Assembly (NCBI RefSeq): GCF_036227405.1
Contig: NZ_CP109473.1
Location: 6,510,001 to 6,574,000 of the forward strand
Length of the DNA: 64,000 nt
Reading direction: 5' to 3'
Source of the DNA: Streptomyces sp. NBC_01460
GTDB taxonomy: Bacteria > Actinomycetota > Actinomycetes > Streptomycetales > Streptomycetaceae
Position numbers and translations under genes: made by a program. Shown piece after piece: positions 1 to 64,000 of this stretch (positions are counted from its first letter, which is position 1; each line of letters opens with the position of its first letter). The notes beneath the pieces were generated by a model, which saw only the letters and a list, made by a program, of their open reading frames with translations, did no database searches and had not been told where the DNA came from.

Positions 1-29
1 CCGCGGACGGGTCCGCCGGTCCCGCCATC

Positions 30-383
30 TCAGGGCAGGGTGATCTCGTACGCCTTGCGCAGGGTCTCGTGGACGGTCCACGTGGTCCGGTCGCCCTCAC
101 GCAGGACGCAGAGGTCGCCGGCCTCCACGGTGAGGGTCGGTCCGCCCTCGACCTCGATGGAGGCGCGGCCGCTGACGACGACGAAGAGTTCGTCCGCCTC
201 GGTGTCGGTCACCACTCCGGGAGTGATCTGCCAGATGCCGCGGATCCGCCGGCCGTCCTCCGACTCCCAGAGGACCTTGCCCGACACCTCCGGAGAACCT
301 TCGAGGATCTGCGAGGGCTCGAGCGGCTCCGGCTCGAGGTCGGCGTCGGGGATATGCACGGCGAAGGCGGTGGACTGGGTCAT
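30..383 (-). CDS. cupin-domain protein (small, cytoplasmic)
   Basis: About 117 residues forming one small beta-barrel cupin. The central part has the glycine- and acid-rich pattern of the (RmlC-like) EutQ/DUF861-type cupins: a tryptophan/glycine strand (RGIWQITPG), then TDTEADELFVVVSGRASIEVEGG, here split around residues 67-89, and a final stretch with EAGDLCVLREGD that fits the second cupin motif. Such proteins usually bind a metal or small acid; no substrate can be named. The reading frame is open further upstream to 491, but that part is arginine-rich and unlike the family, so the ATG at 383 (or 389, six bases upstream) is preferred. It stands alone; the next gene on the same strand starts 178 bases upstream. 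Confidence 0.8.
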   Translation of the reverse strand: MTQSTAFAVHIPDADLEPEPLEPSQILEGSPEVSGKVLWESEDGRRIRGIWQITPGVVTDTEADELFVVVSGRASIEVEGGPTLTVEAGDLCVLREGDRTTWTVHETLRKAYEITLP

Positions 384-560
384 GCGCATGACGTTATGCC
401 ACCGCTCGGAGGCGGCCCCACCACCAGACTGTCGCGCCGGGGGCCGCCTCGCGCGGCGATCCGTCGACCACGCGAGGGCGGGTGGGACCACGCTGTCGTG
501 CCTCGCCGACGACGGTGTGCGGCGCGGGCGGTGAGCCCCGGCCGCTGAGGTTCCTGCCGG

Positions 561-932
561 TCAGCGGCTCGCCGCGCGGGCCCACAGATACAGCGGGATC
601 TGAAGAGGGAGCCGGCCGTAGGCGAGTGCCCGGGCGGGTGCGGGGCGGTCGCGCCAGTCGTACGCCATCTTGATGTTGGCGGGGAAGACGCCGACGAAGA
701 AGAGCGCTGTGGCGCGGGCACTGAGGCTCCGGGTGCGCGGCAGGGCAAGGCCTGCCGCGAGCGCCAGCTCCACGGCGCCACTGGCCCGCGTCCAGGTCCT
801 CGGGCTGCCGGGCAGGCTACGCGGCACGGTCCCGTCGAACGGCGCGGGGGCCGCGAAGTGCGCGATCCCGGCGGCGGCCATCAGTCCTGCGAGCAGCAGG
901 GGCGAGCGCGGGACGAGCGGGACGCGTGCCAT
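561..932 (-). CDS. DoxX-like integral membrane protein
   Basis: A 123-residue protein with about four hydrophobic segments: residues 8-28, 48-65, 72-92 and a last one ending at LPLQIPLYLWARA. The order and the motif FPANIKMAYDWR near residue 83 match the short DoxX-like family (four-helix membrane proteins of uncertain function, some tied to redox or thiol stress). It starts at an ATG and ends 178 bases from the cupin gene start; both are on the minus strand and may share a transcript. No substrate or partner is visible. Confidence 0.75.
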   Translation of the reverse strand: MARVPLVPRSPLLLAGLMAAAGIAHFAAPAPFDGTVPRSLPGSPRTWTRASGAVELALAAGLALPRTRSLSARATALFFVGVFPANIKMAYDWRDRPAPARALAYGRLPLQIPLYLWARAASR

Positions 933-1062
933 GGGGGCTCCTGGAACTCGGCCGGTGCGGTCGGGCTTGATGTTACTCCGAGGTAAGAACGGCCCTCGGT
1001 CCCCGGTGGGGGCGATGCTCGGTACGTCGGAGCCGTACGCGCCTCCGGGAAGCCCCCATACG

Positions 1063-1101
1063 CCTGTGTCCGGGACTCCCGGATGGAGTCCCGGACACAG
1101 G
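1063..1101 (-). terminator. strong intrinsic hairpin downstream of the calcium-loop gene
   Basis: A perfect 17-base inverted repeat (CCTGTGTCCGGGACTCC and its complement) with a 5-base loop CGGAT. It begins 32 bases after the stop codon of the minus-strand gene at 1133-1384. There is no T-run, as is common for Streptomyces terminators. Confidence 0.8.
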
Positions 1102-1132
1102 TGCCGAGAGGGTGGGCCGGCTACGCGGGCGC

Positions 1133-1384
1133 TCAGGGTTCCACCGGATGTCCGCCGTCCCCCTCGACCACGACGCGGTCCTCGCCGGCCTCCGCCGCGC
1201 GCTCGACCATGGTGATGTCGACCTCACCGTCGCCGGTGGTGTCGAACTGGTAGACGTCCGCCTTGCCGTCGCCTGTGGTGTCCGTCATCCACACGTCGGC
1301 CTTGCCGTCCCCGTTGGTGTCCGCCGACAGCACTACGTGGTGTTCGTTACCGCGGGTCTCCACGACATCATCATTTCTGTCCAT
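1133..1384 (-). CDS. small protein with three tandem DxxGDG calcium-loop repeats
   Basis: An 83-residue acidic protein. Residues 21-60 are three exact 13-residue repeats beginning DTNGDGKAD, DTTGDGKAD and DTTGDGEVD, the calcium-coordinating loop seen in EF-hand, dockerin and VCBS/FG-GAP-type proteins. There is no EF helix pair and no signal peptide, so it is likely cytoplasmic, or a leader is missing. The repeat is visible at DNA level as three 39-base units. The start ATG at 1384 is chosen because upstream codons in this frame belong to a degenerate DAHP-synthase region. The function is unknown; calcium binding is inferred from the loop only. Confidence 0.65.
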   Translation of the reverse strand: MDRNDDVVETRGNEHHVVLSADTNGDGKADVWMTDTTGDGKADVYQFDTTGDGEVDITMVERAAEAGEDRVVVEGDGGHPVEP

Positions 1385-1671
1385 GACCGCCGCTTGCCCC
1401 TCGGCCGTTGCCCGAAACGTGCCGAGCGGACCGCCGTCACGACCAACCCGATCGGATACCGGGGAAGCGCGGACCGACTGCGAGATCCTCCCCCGGCCCA
1501 CGTGCGCCGGGTGGTCCTGCGCACGCTGCAGCGGCGCTCCCCACGGGAGGGGGAGCAGTCCCAGGCGTACGGCCGGGTATTCGGCAACGACCTCGGGAAC
1601 GCCAGGGAGGCGCTGCGCTGCTGTCCGACCGGATCGAGACCACACCTCGGGCACGGGGCGACAGCGCGGTG

Positions 1672-2434
<763 letters not shown>

Positions 2435-2453
2435 TATTCCGCTTCCGGTCACG

Positions 2454-3850
2454 GTGACGCGCACCGAATTGGCACCGCACGACCCGCTCGATCTCTACTC
2501 GGCGCTGCGCCGGACTCTTCCGGCCGACGGGGTGTTTCTCCTCGAGAACATCGAGGGAGCCGACGAGGGCCGGCGTTCCGCCGTCGTCGGTTTCGGCCGT
2601 CTCGCGGAGATCAGGGTCTTCGGTGGCGACGGTCGTGCCGGGCGCATCGAGGCCGAAGGGCCGCCCGGGCTCGTGCGGGCGATCGAGGCGGAGGCGCGAC
2701 GTGCGGGCCTCACCGTGGCCGGACCCGGGGCGGCTCTGCCCGGCCCTGCCCGAACCGCCATGCAATTCACCGGCGACGACGCCCTGTGGACCGTACTGGA
2801 ATCGGTGCGGGGGGCGTTCGCGATCGAGACCGACGTGCCGCAGACCGCGTACGCCTTCGGATTCCTCTCCTCCTTCACCTACGAGTCGACCTGGAACATG
2901 GACACGCTGGGGGAGCGGACCAAGCCGTCCCCGGCACCCGACATCACGCTCACCCTCTTCCGGGACACCGTCTGGTACGACGTGGGAGCGGGCTCCGTCC
3001 GCCTGCACCACGCAGCGGGCCCGGCCCTCGCCGACCCGGCCGGCCCACCCGCTGACACGCTCCCCGACGTCCGGGGCCCTGGCGGAGCACGCCGCCAGGG
3101 CCGACGCCCCGGGCCGGGGGGTGCCGGCGGCGCCGCGACCGCACTCGGTGCGCGACAGCGTGGACCGGGACACGTTCCTGGAGTGGGCCGACCGTTGTCT
3201 GGAGCACATCAGGGCCGGGGACATCTACCAGATCCAGATCGGCCACCGGCTGGACGTACGGACCGAGCTGGCGCCCGAGGACGTCTACCGGCGGTTGCGC
3301 CACCGCAATCCCTCGCCCTACATGTACGTGATGCCGGGTGCGGGGAAGCTGCTGATCGGCGCGAGCCCCGAGCTGTTCATCCGGATCGAGGACGACACGA
3401 TCGTCATGTGCCCCATCGCCGGAACGGCCCGTCGCAGCCCGGACGAGGAGGAGAACCAGCGGCGGATCAAGGAGATGCGCGAGAGCGCCAAGGAACAGGC
3501 CGAACACATCATGCTGGTGGACCTCTGCCGGAACGACATAGGCAGGGTCAGCCGCCCTTCCACCCGGCCGGTCGACGAGCTGATGGCGGTGGAGGCGTTC
3601 TCGCACGTGTTCCACCTGGTGTCGACGGTCAGCGGCCGGCTCGGAGAGGGGACCAGCCCACTGGAAGCCGTACGGGCCACCTTCCCCGCCGGGACGATGA
3701 CGGGCGCCCCGAAGCTGCGGGCCATGCAGATCATCGACAGCCTGGAGCGTGAGCCCAGGGGCAGCTACGCAGGTGCCGTGGGGCTGATGGACGTCCGTGG
3801 CTGGACCGAGCTCGCCCTGTGCATACGGACGATCGTCCACGACGGGACTC
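2454..3850 (+). pseudogene. anthranilate/PABA synthase component I-like remnant, frameshifted and 3'-truncated
   Basis: Chorismate-utilising enzyme (TrpE/PabB family). The N-terminal domain reads from the start at 2454 (LENIEGADEGRRSAVVGFGR). The catalytic domain reads in another frame from about 3075: FLEWADRCLEHIRAGDIYQ, LLIGASPELF, PIAGTARRSPDEEENQ, EHIMLVDLCRNDIGRV and FPAGTMTGAPKLRAM. A single-base shift near 3062-3080 separates the parts. The protein stops matching at HDGT (about 3845), just before the conserved glycine-rich AGAGIV/SDP motif, and the next bases belong to an AraC-type gene. It is therefore dead twice over. The product (anthranilate, ADIC or aminodeoxychorismate) cannot be told. 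Confidence 0.82.
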
Positions 3851-4432
3851 GCATCAGAGATCGCGCGTACGTCCCCCGGCTCCGGGCTCGTCGCCCTGCG
3901 CGCTTTCGAAATGGTCTTCGTCCTGGCGCTCCGAACCGCCCTGGAACGCCTCACGGAGCTTTCCCCCGCTCTCCAGGCCCTGCGCCACCCCGGCATCAGT
4001 GCGTCCCTGGTGGCGATCTACCGCGACTACGCCCGCCCCTGGACGGTCGAGACCCTCGCCCGCGAGGCAGGTATGTCACGCTCCGTGTTCTCCGAGACCT
4101 TTCGGGCACTCGTCGGCGACACACCGGCCCATCACCTGACGGTACGCCGGCTCCAGCAGGCTCGTGCGCTGCTCTCGGACGGATCGGTGGCCTTGAGCGA
4201 CATCCCGGCCAGGGTCGGTTACCACAGCAACGTCGGCTTCCACCTGGCCTTCCGCCGCGAGTTCGACACCACTCCGGGGGCCTACCGCCAGGCGCTCAGG
4301 CCGGCCCGTTCCCCCCGGCCCCGGACGAAGGGGAACGGGCTGTCACGCGTCCGTGCCGGAGCCCGGGCCCCCCTCCGCCGTGTGGCTGGGCCGACGCTCC
4401 GGACACCTGCAGGAGGGGCGATAGGCAGGTGA
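3851..4432 (+). pseudogene. AraC-family regulator fragment (DNA-binding half only)
   Basis: The open frame gives about 190 residues with a typical AraC/XylS double helix-turn-helix: PWTVETLAREAGMSRSVFSE, then LSDIPARVGYHSNVGFHLAF and the family ending FDTTPGAYR. Upstream only SGLVALRAFEMVFVLALRTAL remains of the cupin-type sensor domain, which normally adds about 120 residues. The frame starts inside the truncated chorismate enzyme, so no proper start exists. It is most likely the right side of a deletion that fused two genes. An active DNA-binding fragment translated from an internal start is possible but unproven. Confidence 0.75.
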
Positions 4433-4485
4433 GCGGTCCCGGACCTGCCCGCTTCACCCCGATCAGCCGAAGGCATCGACGGTAG

Positions 4486-4672
4486 GTGTCCGCAGGCCTG
4501 TTGATCGAGTCGTGCGTGCCGATCGGCGAGTACGGCTCATATCCCGATCGGCTGCGGCAGCAGTTCGAGGGATTGATCCGGCTGTTGGAGACGGGCGGGC
4601 AGTTGCGGGAGATGAGATGTCGGCGGAGTTCGGCGCCTGGTCGAACGTCCACAACCGCTTCCGACAGTGAGC
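4486..4672 (+). pseudogene. IS5-family transposase N-terminal stub
   Basis: The first frame reads LLIESCVPIGEYGSYPDRL, then RQQFEGLIRLLETGGQLREM; a frameshift near 4615 leads to MSAEFGAWSNVHNRFRQ followed by a stop at 4670. This is the DUF4096-type N-terminal domain of IS5-group transposases (RQQFEG...GAWSTVHNRFR). The DDE catalytic part is absent and no inverted repeats are visible. It is a decayed insertion sequence sitting directly after the damaged cassette at 1.7-4.4 kb. Confidence 0.75.
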
Positions 4673-4862
4673 CTTTCCAACCTCAGTTTGAGCAATTCAA
4701 ATGCAAGGTGAGGACGGCCTGAACAAGGCTGGTGATGCGGCAGGCGGTTCTCTTGGTCGAAAACCCGTATACCAGGGGCTTCACCACACTGCCAGCTCAA
4801 CTGGGCATCATGGACGCCGGTCGGACGACTTCGGCGTACCGAGTCGCACGTGCCGCGCCGAG
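4673..4862. other. intergenic stretch, no gene seen
   Basis: Slightly lower GC than its surroundings. No open frame with Streptomyces codon use, no hairpin and no repeat copy elsewhere in the window was found. Confidence 0.5.
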
Positions 4863-5234
4863 TCAGACATCGTTCATCGGAGCAGTCCGCTCCGCGTCAG
4901 TGGCCTCGGCCCTGAGCCGAACATCGAAGGTGAAGTCCTCGTCGCAGAAGATCAGATCGAGGTCCGCCGGAGCGAGCCTGCGGAAGGCGACTGACAACCA
5001 CGCAGCGCCCTCGTGCCGGACGTCCAGGTACAGGCAGGTCCCGTCCTGATGCAGATACGCCTCGCCCGGACCGCTCTCCGTCCCGAAGTGCCAGCTGTTG
5101 CCTCGCGCCTCACTTCGGTGCGTCGAGTCAACCTCGACATCTGACCACCGAGCCCGGATCGCCGCGGTCAGCGCCTCGCGGTCGACCCGCCACCCGCCCG
5201 CCTCACCGTCAACCAGTACCAAGAACTGCGCCAT
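4863..5234 (-). CDS. hypothetical protein, translationally coupled
   Basis: About 123 residues, acidic, no signal peptide or membrane helix, with a predicted alpha/beta mix (FLVLVDGEAGGWRVDREAL; YLHQDGTCLYLDVRHEG; LDLIFCDEDFTFDVRL). Codon use is normal, so it is a real gene. I do not recognise the family. Its start overlaps the stop of the gene upstream in the arrangement TGATG (ATG at 5234; a GTG at 5237 is also possible). The size, acidity and coupling resemble immunity-type partners, but this is only a guess. Confidence 0.65.
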   Translation of the reverse strand: MAQFLVLVDGEAGGWRVDREALTAAIRARWSDVEVDSTHRSEARGNSWHFGTESGPGEAYLHQDGTCLYLDVRHEGAAWLSVAFRRLAPADLDLIFCDEDFTFDVRLRAEATDAERTAPMNDV

Positions 5235-5521
5235 CACAGGTGTCTATCACCCGGCTCAGGCACTTGGCCCGGCATCGTCGGACTGAGGTTGGAAAAGGTC
5301 ACGGTGCAGACCCAGCCGTCGCCCTCCAAGTCCTTCCCCGCGATATGCAGTCCGTAGCTGTGCATGTTTTCCCGGGATTCACCCTGCTGGCCTTCCGGAA
5401 AGTCAATGGGATCCAGATCGGGGCGAAAGCGAGTTTGATGGCCGCAGTCCGCGCCGACCGCACGCTGACGCGGTACTGATCCGGGTACGGAGAAACCGGT
5501 CGGGACGTCGTGCGCGGCCAT
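5234..5521 (-). CDS. hypothetical protein upstream of the coupled gene
   Basis: Reads 95 residues, ending SNLSPTMPGQVPEPGDRHL with its TGA overlapping the ATG of the next gene. The C-terminal half (DPIDFPEGQQGESRENMHSY; KDLEGDGWVCTVTFSNL) looks like a folded domain; the first 30 residues look unstructured, so the protein may be the end of a longer, damaged gene. No family recognised. Transcribed away from the MFS gene, so the 160 bases up to 5683 form a divergent promoter region. Confidence 0.45.
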   Translation of the reverse strand: MAAHDVPTGFSVPGSVPRQRAVGADCGHQTRFRPDLDPIDFPEGQQGESRENMHSYGLHIAGKDLEGDGWVCTVTFSNLSPTMPGQVPEPGDRHL

Positions 5522-5556
5522 GTCCGGAGGGTCGGGGAACGAAGGGCGGCCCCTTG

Positions 5557-5573
5557 ATTACCTGGCAGGTAAT
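5557..5573. promoter_or_regulatory. perfect 17-base palindrome upstream of the MFS gene
   Basis: ATTACCTG-G-CAGGTAAT, perfect 8-base arms around one base, 110 bases before the MFS start and in the divergent region with the hypothetical gene at 5234-5521. A TTGACC hexamer overlaps its right edge (5573-5578). Size and symmetry suit a TetR- or MarR-type operator; the XRE gene at 8050 is the nearest regulator, but its binding site cannot be predicted. Confidence 0.6.
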
Positions 5574-5682
5574 TGACCCCGTAGCGGACCGCCGACACGC
5601 TGTGCGGAGTATTCGACACACGCGTCCACCGGCCGCGGACGCCAGGTGAACACCCTTCGTCCAGCTATCGGGAGTGCGAACG

Positions 5683-7146
5683 ATGACCACCGAGACCAAC
5701 CGCGGTGCCTCGGCGCCCTCACCGCCCACGCAGGCAGCCGGCAGCCCGGCCGTGCCGCACAGGCTGATCCTGCCGATCGTGCTGGCCGGCGTCTTCATCA
5801 CCACCCTTGACTTCTTCATCGTCAACGTCGCCATCCCCTCCCTCCGGTCCGACCTCGGGGCGAGCGCCGCCGCCATCGAGTGGGTGGTCGCCGGGTTCGG
5901 CCTGGCGTACGGCGTCGGCCTGATCACCGGGGGGCGGCTGGGCGACCTCTACGGGCGCCGCAGGATGTTCCTGCTGGGCCTGGCCCTGTTCACCGTCGCC
6001 TCGCTGCTGTGCGGCATCGCCCGAACCGGCGACTTCCTCGTCTTCTCCCGGGTGCTCCAGGGGCTGTCCGCGGCGCTGCTCGCGCCCCAGGTACTGGCGC
6101 TGCTGAGCACGGTGTTCACCGGGGCGGCCCGCCTGAAGGTGTTCGTCGGCTACGGCCTGGCCATGGGACTGGCGGCCGTTTTCGGGCAGTTGATCGGTGG
6201 CCTCCTGATCGAGGCCGACATCGCGGGCTTGGGCTGGCGATCCTGCTTCCTGGTGAACCTGCCGCTCTGCCTGCTCATCATCGGCCTGACCCTGAAGCTG
6301 GTCCCGGAGGCGCGGGCGGAGGGCCGGCCCGAGCTGGACTTCACGGGCGTCGCCCTCATCACCCTCGCCCTGGCCGCCCTGGTGCTGCCGCTCATCGAGG
6401 GCCGGGAGCACGGCTGGCCGGCGTGGACCTGGATCTCGTTCGGCGCGTTCGTGGTGCTGCTCGCCGTGTTCGTGGGCGTCGAGCGGTCGATCGCCGCTCG
6501 GGGCGGCTCGCCGCTGGTGAACATGTCCATGTTCGGCGACCGCGCCCTCGTCGTCGGACTGGCCTGCCAGCTCGTCTTCTGGATGGGCCAGGCGTCGTTC
6601 TTCCTGGTGCTCGCCCTATACATGCAGGCAGGCCGTGGCCTGACCGCGCTGCAGGCGGGTCTCCTCTTCTCCGCCATCGGGGCCGGCTACCTCTACACGT
6701 CGATGAACGCCTCGAAGTTCGCCGTAAAGTTCGGCCGCCAGGTGCTCGCCGTCGGCGCCCTGATCATGCTCGTCGGCCTGGTCGTCATCGGTGTCACCGC
6801 CGAGCGGCTGGGTACGGGCGGCAGCGCCGCGTGGCTCATCCCCGGTCTGATCATCGACGGCGCCGGCATGGGCCTCGCGGTCGCCCCACTGGCGTCCACA
6901 GTGCTCGCCCGGGTCAACCCGCAGTACGCCGGTGCGGCCTCCGGCGTGCTGACCACCGGCTTGCAGATCGGCAACTCGATCGGCGTGGCGGTGATCGGCG
7001 TCGTCTTCTACAACGCCCTCGGGGACAGTCCCGTGGCCTCGTCCTACCCGCACGCCTTCACCATGAGCATCATCCTCCTGGTCGCGGTCGCCGCCGTCCT
7101 GGCCCTGTTGGTCCAGGCGCTGCCCCGCACGCACGCCGGCACGTGA
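5683..7146 (+). CDS. MFS transporter, DHA2 (14-helix) drug:H+ antiporter
   Basis: A 487-residue membrane protein with about 14 hydrophobic helices. It has the DHA2 signatures: TLDFFIVNVAIPSLRSDLG in helix 1 (motif D1), GGRLGDLYGRRRMFLLG (motif A) and SRVLQGLSAALLAPQ (motif B). Members of this EmrB/QacA group export antibiotics and dyes with proton exchange. The ATG at 5683 is preferred over GTG 5674 because GGAG at 5671-5674 lies at the right distance. It is followed 68 bases later by a SnoaL-like gene and then an XRE regulator, all in one direction, so export of, or resistance to, a small aromatic compound is a reasonable inference. Confidence 0.9.
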   Translation: MTTETNRGASAPSPPTQAAGSPAVPHRLILPIVLAGVFITTLDFFIVNVAIPSLRSDLGASAAAIEWVVAGFGLAYGVGLITGGRLGDLYGRRRMFLLGLALFTVASLLCGIARTGDFLVFSRVLQGLSAALLAPQVLALLSTVFTGAARLKVFVGYGLAMGLAAVFGQLIGGLLIEADIAGLGWRSCFLVNLPLCLLIIGLTLKLVPEARAEGRPELDFTGVALITLALAALVLPLIEGREHGWPAWTWISFGAFVVLLAVFVGVERSIAARGGSPLVNMSMFGDRALVVGLACQLVFWMGQASFFLVLALYMQAGRGLTALQAGLLFSAIGAGYLYTSMNASKFAVKFGRQVLAVGALIMLVGLVVIGVTAERLGTGGSAAWLIPGLIIDGAGMGLAVAPLASTVLARVNPQYAGAASGVLTTGLQIGNSIGVAVIGVVFYNALGDSPVASSYPHAFTMSIILLVAVAAVLALLVQALPRTHAGT

Positions 7147-7214
7147 TCCACCCGAACGATCACCCGGAGCGGCGCGGAGCCGCCGCTCCGGGGCGGACCG
7201 AGAGAGAGCTGCAC

Positions 7215-7919
7215 GTGAGCGCGAACGAGCTGCTGGAACGCTACGTAGCCATGTGGAACGAGCCCGACGCCACGGTCCGGCGGGCCGCGGTGACGGACCT
7301 GTGGGCGCCGGACGGCCTCCACTTCACCCGGACCCGGCGCTTCCGGGGCACAGAGGAACTGGTGGGCCGCGTCACCGAGGCGCACGACCAGTTCGTCGGC
7401 GGCCAGGGACTGCTGTTCCGGACCGGTGGCGCCCCGGTGGACCACGACGGCGCGCTGGCGTTCAACTGGGTGATGACGCCGAAGGACCGCGGCGACACCG
7501 TGCTCGCCATCGGCTTCGACGTGGTGCTCCTGGACGACGGGGGCCGTATCGCCGCCGACTACCAGTTCAACGAGCCCCCGGCGTCCTCCGCCGACCTCGA
7601 CGGCCAGGCCGGTCGGTACCTGGCGACCACCACCGCCGAACCGGCCCACCGGGAGAAGGACGTCGCCGAGCTCTACCTGCCCGGCGCCCGCCTCGTCGAC
7701 GAGAGCGGCGTGCACGAGGGGCCGGACGCCGTCGCCGCGGCGCTCGCGGCCGGTGGCGCCCGGCACCTGGGGGGAAGCGCCTCGGCGCAGCACGACGCCC
7801 TCCGCTACCCGTGGCGCGACGCCGAGGGCGCGCGGGGCGTCGACTTCCTGCTCCGCGACGAGAAGGGCCTGGTCCGCGAGCACCACCGCTTCACCGGAGC
7901 GGGACAGCGCTCGGCGTGA
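7215..7919 (+). CDS. SnoaL/NTF2-like protein, probably two domains
   Basis: 234 residues. The first 130 have the NTF2-like pattern of SnoaL polyketide-cyclase relatives: ELLERYVAMWNEPD at the N terminus, LWAPDGLHFTRTRRFRG, and a strand ending FDVVLLDDGGRIAADYQF. The second half (DVAELYLPGARLVDESG to DFLLRDEKGLVREHHRF) looks like another copy of the same fold, so this may be a tandem NTF2 protein. The start is a GTG at 7215 behind an AGAGAGAG purine run. No catalytic residues can be assigned. It likely shares a transcript with the MFS gene. Confidence 0.75.
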   Translation: MSANELLERYVAMWNEPDATVRRAAVTDLWAPDGLHFTRTRRFRGTEELVGRVTEAHDQFVGGQGLLFRTGGAPVDHDGALAFNWVMTPKDRGDTVLAIGFDVVLLDDGGRIAADYQFNEPPASSADLDGQAGRYLATTTAEPAHREKDVAELYLPGARLVDESGVHEGPDAVAAALAAGGARHLGGSASAQHDALRYPWRDAEGARGVDFLLRDEKGLVREHHRFTGAGQRSA

Positions 7920-8049
7920 TCCCCGGCCCGCGGAGCCTTCGGGTACCGCAGGCCGGACGAGGGCGGGTCGCGGACGCTGTCACCCACGTCATCCTCCGCG
8001 ACCCGGACCGTAGTTGTGCCAGGTGCCCAGATCGATGCAGGGTGACGAG

Positions 8050-8895
8050 ATGACCGAGGTGCAGGAAAGCCGGCAGATGCCCCGCCCAGTGGGCGAACTG
8101 ATGCGTTGGTGGCGCGAGCAGCGGGGTTACAGCCAGCTCGCGCTCGCCACCCGGGCTGACATCTCCGCTCGTCACCTCAGCTTCATGGAGACCGGCCGGT
8201 CCAAGCCCAGCCGCGGCATGGTGCTGCGCCTGGGTCTGCACCTGGACCTGGCACTGCGCGAGAAGAACCAGCTTCTGCTGGCGGCCGGGTACGCGCCCGC
8301 CTACACCGACTCCCCCTTGGACGTGGCCGAGATGCTGCCCGTACGAGGTGCGCTCCGCCAGATCCTGAAGGGGCACGAACCCTTCCCCGCGCTCGTCGTC
8401 GACCGCAACTGGAACATCGTGCTCAGCAACAGCGGCTTCGCGCTCTTCGCCGAGGACGCCGCACCCGAACTGCTGCGCCCTCCCGTCAACGCGCTGCGGT
8501 TGGCGATGCACCCCGACGGCATGCGACCGAGGATCCTGAACTTCCCAGGGTGGCACGACCAGTTGCTGCTGCGCCTGCAGCGGCGGGTGGAACTGACCGC
8601 CGAACCGGGCCTGACCGAGCTGCTGCGGGAACTGCGCACCTACCCGGCGGCCGACGAGCCGGGCCTGCCGTCCGGCACCGACGACGCTGATCTCACCCTG
8701 CCGCTGCGGCTGCGGTACCGGGACGCCGAACTTTCGCTGATCTGCACCATCGCCACCTTCGGCATGCCACTCGACGTGACCGTCGCAGAGCTGGCCGTCG
8801 AGGCGTTCCTGCCGGCGGACGCGGCCACCGGCGAGCTGCTCAACCGCCTGCACGCCGAAGCCCCCACCGGATCGGATCCGGCGGGGGCGGTGTAG
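8050..8895 (+). CDS. XRE-family regulator with MmyB-like ligand domain
   Basis: 281 residues. An N-terminal helix-turn-helix (residues about 12-70: RWWREQRGYSQLALATRA, ISARHLSFMETGRSKPSRGM) is followed by the MmyB-type C-terminal domain common in actinobacterial regulators (ALVVDRNWNIVLSNSGF, PRILNFPGWHDQLLLRL). These domains bind fatty-acid-like or other small ligands. The ATG at 8050 is chosen over 8014 because CAGGG lies six bases upstream and the earlier codons are not family-like. It follows the MFS and SnoaL genes by 130 bases and may control them. Confidence 0.85.
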   Translation: MTEVQESRQMPRPVGELMRWWREQRGYSQLALATRADISARHLSFMETGRSKPSRGMVLRLGLHLDLALREKNQLLLAAGYAPAYTDSPLDVAEMLPVRGALRQILKGHEPFPALVVDRNWNIVLSNSGFALFAEDAAPELLRPPVNALRLAMHPDGMRPRILNFPGWHDQLLLRLQRRVELTAEPGLTELLRELRTYPAADEPGLPSGTDDADLTLPLRLRYRDAELSLICTIATFGMPLDVTVAELAVEAFLPADAATGELLNRLHAEAPTGSDPAGAV

Positions 8896-8921
8896 GCGGA
8901 GCACGACCCGACGGGGCACAT

Positions 8922-8968
8922 GAGGGAGAGACGGCCGGGCTCCCCGAAGCCTGGCCGCCTCTCCCCTC
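8922..8968. terminator. bidirectional hairpin between convergent XRE and protease genes
   Basis: GAGGGAGAGACGGCCGGGCT pairs with AGCCTGGCCGCCTCTCCC around a short CCCCGA loop, with one or two mismatches. It lies between two convergent stop codons (8895 and 9035) and can serve both. Confidence 0.75.
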
Positions 8969-9034
8969 GATGTCAGGTCAGGATCAGCACCGCCCCGCCG
9001 GGCGTCGCCGTCTCTGCCTCGGGTCGGTTCCCGG

Positions 9035-11899
9035 TCAGCACCCGCCCGCCGGGCGGTCGCGCTTCACCAGGTTCGTGTAGCCGGTCGTGCCGTCCAGCCA
9101 CAGGACGCGCCGGCCCTCGTCGGCTGCGCCGAACGTCTGCTCGCCGCGGTTGCAGGAGACGCGCTGCGCGCCGCCCTTGCCGTCGGGGGCGATCTGGTAC
9201 AGCTTCATCATCGTGTCGTTGGCCCACCAGGTGGCCGGGGGAACGGTCGAGATGCTGACCGCGTCGTCCGAGGCCGTCAGCGAATAGGCGTAGAGGGAGC
9301 CTTCGCCTGCCTCCGGGGTGACGGTGACCGGGTTCGAGCCGTCGAGGTTCGCGCGGCGCACCGCGGCCTTGCCGGTGTCGGTGGCGTCGTCGTCCTCGAT
9401 CCAGAAGACACCGTCGTCGGTGATCGCGGTCTGGCCGATGCCCATGGCGTCGTCGGACGCGGGCATCGTCGTCCTGGTGTGGGTCGCCGCGTCGAGGACC
9501 TCGACGCCGACCTTCATGTTGCCGTTCGCGTCAGGGGCCACCTTGGCGTAGGCGATCTTGCCGTCCTTGATGGAGGGCAGGCCCGAGATGTTGTACGGAC
9601 GGCCGTCGTCGACCAGGCCGTACTCGCCGGTCTTCATGTTGACGTACCGGACGTTCGTGACGCCGTACTGCGGGTTGAGGGCGGTGTACGCGACCCAGTC
9701 GCCGTCCACGACAAGGCTGTTGACGTCGCTTCCGATGCCGTCGATCCTCTTGGCGAGGCCGCCGCCGACCGGGCGCGCCATGATGAAGATGCCCTGGCTG
9801 CTGTAGTCGGCCCACACCACCGTCTTGCCGTCGGTGTTGGCGTAGACGTTGTAGTCGCCGTTGTTGGCGCTCACCAGCTGCGGCTGGCCCTTGCCGGAGG
9901 TGTTGCCCAGCCACACCGAGTACGGCTCGCTGCCGTCCTCGTTGGAGCGGGAGACGGCGTACCTGCCGCCGGCCGCGCCCACGCCGGTGCCGCCGACGTT
10001 GACCTTGGTGATGAGCGTGTCGGTGTCGACGCCGAGGGCCTTCTCCCAGCCGGGGACGATGCCGTGCGCGTCGAAGGACCGCTTGACGATCGCCAGCTGG
10101 GCCTTGGTGGCGCCCAGCTCCTTCGCGGCCGCGATGACCGCGGCGCGGCCTTCGGTGAAGCCGTCGAGAGGGGTCATGTACGCGGACAGGGCGCGGTAGA
10201 CGATCTGGTCGGCGAGCTCGGCTCCGAGGTCCTCGCGCAGGTCCCACAGCGCGCCGGAGAAGATCGTCGAGTTGAGGTGGACGCCGCCGTTGTCACCGCT
10301 GTAGGTGACGCCGATGAAGTTCTTCGACGTGGTGGCGCCGTCGTCCAGGTCGCGCAGGGCGCACTCGCGGGGGCCCGCGGTGGTGCACAGGTCCTCGCCG
10401 AGGAGACCGGCGTCCGGGTCGTCCATCGACTGACCGTTGGCCTCCAGGTCGATGGCGTTGCCGAAGTAGTCGGCGATCGCCTCGTTCATCGCGCCGGACT
10501 GGCCCGCGTAGACCAGGTTCGCGGTGTGCTCGACGACGCCGTGCGTCATCTCGTGGCCGACGACGTCGGTGTCGGCGGAGAAGGTGCGGTAGTCGCCGCC
10601 GCCCTGGCCGTACACCATCTTCTGGCCGTCCCAGAAGGCGTTGTTGTACGGCTGGCCCCGCTGGACGACACCGACCAGGGAGTAGATGTAGCCGTCCTTG
10701 CCGTCGAGGCCCTTCCGGCCGAAGTGGTTCCTGTAGTAGTCGTAGACCTTGCCGGCCGCCCAGTGGGCGTCCACGGCGCCGGAGTTGGTGTACTCCTCGC
10801 CGAGATCCGGGGTTGCGGGCTGGAAGTACGTGACGCCGGTGGGCCAGACACCGGAGGCGCTGCCCGCCTCACGGCCGCGGGCGTCGTACGTGGCGATCAT
10901 GGGGCCCGCGTACGGGGAGTCGTCCGCGGCCCGCTTGCTGTAGTCGATCATCTGCAGGAGACCCTTGGTGTCCTTGTACAGATTGATGTCGACCTTCTGG
11001 CCGTTGTAGCGGACGCCGCTGCCCTTGACGACGAGCTGGTCGGCGGCCGCGGTGGAGGCGTCGGCGGGGGCCGCGACGCCTTCCGTCGCGCCGGTGGCCG
11101 TGCCCCTGGCGCCGAAGGTCTTGATGCCGCTGTACTGCATGACCGGGAAGCCGGAGTGCGCGTCGATGTACACCTCCTGCCGCACCGGCGAGCCGTCGGC
11201 CGGGTCGGTGCCCGTGACGGTGATGTGCCGGGTGAGCACGCCGGTGCCCTGCGGGAGGATCGTGACGTCGCCGGCCGTGCCGGTGAACTCCGCCACGGCC
11301 TGCTTCTCGCCCTTGGCCGGGGCGCGCAGGAGGCCGCCGCCGAACTGCGTGGTGACGGCGCCGACGGCGCGCTCGATCGCGGTCTTCTCGGTGACCTTCG
11401 GGGTGACCGAGTCGAGTCTCAGCTGGGTGAAGTAGTTGCCCGAGGTGCCGGTGACGGCGCGCTTACCGTCCTTCTTGGTCATCCGGACCATGTACTGGCC
11501 GCCGAGAACCTCGACGCCCTTGTACTTCTGCTGGAGGCGGACCGTCTCCTTGCCGCCCTTGTCGGTGGTGGTGCCGACGGAGGTCAGGTCCTTGGCCGAG
11601 GTGTCGGCGATGTGGTAGCGGCTCTTCTTCGCCTTGAGGTGTCCACGCGCGGCGTCGGCGGCGTTGCCGGTGGCGGCCACCGGCTCGTTCAGGTCGGTGA
11701 CGAGCGACGGAGTCTCGGTCTCCGCGCCCGGCGTCACCTCGGACGTGGCGGACGCGGGGACGGTGTCCGCGTGGGCGGCCGGTATCGCCGTCACCAACAG
11801 GCCTGCGGCGGCCAGCAATGCGGCGATGCCCTGGCCGACGATCATGCTTCCGGCGCCCTGTCCTGATCTGGCTGATCTCTTGCGCGATGAACTCCGCAC
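9035..11899 (-). CDS. secreted M4 (thermolysin-type) neutral metalloprotease
   Basis: 954 residues. Signal peptide: basic N terminus, hydrophobic core about residues 20-40, likely cleavage after AHA (near 44). Next come FTP and PepSY propeptide domains (about 75-255), then the catalytic domain with HEMTH at 449-453 and the third zinc ligand Glu473 in NEAIADYFG, and the C-terminal M4 helix region (LNSTIFSGALWDLRE). The last 300 residues are a beta-rich TolB/propeller-like repeat region, larger than in thermolysin and typical of Streptomyces extracellular proteases. It would be exported by Sec, matured by prodomain removal, and degrade proteins. It is divergent from a TrmB/LuxR-type regulator that probably controls it. 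Confidence 0.93.
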   Translation of the reverse strand: MRSSSRKRSARSGQGAGSMIVGQGIAALLAAAGLLVTAIPAAHADTVPASATSEVTPGAETETPSLVTDLNEPVAATGNAADAARGHLKAKKSRYHIADTSAKDLTSVGTTTDKGGKETVRLQQKYKGVEVLGGQYMVRMTKKDGKRAVTGTSGNYFTQLRLDSVTPKVTEKTAIERAVGAVTTQFGGGLLRAPAKGEKQAVAEFTGTAGDVTILPQGTGVLTRHITVTGTDPADGSPVRQEVYIDAHSGFPVMQYSGIKTFGARGTATGATEGVAAPADASTAAADQLVVKGSGVRYNGQKVDINLYKDTKGLLQMIDYSKRAADDSPYAGPMIATYDARGREAGSASGVWPTGVTYFQPATPDLGEEYTNSGAVDAHWAAGKVYDYYRNHFGRKGLDGKDGYIYSLVGVVQRGQPYNNAFWDGQKMVYGQGGGDYRTFSADTDVVGHEMTHGVVEHTANLVYAGQSGAMNEAIADYFGNAIDLEANGQSMDDPDAGLLGEDLCTTAGPRECALRDLDDGATTSKNFIGVTYSGDNGGVHLNSTIFSGALWDLREDLGAELADQIVYRALSAYMTPLDGFTEGRAAVIAAAKELGATKAQLAIVKRSFDAHGIVPGWEKALGVDTDTLITKVNVGGTGVGAAGGRYAVSRSNEDGSEPYSVWLGNTSGKGQPQLVSANNGDYNVYANTDGKTVVWADYSSQGIFIMARPVGGGLAKRIDGIGSDVNSLVVDGDWVAYTALNPQYGVTNVRYVNMKTGEYGLVDDGRPYNISGLPSIKDGKIAYAKVAPDANGNMKVGVEVLDAATHTRTTMPASDDAMGIGQTAITDDGVFWIEDDDATDTGKAAVRRANLDGSNPVTVTPEAGEGSLYAYSLTASDDAVSISTVPPATWWANDTMMKLYQIAPDGKGGAQRVSCNRGEQTFGAADEGRRVLWLDGTTGYTNLVKRDRPAGGC

Positions 11900-11992
11900 G
11901 GTGCCCCTCCGGTGCCACTACTGCATGAACGGATATCGGATACGGACATGCAAGGGCCGGAACAGGGGTGTGAACAATGCGTTCCGGGTGTG

Positions 11993-12019
11993 CACTTGTG
12001 GACGTCCACACTTGTGTGG
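11993..12019. promoter_or_regulatory. overlapping palindromes in the protease/regulator divergent promoter
   Basis: TGTGGACGTCCACA is a perfect 14-base palindrome at 11997-12010. It overlaps CCACAC-TT-GTGTGG at 12006-12019, and CACTTGTG occurs twice, at 11993 and 12009. The cluster sits 94 bases from the protease start and 14 bases before the GTG of the regulator, so it is a good operator for the adjacent HTH protein. Confidence 0.7.
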
Positions 12020-12032
12020 CCTGCATTGACAG

Positions 12033-13061
12033 GTGAGAATTCCGCCAGTGGGGCCGACTGGGTGGGACACGCAATGGCAGGCGCTCGGGCTCGGAGCGGA
12101 CGAACTCCGGGTGTACGAAGCGCTGCTTGACGCACCCGAACACGCCTCCCGTACCGCGCTGGCTCAGGCCCTCGGGCTGACCGTGCGCCGGGTCACGCAC
12201 GCACTGGACCAGCTGGCCGAGCACCACTTCACGCACCCCGCCCGAGAATCGTCCGGGCTGCCCGCCGCCGTGGCTCCCGCCACCGCGCTGCGTAACCTGA
12301 TTCATCTGAGGCAGGCCGAGCTACTCCACAGATCAGCAGAGTTGGAAGAGCTGACCGGATCCGTCGACCGGATCGCCGCCCAGCTGCTGAGCTCCGTGAA
12401 CACCCCCCGCGCCACCGGTATCGAGACGGTCCGGGGCGGGGCCGCGATCGCCGCGCGGGTGGCCTCGCTGCTGGTGTCGGCGAGCCAGGAGGTGGCACTG
12501 CTGGACCGGCCGCCGTACGCGGCCAGTCAGCCGGACGGAATGCCCGCGCCCCTCGACGTGGCCGAACCCGTCCGGCGCGGAGTACGGGTGCGTGTCGCGG
12601 TGGACCGCGAAGGGCTGAGCTTCCAGGGGCGCGCCCGTGGCCTGGGCGGTCTGGCCCGTCAGGGCGTCCAGATACGGGTGGGAACGGATCTGCCGACGAA
12701 ACTGATCACCGTGGACCGGCGGGTGACCCTGCTGCCGCCGACCGACGCGGCGGACCCGACGGCCTCGGCCCTGGTGGTGAGCGACTCGCTGCTGAGCCAT
12801 GCGCTGGTGCCGCTGTTCGAGTCGGTCTGGGAACGGGCCGTCCCCATCGGGTCCGTCACGCATGACCGGATCACGGACGAGGACCGGGAACTGCTGACCA
12901 TGCTCGCCTCCGGTCTGAAGGACGAGGCGATGGCCCGGCGCCTCGACATGCACGTGCACACGGTCCGCCGCCGCATCACCCGGCTGATGCAGGCCCTGAA
13001 CGCGGAGACCCGGTTCCAGGCCGGGGTTCAAGCGGCGCTGCGGGGCTGGCTGACCGTGTGA
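12033..13061 (+). CDS. TrmB-like/LuxR-HTH transcriptional regulator of the adjacent protease
   Basis: 342 residues. N-terminal winged-helix of TrmB type (GLGADELRVYEALLDAPEHA, then SRTALAQALGLTVRRVTHAL), a middle phospholipase-D-like/TrmB sensor region, and a C-terminal LuxR-type HTH (LLTMLASGLKDEAMARRLDM, HTVRRRITRLMQALNAETR). This two-HTH layout is common for Streptomyces regulators placed divergently from secreted proteases. The start is GTG 12033; a GTG at 12048 is an alternative. It shares a 133-base promoter region with the metalloprotease. Confidence 0.85.
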   Translation: MRIPPVGPTGWDTQWQALGLGADELRVYEALLDAPEHASRTALAQALGLTVRRVTHALDQLAEHHFTHPARESSGLPAAVAPATALRNLIHLRQAELLHRSAELEELTGSVDRIAAQLLSSVNTPRATGIETVRGGAAIAARVASLLVSASQEVALLDRPPYAASQPDGMPAPLDVAEPVRRGVRVRVAVDREGLSFQGRARGLGGLARQGVQIRVGTDLPTKLITVDRRVTLLPPTDAADPTASALVVSDSLLSHALVPLFESVWERAVPIGSVTHDRITDEDRELLTMLASGLKDEAMARRLDMHVHTVRRRITRLMQALNAETRFQAGVQAALRGWLTV

Positions 13062-13160
13062 GGGCGTCCGGCTCAGGGGCGCAACCTCCCGGGTGCGTCG
13101 ATCGGCTCGCCGATCGGCCGACGAGGGAGGCCAGAGGTCGCCAGGCCGACGGTGCGTACG

Positions 13161-13309
13161 CCCGGGGCTGTGCGCGCTGGAGGTCGGCCTTTGTTCCTCC
13201 GCCGCGATGGGCAGCTCACCTCCGCTAGCGCGGAGAGCACGTCTGCTGGCCTACCTGGGCGCGTCGGTTCAGCTTCGCCGTTTCACATCCGAAGGCGCGC
13301 AGGTTCCAA
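13161..13309 (+). repeat. dispersed repeat C, copy 1
   Basis: About 149 bases, from CCCGGGGCTGTG to GCAGGTTCCAA, almost the same as 36131-36276 and in the same orientation. It is not clearly coding. The 13062-13160 stretch before it has no recognisable gene; the stretch after it to 13549 has only weak frames. Confidence 0.85.
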
Positions 13310-13549
13310 GATTCCTGGACGCCACCCGCACGCAACCCGCACCCGGACAGCCGCATTCTGCCGCCTGAGGGTTGGGTTCGTCCCGGGTCGGCACAAGAGG
13401 TTGCTCTGGGGCCAGTGCCGACTCACCCGGCTCCGACCTGCTGAAACGGTGCACGAACCGCTCATGCGCCGCGTCCAGTTCACCCGCCCCAACCTGACAT
13501 CAGCAAGGTCCCCACCCATAACCACACCAACGACCGACCTGGCCACCAG

Positions 13550-13817
13550 TCACCGCAAGCACCGTTGCAGTACTAGGCGGATCCCCCTGCTCGCCAACGC
13601 GGCGCCGAGGCGGATGGGACCGTCGGCGGTGACCGCTCAGGCAGCACCGCCGCTGGAAGCGTTGATCACCGTGCTCGGTGACGCGGTGCCGAGGACCGCG
13701 TCGACCTGATCGGCATCACGCAGGTCCGGCTGGTGCCAGGCACGGGCACCATCGACGGGACGGGAGTTGAACGTCGCGGCCGTTGCACGGGCCGCCTCGT
13801 GTGCCTGACTCAGAAGA
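13550..13817 (-). pseudogene. RmlD-like sugar-nucleotide reductase fragment cut by an IS element
   Basis: The minus strand reads LLSQAHEAARATAATFNSRP, then ARAWHQPDLRDADQVDAVL, a strand ending INASSGGAA, a TGA in place of the family tryptophan (DWAV), and AVTADGPIRLGAALASRGIR. This is the N-terminal Rossmann part of an RmlD/dTDP-4-dehydrorhamnose-reductase-type protein. The GxxGxxG start is missing exactly where the IS5-family element begins (13822), and the C-terminal two thirds are missing too. Confidence 0.65.
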
Positions 13818-13877
13818 CTAGAGCCTGTCCCTTTGACCGACGAGTGCCTCGTGGGGCGGGCTGGTTAGTCTGCTGCG

Positions 13878-14174
13878 ATGACGGATAGCGAGCTGGTCGT
13901 TGACCTGCGTGGTCGACTGGTCGATACCCTCAACGACTTCTGGGACGCGGTGAGTGAGCCGTGTGGGCTGCCGGAGTGGTTCGGCCGGAATCTGGACGCG
14001 TGGTCGGACACGATCGAGACCCGGGGCATCTCTGAGATGATCGACAGCCACGACATTCTGATCGTGCACGTCGACCGGCGGGGTCTCTTCGGCGGGAATC
14101 TGCGGGAGGCCGAAGTCCTGGCTGGCATCTTTGACGGAGAGCAGAACCGGCTCATCGTGCACGGGTTGGCCTGA
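13878..14174 (+). CDS. barstar-family ribonuclease-inhibitor-like protein
   Basis: 98 residues matching barstar: the core helix LPEWFGRNLDAWSDTI aligns with LPEYYGENLDALWDCL of barstar and keeps the two aspartates (here Asp40 and Asp44) that block barnase. The end (NRLIVHGLA) forms the last strand. Barstar-like proteins inhibit secreted or toxin RNases. No RNase gene lies nearby. The gene sits wholly inside an IS5-family element, reading toward the transposase, with only 42 bases between the left inverted repeat and its ATG, so its promoter must be in or next to the repeat. Confidence 0.85.
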   Translation: MTDSELVVDLRGRLVDTLNDFWDAVSEPCGLPEWFGRNLDAWSDTIETRGISEMIDSHDILIVHVDRRGLFGGNLREAEVLAGIFDGEQNRLIVHGLA

Positions 14175-14195
14175 AGAATCCTTCGGGCGCCTTGC

Positions 14196-15049
14196 TCAGC
14201 GCCGGGTCCAGATGAGAATGGCAGCAAGGTGGAGTGCGGCCTGGTAGGCGATGGCGAGCTTGTCCGTCCGCATTGCGAGGCCGCGCCACTGCTTGAGTCG
14301 GGCGATACATCGCTCGACGGTATTGCGTTCCTTGTATGCCTCGACGTTGAAGCCGGGGGGCCGGCCTCCGGCGCGGCCTCGCCGCAGGCGGTGGCCGACC
14401 TGGTCGGCGGGCTGCGGGATGACCGCACGGATGCCGCGTCGACGGAGGTGCCCACGGATCGCGCGGGAGGAGTAGGCGCGATCTGCAAGGACGACCGCAG
14501 GGCGGGTTCTTGGCCTGCCGAGTCCGCTTCGCAGGATTCGGATTCCGGCCATGACCGCCTCGAAGGCTGGCGCGTCGCCAGCTTGGCCTGCCGTGACGTG
14601 AATGGACAGAGGCCGTGCCCTACTGTCGCTGGCCAAGTGGACCTTCGTGCTCAAACCACCACGAGAGCGTCCAAGCGCGTGGTCCTCGGGCTGGTCGGAA
14701 GCCCTTTTTTCCTGGCTCCGGCCGAATGCTGGTGGGCGCGGCAGACGGTGGAGTCCACCGAGACCGTCCAGCCCACGTCGCCATCGGCATCCGCCATAGC
14801 GAGGATCGCTGCGAGGACTCGTTCCCATGTGCCGTCCACGGCCCACCTGATCAGGCGTTTGTGCGCGGTCTGAAAGGACCCGACTTCCTCCGGCAGGTCA
14901 CGCCAAGGTGAGCAGGTGCGGTACTTCCACGCGATGCCTTCCAGGGTTCGGCGGTGGTCGGCCCACCTTCGTCCACGGACCGGATCGGCCGGCATCAGCG
15001 GCTCGATCCGGTCCCACATCGCATCGGTGATTACTAACCGGACAGGCAT
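14196..15049 (-). CDS. IS5-family transposase, two frames joined by -1 frameshift
   Basis: ORF A (15049-14651) has the N-terminal domain (MWDRIEPLMPADPVRGRRW, FQTAHKRLIRWAVDGTWERV) and the first catalytic aspartate (TVSVDSTVCRAHQHSAGA). ORF B, in the -1 frame, continues with DHALGRSRGGLSTKVHL, the second aspartate (VVLADRAYS) and the DDE glutamate in YKERNTVERCIARLKQWR. The two join at an A6 tract. All three DDE residues are present, so the element could be active if frameshifting occurs. Confidence 0.88.
14704..14710 (-). other. probable -1 ribosomal frameshift site in the transposase
   Basis: On the minus strand AAAAAAG follows AGG; shifting back one base turns AGG-AAA-AAA-GGG into CAG-GAA-AAA-AGG, which enters the frame of ORF B. 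A-tract slippage of this kind joins the two ORFs of many IS5-group elements. Confidence 0.6.
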
Positions 15050-15156
15050 ATCCGATCAACCGATCAACTCGCCAAAGGGACACGCTCTAGTCCGCCGGGC
15101 GCGCTCTTCTGTCCACAGCTGTCCACCGGCAAGGGCGCGCGCCCGATGCTCCTGAC

Positions 15157-15993
15157 ATGAACCTCGCCGAACATCTGGGAACGGGAGCCGTGGCGGTGGC
15201 TTCCGGGGTGACCATCGAGCTGGGCATGTGGTGCTTGCGCCGTTGGCGGACACCCACCAAGCCCCCAGAAGCCTCACCGCCCGCGCTCGCCACGACAGAG
15301 GAGGTCCCCCCGATGGGGCGCCCCGGACACATCACGAAGCCCGATCTGCCTCCCGGCGCACACAGAGAACTCGTCGACCTGCTCCACGACCTGCACGTCC
15401 GCAGCGGGCGGATGTCCATGCGCACCATCGGGGAGCTCACGCGCCGCCCCCACAGCACCGTGCACAAGGCACTGAGCAGTTCGGAGCTGCCGGACCTCCA
15501 CGTCGTCATGGCCATCGGGCTTGTCCTGGCGAACGTCGTCCGCAGCAGCGACCAGGACGCTCTTCTCGACGACGTCCAGGAGCGCATCGAGACGCTGTGG
15601 AAGAAGGCTGCGCATGAGGGGCGCCCGCCTGCCGTAGGCACGATCCTGGAGGTCGTCACGGAGACGTGGGCCGAGTTCTCCCGGGGGGTAGGAATGGCCA
15701 GTTGGGGCATCAACCTGCCCGACTACTCCCAGCTCGCACGGTGCCCGTTCCTCTCCGTCACCCTGCGCAACGGTCTCGTGACCGTCGTGGTCTCCACCCC
15801 GGACTGGGCCGCCATCAACGCGGTCGAAGACCCGCAGCAGTGGCACCGGTTGTTCGAGTGCGCGGTGATCAAAAAGCTCGATTACTTCCTGCACGTCTGG
15901 GTCGAGCATGTGCCGGGCTTCGACACGATTGCGAATCCCTGCCCTCCGCCGTCCTACTTCGCCAACCTGCGCGCGGAGCGCGGCGTGCCCTAG
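15157..15993 (+). CDS. membrane-anchored helix-turn-helix protein of unknown function
   Basis: 278 residues. A hydrophobic N-terminal segment (about 9-27) may anchor it. Residues 53-120 (MGRPGHITKPDLPPGAHREL to TIGELTRRPHSTVHKALSS) look like the helix-turn-helix domain found at the N terminus of many Streptomyces signalling or effector proteins. The C-terminal half (WGINLPDYSQLARCPFLSVT, then DWAAINAVEDPQQWHRLF) is not recognised. A strong GAGGAGGT precedes an internal ATG at 15313, so a shorter form without the anchor is possible. Its TAG stop overlaps the stop of the convergent nuclease-like gene. Confidence 0.7.
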   Translation: MNLAEHLGTGAVAVASGVTIELGMWCLRRWRTPTKPPEASPPALATTEEVPPMGRPGHITKPDLPPGAHRELVDLLHDLHVRSGRMSMRTIGELTRRPHSTVHKALSSSELPDLHVVMAIGLVLANVVRSSDQDALLDDVQERIETLWKKAAHEGRPPAVGTILEVVTETWAEFSRGVGMASWGINLPDYSQLARCPFLSVTLRNGLVTVVVSTPDWAAINAVEDPQQWHRLFECAVIKKLDYFLHVWVEHVPGFDTIANPCPPPSYFANLRAERGVP

Positions 15994-17525
15994 GCATGGA
16001 TCGGGGGGAGGCCGTAGCGACTGACGGCCAGGTAGGTTTCCGGGGTGGCCGCCTCGAGAAGACCTTCGTCACCCGTCAGGTCGAGCTCCGGTTCCTCGGG
16101 ACGGCGCAGCAGGTCGCTCCAGTCGCTCGTCGCTCCACGCTCGTAGGCTTCCCGGAGCAGGGAGCGCAGCCGGGGGCGGGCTTCCTCCTGCTGTTCGTGG
16201 AAAATCCGCCGCTGGGTGAGCCGCTGCTCGTCCTGAGCGTCTTCGCTGCCCCGCTCGTCGACGGCCAGCTGGTTCTCGGCGCGCAGCCCCGGGGTACGCC
16301 AAGCGATCGCGAGATCTTCCTCATGGAGGCGCGCGCAGACGGCGAACAGCTTCCGGGACATACCGAGATGTACCTCGGTGCTGGGGATACGACAGGTGAG
16401 GAAGTCGTCGATCCCCCAGGAACGGATCTGGGCACGTGGGAGGTGCGACTTGCGGTGAAGTGCCGCTCCGCGGAGGTCGGCCCGCATGGCGAGGGTGGGG
16501 TCGTCCTTCTCCAGCGGTGTGGTCAGTCCGTGGCGTCGGTGGCGCGAAGTGCGGTCGGCCGGCACCGGCACAGTGCGCAACTGCGAGGCCGACGCGGAGC
16601 GCAGCGCCAGGTAGACGAGCATCTGGGCGCGGGCCGCGCCGATGAGCGCGTCGTCGTTCTCGCCGAGGTGGTCTTCGAGGTTGCCCTCGCCCACCGCTGC
16701 CTCGCCGTCGGGGTCGGATCCGGCCGGGGGAAGGGGCGGCTGGCCAGGGTACAGCGCGTGGTCGATAGTCAGGAAGAGGTCGTCCCCGGGCCGCACGGCG
16801 GCTCCGACCAGGACGCTGCGGTGCGCGTACGAGCCGAGGACCTTGCTCCCGGCCTCCAGCTGCGCCCACCCGTCGCGCAGGGTCTTGAAGTCGCAGATAC
16901 CGCCCTTAGCCTCGATCAGCCAGTACGCCTTCTCCGCCTCGTGCCGCCCCCACAGGTCCGGCAGCTTCCTCGTGGGGTCCTTGAAGGTGGCGCTCAGGGC
17001 GGGGATGGGGCCGCCGAGTTCGAGGTGCTCGGTCTGCCCCAGACCCAGCAGCGAGCGGCAGACCCACTCGGTCATCGTCATGCCCAGCCGGTAGGCGGCA
17101 GCGCTCTTCGCGGTGCGCTCGGTGCCGTACGCGTAGACCGGGTTCAGCGTCAGGCGCTGGCCCGTGGCACCCGGCACGGGGGGCTGATGCCCGAAGGGGT
17201 GCGCACCTAGGTAGGCGTACAACGGGGCGACTCGGGCGACGAGCTCCCCGTGTGCGTACTGCGGCTGGTTCTGCAGGTGCGGGGTGATGTCGCGACCGAC
17301 CTCAGTGGCCGCCTTGATGATCTCCCGCCACGTGGTGGTCGGGGCATACCAGCCGTCCGCCTTCGGGAACCCGTCCGTTGCGCTCCACGCCTTGTGCTCG
17401 GCCGTCCGCCACTGCTTCCTGGGCTTGGCCGCGGGCCCGTTACGAAACAGCACCGGTATGTCGAAGCTGTCGGCGTAGGTGAGTGGCGGCTCGTCGGGGA
17501 CGTGTGCGGGGATCATCGGCGTCAT
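15990..17525 (-). CDS. putative PD-(D/E)XK nuclease-fold protein
   Basis: 511 residues. Residues 150-245 have the layout of a restriction-endonuclease-like core: a helix with Glu153 (MTEWVCRSLLGLG), then LPDLWG with Asp190 and, 14 residues later, YWLIEAKGG with Glu205 and Lys207, followed by a helix. The N-terminal 140 residues and C-terminal 250 (arginine-rich, with DWSDLLRRPEEPELDL) match nothing I know. The ATG at 17525 is used; codons upstream to 17633 are unlike the rest. The combination with the convergent HTH gene and a position among mobile DNA suggest a defence or mobile-element role; this is inference. Confidence 0.6.
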   Translation of the reverse strand: MTPMIPAHVPDEPPLTYADSFDIPVLFRNGPAAKPRKQWRTAEHKAWSATDGFPKADGWYAPTTTWREIIKAATEVGRDITPHLQNQPQYAHGELVARVAPLYAYLGAHPFGHQPPVPGATGQRLTLNPVYAYGTERTAKSAAAYRLGMTMTEWVCRSLLGLGQTEHLELGGPIPALSATFKDPTRKLPDLWGRHEAEKAYWLIEAKGGICDFKTLRDGWAQLEAGSKVLGSYAHRSVLVGAAVRPGDDLFLTIDHALYPGQPPLPPAGSDPDGEAAVGEGNLEDHLGENDDALIGAARAQMLVYLALRSASASQLRTVPVPADRTSRHRRHGLTTPLEKDDPTLAMRADLRGAALHRKSHLPRAQIRSWGIDDFLTCRIPSTEVHLGMSRKLFAVCARLHEEDLAIAWRTPGLRAENQLAVDERGSEDAQDEQRLTQRRIFHEQQEEARPRLRSLLREAYERGATSDWSDLLRRPEEPELDLTGDEGLLEAATPETYLAVSRYGLPPIHA

Positions 17526-17654
17526 GGGACAACCCTGGCACGAGCCTCGACGCCCCTGGGGCGGACGTTGCGAGGTTGCTTCGGTGACAACTCTGCGTGA
17601 AGGCTGACGGCTGCTCAGGTTGGCTTGACGCATCGTCGACTATTCAAGATCATC
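17526..17654. other. leader of the nuclease-like gene
   Basis: Between the nuclease start and the paired TTGCACA site; lower GC near 17640-17660. No ORF. Confidence 0.4.
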
Positions 17655-17672
17655 TTGCACATGTGTTGCACA
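17655..17672. promoter_or_regulatory. TTGCACA direct repeat upstream of the nuclease-like gene
   Basis: TTGCACA occurs at 17655-17661 and 17666-17672, 11 bases apart, about one helical turn, 130 bases before the nuclease-like start. Such phasing suits a regulator binding one face of the DNA. Confidence 0.45.
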
Positions 17673-17787
17673 AGGCGCTGAAGAACAACAGTGATCAGTG
17701 ACGGGCCGTGAAGGTGAGTATTCGCAGCTCAGATGGCATGCTGCAGTGTTGTGCCCCTTGGGCCCAAGGGGGACAACACCCCGCCGG

Positions 17788-17803
17788 TCAGATGTCCCGG
17801 AAG
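17788..17803 (+). repeat. putative att core, left copy (attL)
   Basis: TCAGATGTCCCGGAAG, identical to 35935-35950 and to the last 16 bases of the murA coding strand at 49645-49660. It is followed by arm sequence B, but on its left there is no copy of arm A, as expected for the chromosome side of an integrated element. Confidence 0.75.
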
Positions 17804-17936
17804 GGACCCGTCGCTCAGCTGACCTGCAGGAACGATCGATATCAGCCTCTGACCTGGGGAAATGGCCTTTCGCTTGTTTCACACTTGTGCCCCTTGATGC
17901 GGCCGAAAGTCCCAGGAAAGTCCCAGAGGGCTCCCA
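17804..17936 (+). repeat. att arm B, copy 1
   Basis: Related to 35951-36084 in the same orientation. The best match runs from GACCTGGGGAAATGG to two AGTCCCAG copies ten to eleven bases apart (GAAAGTCCCAGGAAAGTCCC) and ends GGCTCCCA. Tandem short repeats next to a core resemble the arm-type sites of tyrosine recombinases. Confidence 0.7.
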
Positions 17937-18154
17937 AGGAGACCAGGCGTTCTTTCCAGGTCATGCGGGCTGTGCCGCGCGGCGTCTGTCGGCGTGGCGG
18001 CCGCGGGGTACTTCCTGGGGGCAGCCATGGCTGATGTTCCTCTCATGAGAACCATCTGACCCCCTGTCAACATCCTCCGCATCTCGGAGGAACCTCAGGT
18101 GCGCCGGGGCCGTCAGGGCAGCGTGCTCCGGCGGTCCTCGACCACCTCACGCGG

Positions 18155-18340
18155 TCAGTCGATGTCCGGATCGTGGGTCTCTTCGAGTAAACGGCCTGCC
18201 AGGTCGTCGGCCCATTCCAGGGCTCAGGTGCGAAGCGCGGTGATGGTGGAGTCATCGAGCCCGTAGGCGGCGAAGGCTTCGTCGTCGGTCCACTCCGCGC
18301 CGGTGAGATGTGCCTGCAGGTCCTCGCGCTCGAAGAGCAC
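18155..18340 (-). pseudogene. small protein gene with an in-frame stop
   Basis: From a GTG at 18340 the frame reads LFEREDLQAHLTGAEWTDDE, then AFAAYGLDDSTITALRT, a TGA at 18224-18226, then ALEWADDLAGRLLEETHDPD and a final stop at 18155. The acid-rich text on both sides of the stop reads as one protein of about 61 residues, so the TGA is probably a mutation. The family is unknown. It lies between the left att site and the Rieske gene. Confidence 0.5.
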
Positions 18341-18437
18341 CAGGCGTGACGGAGCGCCTGACGCCCCGCCGTCATCCGAACCGCCCCGTCCTCCCGTCCG
18401 GCGAGGCCCCCGCCCCCGGCTTCTCGGAGCGGCCAGG

Positions 18438-19532
18438 CTACGTCACCCTGCTCTCCGCTTCCCCCGCCGCTCCCCGCATCACTGACGACGGCACCCGCGC
18501 CCGCAGCCGGTCCGGCGGGTAGAACTGCCGGGCCCAGTGGCGGAACGGGCCGATCGGGCCGTCGCCGCGGGCCAGCCGGGGCGGAGACACGTACCGCTTC
18601 GTCGCCCAGACCGGGAAGTCCTGGGACACGAAAGCGCAGTTGCCCCGGAACATCACACCCGCCAGCAGCCGGTGTGCCGAGCCGCTCACCCAGCGGGCCA
18701 GCGGGGCCGGGAGGGCGGCCGGCTCGGCCACCTCGAAGCGGCTCGTCTGGCGCAGCTGGAAAGCCGCGGGCGCGATCATCGTGGTCGTGTATACGGCACA
18801 GGTGCGCACCCCGAACCGAGGGAGCGCCGTGCACACGTGCACCCGGCTGATCCCGTTGCCCTCCAACATCACCTCCAGCGGACTCGCGCCCAGCAGCGGC
18901 ACCCGCTCCTCGGAGCGCACCGAGATCCGGAAGGACCGCCCCTCGAAGACCGCCGGCTCGGCTACCTCCGACGCGCCCCAGCCGTGCAGCGGCGTGAAGT
19001 GCCCGATGTCCACCGTGTTCTCGACCACGTCCTGGCTGTGTCCCGCCATCTCCCACGCGGTCAACCGTGGCGCCCGCGTCCCGAGCGTGTGCCAGGGCGT
19101 GAGCTCCCAGTCCGGCGCCCGCCCGTCGTGGTGCCGCCACACGAAGACGGCGCCGTCGACCTCGCGCACCGGCAACAGGGTCAGATCCGAGGACGGCGGC
19201 GGGGGCGTGCCGTACCCCGTCCGCGTGCAGGCGCCGTCCGGGCCGAAGGCGAAGCGGTGGAAGGAGCACAGCAGTTCGTCGCCCTCCAGCGCGCCGAGCC
19301 CGAGGTGCGCCCCCAGGTGCGGGCAGTACGGGCGGACCGCCCGCACCTCGCCGTCGCGGAGCCGGTAGAGCACCACGTCCTCGCCCTGGAGCGGCCGGGT
19401 CAGCAGCGCCCCCCGCACCACCTCCGAGGAGAACGCCACCGAGAACCAGCCGTCGGGGTACGGCAGGACTGGCTCGTGCGCGTCGGCCGGGCTCGGGCCC
19501 TCCGTGAGCGCCCGGGTGTGGCCGCGCCTCAC
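18438..19532 (-). CDS. Rieske non-haem iron oxygenase in the PTM cluster
   Basis: 364 residues. Rieske [2Fe-2S] motif: Cys70-x-His72 (YCPHLGAH) and Cys89-x2-His92 (LCSFHRFAF). The catalytic domain has the mononuclear iron triad pattern D-x2-H-x4-H in ENTVDIGHFTPLHGW (Asp175, His178, His183), closest in style to steroid 9-alpha-hydroxylase (KshA)-type enzymes. Such enzymes hydroxylate or desaturate with O2 and need a separate reductase, which is not in the cluster. The GTG start overlaps the upstream stop by four bases (GTGA). It is the last gene of the PTM operon, in the slot where a cytochrome P450 (FtdF/IkaD type) is usual, so it is the likely late tailoring enzyme of this macrolactam. Confidence 0.9.
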   Translation of the reverse strand: MRRGHTRALTEGPSPADAHEPVLPYPDGWFSVAFSSEVVRGALLTRPLQGEDVVLYRLRDGEVRAVRPYCPHLGAHLGLGALEGDELLCSFHRFAFGPDGACTRTGYGTPPPPSSDLTLLPVREVDGAVFVWRHHDGRAPDWELTPWHTLGTRAPRLTAWEMAGHSQDVVENTVDIGHFTPLHGWGASEVAEPAVFEGRSFRISVRSEERVPLLGASPLEVMLEGNGISRVHVCTALPRFGVRTCAVYTTTMIAPAAFQLRQTSRFEVAEPAALPAPLARWVSGSAHRLLAGVMFRGNCAFVSQDFPVWATKRYVSPPRLARGDGPIGPFRHWARQFYPPDRLRARVPSSVMRGAAGEAESRVT

Positions 19533-20584
19533 AGCTCGACCAGCACCTTGCCGAAGGACGCCGCGCGGTCGGTGTACAGGCTGCGGTAGGCGACGGGAAT
19601 GGAGTCGAAGCCGTGGTGCACGGTCTGCTGGTAGCGGATCTCGCCGGCGCGCACCAGCGGCCCCAGCTCGGCGTGCAGCGCCGCCCACTTGTCCTCGGTG
19701 AACCACTCCAGCGCGAAGATCCCGCGGATCGTCGTGCGCGGGAACATGATGTACGGCAGCAGCCGGGGCCCGGTCCACTCGCCGCCGACCTGGCTCGCCC
19801 ACTGCCAGCACACCGCGACCCGGCTGTCCACGGTGAGCATCGTGAAGACGGCGTCGGTCATGACCCCGCCGAGGTTGTCGAAGTACCGGTCGACGCCGCC
19901 AGGAGCCGCCTTCGACAGGTCCTCGCTGAGCTGCGCAGGGTCCCCGCCGTGCCGGAAGACGACGACGGCGTCGAAGCCGAGCGCCGTCAGCCGCGCCGCC
20001 TTCTCCGGCGAACCGGTCGTGCCCACCACCCGCGCGCCCGCCCGCTTCGCCAGCTGCCCGACCAGCGTGCCGATCGCGCCGGACGCGCCGCTGATCAGGA
20101 CCGTGTCGCCGGTTCGTACGGCCAGGAAGGTGGTGAGGGCGCCCCACGCGGTCATCCCGGCGCCGCCGAGGATGCCGAGCGCGGTACTCAGCGGCAGCGC
20201 CTCGTCGTAGTGGGCCGGGTCCAGCTTCCGGTACGCGGGGAAGACCATCGGGAACGTGCCGGTCTGCCACAGCGCCCCCGCGCCGTTACTGACCAGGTGG
20301 GTGCGCCAGCCGCCGAAGCCCTGCACGAGGTCCCCGACGCCGAACATCGCCCGCGGTCCGGCCGCCAGCACCTCCATGATCGAGTCGGCGCCCATGTGGT
20401 CGCCCATCGGGGTGTCCAGGGCGATCCCGTGGAGGTACGGGTCGACGGAGACGTACCGCGTGCGCAGCAGCATCTCGTCCTCGGCCAGGTCGGTGTCGAG
20501 CTCCTCCACCACCTTCACGTACATCCGGTCCACGTCCGGCACGCCGTCGTTGTGCTCGCTGACGATCCACTTCTCGGTCTTCAC
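19529..20584 (-). CDS. ftdE: MDR-family NAD(P)H reductase, FtdE/IkaC type
   Basis: 351 residues of the zinc-independent medium-chain dehydrogenase/reductase group (quinone-oxidoreductase/prostaglandin-reductase-like): GILGGAGMTAWGAL, the Rossmann motif SGASGAIGTLVGQLAKRAGA and VDRYFDNLGGVMTD. In PTM pathways this enzyme closes a carbocycle by hydride transfer (IkaC makes the inner five-membered ring of ikarugamycin; its relatives form the six-membered ring in 5-5-6 systems). GTG start at 20584, overlapping the stop of the preceding gene by four bases. Confidence 0.9.
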   Translation of the reverse strand: MKTEKWIVSEHNDGVPDVDRMYVKVVEELDTDLAEDEMLLRTRYVSVDPYLHGIALDTPMGDHMGADSIMEVLAAGPRAMFGVGDLVQGFGGWRTHLVSNGAGALWQTGTFPMVFPAYRKLDPAHYDEALPLSTALGILGGAGMTAWGALTTFLAVRTGDTVLISGASGAIGTLVGQLAKRAGARVVGTTGSPEKAARLTALGFDAVVVFRHGGDPAQLSEDLSKAAPGGVDRYFDNLGGVMTDAVFTMLTVDSRVAVCWQWASQVGGEWTGPRLLPYIMFPRTTIRGIFALEWFTEDKWAALHAELGPLVRAGEIRYQQTVHHGFDSIPVAYRSLYTDRAASFGKVLVEL

Positions 20585-22239
20585 GGGGTCGCTCCTGCGG
20601 GTTCGATGAGTTGTACGGGGAGAGGGGCGCTGCCGTCGACGGAGGCGGTGAACGGCCGCCCGTCGTCGCGGCAGACGAAGTGCATGACGTGCCGTCCCGA
20701 GGCCGCGGCCCGGATCAGGCCGCCGGTGGTGGCCCAGACGCCGGACAGATAGAAGTCCGCGAGCCCCGGCAGTCCCGGACCGTGTCGCTTGACCTCCTGC
20801 TCCACGGTCTCGCCGCTGTCCACGAACGGCTGCCAGCCGAGCACCGTGCCGTCGTAGTTGCCGGTGTAGCGGACCTGGGTGAGCGGGGTGGACACGTCCC
20901 GCACCACGATCGCGTCCCGCAGCCCGGGGTGCCGCTCGTCGAGGAAGTCCACGATCGTGTCCCGCACCTGCCGCTTGGCCCGCTGGTAGTCGCGCCCGCG
21001 CCCGACCGGCAGCGTGTGCAGCTCCTCGCCGCGGCGGATCCGGGTGAACTGCTCGGGACCGGTGCTCAGCTCCCTCCACGGCGCGATGTCGCAGAAGTAC
21101 GTGGCGTACACCACGGAGGTGCCCGGCGGCGACAGCTCCGGGTAGTGGCGGCTGCGGAACTGCACGTTGACGCTGGGGTGCCGGATGCCGGTGAGCCGTT
21201 CCGCGACCGCGTCCTCCAGGAGGTACGTGGTGCAGGGCTCGCCGTCCGGGAAGGGCCGGCGCAGCCCCAGGAAGACCGTGAGGTAGCCGGGGAAGACCAT
21301 GTCGGGTTCCGCGATGGTCCGGGTGTACAGCTCCCGGTACGTGTCGGTGAGGTAGCGGCCCTTCAGCAGGTCGAGGAGCGTGGTGCGCCCGTCGCAGGCG
21401 GAGACCACGATGTCCGCCCGCAGCTCCGTGCCGTCGCTCAGCCGGACCCCGGCCGCCCGGTCGTTCTCCACCAGGATCTCCACGACCCTGGCGTTGTAGA
21501 TGACCTCGCCGCCGAGCCCCCGGTAGCGCTCCTCGACCGAGCGGGCCAGGCCCAGCGAGCCGCCCTCGGGGACACCGGCCGAGGCGTCGGCGTGCGCCGC
21601 GAGCTGGAAGTAGAACGGCAGCACGGGGAAGTTGGGATGCTTCTCGTACAGGATGAAGTTGAACGCCTCGCGCAGCAGCGGGTCCTGGAAGCGCTGCGAG
21701 TAGTCCCGCATCAGCGTGCCGATGGAGCGCCGGATCACGTTGAAGTAGGGGACCAGGGACGCCAGCATCCGCCAGCGCTCCAGGCGGCCCATGAGCCCGA
21801 CCGGGGTGAGGAACGGGTAGCGGGCCAGTGCCTTGCGGAAGGTCCGCAGCCCGGCGCAGAAGTCGCGGATCACCCGGGCGTCGCCGGGGGAGAGTGCGAG
21901 CAGGTGCGCTTCGAGGCGGTCCGGATCGGAGTAGAAGTGGACCGCCCGCCCGTCCCGGCCGCGCACCGTGTTGAACACGTCGAAGTTGCGCATCCGCTTG
22001 CCCTGGAGCGCGCCGAGCTCCAGCCAGATCTGGTGCATCTCGTTGCCCGGCCCGCTGCCGAGCAGCCAGCTCACACAGGAGTCGAGGGTGAAGTCGCCCC
22101 GGTCCCAGGCCGTGCAGGAGCCGCCCGGGATCTCGTGCATCTCCAGCACCCTGCTGCGATAGCCGTTCATCTGGGCGTAGCAGCCGGTGGAGAGCCCGCC
22201 GAGCCCTCCGCCGACGATCAGCATGGTCCTTCTGGTCAT
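20581..22239 (-). CDS. ftdD: FAD-dependent phytoene-desaturase-like cyclase, FtdD type
   Basis: 552 residues. N-terminal dinucleotide-binding motif LIVGGGLGGLSTGCYAQMNG, then LEMHEIPGGSCTAWDRGDF, and the C-terminal CrtI/NAD(P)-binding Rossmann ending with SGVWATTGGLIRAAASGRH. In PTM clusters two such enzymes act on the polyene to form the first carbocycles. It shares clear sequence identity with its upstream neighbour, so the pair arose by duplication. ATG start at 22239 overlapping the upstream TGA (ATGA). Confidence 0.9.
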   Translation of the reverse strand: MTRRTMLIVGGGLGGLSTGCYAQMNGYRSRVLEMHEIPGGSCTAWDRGDFTLDSCVSWLLGSGPGNEMHQIWLELGALQGKRMRNFDVFNTVRGRDGRAVHFYSDPDRLEAHLLALSPGDARVIRDFCAGLRTFRKALARYPFLTPVGLMGRLERWRMLASLVPYFNVIRRSIGTLMRDYSQRFQDPLLREAFNFILYEKHPNFPVLPFYFQLAAHADASAGVPEGGSLGLARSVEERYRGLGGEVIYNARVVEILVENDRAAGVRLSDGTELRADIVVSACDGRTTLLDLLKGRYLTDTYRELYTRTIAEPDMVFPGYLTVFLGLRRPFPDGEPCTTYLLEDAVAERLTGIRHPSVNVQFRSRHYPELSPPGTSVVYATYFCDIAPWRELSTGPEQFTRIRRGEELHTLPVGRGRDYQRAKRQVRDTIVDFLDERHPGLRDAIVVRDVSTPLTQVRYTGNYDGTVLGWQPFVDSGETVEQEVKRHGPGLPGLADFYLSGVWATTGGLIRAAASGRHVMHFVCRDDGRPFTASVDGSAPLPVQLIEPAGATP

Positions 22240-23921
22240 TCGGCCACCGCCGCCTTCCCGGCGTCGCCCCGCTGTTCGAGTCGTGGCAGCCGGCCCAGCT
22301 TCCCGGGATGCCACGGCCCGGCACCCTCGCTCGGCCAGGCCCGGAACTCCCGGCCCAGCTCGTCGCAGAGGAACTGGACCGCGTACCGGCCGCTGGTCGC
22401 GGCCCGGATCAGGCCGCCCATCCCGGTCCACTGCCCGGCCATCGAGAAGCCGCTCAGCCCCGGCAGCCGCATCCGGTCCCGGTCCACCAGCGCGGTCGAC
22501 ACGTCGTCGGCCTCGGAGAACGCCTTCCAGGCCAGGATGCTGCCGTAGGTGTTGCCGGTGTACCGCTCCGTCGTGGCCGGCGTCGCCACGTCCACCAGCT
22601 CGATCCGCTCCTCGAGGCCCGGATGACGCTCGGCCAGGAAGCCCCGCAGGAAGTCGACGACCTCCTGCTTGCGCTCCCGGTACGCCCGCCGGTCCGCCTT
22701 CCGCAGATCCTGCCAGGACCGGTGGTCGGTGAAGTACGTGCAGTGCAGCACCGACTTCCCGGCCGGCGCGAAGCCGTCGGCGTAGTCGGACCGCCGCTGC
22801 ACCACCAGACTGTGCTGGAGGCTCCCCGGCAGCGCCGCGCCCCGCTCCGGACCGAGGAGGTACGTGGTGCTGTGTGGCTCACCGGCGGGCAACGGGCCGT
22901 CGATCCCGACGAACGCGGAGACCACCGCCGGGTACAGGTTGTCCGGCCGGTCCAGCAGCTCCGTGTACAGCCGCTCGGTGCGCGGGCTGCTCCACCGCCC
23001 CTCCAGCAGCCGGTCCAGCACCGTCGGCCCGTCGCAGGCGGCGATCACATGGTCGGCGAAGTGCTCCTGCCCGTCCCGCAGCCGTACGCCGACCGCCCGC
23101 CCGTCCTCGACGAGGATCCGCTCCACCCGGGCGCGGTAGCCGATGTGCCCGCCGAGCCCCGTGTACCGCTCCTCCACCGACCGGGCCAGACCCAGCGAAC
23201 CACCCTCCGGGAAGCCCGCGTTGCCGTTGAAGGCGCAGGACATCGTGAAGAGGAAGGGGAGCAGCGGGAAGCCGGTCAGCTCTTGGAGGAACATGTTCGG
23301 GAACGCCTGGCGCAGCAGCGGGTCCTCGAAGCGGTCCGCGAACCGGCGCATCGGCGTGGCTGCGGTGCGCCAGTACAGCCGGAACGCCGGCAGGATCGCG
23401 AGCAGCGTTCGCGCCTTCTCCGTCAGGGACTTCAGCGGCGGCGGCTTCAGCTCCCAGTGCGGGGCGAGCCCCGCGAAGCGCCTGAGGTCCCGGCAGAACG
23501 CCCGGATCAGGCGCTCGTCGCCGGGCGAGAGCTCCAGCAGGTGCTTCTGGAGCCGGTCCGGGTCGTTGTAGAACGTGACGGACCGGCCGTCCTCCGTCAC
23601 CACCCGGTTGAACTGGTCGAAATGGGCGATCCGCTTCCCGTCCAGCGCCCCGAGCTCGCGCCACACGTCGTTCGCCCCGGTCCCGGGTGCCGTGCCGATC
23701 AGCCAGTCGATGCAGTAGTCGAAGAGGTAGCCCTGCCGAGCCCAGGCGGTGCAGCAGCCCCCTGGCAGCACGTGCTTCTCGAAGATCCGGCTCTCCAGCC
23801 CACTCATCTGCGCGTAGCAGCCGGCCGCCAGACCCGACATACCCGCGCCGATGATGATCACCCGGGGCCGTCCGCCGGGAGGCCGGGCCTCCCAACGGTG
23901 CCCGCCGTCACGCACGCCCAT
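22236..23921 (-). CDS. ftdC: FAD-dependent phytoene-desaturase-like cyclase, FtdC type
   Basis: 561 residues with the same layout as the next gene: IIIGAGMSGLAAGCYAQMSG, FEKHVLPGGCCTAWARQGY, GGSLGLARSVEERYTGLGG and a C-terminal GQWTGMGGLIRAATSGRYA. The ATG at 23921 is chosen because GGGAGG lies eight bases upstream; GTG 23930 and 23915 are alternatives. The start lies 14 bases inside the end of the PKS-NRPS gene, so translation is coupled. Two FAD enzymes plus one MDR reductase is the gene set of 5-5-6 type PTMs (pactamide, frontalamide, HSAF) rather than the 5-6-5 ikarugamycin set; the ring system is inferred from this only. Confidence 0.9.
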   Translation of the reverse strand: MGVRDGGHRWEARPPGGRPRVIIIGAGMSGLAAGCYAQMSGLESRIFEKHVLPGGCCTAWARQGYLFDYCIDWLIGTAPGTGANDVWRELGALDGKRIAHFDQFNRVVTEDGRSVTFYNDPDRLQKHLLELSPGDERLIRAFCRDLRRFAGLAPHWELKPPPLKSLTEKARTLLAILPAFRLYWRTAATPMRRFADRFEDPLLRQAFPNMFLQELTGFPLLPFLFTMSCAFNGNAGFPEGGSLGLARSVEERYTGLGGHIGYRARVERILVEDGRAVGVRLRDGQEHFADHVIAACDGPTVLDRLLEGRWSSPRTERLYTELLDRPDNLYPAVVSAFVGIDGPLPAGEPHSTTYLLGPERGAALPGSLQHSLVVQRRSDYADGFAPAGKSVLHCTYFTDHRSWQDLRKADRRAYRERKQEVVDFLRGFLAERHPGLEERIELVDVATPATTERYTGNTYGSILAWKAFSEADDVSTALVDRDRMRLPGLSGFSMAGQWTGMGGLIRAATSGRYAVQFLCDELGREFRAWPSEGAGPWHPGKLGRLPRLEQRGDAGKAAVAE

Positions 23922-26900
23922 CCGCGGCACCTCCCGCCAGCAGCGCCCGGACCAGCTCCGCGTTCCCGTCGAGGAACGAGCCGTCGAGCATCTCGGCGTG
24001 CCGCCCGTGCCCCTCGCGTACGGTGCACCCGGCGGCGGTGACCCCGTGCCAGCCGCCGGGCTCGTCCGCCGCGAAGCGGAGCAGCTTCTCCTGGTCGGAG
24101 ATCACCGCGATCGGCGCGCCGAGCACACCGAGCGACGGGTGAGCACCGCAGTGCGCCAGGTACTCGCGGGCCTGCTCCACGGTCTCCCGGGCGACGATCT
24201 CGGAACCGGTGTGCCGCCGCAGGTGCTCCGCGAGCTCCGCCTCGAACTCGGCCAGGTGCTCCTCGCCGAGGGCGACGGCCTCGGCGATCCGGTACGAGTC
24301 CATGATCAGCACGAGGTCCACCGCGCGGCCCCGCCGCTCCAGCTCCCCGGCGATCTCGAACGCGAGGTTGCCGCCGAGGGAGTAACCGAACAGCGTGTAC
24401 GGCCCGCCCGGGTGCAGCTCCTCGGCCAGATCCGCGTACCGGGCCGCCTTGTCCGGACCCGACAGGTAGTTGAACGCGGCGAAGCGGTGCTCGGGCAGCC
24501 GCGCCGCGAGCTGCCGGTACACCAGCCCGTGCCCGCCCGCGGGCGGCAGGCAGAACACCGTCGCCGCCGGATCCGCGCCCGGGTTGAACCACAGGTACGG
24601 CTCGGCGCCGGGCAGCCGCCCGGTGACGACGTCCTCCAGGGTGCGGGCCATGCCGTGCAGGGTGCTGGTCTGGAACAGCCGCCCGACCGGCACGGACGCG
24701 TTGAACTCGGTCCGCAGGTGGTGGATCAGCTCGATCAGCTTGATCGAGCTGCCGCCCGCATCGAAGAAGTCGTCCCGCAGCCCCGGCCGCTCCAGCCCGA
24801 GCAGCGACCGCCAGTGCGCCGCCATCCGCGTCTCGTACAGCGTCACCGGCGGTTCGTACCTCTCCGGTCCCGCCTCCGCGCGCGGCTCCGGCAGCGCGCC
24901 GGGATCGACCTTGCCGTTCGCGGTCAGCGGCAGCGCGGACAGCTCCGTGAAGTGCGCCGGGATCAGATACGTCGGCAGCTGCTCCGCGAGGTGGCGGCGC
25001 AGCTCCCGGGCGTCGGCCACCGCGCCCGGCGCGGGCACGCAGTAGGCGCACAGCACGTTCTCGCCCGTCTCGTCCCGCCGTACCGCCACGCACACCTGCG
25101 CCAGCTCGGGCCGGGCAGCCAGCCGCGCCTCGATCTCCCCGGTCTCCACCCGGTGGCCGCGCACCTTCACCTGCCCGTCGGCCCGCCCGAGGAGGTGCAG
25201 CACCCCCTCCGCGTCCCAGTGCCCGAGGTCCCCCGTCCGGTACAGCCGTACGGGTTCGCCGCCCGGTTCGAGGGTCACGAACCGCTCGGCCGTCCGCTCC
25301 GGATCGCCCAGGTAGCGGTCGGCGACGCCGGCGCCGCCGATCCACAGCTCACCGGCCACCCCCGGCGGCACCGGCTCGCCGTGCCGGTCGAGGACGTACA
25401 GTTCGCTGTTGGGCAGCGGCCGGCCGACCGGCACCATCCGGCCCGGCTCCAGCCCCTCCGCCGGCCCCTCGTAGTAGGCGCTGTCGATGGTGGCCTCGGT
25501 CAGCCCGTACGAGTTGACCACCCGGGTCCCCGGCCCGCACAGCGCGACGAGCCTCCGGTGCTCGCTCGCCCGCCAGGCGTCCGAGCCGACGATCACCAGG
25601 CGCATGAACTCCAGGCCCAGCCCCTCCCGCTCGCAGTGCGCCAGCAGCCCGCGCGCCACCGACGGCACGAACTCGCCGCAGTCCACGCCCTCCGCGCGCA
25701 TGGTCCGGTAGAGCCGCGCAGTGTCGAAGAGGAGGTCCCGGTCGACGAGGACCAGCGTCCCGCCCGAACACAGCGCCCGGACCAGGTCCCCGGTGAACAC
25801 GTCGAAGGAGACGCCCGCCATCTGCAGGTGCACCCGGACGTCGGTGTCCAGCCGGTACTCCTGCTGCCAGGCGACGAACACCGAGGCCAGGTTGCGGTGG
25901 CTGACCCGCACCGCCTTGGGGCGGCCGGTGGAACCCGAGGTGTGGATCACGTATGCCGTCTGGTCGAGGCCCACGGCCGGCTCCGGCCGCTCCTCGGTCC
26001 CCGGCCGGTCCAGCTCGTCGAGGGTGACCGGCCGTCCCGGCAGCCGGGCCGCCTGGCCCCGCCGCCCGTCGGTCAGAACCAGCTTGGCCCCGGCGTTCTC
26101 CATCAGCTCGGCCAGCCGCTCCGCCGGGTGGTCCGGGTCCAGCGGCAGATACGCGCCCCCGGCCCGCCACACCGCGAGCAGCGCGATCACCAGCTCCGGC
26201 GACTTCGCAAGATGCACCGCCACCACCGTCCCGGCGCCGACGCCGCGTTCGCGCAGCGAGGCCGCCACGCGCCGCGAGCGCTGGTCCAGCTCCCGGTAGC
26301 CGAGCCGCCGCCCGCCCGGCACGGACACCGCGACCGCCTCCGGGAACTGCGCGGCGATCTTCCCGATCAGCTCGTGCACCGGCACGTCGTGGTCGAGCCG
26401 TCGGCCGACGCCGCCGAACCCGGTGACGATCCGCTCCCGCTCCCCGGCCCCCAGCATCGGCAGCCGTCCCGCCGGGCGCTCGCCCTCCGCGCGGGTCAGG
26501 CCGTCGAGGAGGTTCCGGTAGTGCGCGGCCATCCGACGCACCGTCGCCGCGTCGAACAGGTCGGTGTTGTACTTCAGCACGCAGTGGAAGCGCCCGTCGG
26601 ACCGGTCCTCGTACGCGGACAGCGTGACATCGAACTGCCCCTCTTCCTCCGGGAGTTCGATGTACTCCAGCGTGTACCCGAAGCGCTCCACGGCCACCTT
26701 GTGGGTGAGCAGGATGAACATCGCCTGGAAGACCGCCGAGCGGCTCGGGTCGTGCTGGAGGCCCAACTGCTCCACGAGCAGCACGAACGGGTACTCCTGA
26801 TTGTCGAGGCCCCCGAGGACCGTGTCCCGCACCCGGCCCAGTAGCTCGGCCACCGACGGCTCCCCGGCCAGGCTCACGTGCAGCGGCAGCGGATTGACGA

Positions 26901-29900
26901 AGTAGCCGTAGACGGAGGCGAACTCCTCCTCGGTGCGCCCGGTGACGGGGCTGCCGACCACGATCTCGTCCTGCCCCGACCAGCGGTGCAGCAGCAGGTA
27001 GTACGCGGTGAGCAGCACCGTGAACACGGTGACGTTGTGCTCCCGGGCCAGCGTCCGCACCCGGGCGCTGAGCTCGTCGTCGAGCTGGAAGAACTCGGAG
27101 GCGCCGTTGTCGGTCTGCACCGGCGGGCGCGGCCGGTCGGTGGGCAGTTCGAGCGCCGGGACCTCCCGCGGCAGGTGCTCCCGCCAGTACTCCAGCATCC
27201 GCCGCGCCTCGGGCCCGGCCAGGAAGCGGTTCCGCCGGTTGAGGAAGTCCAGGTAGCGGGCCCGGACCGGGGCCAGCTCCGCCGGCCGGCCGGTGCGCAG
27301 CCCGTGGCAGACCTCGAACAGCTCCTCGATGAAGGTGAAGGTGGAGATCGCGTCCGAGACGATGTGGTGGACCGCCTTCATCAGCACCCATCGGTCCGGG
27401 GCCCGCCGGAGCAGCCGCAGCCGCACCAGAGGATCCCGCTCCAGGTCGTACGGCCTGCGGTACTCCGCTACCAGCCGGGCGCGGACCTCGTCCCAGGGCA
27501 GCCCGGACACATCGAGAAGACCGGTGTCGGCGATGGCCTCGGGCCGCACCCGCTGCACCGGACGCCCGTCCTCGGTGGTGATGTTGACGCGCAGGCTCGG
27601 ATGCCGGGCGATCAGCGTCCGGAAGGCATCGAACAGCAGCTCCGGGTCGAGCTCCGCGCGTACCTCCACCGCGCCGCCGATGTTGTACGCGAAGCCGTCC
27701 GGATTGAGCTGCCGGAGGAACCACAGGGCCTGCTGGTTGTGGGTGAGTGGGTAGCACGCCTCGTCGGTGAACAACTCCACCGCCGTCTCCGCCACCGGAC
27801 CCCCGGCCGCCGCGAGCTCGGTCAGCCCCGCGTGCAGCCGCTCGGTCAGCTCGCTCACCGGCCCATTGCTGAGCAGCGCCACCACCGGCAGCGAGACCCC
27901 CAGCTCGGTGTGGGTCCGGGCCCGCAGCTCCATGGCGAGCAGCGAGTCCAGACCGAGCGAGCCGAGCCGGGCGTCCGCGTCGACCAGCTCCGGCCGCACC
28001 CGCAGCACACCCGCCGCGAGGGCCGCGAACCGCTCGGCCACCAACGCCGTACGCGCCGCCTCGTCGGCGGCGCGGAACGCGTCGAGCAGACTGCCGCCCT
28101 GCCCCGCCGGGACCTCCCGCGCCGCCGCGGCGGCGAGCGCCGACACCAGCGGCGGCGGGGTGGGATACCAGGACAGGAACACCGGCCAGTCCACCACCGC
28201 GGCCACCAGTAACTGGGCCCGGTCCTGCCCGATCACCCGCTCCAGGACCGCCATGCCCGCCTCCGGCGCCAGCGAGCTCATCCCGCGCGCGTCCCGGTAG
28301 TGGGCGACCAGCCCGAGCTCCTCGATCATGCCGGTGGCCCACGGCCCCCAGTCCAGGCTGAGCGCGGGCAGACCGAGCGCCCGGCGGTGATGGGCGAGCG
28401 CGTCCAGGAACGCGTTCCCGGCCGCGTAGTTGACCTGACCGGCCGTGGTCAGCAGCGAGGCGACCGACGCGAACAGTACGAAGTGCTCGACCGGCTCGTC
28501 GCGCATCAGCCGGTGCAGCAGGTACCCGCCGTGCACCTTCGGCCCGTAGCCCGCGTCGAACGCTTCGCGGTCCAACGACGGCAGCAGGACGTCCCGCACC
28601 TGTCCCGCAAGGTGGAACACGCCCCGCACCGGCGGCAGACCGGCGGCCCGCCGCCCGGCCAGCCAGCTCTCCATGGCCGCTGCGTCGGTCACGTCTACCG
28701 CGGCGACCAGCACCTCTGCGCCGAGCGCTTCGAGCTCGCGCAGGAACGCGACCCGCCGCCCCCTGGGGCCGCCCGGATCGAGCCCCCGCCACGCGCCGCG
28801 CTCCGGCACGCCGGTGCGGCCGAGCAGGACCAGGCGCCGGGCCCCGCGCCGTACCAGGGTGCGGCAGAGCAGCCGCCCCAGCGCCCCGAACGCGCCCGTG
28901 ACCAGATAGGCGCCGTCCGCGCGCAGCCGCAGCGGCAGCGGACGGGTCAGCCCCGCGGGCGGACGCAGCCGGCTGAGGTGCCGCCGCCCGGACCGCAGCG
29001 CGATCTCGCCCTCGCCGTCGTCCGCCGTGAGCGCCCGCAGCAGCACCTCGGCCTCGCCGGGACCCCCGGCCGGGTCGAGATCGATCAGTTTGCCGCTGTG
29101 ACCGGTGAGCTCCTGCTGCCACAGCACCCGGCCGATGCCCCAGGCGGGCGCGCCGAACGGCTCCACCGGCTCGCCCGGCACCACCGCCTGGGCGCCCCGG
29201 GTGACGATGTGCAGGCGCCCCTCCGGGCACGCCTCGGGCAGCACCTGGGCGAGCAGGACGAGCGAGTAGCCGCCGACTGTGCCGATCCCGCCGAGGTCCG
29301 CCGCGCCGACCGTGTCCAGCGGGGGCAGATCGAGGTTCCACAGATGCACCACGGCTCTGAACCCCGGCCCGAGTTCGTCGAACAGCCTGCGCAGATCGGC
29401 CGCCGAATCGGGTCGCACGGTCATGTGCCGGGCCCCGCTTCGGTATCGGCTGCCCGGGCGGACCAGCCGGCACCGCCCGCCGCGCGCCACGACCGCCTCG
29501 GCCATCCGCGCGCCGAGCCCGCCCTCGTCGGCGAAGACCACCAGGTCGGGCGTGGGGGAGCCGTCGGGACCGTCCCCGGTCCCCTCGGCGGTCCCGCCGT
29601 CCTCCGGCGCCTCGGTGGGCGTCTCCTCCCAGACCACCTCGGCCAGCCAGCCGTCGATGGTGCCGAGCTTCACCGAGGAGGCCACCCGGTCCACCGCCGC
29701 CGCGCGGAAGCCGCTGATCCGGCCGAGCGGCGTCCCGTCCTCGGCGTACAGGGCGAGGTCGCCGACCAGTTCCTCGTCGCTCTCCGTGGTCACCGTCGCG
29801 TGCGCCCACAGGGCCCGGTCGCCGACCGCGTCCAGCCGCAGCTCCGCGATGCCGACGGGCAGCCGGATCCCGGCGGACCGGCCGTCGTCGGGCGTCGTCG

Positions 29901-32900
29901 CGGTGAGCATGGTCTGGAAGCAGGCGTCCAGGAGCACGGGGTGCACATGGCAGTCCGCGGCCCCGTCGCCCATGCCCGGGGTGGGCCGGATCAGCGACAG
30001 CGCCTCGCCGGGCGCCGTCCACACCTCGTCGATCGCCCGGAACGCCGGGCCGTAGTGGTAGCCGAGCGCCGCCAGCTCGCCGTAGCACGCCTCCCGGTCG
30101 AGCCGACGCCGCGCCCGCGCCCGTACCGCGTCCGTGCCCAGCGGTTCCGCGAGCCGGCGTGGCTGCCCGGTGCGGACGACCCCGCTCGCGTGGACCGTAC
30201 GGTCCGGAGCCCCGGTCCCGGAACGGGCGAGGGAGGCGATGGTGAACCCGGCCTCCTCCGGCGCGAAGGCGAGCTGAACGGTCGTCGCCTCGCCGTCGGG
30301 CAGGAACAGGGCCCGGGAGAACTCGACGTCGGCCAGGGTCGCCGTGTCGCCGCCGGTCAGCGCCCGGACCGCCTGCGCAGCCATCTCCAGGTACCCGGCT
30401 GCCGGGAAGACCGTGCTGTCCTCGATCCGGTGGTCGGCCAGGTATGGCAGCCGCTCGCTGTCCAGGCGGCTCTCCCAGGTCGGCTGCAGCGCGGAGGTCC
30501 GCCGGCCGAGCAGCGGGTGGTCCAGCCGGCCGAGCCGGATCTGCTCCACCGGCGCGGGCTCCACCCAGTACCGCTCCCGCTGCCACGGATAGCCCGGCAG
30601 CGGCACCGGCCTCCCCACGGGCTGGAGCACCGACCAGTCCACGTCGACGCCCAGCGTGTACAGCTCTGCGAGGGAGCGGGCGAACCGCTCGGGCTCGTCC
30701 TCCCGGCGCCGGATCGACGGCAGCGTCACCCCCTCGACGGCCCGGCCCTCCAGGCACTCCCGGATCGAGTGGCCGAGCACCGGGTGCGGACCGATCTCCA
30801 GGAACAGCGTGTACCCGTCGTTGACCAGCCGGTCGACCGCGGCACGGAACCGGACGGGCCGCCGGACGTTCTCCCACCAGTACGCGGCGTCCAGCTCCGG
30901 CCCCCGCGCACGCCCCTGGCGGGCGGTCAGATACAGCGGGAGACCGGCGGCGCGCGGCGCGATCCCGGCCAGCGCCTCGTGCAGCTCGGCCTTGATCGGG
31001 TCCATCCGCACGCTGTGGTACGGCACTTCGACGTCGAGGAACCGGGCGAAGACCTGCTCCCGCTCCAGCCGCCCGGCGAGCTCCCCGAGGGTGTCCCGGT
31101 CCCCGGACAGCGTCACTGACGCCGGGCTGTTCACGGCGGCGACCGACACGTGGTCCCGGTACGGGCGGACCAGCCGCTCGGCCTCCTCCTCGGACAGGTT
31201 CGCCGCCAGCATCACGCCGGTGCCCGCGAGCCGGTGCTGGAGGGCGCTGCGCGCCAGCGCGATCCGGACGGCGTCCTCCAGGCCGTACACCCCGGCCTGG
31301 TGGAAGGCCGCGATCTCGCCTGTGCTGTGCCCGACGACGGCGTCCGGCCGCACCCCGTGGTGTTCCCACAGCGCCGCGAGCCCCGCCTGGACGGCGAAGT
31401 TGGCGGGCTGGGCGAGCCAGGTCTCGGCCATCCGGGACTCAGCCTCGGGCCGGGTCAGCTCGTCGAGCAGCGACCAGCCCGCCTGGCGCCGGACCTCCCG
31501 GTCGCAGCGCTCGACCGCCTCCCGGAACACGGGCTCGGCGTCCAGGAGCTCGCGCCCCATGCCCCACCACTGCGGCCCCATGCCGGTGAACACCCACACC
31601 AGCCGCTGCGCCCCGGGCTCCCGGAGGCGGCCCCGCACGGCCCGGGGGTGCTGCTCCCCGCGCTCGCAGGCGGCCAGTACCTCGTCGAGGGAGCCGGGCG
31701 GGCCGAGGGGGGAGTGGACGACGGCGAGGCGCTCCTCGAAGTGCTGGCGGCGGTGGGCCAGGGTGTGCCCGAGGTCCGCGAGGGGCACTCCGGCGGCAAG
31801 TTCGCGGCGGACGCCCGCGGCCAGTTCGGCCGGGCCCGACGCGTGCCGGGCGCTCAGCGGGAGGACCGAGCGGGCGGGCGTCCGGGCCGTCGCGCGCGGC
31901 TCTTCCGGCGGGCGGGGCGGCGCCTCCTCCAGCAGGACGTGGGCGTTGGTGCCGCCGAAGCCGAAGGAGTTGACGCCTGCCCGCGCGGGTCCCTCGTGCT
32001 CCGGCCAGTCGACCGGTGCGGTCGGGATCTCGAAGGGCAGCGCGGCGAAGTCGATGGCGGGGTTGGGCTGTTCGAGGTTCAGGTGCGGTGGGATGCGGCG
32101 GTGCCGGAGGGCCAGCGCCGTCTTGATCAGGCCCGCGACGCCGGCGGCGGCCTCCGTGTGCCCGATGTTGGTCTTGACCGAGCCGACGTAGCACCGCGCC
32201 CCGGGCGCCCGGCCCTGCGCCAGCACCCGGCCCAGCGCCCGCGCTTCGATCGGGTCGCCGACGGGGGTGGAGGTGCCGTGCGCCTCGACGTACTGGAGGC
32301 TGCCCGGTGTCACTCCCGCCTTGGCGCAGACCCGCTCGATGAGCGTGGCCTGGGCGTCGGCGCTGGGCACGGTGATGCCGTTGGTGCGTCCGTCCTGGTT
32401 CACCCCGCTGCCGATCACCACGGCGTGCACCGGGTCGCCGTCGCGCAGCGCGTCCGAGAGGCGCTTGAGCGCCACGACGCCGACGCCCTCGGCCCGTACG
32501 TAGCCGTCGGCGGAGGCGTCGAAGGCGCGGGAGCGTCCGTCGGGGGAGAGGAAGCCGCCCTTGGTCTCGGCGATGGTGTACTGCGGCGCGAGGTGCAGCA
32601 GGGTACCTCCGGCCAGGGCGAGTTCGCTCTCGCCGCGCTGCAGGCTCTGGCAGGCCAGGTGGACCGCGACCAGGGAGGAGCTGCACGCCGTGTCGATCGA
32701 GATGCTGGGGCCGCGGAAGTCGAGGCAGTGCGAGATACGGTTCGAGACCATCGTCATCATCGTGCCGGTCGCGGTGTGCGCGGCCAGCGTCTCGAAGCCG
32801 AGGTCGGCGAACTGCAGGATCTTGTAGTCCAGGGTGAAGGCGCCGATGAAGACGCCGACGTCCCGCCCGGCCAGTTCGGCGGGCCGCTGTCCGCCGTCCT

Positions 32901-33234
32901 CCAGGGCCTCCCAGGACACCTCCAGGAGCTTGCGCTGCTGCGGGTCCATGTGCTCGGCCTCGCGCGGGCTGATCCCGAAGAAGTGGGGGTCGAACTCGTC
33001 GAAGCCGTCGATGTAGCCGCCCCGGCCGCCGGTCAGCCGGCCCGGCTTGGCCCGGTCGCGGCTGCCGAGGGTCGTGGTGTCGTACCGGTCCGCCGGGGTG
33101 GGGACGAGACAGTCCCGGCCTTCGATCAGATTGCGCCAGAAGGACCGGTGGTCACCCGCGTGTCCGGGGAGCCGGCAGCCGATGCCGATGATGGCGACCT
33201 TGTCGCGGTGGGCGGCGCTGAGTGAGTCCGTCAT
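23908..33234 (-). CDS. ftdB: iterative type I PKS-NRPS for polycyclic tetramate macrolactam (FtdB/IkaA type)
   Basis: 3108 residues, one PKS and one NRPS module. KS about 12-440 (Cys184, His319, His359); AT 545-870 (GHSTGE, Ser637); DH 905-1190 (His935 and Asp1103); KR 1440-1690 (TGAFGALG at 1446, Tyr1603); ACP Ser1764; C 1825-2250 (HHIVSDA at 1956-1962); A 2290-2780 (HTSGSTGRPK at 2431, Lys2775); PCP Ser2830; TE 2890-3105 (GYSLG with Ser2952, His3079). The PKS module is used repeatedly to make two polyene chains that are joined through the two amino groups of ornithine, and the TE closes the tetramate. The A-domain pocket reads about D-V-G-E-V-V-S-I-D-K, close to the ornithine code DVGEIGSIDK. 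The start is ATG at 33234 with a weak ribosome site. Confidence 0.95.
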   Translation of the reverse strand: MTDSLSAAHRDKVAIIGIGCRLPGHAGDHRSFWRNLIEGRDCLVPTPADRYDTTTLGSRDRAKPGRLTGGRGGYIDGFDEFDPHFFGISPREAEHMDPQQRKLLEVSWEALEDGGQRPAELAGRDVGVFIGAFTLDYKILQFADLGFETLAAHTATGTMMTMVSNRISHCLDFRGPSISIDTACSSSLVAVHLACQSLQRGESELALAGGTLLHLAPQYTIAETKGGFLSPDGRSRAFDASADGYVRAEGVGVVALKRLSDALRDGDPVHAVVIGSGVNQDGRTNGITVPSADAQATLIERVCAKAGVTPGSLQYVEAHGTSTPVGDPIEARALGRVLAQGRAPGARCYVGSVKTNIGHTEAAAGVAGLIKTALALRHRRIPPHLNLEQPNPAIDFAALPFEIPTAPVDWPEHEGPARAGVNSFGFGGTNAHVLLEEAPPRPPEEPRATARTPARSVLPLSARHASGPAELAAGVRRELAAGVPLADLGHTLAHRRQHFEERLAVVHSPLGPPGSLDEVLAACERGEQHPRAVRGRLREPGAQRLVWVFTGMGPQWWGMGRELLDAEPVFREAVERCDREVRRQAGWSLLDELTRPEAESRMAETWLAQPANFAVQAGLAALWEHHGVRPDAVVGHSTGEIAAFHQAGVYGLEDAVRIALARSALQHRLAGTGVMLAANLSEEEAERLVRPYRDHVSVAAVNSPASVTLSGDRDTLGELAGRLEREQVFARFLDVEVPYHSVRMDPIKAELHEALAGIAPRAAGLPLYLTARQGRARGPELDAAYWWENVRRPVRFRAAVDRLVNDGYTLFLEIGPHPVLGHSIRECLEGRAVEGVTLPSIRRREDEPERFARSLAELYTLGVDVDWSVLQPVGRPVPLPGYPWQRERYWVEPAPVEQIRLGRLDHPLLGRRTSALQPTWESRLDSERLPYLADHRIEDSTVFPAAGYLEMAAQAVRALTGGDTATLADVEFSRALFLPDGEATTVQLAFAPEEAGFTIASLARSGTGAPDRTVHASGVVRTGQPRRLAEPLGTDAVRARARRRLDREACYGELAALGYHYGPAFRAIDEVWTAPGEALSLIRPTPGMGDGAADCHVHPVLLDACFQTMLTATTPDDGRSAGIRLPVGIAELRLDAVGDRALWAHATVTTESDEELVGDLALYAEDGTPLGRISGFRAAAVDRVASSVKLGTIDGWLAEVVWEETPTEAPEDGGTAEGTGDGPDGSPTPDLVVFADEGGLGARMAEAVVARGGRCRLVRPGSRYRSGARHMTVRPDSAADLRRLFDELGPGFRAVVHLWNLDLPPLDTVGAADLGGIGTVGGYSLVLLAQVLPEACPEGRLHIVTRGAQAVVPGEPVEPFGAPAWGIGRVLWQQELTGHSGKLIDLDPAGGPGEAEVLLRALTADDGEGEIALRSGRRHLSRLRPPAGLTRPLPLRLRADGAYLVTGAFGALGRLLCRTLVRRGARRLVLLGRTGVPERGAWRGLDPGGPRGRRVAFLRELEALGAEVLVAAVDVTDAAAMESWLAGRRAAGLPPVRGVFHLAGQVRDVLLPSLDREAFDAGYGPKVHGGYLLHRLMRDEPVEHFVLFASVASLLTTAGQVNYAAGNAFLDALAHHRRALGLPALSLDWGPWATGMIEELGLVAHYRDARGMSSLAPEAGMAVLERVIGQDRAQLLVAAVVDWPVFLSWYPTPPPLVSALAAAAAREVPAGQGGSLLDAFRAADEAARTALVAERFAALAAGVLRVRPELVDADARLGSLGLDSLLAMELRARTHTELGVSLPVVALLSNGPVSELTERLHAGLTELAAAGGPVAETAVELFTDEACYPLTHNQQALWFLRQLNPDGFAYNIGGAVEVRAELDPELLFDAFRTLIARHPSLRVNITTEDGRPVQRVRPEAIADTGLLDVSGLPWDEVRARLVAEYRRPYDLERDPLVRLRLLRRAPDRWVLMKAVHHIVSDAISTFTFIEELFEVCHGLRTGRPAELAPVRARYLDFLNRRNRFLAGPEARRMLEYWREHLPREVPALELPTDRPRPPVQTDNGASEFFQLDDELSARVRTLAREHNVTVFTVLLTAYYLLLHRWSGQDEIVVGSPVTGRTEEEFASVYGYFVNPLPLHVSLAGEPSVAELLGRVRDTVLGGLDNQEYPFVLLVEQLGLQHDPSRSAVFQAMFILLTHKVAVERFGYTLEYIELPEEEGQFDVTLSAYEDRSDGRFHCVLKYNTDLFDAATVRRMAAHYRNLLDGLTRAEGERPAGRLPMLGAGERERIVTGFGGVGRRLDHDVPVHELIGKIAAQFPEAVAVSVPGGRRLGYRELDQRSRRVAASLRERGVGAGTVVAVHLAKSPELVIALLAVWRAGGAYLPLDPDHPAERLAELMENAGAKLVLTDGRRGQAARLPGRPVTLDELDRPGTEERPEPAVGLDQTAYVIHTSGSTGRPKAVRVSHRNLASVFVAWQQEYRLDTDVRVHLQMAGVSFDVFTGDLVRALCSGGTLVLVDRDLLFDTARLYRTMRAEGVDCGEFVPSVARGLLAHCEREGLGLEFMRLVIVGSDAWRASEHRRLVALCGPGTRVVNSYGLTEATIDSAYYEGPAEGLEPGRMVPVGRPLPNSELYVLDRHGEPVPPGVAGELWIGGAGVADRYLGDPERTAERFVTLEPGGEPVRLYRTGDLGHWDAEGVLHLLGRADGQVKVRGHRVETGEIEARLAARPELAQVCVAVRRDETGENVLCAYCVPAPGAVADARELRRHLAEQLPTYLIPAHFTELSALPLTANGKVDPGALPEPRAEAGPERYEPPVTLYETRMAAHWRSLLGLERPGLRDDFFDAGGSSIKLIELIHHLRTEFNASVPVGRLFQTSTLHGMARTLEDVVTGRLPGAEPYLWFNPGADPAATVFCLPPAGGHGLVYRQLAARLPEHRFAAFNYLSGPDKAARYADLAEELHPGGPYTLFGYSLGGNLAFEIAGELERRGRAVDLVLIMDSYRIAEAVALGEEHLAEFEAELAEHLRRHTGSEIVARETVEQAREYLAHCGAHPSLGVLGAPIAVISDQEKLLRFAADEPGGWHGVTAAGCTVREGHGRHAEMLDGSFLDGNAELVRALLAGGAADGRA

Positions 33235-33299
33235 GGTCCAATCCGGTGGAGACGACGCCTCGGTACGGGCCGGGCGGGGGCGTATGGGGGCACGACGCC

Positions 33300-33367
33300 G
33301 GTACGGTGCGGGACTGCGCGGTACGGGGCGGCGAGGTCGCGGTACGGAGCGGGTGTGCGCGGTACGG
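33300..33367. repeat. phased GGTACGG repeats upstream of the PKS-NRPS gene
   Basis: GGTACGG begins at 33300, 33320, 33341 and 33361, each mostly within GCGCGGTACGG(G/A)GC, a period of 20-21 bases; another copy lies at 33262. They fill the 137-base space between the hydroxylase stop and the PKS start. Confidence 0.7.
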
Positions 33368-33371
33368 GGGA

Positions 33372-34277
33372 CTACGCGGTGTGGGGCGGGCGGCGCACGG
33401 GGTGGAGCAGGCTGGCGACGATCGAGCCGGTCTCCGGGAACGTGGCGGGGTCCTTGACACCGACGATCGCCGGGCGGCGGTCCGGTCGCCAGGTGAAACT
33501 GCCGAAGAGGCGGTCCCAGACCGAGAGGTCCACGCCGAAGTGACCGGCCTCGGCCAGGTCGGCGCTGTGGTGCAGCCGGTGTTGCTCGGGGCTGGCCAGG
33601 ACGTGGTGAAGCGGACCGAGTCGGACGTCCACGTTCGCGTGCACGAAATAGCCTTGGACAAGGGTTAAGAGCGCCACCGCGAAAAGGCAGTCGGCGGAGA
33701 ATCCGAGAAATCCCAGTGACAATTGGACCGTGCCCTGTTTGAAGGCGACATCCAGTAGGTGGTTGACGCCGTTATTGGCGACGTTCACTTTTCCCGGGAC
33801 GTGATGAATTCCGTGTACCTTCCACAGCCACCGATTGGAATGCGCCCAGCGGTGGGCGAGGTAGCCGGTCAGTGAGGAGGCCAGCAGCGCGAGGGGCACC
33901 TCGGCCCCGAGTGCGAGCCCCGGTCCCGTGACGGGGGTCGCGGCCAGAACGGCCGCGACGACCGACTGGCCGAGCACGGCGCCGGCCATGGTGAACCCGA
34001 AATAGGCTGCGTACCAGCACAGTTCCCGGCCGCTCGGGTGCCAGTCGGTCCGGTGCGGGATCAGCCGCTCCAGCGCCGCGAGATAGACGATGGTGCCGAT
34101 CAGGAAGAGCTGGACGGCCCGGCCCCGGTCCCAGTCGAAGCGTAGAACCGAGGTGAAGAGCCAGACTGCCGACAGGAGCAGAATCGGGTACGCGGCATAG
34201 CGGAGACACTCGCGGGCGGACGCGCCGGTGGTCCACGCATTCGCCGGCAGCGACCCCGTATCGGGTCGATCTTCCAT
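33372..34277 (-). CDS. ftdA: sterol desaturase/fatty-acid hydroxylase-type PTM hydroxylase, FtdA type
   Basis: About 301 residues, four to five hydrophobic segments, and the eight-histidine di-iron signature: HRWAH, HGIHH and a last cluster HHVLASPEQHRLHH. In HSAF and frontalamide clusters the orthologue hydroxylates the beta carbon of the ornithine unit (C-3). The ATG at 34277 is preferred because GGAG lies nine bases before it; ATG 34292 and GTG 34295 are also in frame. It is the first gene of the PTM operon and should carry the main promoter. Confidence 0.88.
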   Translation of the reverse strand: MEDRPDTGSLPANAWTTGASARECLRYAAYPILLLSAVWLFTSVLRFDWDRGRAVQLFLIGTIVYLAALERLIPHRTDWHPSGRELCWYAAYFGFTMAGAVLGQSVVAAVLAATPVTGPGLALGAEVPLALLASSLTGYLAHRWAHSNRWLWKVHGIHHVPGKVNVANNGVNHLLDVAFKQGTVQLSLGFLGFSADCLFAVALLTLVQGYFVHANVDVRLGPLHHVLASPEQHRLHHSADLAEAGHFGVDLSVWDRLFGSFTWRPDRRPAIVGVKDPATFPETGSIVASLLHPVRRPPHTA

Positions 34278-34739
34278 GCGGAGAATCTCCATCACATCCG
34301 AATAGGGAGTTCGCAGAGTAGCAGCGGACGTGAGGGGTCGTGAATGAGTGAACGGCGTTTTTTGGCCAGCGCGGTAAGGGGGGCGTGCGAGGGTAATTTA
34401 TAAGAAGAAGTTCTTTTCAATGTTCGGTGCCCGTGGGGCGGGGTGGAGGGCGCGGGGTGCCGGTGACCGGAAGCAACGATTCCGCACTCGCGTGGGCGGC
34501 GCCGGCCATGCCGGTCGCCACCCACGTAGAGAGCGGTTACCGCAGGGTCCGGGCACGGCGGATATGCCCGAAACCATCGCCCCGTGGGGGCGCGTGCGGG
34601 ACCACGGGCAGAACACGAGCCGTACAACTCGGGCGGCCGGACCGCACAGGAGCCCGCAAGGAGAGAATTGCCCGGGTATGCAGGCCCACCCAACCTGGCG
34701 GCCCGTCAACGTTGCAGGCGATTGAACAAGGGACGGTAC
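34278..34739. other. AT-rich leader of the PTM cluster, then degenerate DNA
   Basis: 34320-34420 contains a marked AT-rich patch (GGGTAATTTATAAGAAGAAG, TTCTTTTCAATG), likely the cluster promoter on the minus strand (TATAAATTA as a possible -10 region). From 34420 to 34739 no intact ORF is seen; this stretch may hold decayed N-terminal parts of the integrase. Confidence 0.5.
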
Positions 34740-34950
34740 CGGCCGCCGGAGGCTCCCGTGTGGGAACCGTCCAGAGAGCACGGGTTTCACGTCCTGCGAC
34801 ACTTCTACGCCTCCGAGCAGCTGGAGGCCGGCGAATCGGTGCTCTCCCTGACGCGGTGGCTCGGCCACACCGACCCGGGGTTTACCGTGAGAAAGTACGC
34901 CCACTTCCTGCCCAGGGCCGGAAACCGCGGTAGCGGCGCCATCGACGCCA
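34740..34950 (+). pseudogene. tyrosine recombinase (integrase), C-terminal fragment
   Basis: Reads EHGFHVLRHFYASEQLEAGE, then SVLSLTRWLGHTDPGFTVRK and YAHFLPRAG. This is the second half of the catalytic domain: H-x-x-R-H (HVLRH), the helix LTRWLGHTD with the third-position histidine, and the nucleophile tyrosine in RKYAHFLP. The N-terminal SAM-like domain, the first arginine and a start are missing. Codons beyond about 34945 belong to a different protein. It lies about 1 kb from the att core at 35935. Confidence 0.8.
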
Positions 34951-34951
34951 G

Positions 34952-35637
34952 TTGTCGCGCGCCCAAGCCGCCGGAGACACGACCGGCGAGCTCGAAGCAC
35001 TGCAGAAACGTGTCCGGCAGCTCGAAGAGGATGCCACGTCCTGGGAGGACATGGCACAGAGCTGCAGGGAGGAACGCGACAAGGCGCGAGGCGATGCCGC
35101 CACCGCTGAGGCCCTGCGTCAGGACCGGGACTATGGGAAGAACGAGTACCTGGGCCTGTCGAAGGGTGGGAGCGGGCGGGCGGCCACATCCGATGCCTGG
35201 AGCGAGATCCCTCTTTTGGGATCGGATGCCGTGCTCACTTTCGAAGCTCTCGCCAAGGCGTCGGAGGAGCACATCGTGCTCACGGCGAGAGCGGCGCGCG
35301 GCTGGAAGGACTCCCGCTACCCGTACCCCCAGGAGATGGCCGACCGGCTGACCGCCCTCGCGCAGGCTGCGATGGACCTGTACTCAATTCCGGCAAGATG
35401 CCCAGGCTGGCCCAGTGGTTCTACGACAACCACGGACTGAAATTCGCGCCCAACGACGAGAAACTCAGCAAGGACAAGGACAAGCGTTACTTCACGTTCA
35501 ACGGGAAGCGCTGGGACGGACTGCCGCACATCAAGGTACGGGACGCCGTCTCGCCCAACGAGGTCGGACGCATCTACTTCGCCCTCGACTCCGAGGAGAA
35601 GCGGTTCATCGTGAACCATGTGGGACTGCACCTGTAG
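34952..35637 (+). pseudogene. coiled-coil protein gene with one frameshift
   Basis: The first frame (from about 34952) gives an acidic coiled coil (ELEALQKRVRQLEEDATSWE, DMAQSCREERDKARGDA) followed by a helical region ending PQEMADRLTALAQAAMDLY. The second frame, from about 35383, gives NSGKMPRLAQWFYDNHGL, FNGKRWDGLPHIKVRD and a clean end KRFIVNHVGLHL at 35637. A one-base change near 35380-35385 separates them. Both parts have normal codon use. The family is unknown; the gene sits directly between the integrase fragment and the att site. Confidence 0.6.
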
Positions 35638-35684
35638 TCGGCCCTGGCCGGCACTTTGGCGGCCTGTTCACCGACTGTCGGCTG

Positions 35685-35934
35685 TGACGCTCGTTTGACG
35701 CTCCAGGTACCCACACGCAGGATGGGAGCTGAGAAATGGTGTCTGACCTGGGCTTTTCCGTGACTCGCCCAGGCCAACGTCTTTTCGATACTCATCACGT
35801 GAAGAGCGCGGTGCACGGAAGCCGTTGCTCCTGGTTCAAAGTCCCAGAAAAGTCCCAGGGACTCCGTCACACCCCGCCTCAACTCGCATTTGTGCAGGTC
35901 AGAAGGGGTGTGGCGGTGCCATTCTTGCGGGCTT
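35685..35934 (+). repeat. att arm A, copy 1
   Basis: Begins with TGACGCTCGTTTGACGC, also at 49403, and is most conserved over its last 145 bases. From 35791 through the core, 160 bases align to 49501-49660 without gaps and with about 11 differences by eye. It contains two AGTCCCAG copies 10-11 bases apart and a GTGCAGG-type stretch. Confidence 0.85.
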
Positions 35935-35950
35935 TCAGATGTCCCGGAAG
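35935..35950 (+). repeat. putative att core, middle copy
   Basis: TCAGATGTCCCGGAAG with arm A on its left and arm B on its right, the arrangement of an intact attP or of a junction between two tandem elements. Confidence 0.75.
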
Positions 35951-36084
35951 AAACCAGCCAGCGAGGTGGCCTGCGACGATGAGAGGGATTCGGTCGCTGA
36001 CCTGGGAGAATGGTCTTTCAGTTGTTTCATGCTCGTGCCAGTTGATGGAACCGAAAGTCCCAGAAAAGTCCCAGAGCGCTCCCA
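35951..36084 (+). repeat. att arm B, copy 2
   Basis: Counterpart of 17804-17936, with GACCTGGGAGAATGG, GAAAGTCCCAGAAAAGTCCC and GCTCCCA in the same order and spacing. Confidence 0.7.
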
Positions 36085-36130
36085 CGGCTGACGGAGGCTC
36101 TTTCGGCTTCACTCGACGTGGGGCAGCGGG

Positions 36131-36276
36131 CCGGGGCTGTGGGCGGAGGTCGGCCTTTGTTCCTCCGCCGCGATGGGCAGCTCACCTCCGCCAGCGCGGA
36201 GAAGCACGTCTGCTGGCCTACCTGGGCGCGTCGGTTCAACTTCGCCGTCTCACATCCGAAGGCGCGCAGGTTCCAA
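36131..36276 (+). repeat. dispersed repeat C, copy 2
   Basis: Counterpart of 13161-13309, about 146 bases, with a few substitutions and a 3-base length change near the left end. It lies 47 bases beyond arm B. Confidence 0.85.
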
Positions 36277-36528
36277 TCTGTTGTTCACATGCCCTTGCGA
36301 TAGCCGCGTGCCACCGGCGCCGCCGCTCGGCTTAGAGGAGTTCCTGCTCCCGGTCCGGCCGGGACCCCGGTCTTGCCCTGTCGAGCGGACCGCCGGTGGG
36401 CTACTCGGAAGTCCGGATGTGCTCGACCGCCACGTGCCCCTTGTGGTGCTTCTGGACGGTCGCCGGTTTCTGTCCTCGGCGGGGGAAGGCTGGCTGGTCA
36501 GGGCTGGAGTGGGGTGTTTTAGCTGTAG
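36277..36528. other. intergenic, nothing recognised
   Basis: No gene, repeat or clear hairpin seen between repeat C and the ATPase stop. Confidence 0.4.
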
Positions 36529-37845
36529 TCAGAGTTGCGGCACTTGGGTGGGGTCGGGGCTGATGCGTTCGCCGCGTGCATTGAAGACGAGCAGGTTGCG
36601 TACGTCGATGAGGAGGGGGATGTGCTGGCCTCTTCGATGACGGGCGCCCGGTTCATCGCGGATGACGAGTTCTCCGATGCCCTTGCGGGGAGGGGACTGC
36701 GCCGGAGGCTCTGTGGCGCCGGGGAGCGCGGGGTGGCGGCCGAAGGCGCCGATGCGGCGGCGGAGTTGCCGCAGGACGTCGGCGGCGCTTGTGCGGGCCG
36801 GGTGGTGGGGTATGTGGTCGGAGAGCTGGGCCGGTACGTCGGCCTGCTGTCCGCCGAGTGAGAGGTGGAGCAGCGCTTCGTGGCCCTGGAACTCGGTGTG
36901 CTCGACGACCCCGGTCATGGCTCGTTCGAAGGCGGTGGCGTGTGTCTTGTCGGCTATGCGGATGGCTTCGGGACGCAGTCCGATGAGGAGCGGCTGTCCC
37001 TGGAAGACGCGGAGCATCTGGTGGTCATGCGTGAGCGGGTAGGAGAGGGTGATTTTTTGGGCCCCCACGTTGAGCGCCATGACGCCGTCGACGGGGGCGT
37101 ACACCGTGCCGTGCAGCAGGTTGATCCTCGGTGTGCCGACGAACGAGGCGACGAAGGCGTTGGCGGGCAGTGCGTAGAGGGTGCGGGGGGTGTCGACCTG
37201 CTGAAGGACTCCGTCGCGCATGACTGCCACCCGGTCGCCGAGCGCCATGGCTTCGGCCTGGTCGTGGGTGACGTAGATGGTCGTCGCACCGGTGCTGCGG
37301 GTGACCGCGAGCATTTCGGTGCGCAGGCGGGCCCGCAGCCGGGCGTCGAGGCTGGAGAGCGGCTCGTCCATCAGGAAGACCGAGGGGCGCCGTACCACTG
37401 CGCGGCCCATGGCGACGCGCTGGCGCTCTCCGCCGGAGAGCCGGCCGGGGATCTGGTTCAGGAGGTGGTCGATGCCCAGGGTCTGGGCGACGGACTGCAC
37501 GTGTGCCCTCACCTGGTCGGGGTCCTGTTTCTGGACCGCGAGGGGAAAGCCGATGTTCTGCGCTGTGGTCATGTTGGGGTAGAGCGCGAAGCTCTGGAAG
37601 ATCATCGCGATGTCTCGTTCGCTCGGCTGGAGATCGTTGGCGATCCTTCCGCCGAGGTGCAGCTCGCCCCCGCTGATGGTTTCCAGGCCGGCGATCATGC
37701 GCAGCAGGGTGGACTTGCCGCATCCGGATGGGCCGAGCAGTACGAGGAACTCCCCGTCCTGGACGGTCAGAGAGAGCTGGTGCACGGCCCTCTGTCCGTT
37801 GGAGTAGGTCTTGGCGAGGTTGTGCAGGGTAATGGTGCTGCCCAC
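36529..37845 (-). CDS. sugar ABC transporter ATPase, MsmK/UgpC/MalK family
   Basis: 438 residues. Walker A GPSGCGKST, signature LSGGERQRVAMGRAVV, Walker B VFLMDEPLSSLDARLR and a C-terminal TOBE region ending LLIDVRNLLVFNARGERI. Family members are about 360-380 residues; the additional 60 lie in the C-terminal half (about 350-410), proline- and arginine-rich, unlike the family. It could power the permeases at 47435-49242, which have no ATPase beside them. GTG start at 37845 behind GGAGC. It follows a DoxX-like gene by 47 bases on the same strand. Confidence 0.88.
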   Translation of the reverse strand: MGSTITLHNLAKTYSNGQRAVHQLSLTVQDGEFLVLLGPSGCGKSTLLRMIAGLETISGGELHLGGRIANDLQPSERDIAMIFQSFALYPNMTTAQNIGFPLAVQKQDPDQVRAHVQSVAQTLGIDHLLNQIPGRLSGGERQRVAMGRAVVRRPSVFLMDEPLSSLDARLRARLRTEMLAVTRSTGATTIYVTHDQAEAMALGDRVAVMRDGVLQQVDTPRTLYALPANAFVASFVGTPRINLLHGTVYAPVDGVMALNVGAQKITLSYPLTHDHQMLRVFQGQPLLIGLRPEAIRIADKTHATAFERAMTGVVEHTEFQGHEALLHLSLGGQQADVPAQLSDHIPHHPARTSAADVLRQLRRRIGAFGRHPALPGATEPPAQSPPRKGIGELVIRDEPGARHRRGQHIPLLIDVRNLLVFNARGERISPDPTQVPQL

Positions 37846-37892
37846 GGGTGCTCCTGGTGCGAGTCGCGCTTGGCGGGAGAAGAGAGGGCCGG

Positions 37893-38417
37893 TCAGGGGG
37901 TGAGTTCGCCGGCGGCGATGTGGAGGCCGGCGGCGACCAGGACGATGTTCTTGATGACGTACTGGCCTTCGAGGGTGGGGACAGCCGCGGTGTGCCAGGC
38001 GGCGTCCGGCAGTACGAGCAGCGAGAGAAAGACTCCGGCCATGTGGAGGAAGAATGCTGCCAGGGCCCAGCGGAGCAGGAAACCGGTCAGGAACGCGAGC
38101 CCGATGCCCGTCTCCAGAACCGCGAGCAGGAGCAGGCAGAGCGGGTCGGGGATGAACCCCATGGTCAATTCGGTCATGGCGCTGATGGCGAAGTCCTCGG
38201 CCGCGCTCGCGCCGGGGAAGAACTTCAGGGCGCCGAACCAGCAGAAGACCAGTCCGATGCAGACGCGCAGCACGAGGGTGCTGATCCGCGTGTAGCGGTG
38301 GGCGTGGCCCGCTGCACGGCTTCCCAGGGTCTGCCGCAGGCCCAGCGCCGGGGCGGGTGCCCGGTCGTCGGGGGCAGGGCTTTCGGCGGGCTGGCGGTGG
38401 TGGGAAGTGCTGGTCAT
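37893..38417 (-). CDS. DoxX-like membrane protein
   Basis: 174 residues: a charged 45-residue N terminus and four hydrophobic segments (LVLRVCIGLVFCWFGALKFF; PLCLLLLAVLETGIGLAFL; LAAFFLHMAGVFLSLLVLP; YVIKNIVLVAAGLHIAAG). The motif FGALKFFPG and the YVIKN near the end are typical of the DoxX/YkgB-like family. ATG at 38417 with AGGAG seven bases upstream. Cotranscribed with the ATPase; why membrane DoxX proteins appear twice in a sugar locus is unclear. Confidence 0.8.
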   Translation of the reverse strand: MTSTSHHRQPAESPAPDDRAPAPALGLRQTLGSRAAGHAHRYTRISTLVLRVCIGLVFCWFGALKFFPGASAAEDFAISAMTELTMGFIPDPLCLLLLAVLETGIGLAFLTGFLLRWALAAFFLHMAGVFLSLLVLPDAAWHTAAVPTLEGQYVIKNIVLVAAGLHIAAGELTP

Positions 38418-38518
38418 CGACAATCTCCTCCGCTGGAGACGATCACGGGTGCTGGCTGCTGGGCACCTGACTGCGGTGGTTGTCCGCCGGCCCGGGCCCC
38501 TGGTTCTTCGTACGGGGA

Positions 38519-38555
38519 AGGGCCCCGCGGAGGGCAGTGCCTCCTGCGGGGCCCC
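38519..38555 (-). terminator. hairpin downstream of the LPMO gene
   Basis: GGGCCCCGC-GGAGG pairs with CCTCC-TGCGGGGCCC around GCAGTG, 18 bases after the LPMO stop. Confidence 0.75.
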
Positions 38556-38572
38556 GGGTTAGCCGGTCCCGG

Positions 38573-39226
38573 TCAGCTGAAGTTGACGTCGCTGCACAGG
38601 AAGTACTTCTGGTCCATGTGCGATGCCTTCCAGACGGTCACCACGACGTGGCGTCCGCTGTAGCCGGAGGTGCTGACGTCCGTGACGTAGTGCGGCTGGT
38701 AGGGGTACCTGCCGGTCTTCTTCACCAGCTCGAGGTCGTCCCACCCGATCAGCTGGTACTCCGGGTTGAAGCCCTGCTTGGTGACGTAGACCTCGAGCCA
38801 GTCCGCGCCGTGTCGTGCCTCGTCGTAGAGGTCGATGGTGAAGTCGGAGCCGATGTTGGTCATCTTCCACGGTCCGGGGCGGTCGAGGGGACGGTAGTTC
38901 GTCTCGCCCTGGCCGCCGGCGCTGCAGATCTGACCGTTGGGGATGACCTGCTTGTAGTTGTCGCCGGTGTTGTTGGCGTAGACGGCCTTCCACGCGCCGA
39001 TGGCGTTCGCGTTCTCGTGGTAGGTGCGATAGCACATGGGGTCCTGGGACTCGCTGGGCTCGGTGTAGCCCCAGCGCTGCAGGCAGCCGTAGTTGCGGGT
39101 CTCGGGGGTGATGACGGTGCCGTGTGCGGAGGCCGTCGGTGCCTGGATGACGCCCAGGAGGGCGGTGGCCAGTACGGTGGAGCTCAGCGCGACGGCGCGG
39201 GACAGCGTTGCGGGTATGCGGTTCAT
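38573..39226 (-). CDS. secreted AA10 lytic polysaccharide monooxygenase
   Basis: 217 residues. Signal peptide of about 34 residues ending TASA, so the mature protein starts HGTVITPETRNYGC, with the N-terminal histidine that forms the copper brace. Conserved chitin/cellulose-binding LPMO blocks follow: YRTYHENANAIGAW, IPNGQICSAGGQG, the strand DFTIDLYDEARHGADW and the C-terminal DQKYFLCSDVNF. AA10 enzymes cut crystalline chitin or cellulose oxidatively. It has no extra binding domain. Its location among alpha-glucan genes is odd, as AA10 substrates are beta-1,4 glycans. Confidence 0.92.
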   Translation of the reverse strand: MNRIPATLSRAVALSSTVLATALLGVIQAPTASAHGTVITPETRNYGCLQRWGYTEPSESQDPMCYRTYHENANAIGAWKAVYANNTGDNYKQVIPNGQICSAGGQGETNYRPLDRPGPWKMTNIGSDFTIDLYDEARHGADWLEVYVTKQGFNPEYQLIGWDDLELVKKTGRYPYQPHYVTDVSTSGYSGRHVVVTVWKASHMDQKYFLCSDVNFS

Positions 39227-39307
39227 GGTGCTCTTCCTCCGTGTATGTGGAGATCACAGGCCGACCCCGACCAATGATTTAGGTGCACATGACAGCTTGT
39301 GATGCGG

Positions 39308-39742
39308 TCAGGCGTTACTCAGGTGGGTGCTCACCTCCTCTCGCCGACGCGCGAGCCGGTTCAGCAGGGCGGCCAGGGACCACTGGCCGGGGCCGAGGGC
39401 GGCGATGAGCAGGAAGGCCCAGCAGAACAGCGCGGCGCTCTCGCCACCGTTCTCGATGGGAAACAGCCCGTCGCCCTGGTGGTTGACGAAGTAGGCGTAG
39501 GCCATGGACCCGGAGCACAGAAGTGCTGCCGTGCGCGTGCTCAGTCCGATCAGCACGAGTGCTCCACCGATCAGCTGGATCACCGCGGCCCACCAGCCGG
39601 GCCACTCCCCGGTGCTGGGCATCTCGCCGTGCGGGCCGCCCAGGACGTTGAAGAGGGTGGCGACTCCGTGGCAGGCGAAGAGCAGGCCGGTCACGATGCG
39701 GAAGAGGCTCAGGATGGGCTGTTCGAACCTGGCTGCTGGCAT
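39308..39742 (-). CDS. DoxX-family membrane protein
   Basis: 144 residues, four helices, with the DoxX signature pattern FEQPILSLFRIVTGLLFACH at the N terminus, GGALVLIGLSTRTAALLCSG in the middle and FCWAFLLIAALGPGQWSL at the end. ATG 39742 is used; ATG 39751 is in frame but too close to the AAAGG. Same strand as the dextranase upstream and the LPMO downstream. Confidence 0.82.
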   Translation of the reverse strand: MPAARFEQPILSLFRIVTGLLFACHGVATLFNVLGGPHGEMPSTGEWPGWWAAVIQLIGGALVLIGLSTRTAALLCSGSMAYAYFVNHQGDGLFPIENGGESAALFCWAFLLIAALGPGQWSLAALLNRLARRREEVSTHLSNA

Positions 39743-39839
39743 GTGCGGCATGCCTTTCTGCGCGGGAGGAGGGATTGGGGTGCTGCTGGGCCTGGTCGCG
39801 GGCGGCCCGCTGGGGTGGTGGCCACCCGCGATCAAGTGG

Positions 39840-42215
39840 CTAGGCGGTGAGGCTGAACTTCTGGCTGGCCCAGGTGCTGCAGTCCCACAGGTGGAGGCGG
39901 GCACCGTTGGCAGTGCTCTGGCCCTCGACATCGAGGCAGCGGCCGGACTTGAGGTTCTTCAGCGTTCCGTTGGCCTGGAAGGCCCACTTCTGGCTGTCCC
40001 AGCCGCCGCAGTCCCACAGGTGCGCCTTGGTGCCGTTGGCGGTTGCGCCGCCTTCGACGTCCAGGCACTTGCCGCCGGACTTGAGCTGCTGGCCGTCCAG
40101 CGTCCACGTCATCGAGGCTGTGTTGGCGCAGGTCCACTGCTGGATCGCGGTGCCGTTGGCCGTGCCGGCCCCGGCGCGGTCGATGCACTTGGTGGTGCCG
40201 CCGTTGACGATCCGGCCAGAACCCGCGCTCGGTTCGGGGTCAGGGGTGGGGTTGCCGCCGGCACCCCAGGCGTTCCAGTTGTCCCAGGTCTCCGCGTCGA
40301 AGCCGAGGCGGCCGGGCTGGTCCGCTCCCCAGTTGGTGCCGGACTTGTTGATGACGGTGCCGCCGACGGTGTAGTTCTCGAGCTTGAGGCCCTTGCTCTG
40401 AGCCGTTTCGTTACCCAGGGTGACCTTCTGGCCGGCGGTGTTGGTGTAGCGCTTGAGGAGGCTGACCTGGCTGCCCGGGTCGAGGCCGTTCCAGCTGTCG
40501 ATCTTCAGGTTCTTGACGAGGATGTTTTCGGTGCTGGAGAGCGCGAAGACGCGGATCGCGCAGTTGGTCTGGCCTTCGACGGTGATGTTCTCGAAGGTCA
40601 TATTCTGGACCTTCGTGTTGGGGTCGCCCTTGGTGGTGGACCCCATGTCCTCCCAGTGGGAGGAGGAGTTGAGGATGCAGGTGTTGTACTTGACGTCCTT
40701 CCAGTACATCCGGTTGTGGATGACGTGGGTGTTGGTCACCCGGACGTTGTCGATGTTGCGGGGAGTCCAGCCCCACTGGATGACGGGGCCGTTCTCGTTC
40801 TTCCAGATGACGGTGTTATCGATGTTGACGTCGCTGTGGTACATCTTCAGGACGTCGTCGTTGGCGTTGAAGAACGTGTTCTTCATGGTGCTGCCGCGGT
40901 AGAGCTCGATGCCGTCGGTCTGCCAGTACCAGGAGCCGACCTGCTTGTAGTTGTCGACGCGCATCTGGAAGGTCTGCTCGTTGCCGTAGACGACGAACGA
41001 GTGGTAGGGCGGTTCGTTGATCGTCACGCCCTGCAGATCGAGGTACTGCTGGGCGTCGGCGGACTGGAACTGGAGCATCTTCACGCAGGAGGCGTGACAG
41101 TTCGACGCCCCGCTGAGGTGGTCGTAGTTGTTGTTGGTGTCCGCCTCGTAGACGTACTGCTCACCGGAGAGGACTCCGTACCCGGTCACCTTGTACAGGC
41201 CCTGGGTATCGTGGAAGAAGCGGAAGGCGCCCTTCACGTACGCGCCGGGTGCCAGGTAGACCCACTTGACGTTGGCCGGGAGCACCGCGTGGTACTTCGA
41301 GCCCATGGTGTAGGTACCCGGGCGGAAGTAGATGATGTCCTGGCTGATGTTGTTCAGGTTCGTGACCTGGCCGGGCTCGGGGTAGTGGATGCTCCCCGAC
41401 GCGGCGGTGGGGATCAGCCGCTCCTTCTCCGCGCCGGTCGGCGTCGGCTCGGCAAAGATCATCATCGAGTTACGGGGCTCGGTGTGGATGGCCCGGTTGT
41501 TGCCGCCGCCGGTGGTGGTCAGCTTCCCGGCGTCATTGGCCGGGCCGGACATGTCGTTGTAGGCCGTGTACAGCTGCGGGTCGAACTCGACCGAGAACCG
41601 GTAGCCCTTCGAGCTGTAGGGCACCTTGACCCGGACGGTCTTGCTGTTGACCAGCTCCTTGTCGAAGTTCAAGCTGCTCGGCTTGATCTTGACCTGGTCG
41701 GCCGAGGAGATGCTCTGGTCGGTGCGCAGTGACACGTCGACCCACACGTCGGCCGTGTACTGGAACGACGACCAGCTCATGGTGAGGTTCGCCGAGGCGG
41801 AGAACTCCGCGCCGTCCTCCTTGGTGTAGCCGATCTTTCCCTTGCCGCTGCGGGGGATGCTCATGTACGCGAACGAGTCGTACTTCGTAGTCGGAGCCGC
41901 GGCCGTGGCGACCTTCACGTCGTAGAAGGAGGACCGCCGCACCTTGTCACCGCCCACCGGGCTGCTCGTGTTGAACTCGTGGTTGTCGTGCCACCAGGTC
42001 TGCAGCTGCTCGCTGTTCGCGGTCTCTCCCGCCGCTCCTGCCGCGGGTGCCGAGGCCGCGGCGGCAAGAGCTGCCGCGGGGACGAGCCGGCCCGAAGGCA
42101 GGGGGGAGACCGAAGCCAGAGCGCTGGTCGGCATGACGGCTCCGGCGAGCGCCAAGGCCAGGCCGGCGGCGATGGCCGCCAGCGGGTTGAGCCGTCGCAG
42201 TCTTCCTGCGGGCAT
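39840..42215 (-). CDS. secreted GH49 dextranase with C-terminal CBM13
   Basis: 791 residues. Signal peptide of about 35-40 residues (hydrophobic core LAAIAAGLALALAGAVM). The N-terminal beta-sandwich and right-handed beta-helix of GH49 fill residues about 60-640: TWWHDNHEFNTSSPV at its start, SWYWQTDGIELYRGS and NANDDVLKMYHSDV with the aspartates expected for catalysis. After a PTPDPEPS linker comes a ricin-like CBM13 (GGKCLDVEGGATANGTKAHL; SGRCLDVEGQSTANG; trefoil repeats with QKW/QKF). It hydrolyses alpha-1,6 bonds in dextran or related alpha-glucans outside the cell. ATG at 42215 with GGAGAGGA seven bases upstream. Divergent from a ROK regulator. Confidence 0.92.
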   Translation of the reverse strand: MPAGRLRRLNPLAAIAAGLALALAGAVMPTSALASVSPLPSGRLVPAAALAAAASAPAAGAAGETANSEQLQTWWHDNHEFNTSSPVGGDKVRRSSFYDVKVATAAAPTTKYDSFAYMSIPRSGKGKIGYTKEDGAEFSASANLTMSWSSFQYTADVWVDVSLRTDQSISSADQVKIKPSSLNFDKELVNSKTVRVKVPYSSKGYRFSVEFDPQLYTAYNDMSGPANDAGKLTTTGGGNNRAIHTEPRNSMMIFAEPTPTGAEKERLIPTAASGSIHYPEPGQVTNLNNISQDIIYFRPGTYTMGSKYHAVLPANVKWVYLAPGAYVKGAFRFFHDTQGLYKVTGYGVLSGEQYVYEADTNNNYDHLSGASNCHASCVKMLQFQSADAQQYLDLQGVTINEPPYHSFVVYGNEQTFQMRVDNYKQVGSWYWQTDGIELYRGSTMKNTFFNANDDVLKMYHSDVNIDNTVIWKNENGPVIQWGWTPRNIDNVRVTNTHVIHNRMYWKDVKYNTCILNSSSHWEDMGSTTKGDPNTKVQNMTFENITVEGQTNCAIRVFALSSTENILVKNLKIDSWNGLDPGSQVSLLKRYTNTAGQKVTLGNETAQSKGLKLENYTVGGTVINKSGTNWGADQPGRLGFDAETWDNWNAWGAGGNPTPDPEPSAGSGRIVNGGTTKCIDRAGAGTANGTAIQQWTCANTASMTWTLDGQQLKSGGKCLDVEGGATANGTKAHLWDCGGWDSQKWAFQANGTLKNLKSGRCLDVEGQSTANGARLHLWDCSTWASQKFSLTA

Positions 42216-42949
42216 GTTGATGTCCTCTCCTTGATGAGTCGGGGCATGGCCCCCAGGGCGCCCGCCCGGGGCGGGCACGGACACCGCTGGAACAGCTGGA
42301 ACAGCTGTGTGGCGGAGTCATCGGTGCATGCGGTCGCCCGTTGCCGGGGCTGACCGGGGTGCGGCACTCGTCCTGGTCGGCGGTTCGTCTCTCTTTGGGG
42401 GAGCCGGCTGACGGAGTCCACGCGGGGATCATTCGCAGGGCCAGGAGCACAGGACACCGGTCCTGCGAGCGGAGCGAACCGGTCCTGCCCGCCCCGAGGG
42501 GTGAGGGGCTGCAGATGTGGCGGCGACCTGTGACCCAACAGGCCCTGGCTCCGCCCCGGTTGCCGGTTAACTTCCCGTCATTTCTTCCTCGTGTCAATGA
42601 AATGAACAGGATTCTTCGACCTGCGGGGCCAGCGCGTGCATAACAAGATGCACAAAAGACGCAAAGCGACTACGAGTGCCCGGTTGGAGTGGGCCATCAC
42701 GGTTGAGTAACGCGATGTTTTCTTCCTTGACGCACTTAAAGGCTGCGGGACACACTCCCGTCATAAGTAGCGACGCCGACTTCCACAGGTCGATGGCGTC
42801 CCAGCCGCAGGAGGCGCGATGACGATCTCTGCAACGCTTGGCAGTACCGGCCCCGCGCATACGGGAAGCCCTCGCTACCCGCATCGGGTTCGATGGCGCT
42901 GATCTTGATGCAACGGCCCTGACAGACCACTACCTGGAGGCACCGCGTG
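42216..42949. promoter_or_regulatory. 733-base divergent region between dextranase and ROK genes
   Basis: No convincing ORF. 42540-42740 is AT-rich for this genome (GTTAACTTCCCGTCATTTC, CAATGAAATGAACAGG, CATAACAAGATGCACAAAAG), suitable for promoters in both directions. GCAAAGCGACTAC near 42660 resembles half of the GCAAAGTCACTAA site upstream of the GH13 gene. Confidence 0.55.
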
Positions 42950-44131
42950 ATGAGCCCGTCCAAGATCCGGTTCTCGGAGCTTGTCAGTGAGCAGACCAGG
43001 GCGGAGATCTTCGCGACCGTGCTCACCGCAGGACCCATCTCGCGCACCCAGCTCGCCCAGCGCCTGGGCCTCGTGCCCTCCTCTGTCACCCGCATGCTGC
43101 CGCCGCTGCTCGAGCATGACTACCTGCGTGAGAGCGACCCGGTTGCCCAGGGGCGGGGCAGGCCGCAGAAGATGCTGCACGTCAATCCCGACAAGCACGT
43201 GGTCGTCGGCATGAAGATCGCCCCCGGACGGGTCTTTGGCGTCGTCACCGACATGGCGGCCAACGTCCTGGCCCGGGACGAGGAGCCCCTGGCCGACTGC
43301 ACCCCCCAGACCGCCCTGTCCGCCGCCGCCTCCCTGACCGGCAGGCTCCTCGCAGAGGCGCCCGAAGCGGCGGACAGGGTGCTCGGCCTCGGCGTCGGGG
43401 TCAGCGGCCACGTCGATTCGGCAGCCGGGATCTGCCGCTACTCGGCCCTGCTCGACTGGAACAAGGTCGACGTGGCCGGGCCCCTGCGGGAAGCGACCGG
43501 GCTGTCGGTGGTCGTCAACAACGACGTCAACACCCTGGTCGTCGCCGAACGCTGGTTCGGCGAAGGCCGCGACATCGATTCCTTCGCTGTGGTCACCGTC
43601 GGCCCCGGCATCGGCTGCGGCCTGCTCCTGGACGGCGCCCTGTTCTCCGGCGCCACCGGACTCGCGGGCGAACTCGGCCACCTTCCCCTGGACCCCTCCG
43701 GACCCATGTGCAGCTGCGGCCGACGCGGTTGCCTCGAAGCCCTGGCGGGCGACCGCGCCATCCTGCGCCACCTCGCAGACGGCGGATTTCCCTGCGACAC
43801 GATCACCGACGCCATCGAGCTCGCGCGAGGCGAAGCCGGGGCGGCCCGCACCGTGGCCCGATCCGCCTTCGCCGAAGCCGGCACCGCCCTCGGCAGAGGC
43901 GTGGCCGGCATGTGCAACCTGCTCAACCTGCAGAAAATCATCATCGCCGGCGAAGGCGCGGTCGCCTACGACCTGTTCGGCCCGCACATGAGCGAGGCGA
44001 TGCAAGCCCAGGCGTTCTCCACCGCGGCCACCGACTGCGACATCCACGTCGACCCCGCCCGCCACGACCTCTGGGCCCGGGGCGCCGCCTGCCTCGTCAT
44101 CCGCGACACCGTGGGCGCGGCCATCTCCTGA
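42950..44131 (+). CDS. ROK-family transcriptional regulator of the glucan locus
   Basis: 393 residues. N-terminal winged helix (TAGPISRTQLAQRLGLVPSS, VTRMLPPLLEHDYLRE), a sugar-kinase-like ROK domain with VVNNDVNTLVVAERWFGEG and the zinc motif CSCGRRGCLE at about residue 250. ROK repressors of this type respond to sugars or sugar phosphates. The ATG at 42950 has GGAGG nine bases upstream; the GTG at 42947 is an alternative. It lies between the extracellular dextranase and the uptake/hydrolysis operon, so it probably regulates both. Confidence 0.9.
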   Translation: MSPSKIRFSELVSEQTRAEIFATVLTAGPISRTQLAQRLGLVPSSVTRMLPPLLEHDYLRESDPVAQGRGRPQKMLHVNPDKHVVVGMKIAPGRVFGVVTDMAANVLARDEEPLADCTPQTALSAAASLTGRLLAEAPEAADRVLGLGVGVSGHVDSAAGICRYSALLDWNKVDVAGPLREATGLSVVVNNDVNTLVVAERWFGEGRDIDSFAVVTVGPGIGCGLLLDGALFSGATGLAGELGHLPLDPSGPMCSCGRRGCLEALAGDRAILRHLADGGFPCDTITDAIELARGEAGAARTVARSAFAEAGTALGRGVAGMCNLLNLQKIIIAGEGAVAYDLFGPHMSEAMQAQAFSTAATDCDIHVDPARHDLWARGAACLVIRDTVGAAIS

Positions 44132-44174
44132 CCCACAGCGCCCGCCGATGCTGCGGCAACCCATCACCCGCAAA

Positions 44175-44189
44175 GTCACTAAAAGTAAC
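44175..44189. promoter_or_regulatory. candidate ROK operator before the GH13 gene
   Basis: GTCACT-AAA-AGTAAC, inverted repeat with one mismatch, 12 bases before the ATG at 44202. Bound protein would block the start of the operon. Confidence 0.5.
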
Positions 44190-44201
44190 CATGCGAACAC
44201 T

Positions 44202-45947
44202 ATGAGGTTTGACGTGCCCGAAATCGAAGCCAATCCCGCCGACGCCTGGTGGAGCGAAGCGGTGGTGTACCAGATCTACCCCCGCAGCTTCGCGGACTCG
44301 AACGCGGACGGCATCGGCGACCTGCAAGGCATCATCGAACGGCTCGACTACCTGGCCCAGCTGGGCGTCGACGTCCTGTGGCTGTCCCCTGTCTACCCGT
44401 CCCCGCACGACGACAACGGGTACGACATCAGCGACTACCAGGACATCGACCCGCTCTTCGGAACCCTCGCCGACTTCGACCGGCTCCTGGCAGCCGTCCA
44501 CGAGCGCGGCATGAAGCTCGTCATGGACCTGGTCGTCAACCACACCTCCGACGAACACCCCTGGTTCACCGCCTCCCGCAACGAAGGCCCGCAGGGCGGC
44601 AAGCGGGACTGGTACTTCTGGCGCCCCGCCCGCGAGGGCATGGAGCCGGGCACCCCGGGTGCGGAACCCAACAACTGGGGCTCCTTCTTCTCCGGCCCCA
44701 CCTGGACCTACGACGAGAAGAGCGGCGAGTACTACCTGCACTTGTTCTCCCGCAAGCAGCCCGACCTCAACTGGGAGAACCCCACCGTGCGCCAGGCGGT
44801 CTACGCCATGATGCGCTGGTGGCTCGACCGGGGCGTCGACGGCTTCCGCATGGACGTCATCAACCTCATCTCCAAGACCCCTGGCCTTCCCGACGGCATC
44901 GTGCACGAGGGTGCCTTGCACGGGGACGGCAGCCCCCACTACATCTGCGGCCCCCGCATCCACGAGTACCTGGCGGAGATGCACCGTGAGGTCTTCGAAG
45001 GCCACCCTCGCCGCCTGCTGACCGTCGGCGAAATGCCCGGAGTCACTGTCGGGGACGCCAAGCTGTTCACCGACCCCTCCCGCCGCGAGCTCGACATGGT
45101 GTTCCAGTTCGAGCACGTCGGCCTCGACCAGGGACCCAGCGGGAAGTTCGATGTCCGTCCGCTGAAGCTGACCGCCCTCAAGGCCAGCCTCGGCCGCTGG
45201 CAGACCGGCCTGGGCGAGACCGGCTGGAACAGCCTGTACTGGAACAACCACGACCAGCCCCGTGCCGTCTCCCGCTTCGGCGACGACAGTCCCGCCTCCC
45301 GCGACCGCTCCGCGAAGCTCCTCGCCACCGTGCTCCACCTGCACCGCGGGACCCCTTACGTGTACCAGGGCGAAGAGCTCGCCATGGCCAATAGCCGTTT
45401 CGCCTCCATCGATGACTTCCGCGACATCGAGTCCCTCAACTACCACCGCGAGCAGACCGCCCACGGTGTCGACGAGGAACAGGTCCTGGCCGGACTTCGG
45501 CACCGCAGCCGGGACAACGCCCGCACCCCCATGCAGTGGGACACCTCCCAGCACGCCGGCTTCACCGCTGGCACCCCGTGGATCGCGGTGAACCCCGATC
45601 ACACCCATGTCAACGCCAAGGTCCAGCTCGCCGACCCCGACTCCGTCTTCCACTACTACCGCCGCCTGATCGCCCTGCGGCACACCGAGCCCGCCCTCAC
45701 TCACGGTGACTTCCACATGCTGCACCCCGACCACGAGCAGCTCTATGCCTTCACCCGCCACGACGCGGCATCCGGCACCGAACTGCTGGTCCTCGCCAAC
45801 TTCAGCGGAGCCGACCTCACCGTCGACCTGCCCGACGGCTGGGAACACAGCGAGACCCTCATCGCCAACGTCCCGGCCTCCACACCTCTCACGGCCCCGC
45901 ACACCCTGCAGCCCTGGGAAGCCCGTGTCCACCGCCGCAATACCTGA
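44202..45947 (+). CDS. GH13 oligo-1,6-glucosidase / glucan 1,6-alpha-glucosidase
   Basis: 581 residues. Conserved GH13 regions: DLVVNHTSDEHPW (I), GVDGFRMDVINLI with the nucleophile aspartate (II), TVGEMPG with the acid/base glutamate (III) and WNNHDQPRAVSRFG (IV). The sequence after region II and the Val-to-Val pattern of GFRMDVIN fit subfamily 31 enzymes that cut alpha-1,6-linked isomalto-oligosaccharides. No signal peptide, so it works in the cytoplasm on imported oligosaccharides. Start uncertain: ATG 44202 has no ribosome site; GTG 44214 has GAGG six bases upstream and may be real. Confidence 0.92.
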   Translation: MRFDVPEIEANPADAWWSEAVVYQIYPRSFADSNADGIGDLQGIIERLDYLAQLGVDVLWLSPVYPSPHDDNGYDISDYQDIDPLFGTLADFDRLLAAVHERGMKLVMDLVVNHTSDEHPWFTASRNEGPQGGKRDWYFWRPAREGMEPGTPGAEPNNWGSFFSGPTWTYDEKSGEYYLHLFSRKQPDLNWENPTVRQAVYAMMRWWLDRGVDGFRMDVINLISKTPGLPDGIVHEGALHGDGSPHYICGPRIHEYLAEMHREVFEGHPRRLLTVGEMPGVTVGDAKLFTDPSRRELDMVFQFEHVGLDQGPSGKFDVRPLKLTALKASLGRWQTGLGETGWNSLYWNNHDQPRAVSRFGDDSPASRDRSAKLLATVLHLHRGTPYVYQGEELAMANSRFASIDDFRDIESLNYHREQTAHGVDEEQVLAGLRHRSRDNARTPMQWDTSQHAGFTAGTPWIAVNPDHTHVNAKVQLADPDSVFHYYRRLIALRHTEPALTHGDFHMLHPDHEQLYAFTRHDAASGTELLVLANFSGADLTVDLPDGWEHSETLIANVPASTPLTAPHTLQPWEARVHRRNT

Positions 45948-46017
45948 CCAGCCCCACCTGAACACCCGTACCGCCTCCCCCCGCACCGCCCTGACCCTGC
46001 ACACCCAAGGAATCCTC

Positions 46018-47340
46018 ATGACGAACATGCGCTTCCGTGCTCCGCGCCGCACCACCCGACGAGCTCTGCTCGCCGTGTCCGCTCTGGCACTCGTGGCACC
46101 GCTGACCGCTTGCGGCGGCGGATCGGACACCGCCGAGGGAGACGGCAAGACTCTGCGCCTGTGGCACTACGAGCAGGAGGACGGCGCCCTGAGCAACGCC
46201 TGGGACTCGGCCATCGCGGAGTTCAAGAAGACCCACCCCGACGTGAAGGTCGTCTTCGAACGCAAGACGTTCGAGCAGATACAGCAGAACGCCGGCATGA
46301 TCCTGAACTCCGACAAGGCGCCCGACGTCATGGAGTACAACAAGGGCAATGCCACCACCGGACTGCTCGCCAAGCAGGGCCTGCTCACCGACCTTACCTC
46401 CGTCGCGAAGGAACGCGGCTGGGACAAGAAGATCAGCGAGAGCGCGTCCGTCACCGCCCGCTACGACGCCAACGGCGAAATGGGCGGCGACAAGTGGTAC
46501 GGCGTCCCTAACTACGGCGAGTTCGTCCTCGCGTACTACAACGACGACCTATTCAAGAAGCACAACATCACCAAGCCCACCGACCTCCAGAGCTTCGAGG
46601 CCGCCCTGGCCGACTTCAAGGCCGCCGGGATCACCCCGCTCGCCAACGCCGGCAACGACCACCCCGCCGGCCACTGGCTCTACCTCCTGGCCCTGGCCAA
46701 GGCGAATGACGCCTGGGTCGACGACTACCAGCTCTACAAGGGCAAGGTCGACTTCCACGGCCCGGAGTGGACCTACGCGGTCGAAACGTACAAGGACTGG
46801 CTCGACAAGGGCTACTTCGAGAAGAAGGACGTCGGCCTCAAGGGCAGCGACATGACCGAGCAGTTCGTCTCGCAGAAGCGCCCGATCATGGTCGGCGGCA
46901 ACTGGTGGTTCGGCGGCCTGACCACCGACATCACCGACTTCACCTGGTCCACCGCCCCCTACCCCGGCAGCAAGAAGACCCTCGGCTCCGGCGGCAACCA
47001 CTGGGTCGTGCCCACCAAGGCGAAGAACAAGAAGCTCGCCGAGGACTTCATCGACATCACCATGTCGGACAAGATCCAGAAAATCCTCGGGGAAGAGGGC
47101 AACGTCCCGCTCGCTGTGAAGCCGGACTCCATCGAAAACCCCAAGTCCCGCGAGCTCATCACCGCGTTCAACACCTACCAGGACGGCAAGGGGCTCGCCT
47201 TCTACCCGGACTGGCCGGCACCCGGCTACTACGACACCTGGATGGGCGCCACCCAGAACCTCATGAACGGCGGCAAGCCCCACGCCGTCCTCGACGAGCT
47301 CAAGGCCCCCTACGAGAAGTACACCGCCACCCGGCGCTGA
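46018..47340 (+). CDS. lipoprotein sugar-binding protein of ABC importer
   Basis: 440 residues. Signal peptide with lipobox LTAC (Cys32), so it is lipidated and held at the outer face of the membrane. The rest is a cluster B/MalE-like binding protein: TLRLWHYEQEDGALSNAWDS, FEQIQQNAGMILNSDKAPD, KWYGVPNYGEFVLAYYNDDL, QFVSQKRPIMVGGNWWFGGL. Starts 70 bases after the GH13 stop with AAGGA at seven bases, and is followed by two permease genes. Aromatic residues (Trp, Tyr) in the pocket region fit an oligosaccharide ligand, likely isomalto-oligosaccharides by context. Confidence 0.92.
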   Translation: MTNMRFRAPRRTTRRALLAVSALALVAPLTACGGGSDTAEGDGKTLRLWHYEQEDGALSNAWDSAIAEFKKTHPDVKVVFERKTFEQIQQNAGMILNSDKAPDVMEYNKGNATTGLLAKQGLLTDLTSVAKERGWDKKISESASVTARYDANGEMGGDKWYGVPNYGEFVLAYYNDDLFKKHNITKPTDLQSFEAALADFKAAGITPLANAGNDHPAGHWLYLLALAKANDAWVDDYQLYKGKVDFHGPEWTYAVETYKDWLDKGYFEKKDVGLKGSDMTEQFVSQKRPIMVGGNWWFGGLTTDITDFTWSTAPYPGSKKTLGSGGNHWVVPTKAKNKKLAEDFIDITMSDKIQKILGEEGNVPLAVKPDSIENPKSRELITAFNTYQDGKGLAFYPDWPAPGYYDTWMGATQNLMNGGKPHAVLDELKAPYEKYTATRR

Positions 47341-47434
47341 GACTGACCCGCCCGAACCCGCGCGTCAGTCCCTTCTTCCCGGGGACGGCGGCCCGCCCGC
47401 ACCGGGCCGCCGTCCCGCCCCTCTTGGAGCAACA

Positions 47435-48328
47435 GTGAAAACCACACGTCACCCGCGGCCCACGGGATACGCCGTCTTCCTCGCCCCCGGCCTGCTACTG
47501 AGCCTGCTCTTCCTCGTCGTCCCGCTGGTGATGACCTTCTACTACAGCCTCACCCAATGGCAGGGCGTCGGAGAGCCCACCTGGATCGGCTTCGACAACT
47601 ACACCCGACTCTTCAGCGACGCCGACTTCTGGGCCTCGTTCCGCAACATCGCCTTCGTCATCGTCGGCATCGCCGTCGTCCCCACCCTGCTCGGGCTCTT
47701 CCTCGCCGCCCTCCTGTTCGACTACATCGGCAAGAAGCACGGAGACGGCTTCGTCAGCCTCTTCCGCTCCGGCCTCTACCTCCCCCAGGTCATCCCCGTC
47801 GCCGTCACCGGGCTGATGTGGGGCTGGATCCTCGCCCCCGAAGGCGCCGTCAACAGCGTCCTCGAAAAGATCGGCCTGAACTCCCTCGCCCAGAACTGGC
47901 TCGGAGACCCCGACTTCGCCCTGTGGATGGTCCTCGCCGTCCTCGTCTGGATGCAGCTCGGCTACCCCCTGGTGCTGTTCCTCTCCGGGCTCCAGCGCAT
48001 CGACCCCGAACTGTATGAAGCCGCTTCCCTCGACGGCGCCACCTGGTGGCAGCGCTTCACCCGCATCACCGTGCCCATCCTGCGGCCCGAGGTCTACGTC
48101 GTCCTTGTCACCACCACCATCGCCGGCCTGAAGGTCTTCGCCCAGATCTTCGTCCTCACCGGCGGCGGCCCCGGCAACTCGACCCTCGTCCCCGCGTACT
48201 TCGCCTACCAGAACTTCTTCGAGCGCGCCGACGTCGGATACGGCTCCGCGATCTCCAGCACGATCACCCTGCTTGTGCTGATCATCGCCGGAACGATGCT
48301 CACCCGCCAGGCCCGCGAGGACGGATGA
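47435..48328 (+). CDS. sugar ABC transporter permease, MalF type
   Basis: 297 residues, six helices, with the EAA loop EAASLDGATWWQRFTRITVP near residue 195 that contacts the ATPase. GTG start behind GGAG. Its end overlaps the next permease by four bases (ATGA). Confidence 0.92.
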   Translation: MKTTRHPRPTGYAVFLAPGLLLSLLFLVVPLVMTFYYSLTQWQGVGEPTWIGFDNYTRLFSDADFWASFRNIAFVIVGIAVVPTLLGLFLAALLFDYIGKKHGDGFVSLFRSGLYLPQVIPVAVTGLMWGWILAPEGAVNSVLEKIGLNSLAQNWLGDPDFALWMVLAVLVWMQLGYPLVLFLSGLQRIDPELYEAASLDGATWWQRFTRITVPILRPEVYVVLVTTTIAGLKVFAQIFVLTGGGPGNSTLVPAYFAYQNFFERADVGYGSAISSTITLLVLIIAGTMLTRQAREDG

Positions 48329-49242
48329 CCATGACCACGCACACCACTTCCACGGCACCCCCCGGCCACCGGCGCAAAGCGGTCAAGGCTGAAGCGGGTA
48401 AAGCCAAAGCGACGGGCAACCGCCGCAGCCCCGGCTCCTACGCCGTCCTGGCAGCCGTCGCCGTATTCGTCCTCGCGTTCCTGGCGCCCTTCATCGTCAT
48501 CCTGCTCAACTCGTTCAAAACCAGCGCGGACTTCCGCACCAACGGGTCGCTGTCCCTGCCCGCCCAGTGGAACTGGAGCATCATCGCCGAAGTCTGGGAC
48601 CGCGTCGGCTTCACCCAGAAACTCTTCAACAGCATCCAGATCAGCCTCGGCGTCGTTCTCATCGCCGTCCTGCTCGCCCTCTTCAACGCCTACGCCATAG
48701 GCATCGGCCGCATCCGCTGGCGCACCCCCTTCCTCATCTTCTTCCTCGGCGTCAACGTCCTGCCGCAAGAGGGCCTCGTATACCCCATCTACTACCTCTT
48801 CAAGGAGATGGGCCTCTACGACGGGAAACTCGGCTACACCATCCTCGTCGGCATCACCTACAGCGCCTTCGGTACCTACCTCCTCTCCTCCGTCTTTGCC
48901 AGCTTCCCCCGCGAACTCATCGAAGCCGCCTCCATGGACGGAGCCGGCCGATGGACCATCCTGTGGCGCATCGTCCTGCCCATGAGCTGGCCCACCCTCT
49001 CGGTGATGTGCGTCTTCTTCTTCGTCTGGAGCTGGAACGAGTTCCTCTACCCACTCGTCCTCCTCATCTCCAACGATAACCAGACCGTCCCTCTCGGCCT
49101 GTCCGTCATGCAAGGCCAATACACCAGCGACCCCACCTCCATGAGCGCCGCAGCCCTCCTCGGCATCGTCCCCATGGTCGTCTTCTTCCTCATATTCCAG
49201 CGCTCCCTCACCCGCGGTATGACCGCCGGAGCCGTCAAGTAG
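48325..49242 (+). CDS. sugar ABC transporter permease, MalG type
   Basis: 305 residues. After a 45-residue charged N terminus, six helices and the EAA loop EAASMDGAGRWTILWRIVLP. It pairs with the MalF-type permease just upstream, coupled through ATGA. No ATPase follows; the ATPase at 36529-37845 in the same block, or a shared MsiK-type protein elsewhere, would energise it. Confidence 0.92.
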   Translation: MTMTTHTTSTAPPGHRRKAVKAEAGKAKATGNRRSPGSYAVLAAVAVFVLAFLAPFIVILLNSFKTSADFRTNGSLSLPAQWNWSIIAEVWDRVGFTQKLFNSIQISLGVVLIAVLLALFNAYAIGIGRIRWRTPFLIFFLGVNVLPQEGLVYPIYYLFKEMGLYDGKLGYTILVGITYSAFGTYLLSSVFASFPRELIEAASMDGAGRWTILWRIVLPMSWPTLSVMCVFFFVWSWNEFLYPLVLLISNDNQTVPLGLSVMQGQYTSDPTSMSAAALLGIVPMVVFFLIFQRSLTRGMTAGAVK

Positions 49243-49265
49243 CCCATCCGCAACACCCCAAAGCC

Positions 49266-49308
49266 ACCCCGGATCCGGCACGCACCGCCCCGCCGCCGGG
49301 TCCGGGGT
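49266..49308 (+). terminator. hairpin downstream of the ABC importer operon
   Basis: ACCCCGGATCCGGC pairs with GCCGGGTCCGGGGT across a 15-base loop, 24 bases after the permease stop. A second, shorter hairpin CCCCTC-CCGAA-GAGGGG is at 49371-49387. Confidence 0.75.
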
Positions 49309-49402
49309 ACACCCACGCCTGCGGAGGGGCCCGCACCGCACGGCTCGAGCCGGTGACTCATGTCGAATCTCCCCTCCCGAAGAGGGGGGTGGCTGCTGGC
49401 CA

Positions 49403-49644
49403 TGACGCTCGTTTGACGCCCGCAGACGGTAGAGCGGGCCGCTGAGTAGGCTCTGAACTGCGCTTTTCCGGGCCTGCTGGAACCGACATCTTTTCGATGA
49501 CTCATCACGTGAAGAGCGCGGTGCACGGAAGCCGTCGCTCCTGGTTCGAAGTCCCAGAAAAGTCCCAGGGACTCCGTCACACCCCGCCTCGACTCGCATT
49601 TGTGCAGGTCAGAAGGGGTGTGACGGTGTTTCTTCTGCAGGCTT
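49403..49644 (+). repeat. att arm A, copy 2
   Basis: Counterpart of 35685-35934. It runs up to the last base before the murA stop codon, so the conserved 3' flank of murA is element-derived rather than chromosomal. Confidence 0.85.
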
Positions 49645-49660
49645 TCAGATGTCCCGGAAG
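49645..49660 (+). repeat. putative att core at the murA 3' end (attR)
   Basis: TCAGATGTCCCGGAAG encodes the last residues FRDI and stop of the HTH-murA protein on the minus strand. Integration here restores the gene end, the usual habit of tyrosine-recombinase elements. Confidence 0.75.
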
Positions 49661-51174
49661 ATCTCGATCTGCGCCCCCACCGAGTTCAGCCGCTCCGCCA
49701 GTTCCTCGTAGCCGCGGTTGATGACGTAGACGTTGCGCAGCACGGACGTGCCCTCGGCGGCCATCATCGCGAGCAGAACGACCACCGCCGGGCGCAGTGC
49801 GGGCGGGCACATCATCTCGGCGGCGCGCCAGCGGGTCGGGCCCTCGACCAGGACGCGGTGCGGGTCCAGGAGCTGGAGCCGGCCGCCGAGGCGGTTGAGG
49901 TCGGTGAGGTAGATGGCTCGGTTGTCGTAGACCCAGTCGTGGATCAGGGTCTGCCCGTGCGCGGACGCGGCGATCGCGGCGAAGAACGGCACGTTGTCGA
50001 TGTTCAGCCCGGGGAAGGGCATCGGGTGGATCTTGTCGATGGGCGCCTCCAGTTTGGAGGGGCGGACCGTCAGGTCCACCAGCCGCGTGCGGCCGTTGTC
50101 GGCGGCGTACTCCGCCGTGCGGTCGCAGTCGACGCCCATCTCCTCCAGGACCGCCAGCTCGATCTCCAGGAACTCGATCGGGACGCGACGGATCGTCAGC
50201 TCGGACTCCGTCACCACGGCGGCGGCCAGCAGGCTCATCGCCTCGACCGGGTCCTCGGAAGGGGAGTAGTCGACGTCCACGTCGATCTCGGGGACGCCGT
50301 GCACCGTGAGGGTCGTCGTTCCGACGCCCTCGACGCGTACGCCCAGTGCCTCCAGGAAGAAGCACAGGTCCTGGACCATGTAGTTGGAGGACGCGTTGCG
50401 GATGACCGTCGTGCCGTCGTGCCGGGCGGCGGCCAGCAGAGCGTTCTCGGTCACCGTGTCGCCGCGTTCCGTCAGGACGATCGGGCGGCCCGGCCGGACC
50501 TCGTGGTCGACCTGCGCGTGGTAGAGCCCGTCGGTCGCCGCGATCTCCAGGCCGAAGCGTCGCAGCGCGATCATGTGCGGCTCGATCGTGCGCGTGCCGA
50601 GGTCGCACCCGCCGGCGTACGGCAGGGTGAAGCGGTCCAGGCGGTGCAGCAGCGGGCCGAGGAACATGATGATGGAGCGGGTCCGGCGCGCCGCGTCCGC
50701 GTCGATCGACTCCAGCTCGAGCTGTGCGGGCGGCAGGATCTCGAGGTCGACGCCGTCGTTGATCCAGCGGGTGCGCACGCCGATGGAGTTGAGGACCTCC
50801 AGCAGGCGGAAGACCTCCTCGATGCGGGCCACCCGGCGCAGCACGGTGCGGCCCTTGTTGAGCAGTGAGCCGCAGAGCAGCGCGACGCACGCGTTCTTGC
50901 TCGTCTTGACGTCGATGGAGCCGGAGAGCCGGCGTCCGCCGACCACCCGCAGATGCATGGGTCCGGCGTAGCCGAGCGACACGATCTCGCTGTCGAGGGC
51001 CTCGCCGATGCGGGCGATCATCTCAAGGCTGATGTTCTGGTTGCCGCGCTCGATGCGGTTGACGGCGCTCTGGCTCGTGGCGAGCGCCTCGGCGAGCTGA
51101 CTCTGTGTCCAGCCGCGGTGCTGGCGGGCGTCACGGATGAGCTTGCCGATGCGGGCGAGGTAGTCGTCTTCCAT
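49645..51174 (-). CDS. murA: HTH-fused UDP-N-acetylglucosamine 1-carboxyvinyltransferase (second MurA type)
   Basis: 509 residues. Residues 1-65 are an XRE helix-turn-helix (GWTQSQLAEALATSQSAVNR, IERGNQNISLEMIARIG). The remainder is a two-domain EPSP/MurA fold: Lys93-Asn94 in KTSKNACVALL, the catalytic cysteine Cys190 in YAGGCDLGTR, and DYSPSEDPVEAMSLLAAA. MurA transfers enolpyruvate from PEP to UDP-GlcNAc in the first step of peptidoglycan synthesis. Streptomyces have such a longer MurA paralogue (SCO5998-like, by memory) near the aconitase gene, as here. The HTH suggests it also binds DNA, perhaps its own leader palindrome. Confidence 0.9.
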   Translation of the reverse strand: MEDDYLARIGKLIRDARQHRGWTQSQLAEALATSQSAVNRIERGNQNISLEMIARIGEALDSEIVSLGYAGPMHLRVVGGRRLSGSIDVKTSKNACVALLCGSLLNKGRTVLRRVARIEEVFRLLEVLNSIGVRTRWINDGVDLEILPPAQLELESIDADAARRTRSIIMFLGPLLHRLDRFTLPYAGGCDLGTRTIEPHMIALRRFGLEIAATDGLYHAQVDHEVRPGRPIVLTERGDTVTENALLAAARHDGTTVIRNASSNYMVQDLCFFLEALGVRVEGVGTTTLTVHGVPEIDVDVDYSPSEDPVEAMSLLAAAVVTESELTIRRVPIEFLEIELAVLEEMGVDCDRTAEYAADNGRTRLVDLTVRPSKLEAPIDKIHPMPFPGLNIDNVPFFAAIAASAHGQTLIHDWVYDNRAIYLTDLNRLGGRLQLLDPHRVLVEGPTRWRAAEMMCPPALRPAVVVLLAMMAAEGTSVLRNVYVINRGYEELAERLNSVGAQIEIFRDI

Positions 51175-51185
51175 AGCCGCACGCT

Positions 51186-51201
51186 ATCTCAGATATGAGA
51201 T
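51186..51201. promoter_or_regulatory. ATCTC-N6-GAGAT palindrome before HTH-murA
   Basis: ATCTCA-GATA-TGAGAT, 12 bases upstream of the murA ATG. The same half sites and spacing occur before the aconitase gene (58030-58047). Confidence 0.65.
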
Positions 51202-51326
51202 GAAGCTCGCAGCGGGGTGTGAGGTTCAGGTGACCGTCCTGTGCCGGACCGCAGGGCAGGCGCCCGATTCGAGCATCGGACGCGCCCGGCGGCCCGGCGT
51301 GCCGGGCTGCGCCGAACGGGTGAGGG

Positions 51327-51524
51327 TCAGCCCTTGCGGCGACGTGTCGTCTTCCGCCAGCCGAACGGACCCGGCAGGTCCATGGACGTGGTGCGCCGGC
51401 CTGTGCTGCTGTGGGTGCGCTTCGGGCCGTGCCGTCCACCGGTCGTGACGGACCACGAGCGACGGTTGATGTTCAGCCGGACGCCCGGAAGGATCTGGAA
51501 ACTCTTGCGGAATGTGAGCGGCAT
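51327..51524 (-). CDS. DUF4236 family small protein
   Basis: 65 residues starting MPLTFRKSFQILPGVRLNIN, the standard DUF4236 opening (FRKSFKIAPGVRLN), followed by WSVTTGGRHG and a basic tail RKTTRRRKG. GAGGAGG lies five bases before the ATG. The function of the family is unknown; it is highly basic and may bind nucleic acid or the envelope. The flanks 51202-51326 and 51525-51752 hold nothing else recognisable. Confidence 0.82.
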   Translation of the reverse strand: MPLTFRKSFQILPGVRLNINRRSWSVTTGGRHGPKRTHSSTGRRTTSMDLPGPFGWRKTTRRRKG

Positions 51525-51752
51525 CTGCGCCTCCTCTGTCAGGAGTACGGGTATCCCGAAGTCGCCTGCTCATGCGTGTCCGCCGAGCCCTGTCGTCGCA
51601 GTCCCGGCCGCGTCGTCTCCTCCAGCAGCTCCCGCACATGGTGGTAGGGGCAGCCAGCAGCTCGCGTCATGCCTGCTGTACGCGGATGCGTCGGCCCTCG
51701 TCCGCGCCTCCGTGCCTCCGTGCCTCCGTGCCTGCGGGTCAGGCCGGTCGGC

Positions 51753-53291
51753 TCACCTGATGCCGAGCGCCAGGCAGAAGTCCACCCGGTTGTGCAGGGT
51801 CGCCAGGCTGTGTCCCGTGAGCTGTTCGACGCGCCGGAGGCGGTAGCGCAGGGTGTTGACGTGGATGTGCAGTTGCTGCGCGCACCGCTGCCAGGACCCG
51901 GACGCGTCGAGGAACGCGCTGAGGGTGCCGACGAGGTCGCTGTGGTGCTCGGCGTCGTATCGCTCCAGTACGCCGATGAGGCGCTCCCTGTACAGCAGGC
52001 GCACCTCGTCCGGGACGGCGGCGAGCAGCATCAGGTGGGAGGAGAGCGCCTCGGGGCCGGCGGTCCGCACGGCGCCCGTGCCGAGCCGGGCCACACGCTG
52101 GGCCTGCCGGGCCTCCTCCAGCATCCGGCGCAGCCCCTCCTGTCCTGTCGCGGGACCTGAGACTCCGATCGCGGCCCAGCCGTGCGCGAGGAACGGGTCG
52201 AGCCTGCGGGCGGCCTCCGTGAGCCGTTCGCAGAGTGAGGGGTCGCCGTCGGCGGCCGGTACGAACATCAGGTGCCCGTCCGGCGCCGTGAAGGGGGCCG
52301 AGCAGCCCGGTATCTGCTCGTACACGTCTTCCAGGACGACGGCCGCGAGCTCCGCGCCGTACGGGCGGCCGGTGGTCGTGACGTACCCGACGGCCAGCGG
52401 CGCGTCCAGGTCCAGGCCGAGGCTGCGCAGTCGTCCCGCGGCCGGCTCGGTGCGGCCCTCGCGAAGGAGTTCCACGGACTCGCGCAACAGCCTTTCCTCG
52501 ATGCGCCGGCGCTCCTGCCGACCGACCCCCTCCAGGGCGAGCAGCGCGCACACCTCCTCCGCGGCGTCCGCGATCCCGGGCGCCCAGTCCCGGTGGTCAC
52601 CGGCCGCGGCCAGGTAACCGGCGGGCGGGCGGTGGGCGACGGGGGACTGCACGGGCAGAAACGTGAGGTGACCGCCGCCGGGCAGCGGCTGCACGGAGGG
52701 GAAGGCACCGGCGGCGAAAGCCGCCCGGAGGGAGCGCCGCAGATGGTGGCCGGACACCGTCGGGACCGCGCCCGCCGTGGGGCGGCCGGTGGCGGAGAGC
52801 ACCGCGCAGTGCACCCCGGTGGACCTGGCCAGCACCTCGACCAGCCCCTCGGCGCCGGCCCCTGACGCCATGCTGGCAACCAGACCGCGGTGGAGTCCGG
52901 CGCCGGGGGAGCGGCCGACGGGACCGGCGAGCGCCGCGAGGACGGTCTCGGTGAGCGCGGCGTATGACACGTCGTCACCGACGGCGAGCAGCGGCAGGCC
53001 GTGCCGCTCGCAGGCGTCGGCGAGCGCGCCGGGCAGCACCCGGACGGCGGCCGACCCGGCCACCAGGGCGGCGGCACCCGCCGACGCGAGCGCGGCGACG
53101 AACACGTCGGCGTCCCGGGGCTCCCGGTACCAGGTGGTCGAGGTGAGGACGAGTTCCCCGCCGTCCAGGTAGCGGCCCGGATCGGGCAGATCGGTGGTGT
53201 AGACGCCGGTCACCCGGCGGTCCCTGGGCCCGGTGGGGAGCAGCGGGGTGAGCCCGAGGCCGGGCATCGCGAGGAGTTCGGTCAGCAGCAC
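51753..53291 (-). CDS. PucR-family transcriptional regulator
   Basis: 512 residues. N-terminal PucR domain (LLTELLAMPGLGLTPLLPTG, then VTGVYTTDLPDPGRYLDGGE, LVLTSTTWY), a GGDEF-like middle, and the C-terminal PucR helix-turn-helix (WQRCAQQLHIHVNTLRYRL, RVEQLTGHSL). Family members control purine and related nitrogen-compound degradation. The GTG at 53291 gives the usual family N terminus; the frame is open far upstream, but that is antisense to the permease. Divergent from a permease-deaminase-amidohydrolase operon it very likely controls. Confidence 0.88.
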   Translation of the reverse strand: MLLTELLAMPGLGLTPLLPTGPRDRRVTGVYTTDLPDPGRYLDGGELVLTSTTWYREPRDADVFVAALASAGAAALVAGSAAVRVLPGALADACERHGLPLLAVGDDVSYAALTETVLAALAGPVGRSPGAGLHRGLVASMASGAGAEGLVEVLARSTGVHCAVLSATGRPTAGAVPTVSGHHLRRSLRAAFAAGAFPSVQPLPGGGHLTFLPVQSPVAHRPPAGYLAAAGDHRDWAPGIADAAEEVCALLALEGVGRQERRRIEERLLRESVELLREGRTEPAAGRLRSLGLDLDAPLAVGYVTTTGRPYGAELAAVVLEDVYEQIPGCSAPFTAPDGHLMFVPAADGDPSLCERLTEAARRLDPFLAHGWAAIGVSGPATGQEGLRRMLEEARQAQRVARLGTGAVRTAGPEALSSHLMLLAAVPDEVRLLYRERLIGVLERYDAEHHSDLVGTLSAFLDASGSWQRCAQQLHIHVNTLRYRLRRVEQLTGHSLATLHNRVDFCLALGIR

Positions 53292-53369
53292 CAGGGTTCC
53301 TGCCTGACAGAGGGAGGCGCGGTGCCCGTGGCGGACGGCGGTCGGCCTCTCGCAGGGCGTGTTACGGGC

Positions 53370-53387
53370 GTGCACACCGGTGGGCAC
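53370..53387. promoter_or_regulatory. palindrome in the PucR/permease divergent promoter
   Basis: GTGC-A-CACCGGTG-G-GCAC, an 18-base palindrome with one mismatched pair, 79 bases from the PucR start. An AT-rich ATTTGGAGAATAGTA follows at 53391. The remainder to 53678 is GC-rich leader of the permease gene with nothing else seen. Confidence 0.55.
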
Positions 53388-53678
53388 GGGATTTGGAGAA
53401 TAGTACGGGGTCGCCCCCCTTCCCGGGCTTGCCGTCTGTAGGCCCGTCCCGGTCCGCCCGCCGTCCGCCGCAGGTTCACTGAGGGGCATCGCGGGACTCG
53501 GACGTATCCCTCCGCCGTCCGGACCGCGCGCCTTCGCGGGACACCGGAGTCCGCGCGCTCCGGCCACCCCGCCCGAACAACTCGCCTCACCCGCACCGAG
53601 CCGCATGCCCCCGCGCCTCGGACGCCCCGTTCGACCCCGGCGTCCGGTCGCACTCCCGTCGCCCCTTGAGGAGATCCC

Positions 53679-55106
53679 GTGCGCGCCGAACCTCTGCCCG
53701 CCGCACCTCCGTCCGCCGCCCCGCCGGACCACGTGTCCGAGGCGCCACCGCTCGGCATCGAGCGGGCCGGTGTCGAACCCGTACCGACGGACCGCCGGCA
53801 CGGCCGGCCACGGTCGCTGTTCACCCTGTGGTTCGGCGCGAACGTGCAGTTCGCGACGCTCAGTGTGGGCGCCCTGTCGACCTCCGTGTTCGGTCTCGAC
53901 CTGCTGCCGGCGGTCCTCGCGATCGCCGTGGGGACCGTGCTCAGCGCGGTGATGGTGGGCCTCTTCTCCACCCGGGGCCCGCTCACCGGCGTACTCCAGC
54001 TCATCCAGACGCGCGGCCCGTTCGGGCGGCTCGGCGCGCTTCCCTCGGCGGCCTTCACCGTCGTCAACGGTGTCGGCTGGTGCGTCGTCGACACACTCCT
54101 CGGCATGTTCATCCTGCGCGATCTGACCGGACTCGGGTTCGCCCCCGCGCTGCTGCTCATGGCGGCGGCCCAACTGACGGTGGCGGTACTCGGTTACCGG
54201 ATGATCCACGCCGTCGAACGCGGTCTCGCCCTCGCGCTGGTCGTCGTCTTCGCGGTGGTGTCGGTCTACGGATTCGGTGAGGCCCACGCGGCCGCGCCCA
54301 CCGACCCCTCGGGCGGTCCGGTCGCCACGTTCCTGCTGGTCGTCGCGGTCACCGCGGCCCGTGGCCTGGGCTGGTCGGCGTACGCCTCCGACTACAGCCG
54401 CTACCTGCCCACCACCGCGCGCCCTCGCCGGGTCTTCCTCGCGGCGGCCGGCGGCAGCACGCTCGCCGGGGTGTGGATCGGCTCGCTGGGCGCGGCGATC
54501 GGCACCGTGGCCGCCGTCGACGACCCGAGTGCCATGGTCAGCGGCCTGCTCCCGCACGTCCTCGGGGTGGTCGTCCTGAGCGCCCTGCTCCTCTCGACCC
54601 TGGCGTCCACGGTCATCGACCTGTACTCCGGCGCGATGGCGGCGCTCGCCGCCGGATTCGCCATCCCCCGCTGGGTGTCGGTCCTGGTGGTCGGCGGCCT
54701 GGGCACCGTCCTCTCCTGGTACGCCGGGCACGGCGACTTCGCGTCGCAGTTGCAGGACTTCCTGCTCATGACCGGCTACTGGCTGGCCCCCTGGGGCGCG
54801 GTCCTCGTCACGGCGTACTGGTGGCGGGAGCGGGGCCTGCACGACACGGCCCGGCTCTACGACGCCCGGCACCGCTTCGGCTGGGGGCTGCCGGCGGTGC
54901 TGATCGCCCTGGTCGCCGAGATCCCCTTCATGAACCAGTCCCTCTACACCGGCGCGGTGGCCGCCGCCCATCCGGCGGCGGGGCCGTTCGGACTGCTCGT
55001 GGGATTCGCCGTGTCGGCCGCGGCGTACGCCGCGTTGACCGCGTGGCGTCCCGTCCCGCCGGCCGGGCTCCCCGCACCCGGCGCGCCTCCCGCGCAGAAG
55101 GGCTGA
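53679..55106 (+). CDS. NCS1-family nucleobase:cation symporter
   Basis: 475 residues, about 12 helices, with the NCS1 pattern SLFTLWFGANVQFATLSVGA in helix 1, GPFGRLGALPSAAFTVVNGV and SAYASDYSRYLP in the middle. NCS1 carriers import cytosine, purines, allantoin or similar. GTG start with GAGGAG at the right distance. First gene of a three-gene operon with a deaminase and an amidohydrolase. Confidence 0.88.
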   Translation: MRAEPLPAAPPSAAPPDHVSEAPPLGIERAGVEPVPTDRRHGRPRSLFTLWFGANVQFATLSVGALSTSVFGLDLLPAVLAIAVGTVLSAVMVGLFSTRGPLTGVLQLIQTRGPFGRLGALPSAAFTVVNGVGWCVVDTLLGMFILRDLTGLGFAPALLLMAAAQLTVAVLGYRMIHAVERGLALALVVVFAVVSVYGFGEAHAAAPTDPSGGPVATFLLVVAVTAARGLGWSAYASDYSRYLPTTARPRRVFLAAAGGSTLAGVWIGSLGAAIGTVAAVDDPSAMVSGLLPHVLGVVVLSALLLSTLASTVIDLYSGAMAALAAGFAIPRWVSVLVVGGLGTVLSWYAGHGDFASQLQDFLLMTGYWLAPWGAVLVTAYWWRERGLHDTARLYDARHRFGWGLPAVLIALVAEIPFMNQSLYTGAVAAAHPAAGPFGLLVGFAVSAAAYAALTAWRPVPPAGLPAPGAPPAQKG

Positions 55107-55215
55107 GGTCCGCCGCGCACCCGCACCACCGTTCGCCCTCCATCCCCGTACGGCGCCACATGGGCCGTACTGCCGTACCGCTCACTCCCGCACCCGCACG
55201 AATCAAGGAGATCCC

Positions 55216-55722
55216 GTGACCGCCGCAGCACCCACCCCCCTCACCTCCGACGAGGAGACGTTCCTGACCGCCGCCATCGACCTGGCCGCCCGGTCCCGGA
55301 AGGACGGCAACCACCCCTTCGGCTCGCTGCTGGTCCTGGACGGGGCCGTCGTCCTGGAAGCCGGCAACACCGTGACCACCGGGCGGGACGCCACCGGTCA
55401 CGCGGAGACCAACCTGGTCCGGCTGGCCACCGCCGCCTACGACCGTGCCGAACTGGCCCGCGCCACGCTGTACACCAGCACCGAGCCCTGCGCGATGTGC
55501 TCGGGGGCCGTCTACTGGAGCGGTATCGGACGGGTCGTCTACGCCCTCGGCGAGGACGAGCTCCTCGCCCTGACCGGCGCCGACGTCGAGAACCCGACCA
55601 TGGCCCTGCCCTGCCGCACCGTCTTCGCGGCGGGCCAGCGGGTCGTGCAGGTCTCGGGCCCGCACCTCCACGACCGGGCCGCGGCCGTCCACGCCGGTTT
55701 CTGGACGGGGGCCGGCGCATGA
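55216..55722 (+). CDS. cytidine/guanine deaminase-fold nucleoside deaminase
   Basis: 168 residues with the zinc site HAE (ATGHAETNLVRLA) and PCAMC (STEPCAMCSGAVYWSGI). This layout is shared by TadA, guanine deaminase and related enzymes; here the partner permease and amidohydrolase favour a free base or heterocycle as substrate. GTG start 109 bases after the permease with AAGGAG close by. Its stop overlaps the next ATG (ATGA). Confidence 0.9.
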   Translation: MTAAAPTPLTSDEETFLTAAIDLAARSRKDGNHPFGSLLVLDGAVVLEAGNTVTTGRDATGHAETNLVRLATAAYDRAELARATLYTSTEPCAMCSGAVYWSGIGRVVYALGEDELLALTGADVENPTMALPCRTVFAAGQRVVQVSGPHLHDRAAAVHAGFWTGAGA

Positions 55723-57062
55723 CCGCCCGTCACCCTCGTACCCTGATCCGCAACGGCATCGTCCTGCCCTGCGAGGGCGGGAAAGCGGTCCACGACCCCG
55801 GCTCCGTCCTGATCGAGAACGGCAGGATCACCGCCGTCGGTACGGTTGCGGAACTTGACGCGGCTGCCGCCCACTCCGTCGTCGTGGACGCCACCGGCCA
55901 CGCGGTCATACCAGGGCTGCACAACACCCACCTGCACTCCGGGCTGCTGCGGGGCACCGCCGAGTCCAAGTCGCTGTGGGACTGGCTGCGCGACTACGTC
56001 GACCCCGCTCACAAGGCGCTCACCCCGGAGATCGCCGAGGCCGCGTCCCTGCTCTGCTACACCGAGTCGCTGCGCGCGGGGACGATCTCGGTCATGGACA
56101 TGTGGCGCCACATGGAGGGCTCGGCGCACGCCGCCGAACAGGTCGGCATCCGCGCCACCCTCGTCCCGTACGTGGCCGACCTGCCCGGTTACGACTACTT
56201 CGAGACCCTCGACACCAACCGGCGGCTCCTGGAGGAGTACCGCACCCACGCGGCGGGCCGGGTCCGGTCCTGGGTGGGGCTGGAGCACCTCTTCTACTGC
56301 TCCGAGGAGGCATTCAAGGCGGCGGCGGCACTGGCGGACGAATTCGACACCGGCCTGCACACCCACTCGTCGGAGACGACCTGGGAGGTGGAGGAGTCGC
56401 TGCGCCTGACCGGCCGTCGGCCCATCGAGGAGTTCCACCACCGGGGCATCCTCGGCCCCCGCACGGTCGTGGCGCACTGCGTCTGGCTCGACGACCACGA
56501 ACTCGACCTCCTGGCCGGCACCGGCACGGCCGTCGCACACTGCCCCTGCTCCAACATGAAGCTCTCCTCCGGGCCGGCGCGCATCGTCGACATGCGGAAC
56601 AGAGGCATCACGGTCGGCCTCGGCAGCGACGGCGAGAAGGAGAACAACAACCTGGACCTGCTGGAGGAGATGAAGTTCGCATCCCTCCTGCAGAAGTTGA
56701 CGACGCTGGACCCGACGACCGGCGACCCGTGGGACATCCTTGCCATGGCCACCCTGGACGGAGCCCGCGCCCTCGGCCTGGACGGGGAGACCGGTTCGCT
56801 GGAACCGGGGAAGAAGGCCGACGTCGTCACCGTCGACCTGCGCGGTCTGCACACCACCCCCCTGCTGCACGGAGCCGATTTCAACGCCGTCGCCCATCTG
56901 GTCTTCTCGGCCGGGGCCGCCGACGTCTCCGACGTCTGGGTGGACGGCCACCGGCTGGTGGAGGGCGGCCAGGTCCGCAGCGTCGACCTCGGGACGGTCC
57001 GCGAGCGGGCCCAGGGTGCTGCGGAGGACCTCTTCCGCAGGAGGGCCGCCCTCCCGCGGTGA
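55719..57062 (+). CDS. amidohydrolase of the TrzN/guanine-deaminase-like group
   Basis: 447 residues, metal-dependent hydrolase with HNTHLHSG (first two histidines), HTHSSE (third), VAHCVW (fourth) and GSDGEKENNN (aspartate). This subgroup deaminates or dechlorinates heterocycles: guanine, 8-oxoguanine, S-adenosylhomocysteine or s-triazines. Translation is coupled to the deaminase. With the PucR regulator and NCS1 carrier it makes a purine- or pyrimidine-like base catabolic operon; the exact substrate is not clear. Confidence 0.88.
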   Translation: MTARHPRTLIRNGIVLPCEGGKAVHDPGSVLIENGRITAVGTVAELDAAAAHSVVVDATGHAVIPGLHNTHLHSGLLRGTAESKSLWDWLRDYVDPAHKALTPEIAEAASLLCYTESLRAGTISVMDMWRHMEGSAHAAEQVGIRATLVPYVADLPGYDYFETLDTNRRLLEEYRTHAAGRVRSWVGLEHLFYCSEEAFKAAAALADEFDTGLHTHSSETTWEVEESLRLTGRRPIEEFHHRGILGPRTVVAHCVWLDDHELDLLAGTGTAVAHCPCSNMKLSSGPARIVDMRNRGITVGLGSDGEKENNNLDLLEEMKFASLLQKLTTLDPTTGDPWDILAMATLDGARALGLDGETGSLEPGKKADVVTVDLRGLHTTPLLHGADFNAVAHLVFSAGAADVSDVWVDGHRLVEGGQVRSVDLGTVRERAQGAAEDLFRRRAALPR

Positions 57063-57065
57063 CGG

Positions 57066-57083
57066 CCCGGCCCATGGGCCGGG
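57066..57083. terminator. palindromic hairpin between convergent genes
   Basis: CCCGGCCCATGGGCCGGG is a perfect 18-base palindrome three bases after the amidohydrolase stop and eight before the acetyltransferase stop. Confidence 0.65.
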
Positions 57084-57090
57084 GCTCCGG

Positions 57091-57786
57091 TCAGGCCGAG
57101 ACGTTGTGCCCGGCCCGGACTTCCCGGTCCAGGTCCGGCCCCCGCAGGGCGTTGGCCAGCGGAGCTGCCACGCGCCACCCCGTCGCCTCGTACAGGGCGC
57201 GGCCCGCCGCCGTCGAGGCCAGCAGGCCCGCCGTGGCGCCCCGGTCGGCGGCCGTGACCGTGAGGGCGCCCATGATCACCCGGCCGAGCCCGCGGCGCCG
57301 GTGGGCGGGGTGGGTCTCCACCTTGTCGACGACGGCGGTGCTGCCGTCGACCGAGATCTGGCCCCGCGCGGCTGTGGTGCCGTCGGGGGTGTGGACCCGG
57401 GCGTGGACCACGCCGGCGCGTGTCCAGGTGCGGAGCCGGTAGCCGCCGGGCAGCGGGGGTGGGGTGCGTGCGGAATCGCGGTGCAGCGCGATGGACATGA
57501 GGAAGCCGGGTGCGCCGGGGAGGTACCAGCCCGGCGCGATCCACGAGGCGAGCGACTCCGCCGGGACGAACGCCTTCAGCCAGACGCCGGGGCCGGTGGT
57601 GCTCCCGGTGAGCTCCCGTACGGTCGCCTCGTCGGCGGAGGGCAGGACGTGGCTCACGGGGTGGCCGGGGAGCCCGATCGTCACCGTGAAGCCCCAGGGC
57701 TCCGGGCTCGGTTCGCCGGCGCCGCGCGAGAGGGCCCAGCCGTGGACCCACGCCCGTACGGCCTCGGAGGTGGTGGTGAATAACAT
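57091..57786 (-). CDS. GNAT-family N-acetyltransferase
   Basis: 231 residues. The acetyl-CoA-binding motif V-x-T-x-P-x-x-R-R-x-G-x-G is present as VETHPAHRRRGLGRVIMGAL, preceded by beta strands (GQISVDGSTAVVDKV) and followed by AGLLASTAAGRALYEATGW. The N-terminal 100 residues are an additional domain. The ATG at 57786 with AGAAGG upstream is preferred to the longer frame start at 57858. Substrate unknown. Confidence 0.87.
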   Translation of the reverse strand: MLFTTTSEAVRAWVHGWALSRGAGEPSPEPWGFTVTIGLPGHPVSHVLPSADEATVRELTGSTTGPGVWLKAFVPAESLASWIAPGWYLPGAPGFLMSIALHRDSARTPPPLPGGYRLRTWTRAGVVHARVHTPDGTTAARGQISVDGSTAVVDKVETHPAHRRRGLGRVIMGALTVTAADRGATAGLLASTAAGRALYEATGWRVAAPLANALRGPDLDREVRAGHNVSA

Positions 57787-58029
57787 GCGCGCCTTCTCTG
57801 GGCGGGGGTGGTCGTCGGTGTGCGGCTGCCTCGCCGGGCGCCCGGGGGTGCTGCGCACGGTGATCGCTCGTCACGCTCGGGTGTGACCGGTCAGCCCGCA
57901 CCGCCGAGGACGCGGCCCGTCGGATTCGGACGGAACCCGTCCGGCCCCTGGTCGTGGCCGCGCGTCATCGCGGAGTGGCGCCGGACACGGGCTCCCGGGC
58001 ATGACCGCGCGGCGGCGATGTACTAGAGT
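57787..58029. other. intergenic leader region before aconitase
   Basis: No gene is seen from 57787 to the aconitase start at 58191 apart from the two operator-like palindromes annotated separately. Confidence 0.5.
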
Positions 58030-58047
58030 TATCTCGACATCGAGATA
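58030..58047. promoter_or_regulatory. TATCTCGA-CA-TCGAGATA palindrome upstream of aconitase
   Basis: Perfect 8-base arms with a CA centre, 144 bases before the start codon. Its inner 16 bases fit ATCTC-N6-GAGAT, like the site before HTH-murA. Confidence 0.7.
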
Positions 58048-58079
58048 TCTGCCGAGGCGCACCGCAGCCGCCGCTCAGT

Positions 58080-58101
58080 AAGGGTTACCTAACTAACCCT
58101 T
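58080..58101. promoter_or_regulatory. inverted repeat with iron-box-like sequence upstream of aconitase
   Basis: AAGGGTTA-CCTAAC-TAACCCTT, perfect 8-base arms. The neighbouring CCTAACTAACCC and TTACCTTA resemble DmdR/IdeR iron boxes (TTAGGTTAGSCTAACCTAA), which would suit an iron-sulphur enzyme; a TetR-type AcnR site is the alternative. Confidence 0.55.
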
Positions 58102-58163
58102 ACCTTAGCGGATCGTGGGGGCCGCAGGCGGCGCCGGCCGCACATGAGGCGCGGCGCGGTTGA

Positions 58164-60905
<2,742 letters not shown>

Positions 60906-60925
60906 GGGCACCGCGAAGTGAGCGA

Positions 60926-60950
60926 GGGCCGCACCCCTGGGGTGCGGCCC
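60926..60950 (+). terminator. intrinsic terminator after aconitase
   Basis: GGGCCGCACCCC and GGGGTGCGGCCC, perfect 12-base arms around one T, ending in CCCTTCGCC, 20 bases after the stop. Confidence 0.85.
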
Positions 60951-60974
60951 TTCGCCGTTAGGCTCGACGGTCTG

Positions 60975-62204
60975 ATGAAGAACAACCTCGCCTCGCCGGC
61001 GGCCAAGGCCGGACACGAGTCCGTGCGGCGTCACAACCTCAGCCTGGTCCTGCGGACCGTCCGTGACGAGGGAGAGGTCACCCGGGCCCGGGTCGCGAGC
61101 CTCGTGGGGCTCACCAGGGCCGCCGTCTCCTCCCTCGTCGAGGAGCTGCTCGCGCTGGACTGCCTCAGCGAGTCGGGCAAGACCTCCAGTGGATCGGCCG
61201 GGCGCCCCGGCACCGTGCTGAAGCTGTCCCGGACGGGCCCGGCCGGGCTCGGGGTGGAGATCAACATCGATTACGTGTCGGTGTGCGCCGTCGACCTCAC
61301 CGGCACCGACCGGGTCCGGGTCACCGAGCACACCGACCACCGGAACGTCCCGCCCGCCGAGGTGCTGGCCCACGCGGCACGCCTCACCAACCGCGTGATC
61401 TCCTCCACCCGGGAACAGGAACTGCGCGTGGTCGGCGTCGAGCTGGCGCTGCCCGGCCTCGTCTCGGGCGGCGTCGTCCGGCAGGCCCCCAACCTCGGCT
61501 GGAGCAGGGTCGCGGCCGAGGGCATCTTCGGGCAGGCGCTCAGCACGCTGCGCCCGGCCGGCCGGGCCCTGGCCGTCGGCTCCGACAACGAGGCCAACCT
61601 GGCGGCCCTGGCCGAGCTGTGGTTCGGCGGACTCGGCGGGGTGCGCACCTTCCTCTATCTCACGGGTGAGATCGGCGTCGGCGGCGCCCTCGTGGTGAAC
61701 GGTGAGATGCTGCGCGGCGCCCACGGGTTCGCCGGCGAGATCGGCCACGTCGTCGTCGATCCGCAGGGCCCGCTCTGCCGGTGCGGCGCGCACGGCTGCC
61801 TGGAGCAGTACGCGGGGCGGGCGGCCCTGCTGCGGGCCGCCGGGATCGACCCCGAGACGGGCGTGCGGGGGATCGCCGAGCTGGAACAGCGGGCCGCGGC
61901 CGGCCAGGAGCGGGCCGTGTCGGCGCTGCGCGAGGCGGGGGACCGAATGGGTGTGGTGCTGGCCGGCGCGGTGAACCTCTTCGACCCGGAGGCGGTCGTC
62001 CTCGGCGGGATCTACCGCAACCTGATGCCCTGGCTGGAACAGTCCGCGGACGCCCAGCTCACCGCCCGGGTGGTCTCCGGCCGCTGGCACGAGAACGGGA
62101 GCCGGCTGCGGGCGTCCTCCGTCTCCGGCGACGCGGCGCGGGGCGCGGCGGCCCGGGTGGTGCACGAGGTGCTGGAGAACCCGGCGGCGTACGCGGTGCG
62201 GTGA
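60975..62204 (+). CDS. ROK-family transcriptional regulator
   Basis: 409 residues. N-terminal winged helix (EVTRARVASLVGLTRAAVSS, LVEELLALDCLSESG) and a ROK domain: SDNEANLAALAELWFGG, GFAGEIGHVVVDPQG and the zinc motif CRCGAHGCLE. The ATG at 60975 is used; the frame is open to 60918, but that part overlaps the aconitase terminator. It lies alone between the terminator and a convergent hydrolase gene, so its target is not evident. Confidence 0.88.
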   Translation: MKNNLASPAAKAGHESVRRHNLSLVLRTVRDEGEVTRARVASLVGLTRAAVSSLVEELLALDCLSESGKTSSGSAGRPGTVLKLSRTGPAGLGVEINIDYVSVCAVDLTGTDRVRVTEHTDHRNVPPAEVLAHAARLTNRVISSTREQELRVVGVELALPGLVSGGVVRQAPNLGWSRVAAEGIFGQALSTLRPAGRALAVGSDNEANLAALAELWFGGLGGVRTFLYLTGEIGVGGALVVNGEMLRGAHGFAGEIGHVVVDPQGPLCRCGAHGCLEQYAGRAALLRAAGIDPETGVRGIAELEQRAAAGQERAVSALREAGDRMGVVLAGAVNLFDPEAVVLGGIYRNLMPWLEQSADAQLTARVVSGRWHENGSRLRASSVSGDAARGAAARVVHEVLENPAAYAVR

Positions 62205-62215
62205 CGGTGGACGCC

Positions 62216-62247
62216 GTCGTGAGGCCCGCCCGTCGTGAGGCCCGCCC
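62216..62247. repeat. two tandem copies of a 16-base sequence
   Basis: GTCGTGAGGCCCGCCC twice in a row, between two convergent genes. Confidence 0.8.
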
Positions 62248-62253
62248 GGTGTT

Positions 62254-63111
62254 CTACCGCAGCCCCTGCCGGTCCGCCCAGGCGGAGATGGCCGCCGCGA
62301 TCTCGGCGGGGCGGTCCTCCGGCGCGTGATGGCCGGCGGGCCCGCAGTGGACCGTTTCGAGCGAGGCCATGTGAGAGGCGCACCACTGTGCCGTCTCCGG
62401 GCCGATCAGGAGGGTCGCTGACCCGTCGAACGTCATGAGCAGCTTGGGGACGTCCTCGCTCTTCGCGAGCCAGGCGTCGTACGCGTCGATACGGGCGACC
62501 AGTTCCGCGGGGTCGCCGCCGAGCGGCATCTGGCGGGCCCACGCGAGCAGGGGCCGGCGGCTCTCGCGGGTCGGGTACGGGGCCAGGTAGGCGGCCAGGT
62601 CGGCCTCGCCCACCGGTGTGAGGACCCCGCCGGTGAAGGCCTGGCGGACGAGCAGGTCCTGGTCCAGGACCAGTTCCTCGCCCCTGCCCGGTGTGCGGAG
62701 GGTCTCGGAGCGCTTGCGCGCCTGCGGGGAGAGCTCCTCCCAGGCCATGGGCTTGACGATGCTCTCCAGGAAGGCGACGCCGAGCACCCTGTCCGGGTGC
62801 CGGGCCGCCCAGTCGAAGGCGAGGGCGCCGCCCCAGTCGTGCCCGACCAGCACCACCCGGTCGAGCCGGAGGGCGTCGAACCAGGCGTCGAGATAGCGGG
62901 CGTGGTCGTCGAAGCGGTAGGCGATGTCCGGCTTGCCGGAGCGGCCCATCCCGATGAGGTCCGGCGTCAGGAGACGGCCGGGGCCGATGCCGGGCAGCAC
63001 GTTCCTCCACACGTGGGAGGAGCCCGGGTTCCCGTGGAGGAGGACGAAGGCCGTCCCGCTCCCCGTCTCCTCGTGGTGCAGGGTCGAGTCCAGTACGCGT
63101 AATGCGGGCAT
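62254..63111 (-). CDS. haloalkane-dehalogenase-like alpha/beta hydrolase
   Basis: 285 residues. HGNPGSSHVWRNVLP carries the oxyanion/halide-binding asparagine, VGHDWGGALAFDWA the nucleophile aspartate (Asp92) and adjacent halide-binding tryptophan, FLESIVKPM the area of the catalytic acid in subfamily II enzymes, and AGHHAPEDRP the histidine. All features of a haloalkane dehalogenase (DhaA/LinB group) are present, so carbon-halogen hydrolysis is likely, though relatives include luciferase-like enzymes. ATG at 63111. It lies 17 bases downstream of a MarR gene and probably shares its transcript. Confidence 0.85.
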   Translation of the reverse strand: MPALRVLDSTLHHEETGSGTAFVLLHGNPGSSHVWRNVLPGIGPGRLLTPDLIGMGRSGKPDIAYRFDDHARYLDAWFDALRLDRVVLVGHDWGGALAFDWAARHPDRVLGVAFLESIVKPMAWEELSPQARKRSETLRTPGRGEELVLDQDLLVRQAFTGGVLTPVGEADLAAYLAPYPTRESRRPLLAWARQMPLGGDPAELVARIDAYDAWLAKSEDVPKLLMTFDGSATLLIGPETAQWCASHMASLETVHCGPAGHHAPEDRPAEIAAAISAWADRQGLR

Positions 63112-63128
63112 GCCGGGCGGTCCTTCCG

Positions 63129-63590
63129 TCAGGGCGAGGGTTCGAGGGGGGCGTTCAGGAGGGCTGTGAGGTCGCGGACCAGGTCGGCGGTGCGCTGATC
63201 GTCCATGCCGCCCAGCGGGGCGAGGAGCCGGCCGTGCAACGCCTCGACGCGGAGGATGGCCGGACGGACCGCCTCGCGTCCGTCGCCGGTGAGCTCCAGC
63301 CGCACGACGCGGGTGTCCTCGGCGTCGCGCGTCCGCCGGAGGAACCCGGCCGCCTCCAGCGAGCGGGCCAGCTTGGAGACGTACAGCGCCTCCAGGCCCG
63401 TGTGGTCGGCGAGTTCGCGCTGGCTCGGCCGCAGGCCGGAGCGCTCCATGCCGAAGAGGGAGGAGAGGGCGACGTACTGCGCGTGCGTCAGGTGCAGCGG
63501 CGCCAGGGCCTGGTCCACGGCGACACGCCACTTGTTCGACAGACGCCAGACCAGATAGCCGGGCGTCACCCACTGCGGAACGTCACTCAT
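63129..63590 (-). CDS. MarR-family transcriptional regulator
   Basis: 153 residues with a winged helix-turn-helix: THAQYVALSSLFGME, SQRELADHTGLEALYVSKLA, RSLEAAGFLRRTRDAEDTRV (wing) and a C-terminal dimer helix. First gene of a two-gene unit with the dehalogenase-like hydrolase. It probably represses itself and the hydrolase through the palindrome just upstream. Confidence 0.9.
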   Translation of the reverse strand: MSDVPQWVTPGYLVWRLSNKWRVAVDQALAPLHLTHAQYVALSSLFGMERSGLRPSQRELADHTGLEALYVSKLARSLEAAGFLRRTRDAEDTRVVRLELTGDGREAVRPAILRVEALHGRLLAPLGGMDDQRTADLVRDLTALLNAPLEPSP

Positions 63591-63603
63591 GAAAAATAAT
63601 GTA

Positions 63604-63622
63604 CATGGATACTGTGTCCATG
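63604..63622. promoter_or_regulatory. inverted repeat before the MarR gene
   Basis: CATGGA-TACTGTG-TCCATG in an AT-rich leader (AAAAATAATGTA at 63593), 14 bases from the MarR start; a plausible autoregulatory operator. Confidence 0.6.
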
Positions 63623-63730
63623 GCTACTAAAACCGGAGACCGCTCCGGGGCGGACGGAACGCGTGCGGCCCGGGGGCGTACGCGCGCGGGACGGAACGCG
63701 TACGCCCCCGGGCCGGGGGAATCGGGTGGA

Positions 63731-64000
63731 TCAGGCCCGGTGGGCGGCGATCAGCTGCTGATACCAGCGGTAGCTGTCCTTCGGGGTGCGCTCCAGGGTG
63801 TCGTAGTCGACGCGGATGATGCCGAACCGCTTCGCATAGCCCAGGGCCCACTCGAAGTTGTCCAGCAGCGACCAGACGTAGTAGCCGCGCACGTCGACAC
63901 CGGCGTCCATGGCCGCGCGCAGCGCCGTCAGGTGGGTGCGCAGGTACTCCACCCGGTCCGCGTCGTGGATGGTGCCGTCCGCCTCGACGCTGTCGAACTC
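63731..64000 (-). CDS. GH1 beta-glucosidase, C-terminal part (runs off the window)
   Basis: 90 residues of a family 1 glycosidase: the strand GYYVWSLLDNFEWALGYAKR with the sugar-binding WSLLDNFEW, then FGIIRVDYDTLERTPKDSY and RWYQQLIAAHR at the C terminus. The coding sequence continues beyond 64000. The 63623-63730 stretch holds GC-rich inverted sequence (GGAACGCGT, GCGTACGCCC) that may be its terminator. Confidence 0.93.
   Translation of the reverse strand, partial: EFDSVEADGTIHDADRVEYLRTHLTALRAAMDAGVDVRGYYVWSLLDNFEWALGYAKRFGIIRVDYDTLERTPKDSYRWYQQLIAAHRA

Follow-up and report, generated by a model that had tools for sequence, protein, structure and literature searches.

How did three copies of one gene end come to lie in a streptomycete chromosome, with a biosynthetic cluster and a polysaccharide locus between them? 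We addressed this question in a window of 64,000 nucleotides (the whole stretch analysed) from Streptomyces sp. NBC_01460. The sequence-only reading had placed a core from the murA 3' end at 17788, 35935 and 49645 in one orientation, and the results showed that TCAGATGTCCCGGAAG is present there exactly, on the plus strand (17788-17803, 35935-35950 and 49645-49660). These are the only exact copies in the whole 8.80-Mb genome. When up to three mismatches were allowed, the window gave the same three copies only; shuffled sequences averaged 0.62, with three copies reached in one of 100, so this count is unconvincing by itself. The chance recurrence of an exact 16-mer is about 3e-5 per 64 kb on both strands (arithmetic, uniform bases), and at up to two mismatches the genome held nine core matches against three for the reversed pattern. 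A direct-repeat core common to the element ends and the target is present as the three exact 16-nt copies, one being the murA end.

The target is an HTH-murA-type gene of 509 aa (49645-51174, minus strand) with HTH_3 and EPSP_synthase domains, whose last 16 nt form the right core. It passed the NCBIfam murA subfamily model PRK09369 (319 against a cut-off of 297) but fell below the cut-off of the murA equivalog TIGR01072 (306 against 393), so "murA" here denotes a murA-type gene. Within two mismatches, 75 of the 80 named murA loci have this core, which corresponds to the last four murA codons plus the stop. Since the core coincides with the conserved end of the coding sequence, insertion there leaves these last codons and the stop intact.

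Related arms accompany the cores. Arm A with its core, put at about 93% over 160 bases by eye, measured 93% over 162 nt between 35790-35951 and 49500-49661 (94% by BLAST), and arm B was 76% identical by BLAST between 17788-17939 and 35935-36087. The left core lacks arm A, the right core lacks arm B and the middle core has both, as had been claimed. Both arms contain paired 9-nt sites, AAGTCCCAG, 11 bp apart and at a fixed distance from the core. On the plus strand, these tandem putative arm-type sites lie at 17907 and 17918 in arm B of island 1 (17804-17939), at 35839-35858 in arm A at the right end of island 1, at 36055-36074 in arm B at the left end of island 2, and at 49549-49568 in arm A at its right end. 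Putative arm-type sites are therefore found in tandem on both sides of the core, and the predicted arm and core layout is that of a tyrosine-integrase attP. We accordingly label the left core as putative attL of island 1, the middle core as the attP-like junction of islands 1 and 2, and the right core as putative attR of island 2. As a separate observation, arm A places a terminator-like hairpin (49574-49626, minus strand; z -4.3 for the enclosing 116 nt) just downstream of the murA-type gene.

The same arrangement was seen across the genus. A complete putative arm-site pair at -95/-84 or +121/+132 from the core was present in 17 of 20 stretches (17 genomes), and the exact spacing failed in L138, L145 and L146. 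Deviant spacings were also noted at the right core of L141 (-87/-76), in L130 (+122/+133), and in L144 and L145 (-116/-105). The core-plus-pair definition gave 45 matches and none in reversed sequences across 77 loci totalling 910 kb; some of these overlap, and a good number had been picked because they bear such sites. Of 392 genomes of the genus, 115 had matching arms; as two candidates were scored in each, the number of att copies is an underestimate. A relaxed att scan found none in the stretches from G154 and G385 or in the first G065 stretch.

Cores and arms might instead be a dispersed repeat, or murA fragments duplicated by homologous recombination without site-specific integration, since the stretches in common between copies, up to 162 nt at 93% identity, are long enough for homologous exchange. 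However, the arm spacing is constant between genomes, relatives carry an integrase at the site, and the identity of island 2 to another species steps at the core. We consider this explanation highly improbable, and rejected it because genome-wide core and arm searches turned up core plus arms nowhere else in the strain's own genome.

We then turned to the integrase. Tyrosine integrases of one family (about 390 aa) occur throughout the genus; most are preceded by a gene for a small HTH_17 protein, and their genes end beside a core bearing the same putative arm sites. Sixteen near full-length copies in relatives matched with E values of 8.6e-260 to 8.5e-210; among the matches listed, these were 84-97% identical and the next, three fragments aside, at most 55%. 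At 18 loci with an integrase at least 82% identical (a set excluding G139, which matches at 84% over residues 192-390 and has no locus), the core, at up to four mismatches, lay 103-180 bp past the integrase stop in 17, while 13 ran into murA and 13 had the HTH_17 gene. The HTH_17 protein is probably an excisionase, with a score below cut-off against the NCBIfam "excise" domain (21.6 against 28.8 bits). Matches to the integrase in phages comprised 478 records, all below 60% identity (25-27% for the eight listed), and those in plasmids 50 records, of which one fragment from S. clavuligerus pSCL3 reached 91.7% and the others stayed below 60%.

Within the window, an intact integrase was recognised in neither island. 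Island 2 had none, and island 1 held a C-terminal remnant (34752-34948, plus strand) that was 80-82% identical in nucleotides to the intact copies of relatives and matched Pfam Phage_integrase below cut-off (E 1.9e-4; 21.7 against 27.1 bits). Elsewhere in the genome no close intact integrase was found, the best match having an E value of 2.8e-85 (4 of 29 candidates scored). As the window keeps the integrase C-terminus alone, both islands look non-autonomous, in the manner of CIMEs. Their layout agrees with this class: they are att-flanked, lie beside a related element at one site, and have no integrase or transfer genes of their own among the part of the ORFs scanned. An AICE unites an FtsK-like translocase, a replication initiator and an integrase in one element; neither of the first two domains was found in the scanned window proteins or in 10 scanned proteins of the integrase-bearing element of G124.

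Island 2 spans 35935-49660 with its cores and 35951-49644 between them. On the minus strand it encodes an ABC ATPase (36529-37845), a DoxX/DUF417-like protein (37893-38423), an LPMO_10 protein (38573-39226) and a GH49 enzyme (39840-42284); on the plus strand follow a ROK protein (42947-44131), a GH13 enzyme (44148-45947), an ORF containing a solute-binding protein (45706-47340) and two permeases (47435-48328 and 48328-49242). From the middle to the right core, the window and G312 differed at 110 of 13,716 columns (99.2% identity). Their murA genes differed at 155 of 1,514 columns (89.8%), with rpoB at 93.1%, and the step in identity coincides with the core. Left of its core, G312 had no match to window positions 1-35790, and its left neighbour differs. 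These alignments show island 2 to be common to two species core to core, evidently having moved as a unit.

Island 1 (17788-35950) is bounded by cores and arms in the same manner. Its block at 18316-34764 (minus strand) contains a Rieske-domain ORF (18438-20270), two FAD oxidoreductases (20581-22431 and 22236-23930), a PKS-NRPS (23908-33234) and an FA_hydroxylase (33372-34295), and we take it to be a PTM cluster from its architecture and the label given by the sequence-only reading. No NCBIfam model names PTM genes, so the label remains tentative; below cut-off, the FAD enzymes were phytoene-desaturase-like, the hydroxylase OlsE-like and the Rieske ORF sterol-monooxygenase-like. In G178 (rpoB 93.4%), a block 98.7% identical to it lies inside a 22.9-kb element at tRNA-Pro(GGG), between 32-bp repeats of the tRNA 3' end. 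In the window, the block is fused to the truncated murA-type integrase at an 8-bp microhomology, CGTGTGGG (34757-34764), common to the PTM flank in G178 and G312 and to the integrase gene in L141 and in S. mutabilis JCM 4400 (L097). No PTM cluster was seen at murA in other genomes: a homologue of the hydroxylase was found at 51-98% identity (E <= 1e-60) in 40 genomes, ours included; in all 14 others that have it on one contig with murA, the two are at least 0.78 Mb apart, and the 25 with murA on a separate contig are uninformative on distance. On the comparison with G178, the PTM cluster in island 1 is captured cargo. Given the same block in a tRNA-Pro(GGG) element and its fusion to the integrase, delivery by the murA element is plausible rather than proven. 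The idea that each island was delivered as a unit is borne out by comparison for the sugar island and is no more than plausible for the PTM cluster, and part of what had been named as counter-evidence, an island found elsewhere without a core, was encountered in the near-identical PTM clusters at tRNA-Pro(GGG) of G178 and G354.

G354, the closest genome compared, suggests another origin, in which the lineage already carried PTM at tRNA-Pro(GGG), and illegitimate recombination then shifted the cluster to a murA element present in the same chromosome. Its PTM cluster is 98.4, 98.7 and, at the right end, 96.0% identical to ours, near the rpoB value of 98.7%, so relocation within the genome is possible; the strain's own tRNA-Pro(GGG) locus lacks the PTM block, and the right fusion lies at the microhomology. 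However, the cluster is slightly nearer to that of G178 (98.7-99.1% in two long pieces; rpoB 93.4%), and the G354 PTM flanks are just 79-92% identical to our genome. These two points mildly favour arrival from outside, and we give the internal move somewhat less than even weight.

The empty site was sought on the left. Flank C (17562-17787, minus strand; hairpin at about 17745-17780) joins the murA end directly in some loci without these islands, and the junction predicted for the sequence left of 17788 was found in 6 of the 80 named murA loci and in G354. The empty site is proven for about 240 nt only; beyond that, the left flank was collinear with no genome tested, which leaves room for an older insertion at 13.1-17.8 kb. 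Flank C also lies left of arrays in G244, G065, G178 and G029 (40 candidates scored per genome), and could therefore have been one arm of an earlier element. When 35780-36290 was searched against our genome, one further good match was obtained (13162-13309, plus strand; next best E 0.046), a 148-nt piece 95% identical to 36131-36276, the distal left end of the island 2 type, and possibly a relic of an older element. A three-unit array with flank C as the right arm of its oldest member and a chromosomal edge near 13.06 kb would account for this piece, for the barstar-like, IS-like and unidentified-product genes between 13.1 and 17.8 kb, and for the carriers of C sharing nothing beyond its roughly 240 conserved nucleotides but one 256-nt off-register match. 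Against it, C has no arm-type sites, neither core nor arm B occurs near 13 kb, and in several lineages C directly follows murA like a native 3' flank. We regard a third element as possible, though on balance doubtful.

Taken together, two tandem site-specific elements very probably lie at a murA-type 3' end, the left core being attL, the middle one an attP-like site and the right one attR, with CIME-like islands and a captured PTM cluster in island 1. The fixed-spacing arm sites, the intact integrase of relatives and the predicted empty junction strongly support the original proposal that a single att site received two elements in tandem. Both islands would be cis-mobilisable units, placed and moved by the integrase of a co-resident autonomous relative. 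Island 1 may have arisen when a tRNA-Pro(GGG)-borne PTM cluster joined a murA-type element by microhomology recombination, which would also have cut the integrase of that element. Linear plasmids possibly carry such islands: att-like sites were found on four Streptomyces linear plasmids, three typed as non-mobilizable and one as mobilizable. The simple model leaves unexplained why murA and the arrays are separated by 6 to about 140 kb in G244, G354 and G065.

To our knowledge, the movement of antibiotic clusters between Streptomyces chromosomes has mostly been inferred from phylogeny, with the vehicle seldom in hand. Here components of such a vehicle can be identified (core, putative arm sites, and the intact integrase and probable excisionase of relatives), one island is common core to core, and one biosynthetic cluster occurs in two different vehicles. 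This suggests a candidate route for antibiotic gene clusters between species, at a site where different cargoes are found in many related bacteria, and the murA 3' end with its integrase may offer new integration tools for strain engineering in laboratory streptomycetes. More speculatively, and on balance less likely than not, the murA 3' end could be a genus-wide dock exchanging non-autonomous natural-product cassettes between Streptomyces species, served in trans by one integrase family, with linear megaplasmids bearing the same att as shuttles and PTM switching vehicle from tRNA-Pro to murA through the microhomology fusion.

In the open-access literature, we found no paper linking Streptomyces islands to murA and, by title, none on a PTM island; "murA" and "carboxyvinyl" do not occur in the main texts of PMC9513070 and PMC3218068. 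Accretion of AICE/DAICE elements at tRNA-Arg in a Streptomyces population, as outlined in PMC9513070, places one to three elements between the same flanking repeats with a decayed remnant, which the window resembles, but it has a tRNA target and AICE backbones. For PAISt of S. turgidiscabies (with PAISs1/PAISa1), PMC4057263 describes three bacA 3'-end copies as att sites, the internal one separating two modules; a tyrosine recombinase lies at one end, and sedentary copies retain integrase remnants. The window likewise has three gene-3'-end att copies, an internal att and an integrase remnant. Unlike PAISt as described there, with its bacA target and 8-bp palindrome, it has a murA-type target, a shared core of 16 nt, a PTM cluster and a polysaccharide locus as cargo, and no transfer gene recognised among the scanned proteins. 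TR1/TR2 of scab streptomycetes, in the account of PMC8369830, comprise a biosynthetic-cluster CIME beside an ICE with an internal att between them, the CIME being transferred only with its partner; the window shares the biosynthetic cluster in a CIME-like unit, the internal att and the adjoining element, whereas no autonomous partner was found in its array. The closest known systems are the PAISt/TR modular islands of Streptomyces, here with a new site and an antibiotic cargo.

We compared the 16-nt murA 3'-end core with the whole 8.80-Mb genome. The results showed exact matches at three places only, 17788-17803, 35935-35950 and 49645-49660, the last being the coding end of the HTH-murA-type gene (murA; 49645-51174, minus strand), in agreement with the three copies claimed by the sequence-only reading. 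The asymmetry it had described was likewise found: the left core had only arm B on its right, the right core only arm A on its left, and the middle core both. The middle and right sites agreed at 93-94% in arm A, the left and middle ones at 76% in arm B; elsewhere in the genome the arms gave one good match, a 148-nt piece at 13162-13309 (next best E 0.046). In every arm AAGTCCCAG occurred twice at a spacing of 11 bp, with start positions 17907/17918 (left site) and 36055/36066 (middle) in arm B, and 35839/35850 (middle) and 49549/49560 (right) in arm A. Relative to the first base of the core, the second base of the copies lay at -95/-84 in arm A and +121/+132 in arm B. Of 20 stretches fetched from 17 genomes, 17 had a complete pair at precisely one of these spacings next to a core; the exceptions were L138, L145 and L146. 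When 910,120 bases were scanned (core with up to 4 mismatches; 77 fetched loci, some overlapping and many picked for such sites), a core with at least one near-matching arm-site pair occurred 45 times, and never in the same sequences reversed. A core flanked by paired arm sites is the arrangement expected for a tyrosine-integrase attP, and we assign the left core as a predicted attL, the middle core as an attP-like junction and the right core as a predicted attR.

Island 2 (35935-49660) had been proposed to be a sugar locus delivered as a unit, and the comparison with another genome, G312, bore this out. From middle to right core the two sequences showed 110 differences in 13,716 columns (99.2%), with none in the right core and one base in the middle core, whereas murA differed at 155 of 1,514 columns (89.8%) and rpoB was 93.1% identical. 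Just left of the middle core there were 15 differences in 159 columns, and the G312 DNA further left had no match to window 1-35790. This core-to-core identity beside unlike left DNA argues that one unit has moved and now occupies the same site in two species, flanked by different DNA in each. By family membership, its cargo (ABC sugar transporter parts, GH49, GH13, an LPMO_10 protein and a ROK regulator) represents a putative polysaccharide-utilisation set.

In island 1 (17788-35950), the C-terminus of a tyrosine integrase remains at 34752-34948. It matched Pfam Phage_integrase at E 1.9e-4, below the curated cut-off, and had 80-82% DNA identity to murA-adjacent integrases of L052, L097 (S. 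mutabilis), L111, L116 and L141 (genome G124), those of L097 and L141 being read as full-length ORFs. Among the matches listed for the L097 integrase in 392 genomes, 16 were near full-length (84-97% identity; E 8.6e-260 to 8.5e-210), three were high-identity fragments, and the others reached at most 55%. The best match in the window strain's own genome was far weaker (E 2.8e-85), and the 4 of its 29 candidates that were scored included no close intact copy. We examined 18 integrase loci, namely the 16 near full-length copies and two of the fragments. A core lay 103-180 bp past the integrase stop in 17 of them, 13 continued into murA, and 13 had upstream of the integrase a short HTH_17 protein (Pfam above cut-off, NCBIfam 'excise' below cut-off), which was taken for a putative excisionase. 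Upstream of the HTH_17 and integrase genes, L141 (16093-16896) and L097 (13403-14605) each had another, divergent gene that matched Phage_integrase weakly.

The 316-bp attP-like sequence matched in 115 of the 392 genomes (two candidates scored per genome). We also compared 80 named murA loci, all from Streptomyces. The exact motif CTGGGACTT lay within 100 bp of the murA stop in 14, and 35 shared one single-linkage cluster with arm A of the window; some of these had no recognisable arm sites and are perhaps decayed. The murA end differed from the core by at most two mismatches in 75 loci and was identical in 38; since the target is conserved coding sequence, a wide host range would be possible. 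The core comprises the last four murA codons and the stop, which therefore remain in place after insertion. Arm A puts a strong hairpin directly behind murA (116-nt fold of -51.8 kcal/mol, z -4.3, at the right site; z -2.6 at the middle site), so that the elements may bring their own terminator. Flank C, the stretch at 17562-17787, holds a different hairpin, whose z was -2.2 for the window and -4.3 for L058. In S. griseoviridis (L082 11515-11546), the last 16 nt of the murA end were present twice in immediate tandem.

In genomes lacking the islands, the DNA left of the left core had been predicted to join the murA end directly. This held over about 240 nt: 17562-17803 matched straight across the murA end in 6 of the 80 loci (L050, L058, L060, L092, L110 and L117; 74-86%, covering 159 nt in L060), with shorter partial matches in L078 and L100, and at 82% in the sister genome G354, the closest of 11 compared (98.7% over a 1.8-kb rpoB stretch). 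Past this stretch the data spoke against so simple a reading, the carriers' flanks having one common 256-nt match only, off-register. Window 8000-17800 gave no murA-adjacent match in the seven genomes tested, except flank C and, in G312, the 148-nt piece; a 4-kb block matching 9023-13112 (89%) was found in G178, at about 0.4 Mb from its murA. Flank C adjoined murA in G244 and G065 and also stood on the left of an array, parts of which were 6 to ~140 kb distant. Flank C may represent native DNA 3' of murA or an arm of an older element and, given flank C and the piece at 13162-13309, a third unit may lie at about 13.1-17.8 kb. That 148-nt piece, which matches the left end of island 2 at 95% and has neither core nor proximal arm, is possibly a relic of an older element. 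Arrays of att sites 6 to ~140 kb from murA, with flank C adjoining murA, were seen at G244:C2:724041-737796, G065:C1:6871621-7014039 and G354:C1:2122991-2160838, and no simple integration history accounts for them. The left flank also holds a barstar-like gene (13878-14174) beside a stretch read by eye as an IS-like transposase (~14196-15087).

The PTM label of island 1, taken from the sequence-only reading, is putative and fits the architecture of such clusters (PKS-NRPS, two FAD oxidoreductases and a hydroxylase); NCBIfam has no model for one. The block at 18316-34764 was 98.7% identical over 16.4 kb to that of G178, as against 93.4% for rpoB and 90.2% for murA, indicating that it has moved between species. 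Its delivery by a murA element is plausible, but the copies in G178 and G354 lie at tRNA-Pro(GGG), and the window copy is fused to a truncated murA-type integrase. The G178 block sits about 1 Mb from murA (G178:C1:103892-126839; L149/L150). It is bounded by exact 32-bp copies of the tRNA-Pro(GGG) 3' end, separated by 22.9 kb, and next to the tRNA gene lies a Phage_integrase C-terminus (36 bits, above cut-off) distinct from that of the window; this region is a candidate second integrative element for the same PTM-type cluster. The G354 block also adjoins tRNA-Pro(GGG), where one repeat copy was found. In the window strain itself, no PTM block lies at tRNA-Pro(GGG), where about 1.55 kb of other DNA is present. 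The hydroxylase homologue was at least 0.78 Mb from murA in all 14 other genomes with both on one contig; in 25 further genomes with a homologue, murA was on a different contig. At 34757-34764, the window switches between PTM flank and murA-type integrase within CGTGTGGG, which is common to both. At the left edge of island 1, 281 nt were common with the PTM flank of G154 (96%), and parts of this stretch recurred at 79-83% in L130 and L146, which bear att sites, and in L063 at 1.2 kb past murA. The fused island may have travelled as a unit or may have been built in this strain. The identity of the PTM block is slightly higher to G178 (98.7 and 99.1%, two pieces) than to G354 (98.4, 98.7 and 96.0%, three pieces), which mildly favours arrival from outside.

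The G124 element, with its intact integrase and HTH_17 gene at murA (L141 740-18886), carries an AurF-type N-oxygenase, nitronate monooxygenase, O-methyltransferase, tRNA-synthetase-like, MFS and ABC genes (10 proteins scanned), which looks like a natural-product cluster. Other elements contained Rhs-like, LysR/amidohydrolase or HTH-peptidase genes, and several had no Pfam match. The att-like sequence was also found on four linear Streptomyces plasmids, one typed as mobilizable and three as non-mobilizable. Two of them, related to each other, are the NBC_01201 (L235 11758-20644) and Alt3 (L237 12001-12527) plasmids, which shared 99% identity for 11.9 kb before the core and for 0.1 kb after it. 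There NBC_01201 carries an additional 8.4-kb unit that closes with a second two-armed core, and similarity between the plasmids then resumes for 0.5 kb at 95%. S. clavuligerus pSCL3 (L234 8001-8800) has a murA-type integrase fragment (91.7%) followed by a core with both arms. Plasmids may serve as shuttles.

No report of murA as such an integration site was found in the open-access literature searched. By anatomy, the window array is of the modular tyrosine-recombinase island kind at gene 3' ends. PAISt likewise has three att copies and integrase remnants at a gene 3' end, bacA there and murA here (PMC4057263), the TR1 CIME/TR2 pair shares the modular island anatomy (PMC8369830), and accretion is known at one Streptomyces tRNA gene (PMC9513070). 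The kind is already known; within the literature searched, the novel features would be murA as target, its arm sites, this family of integrases and the PTM cluster's change of vehicle.
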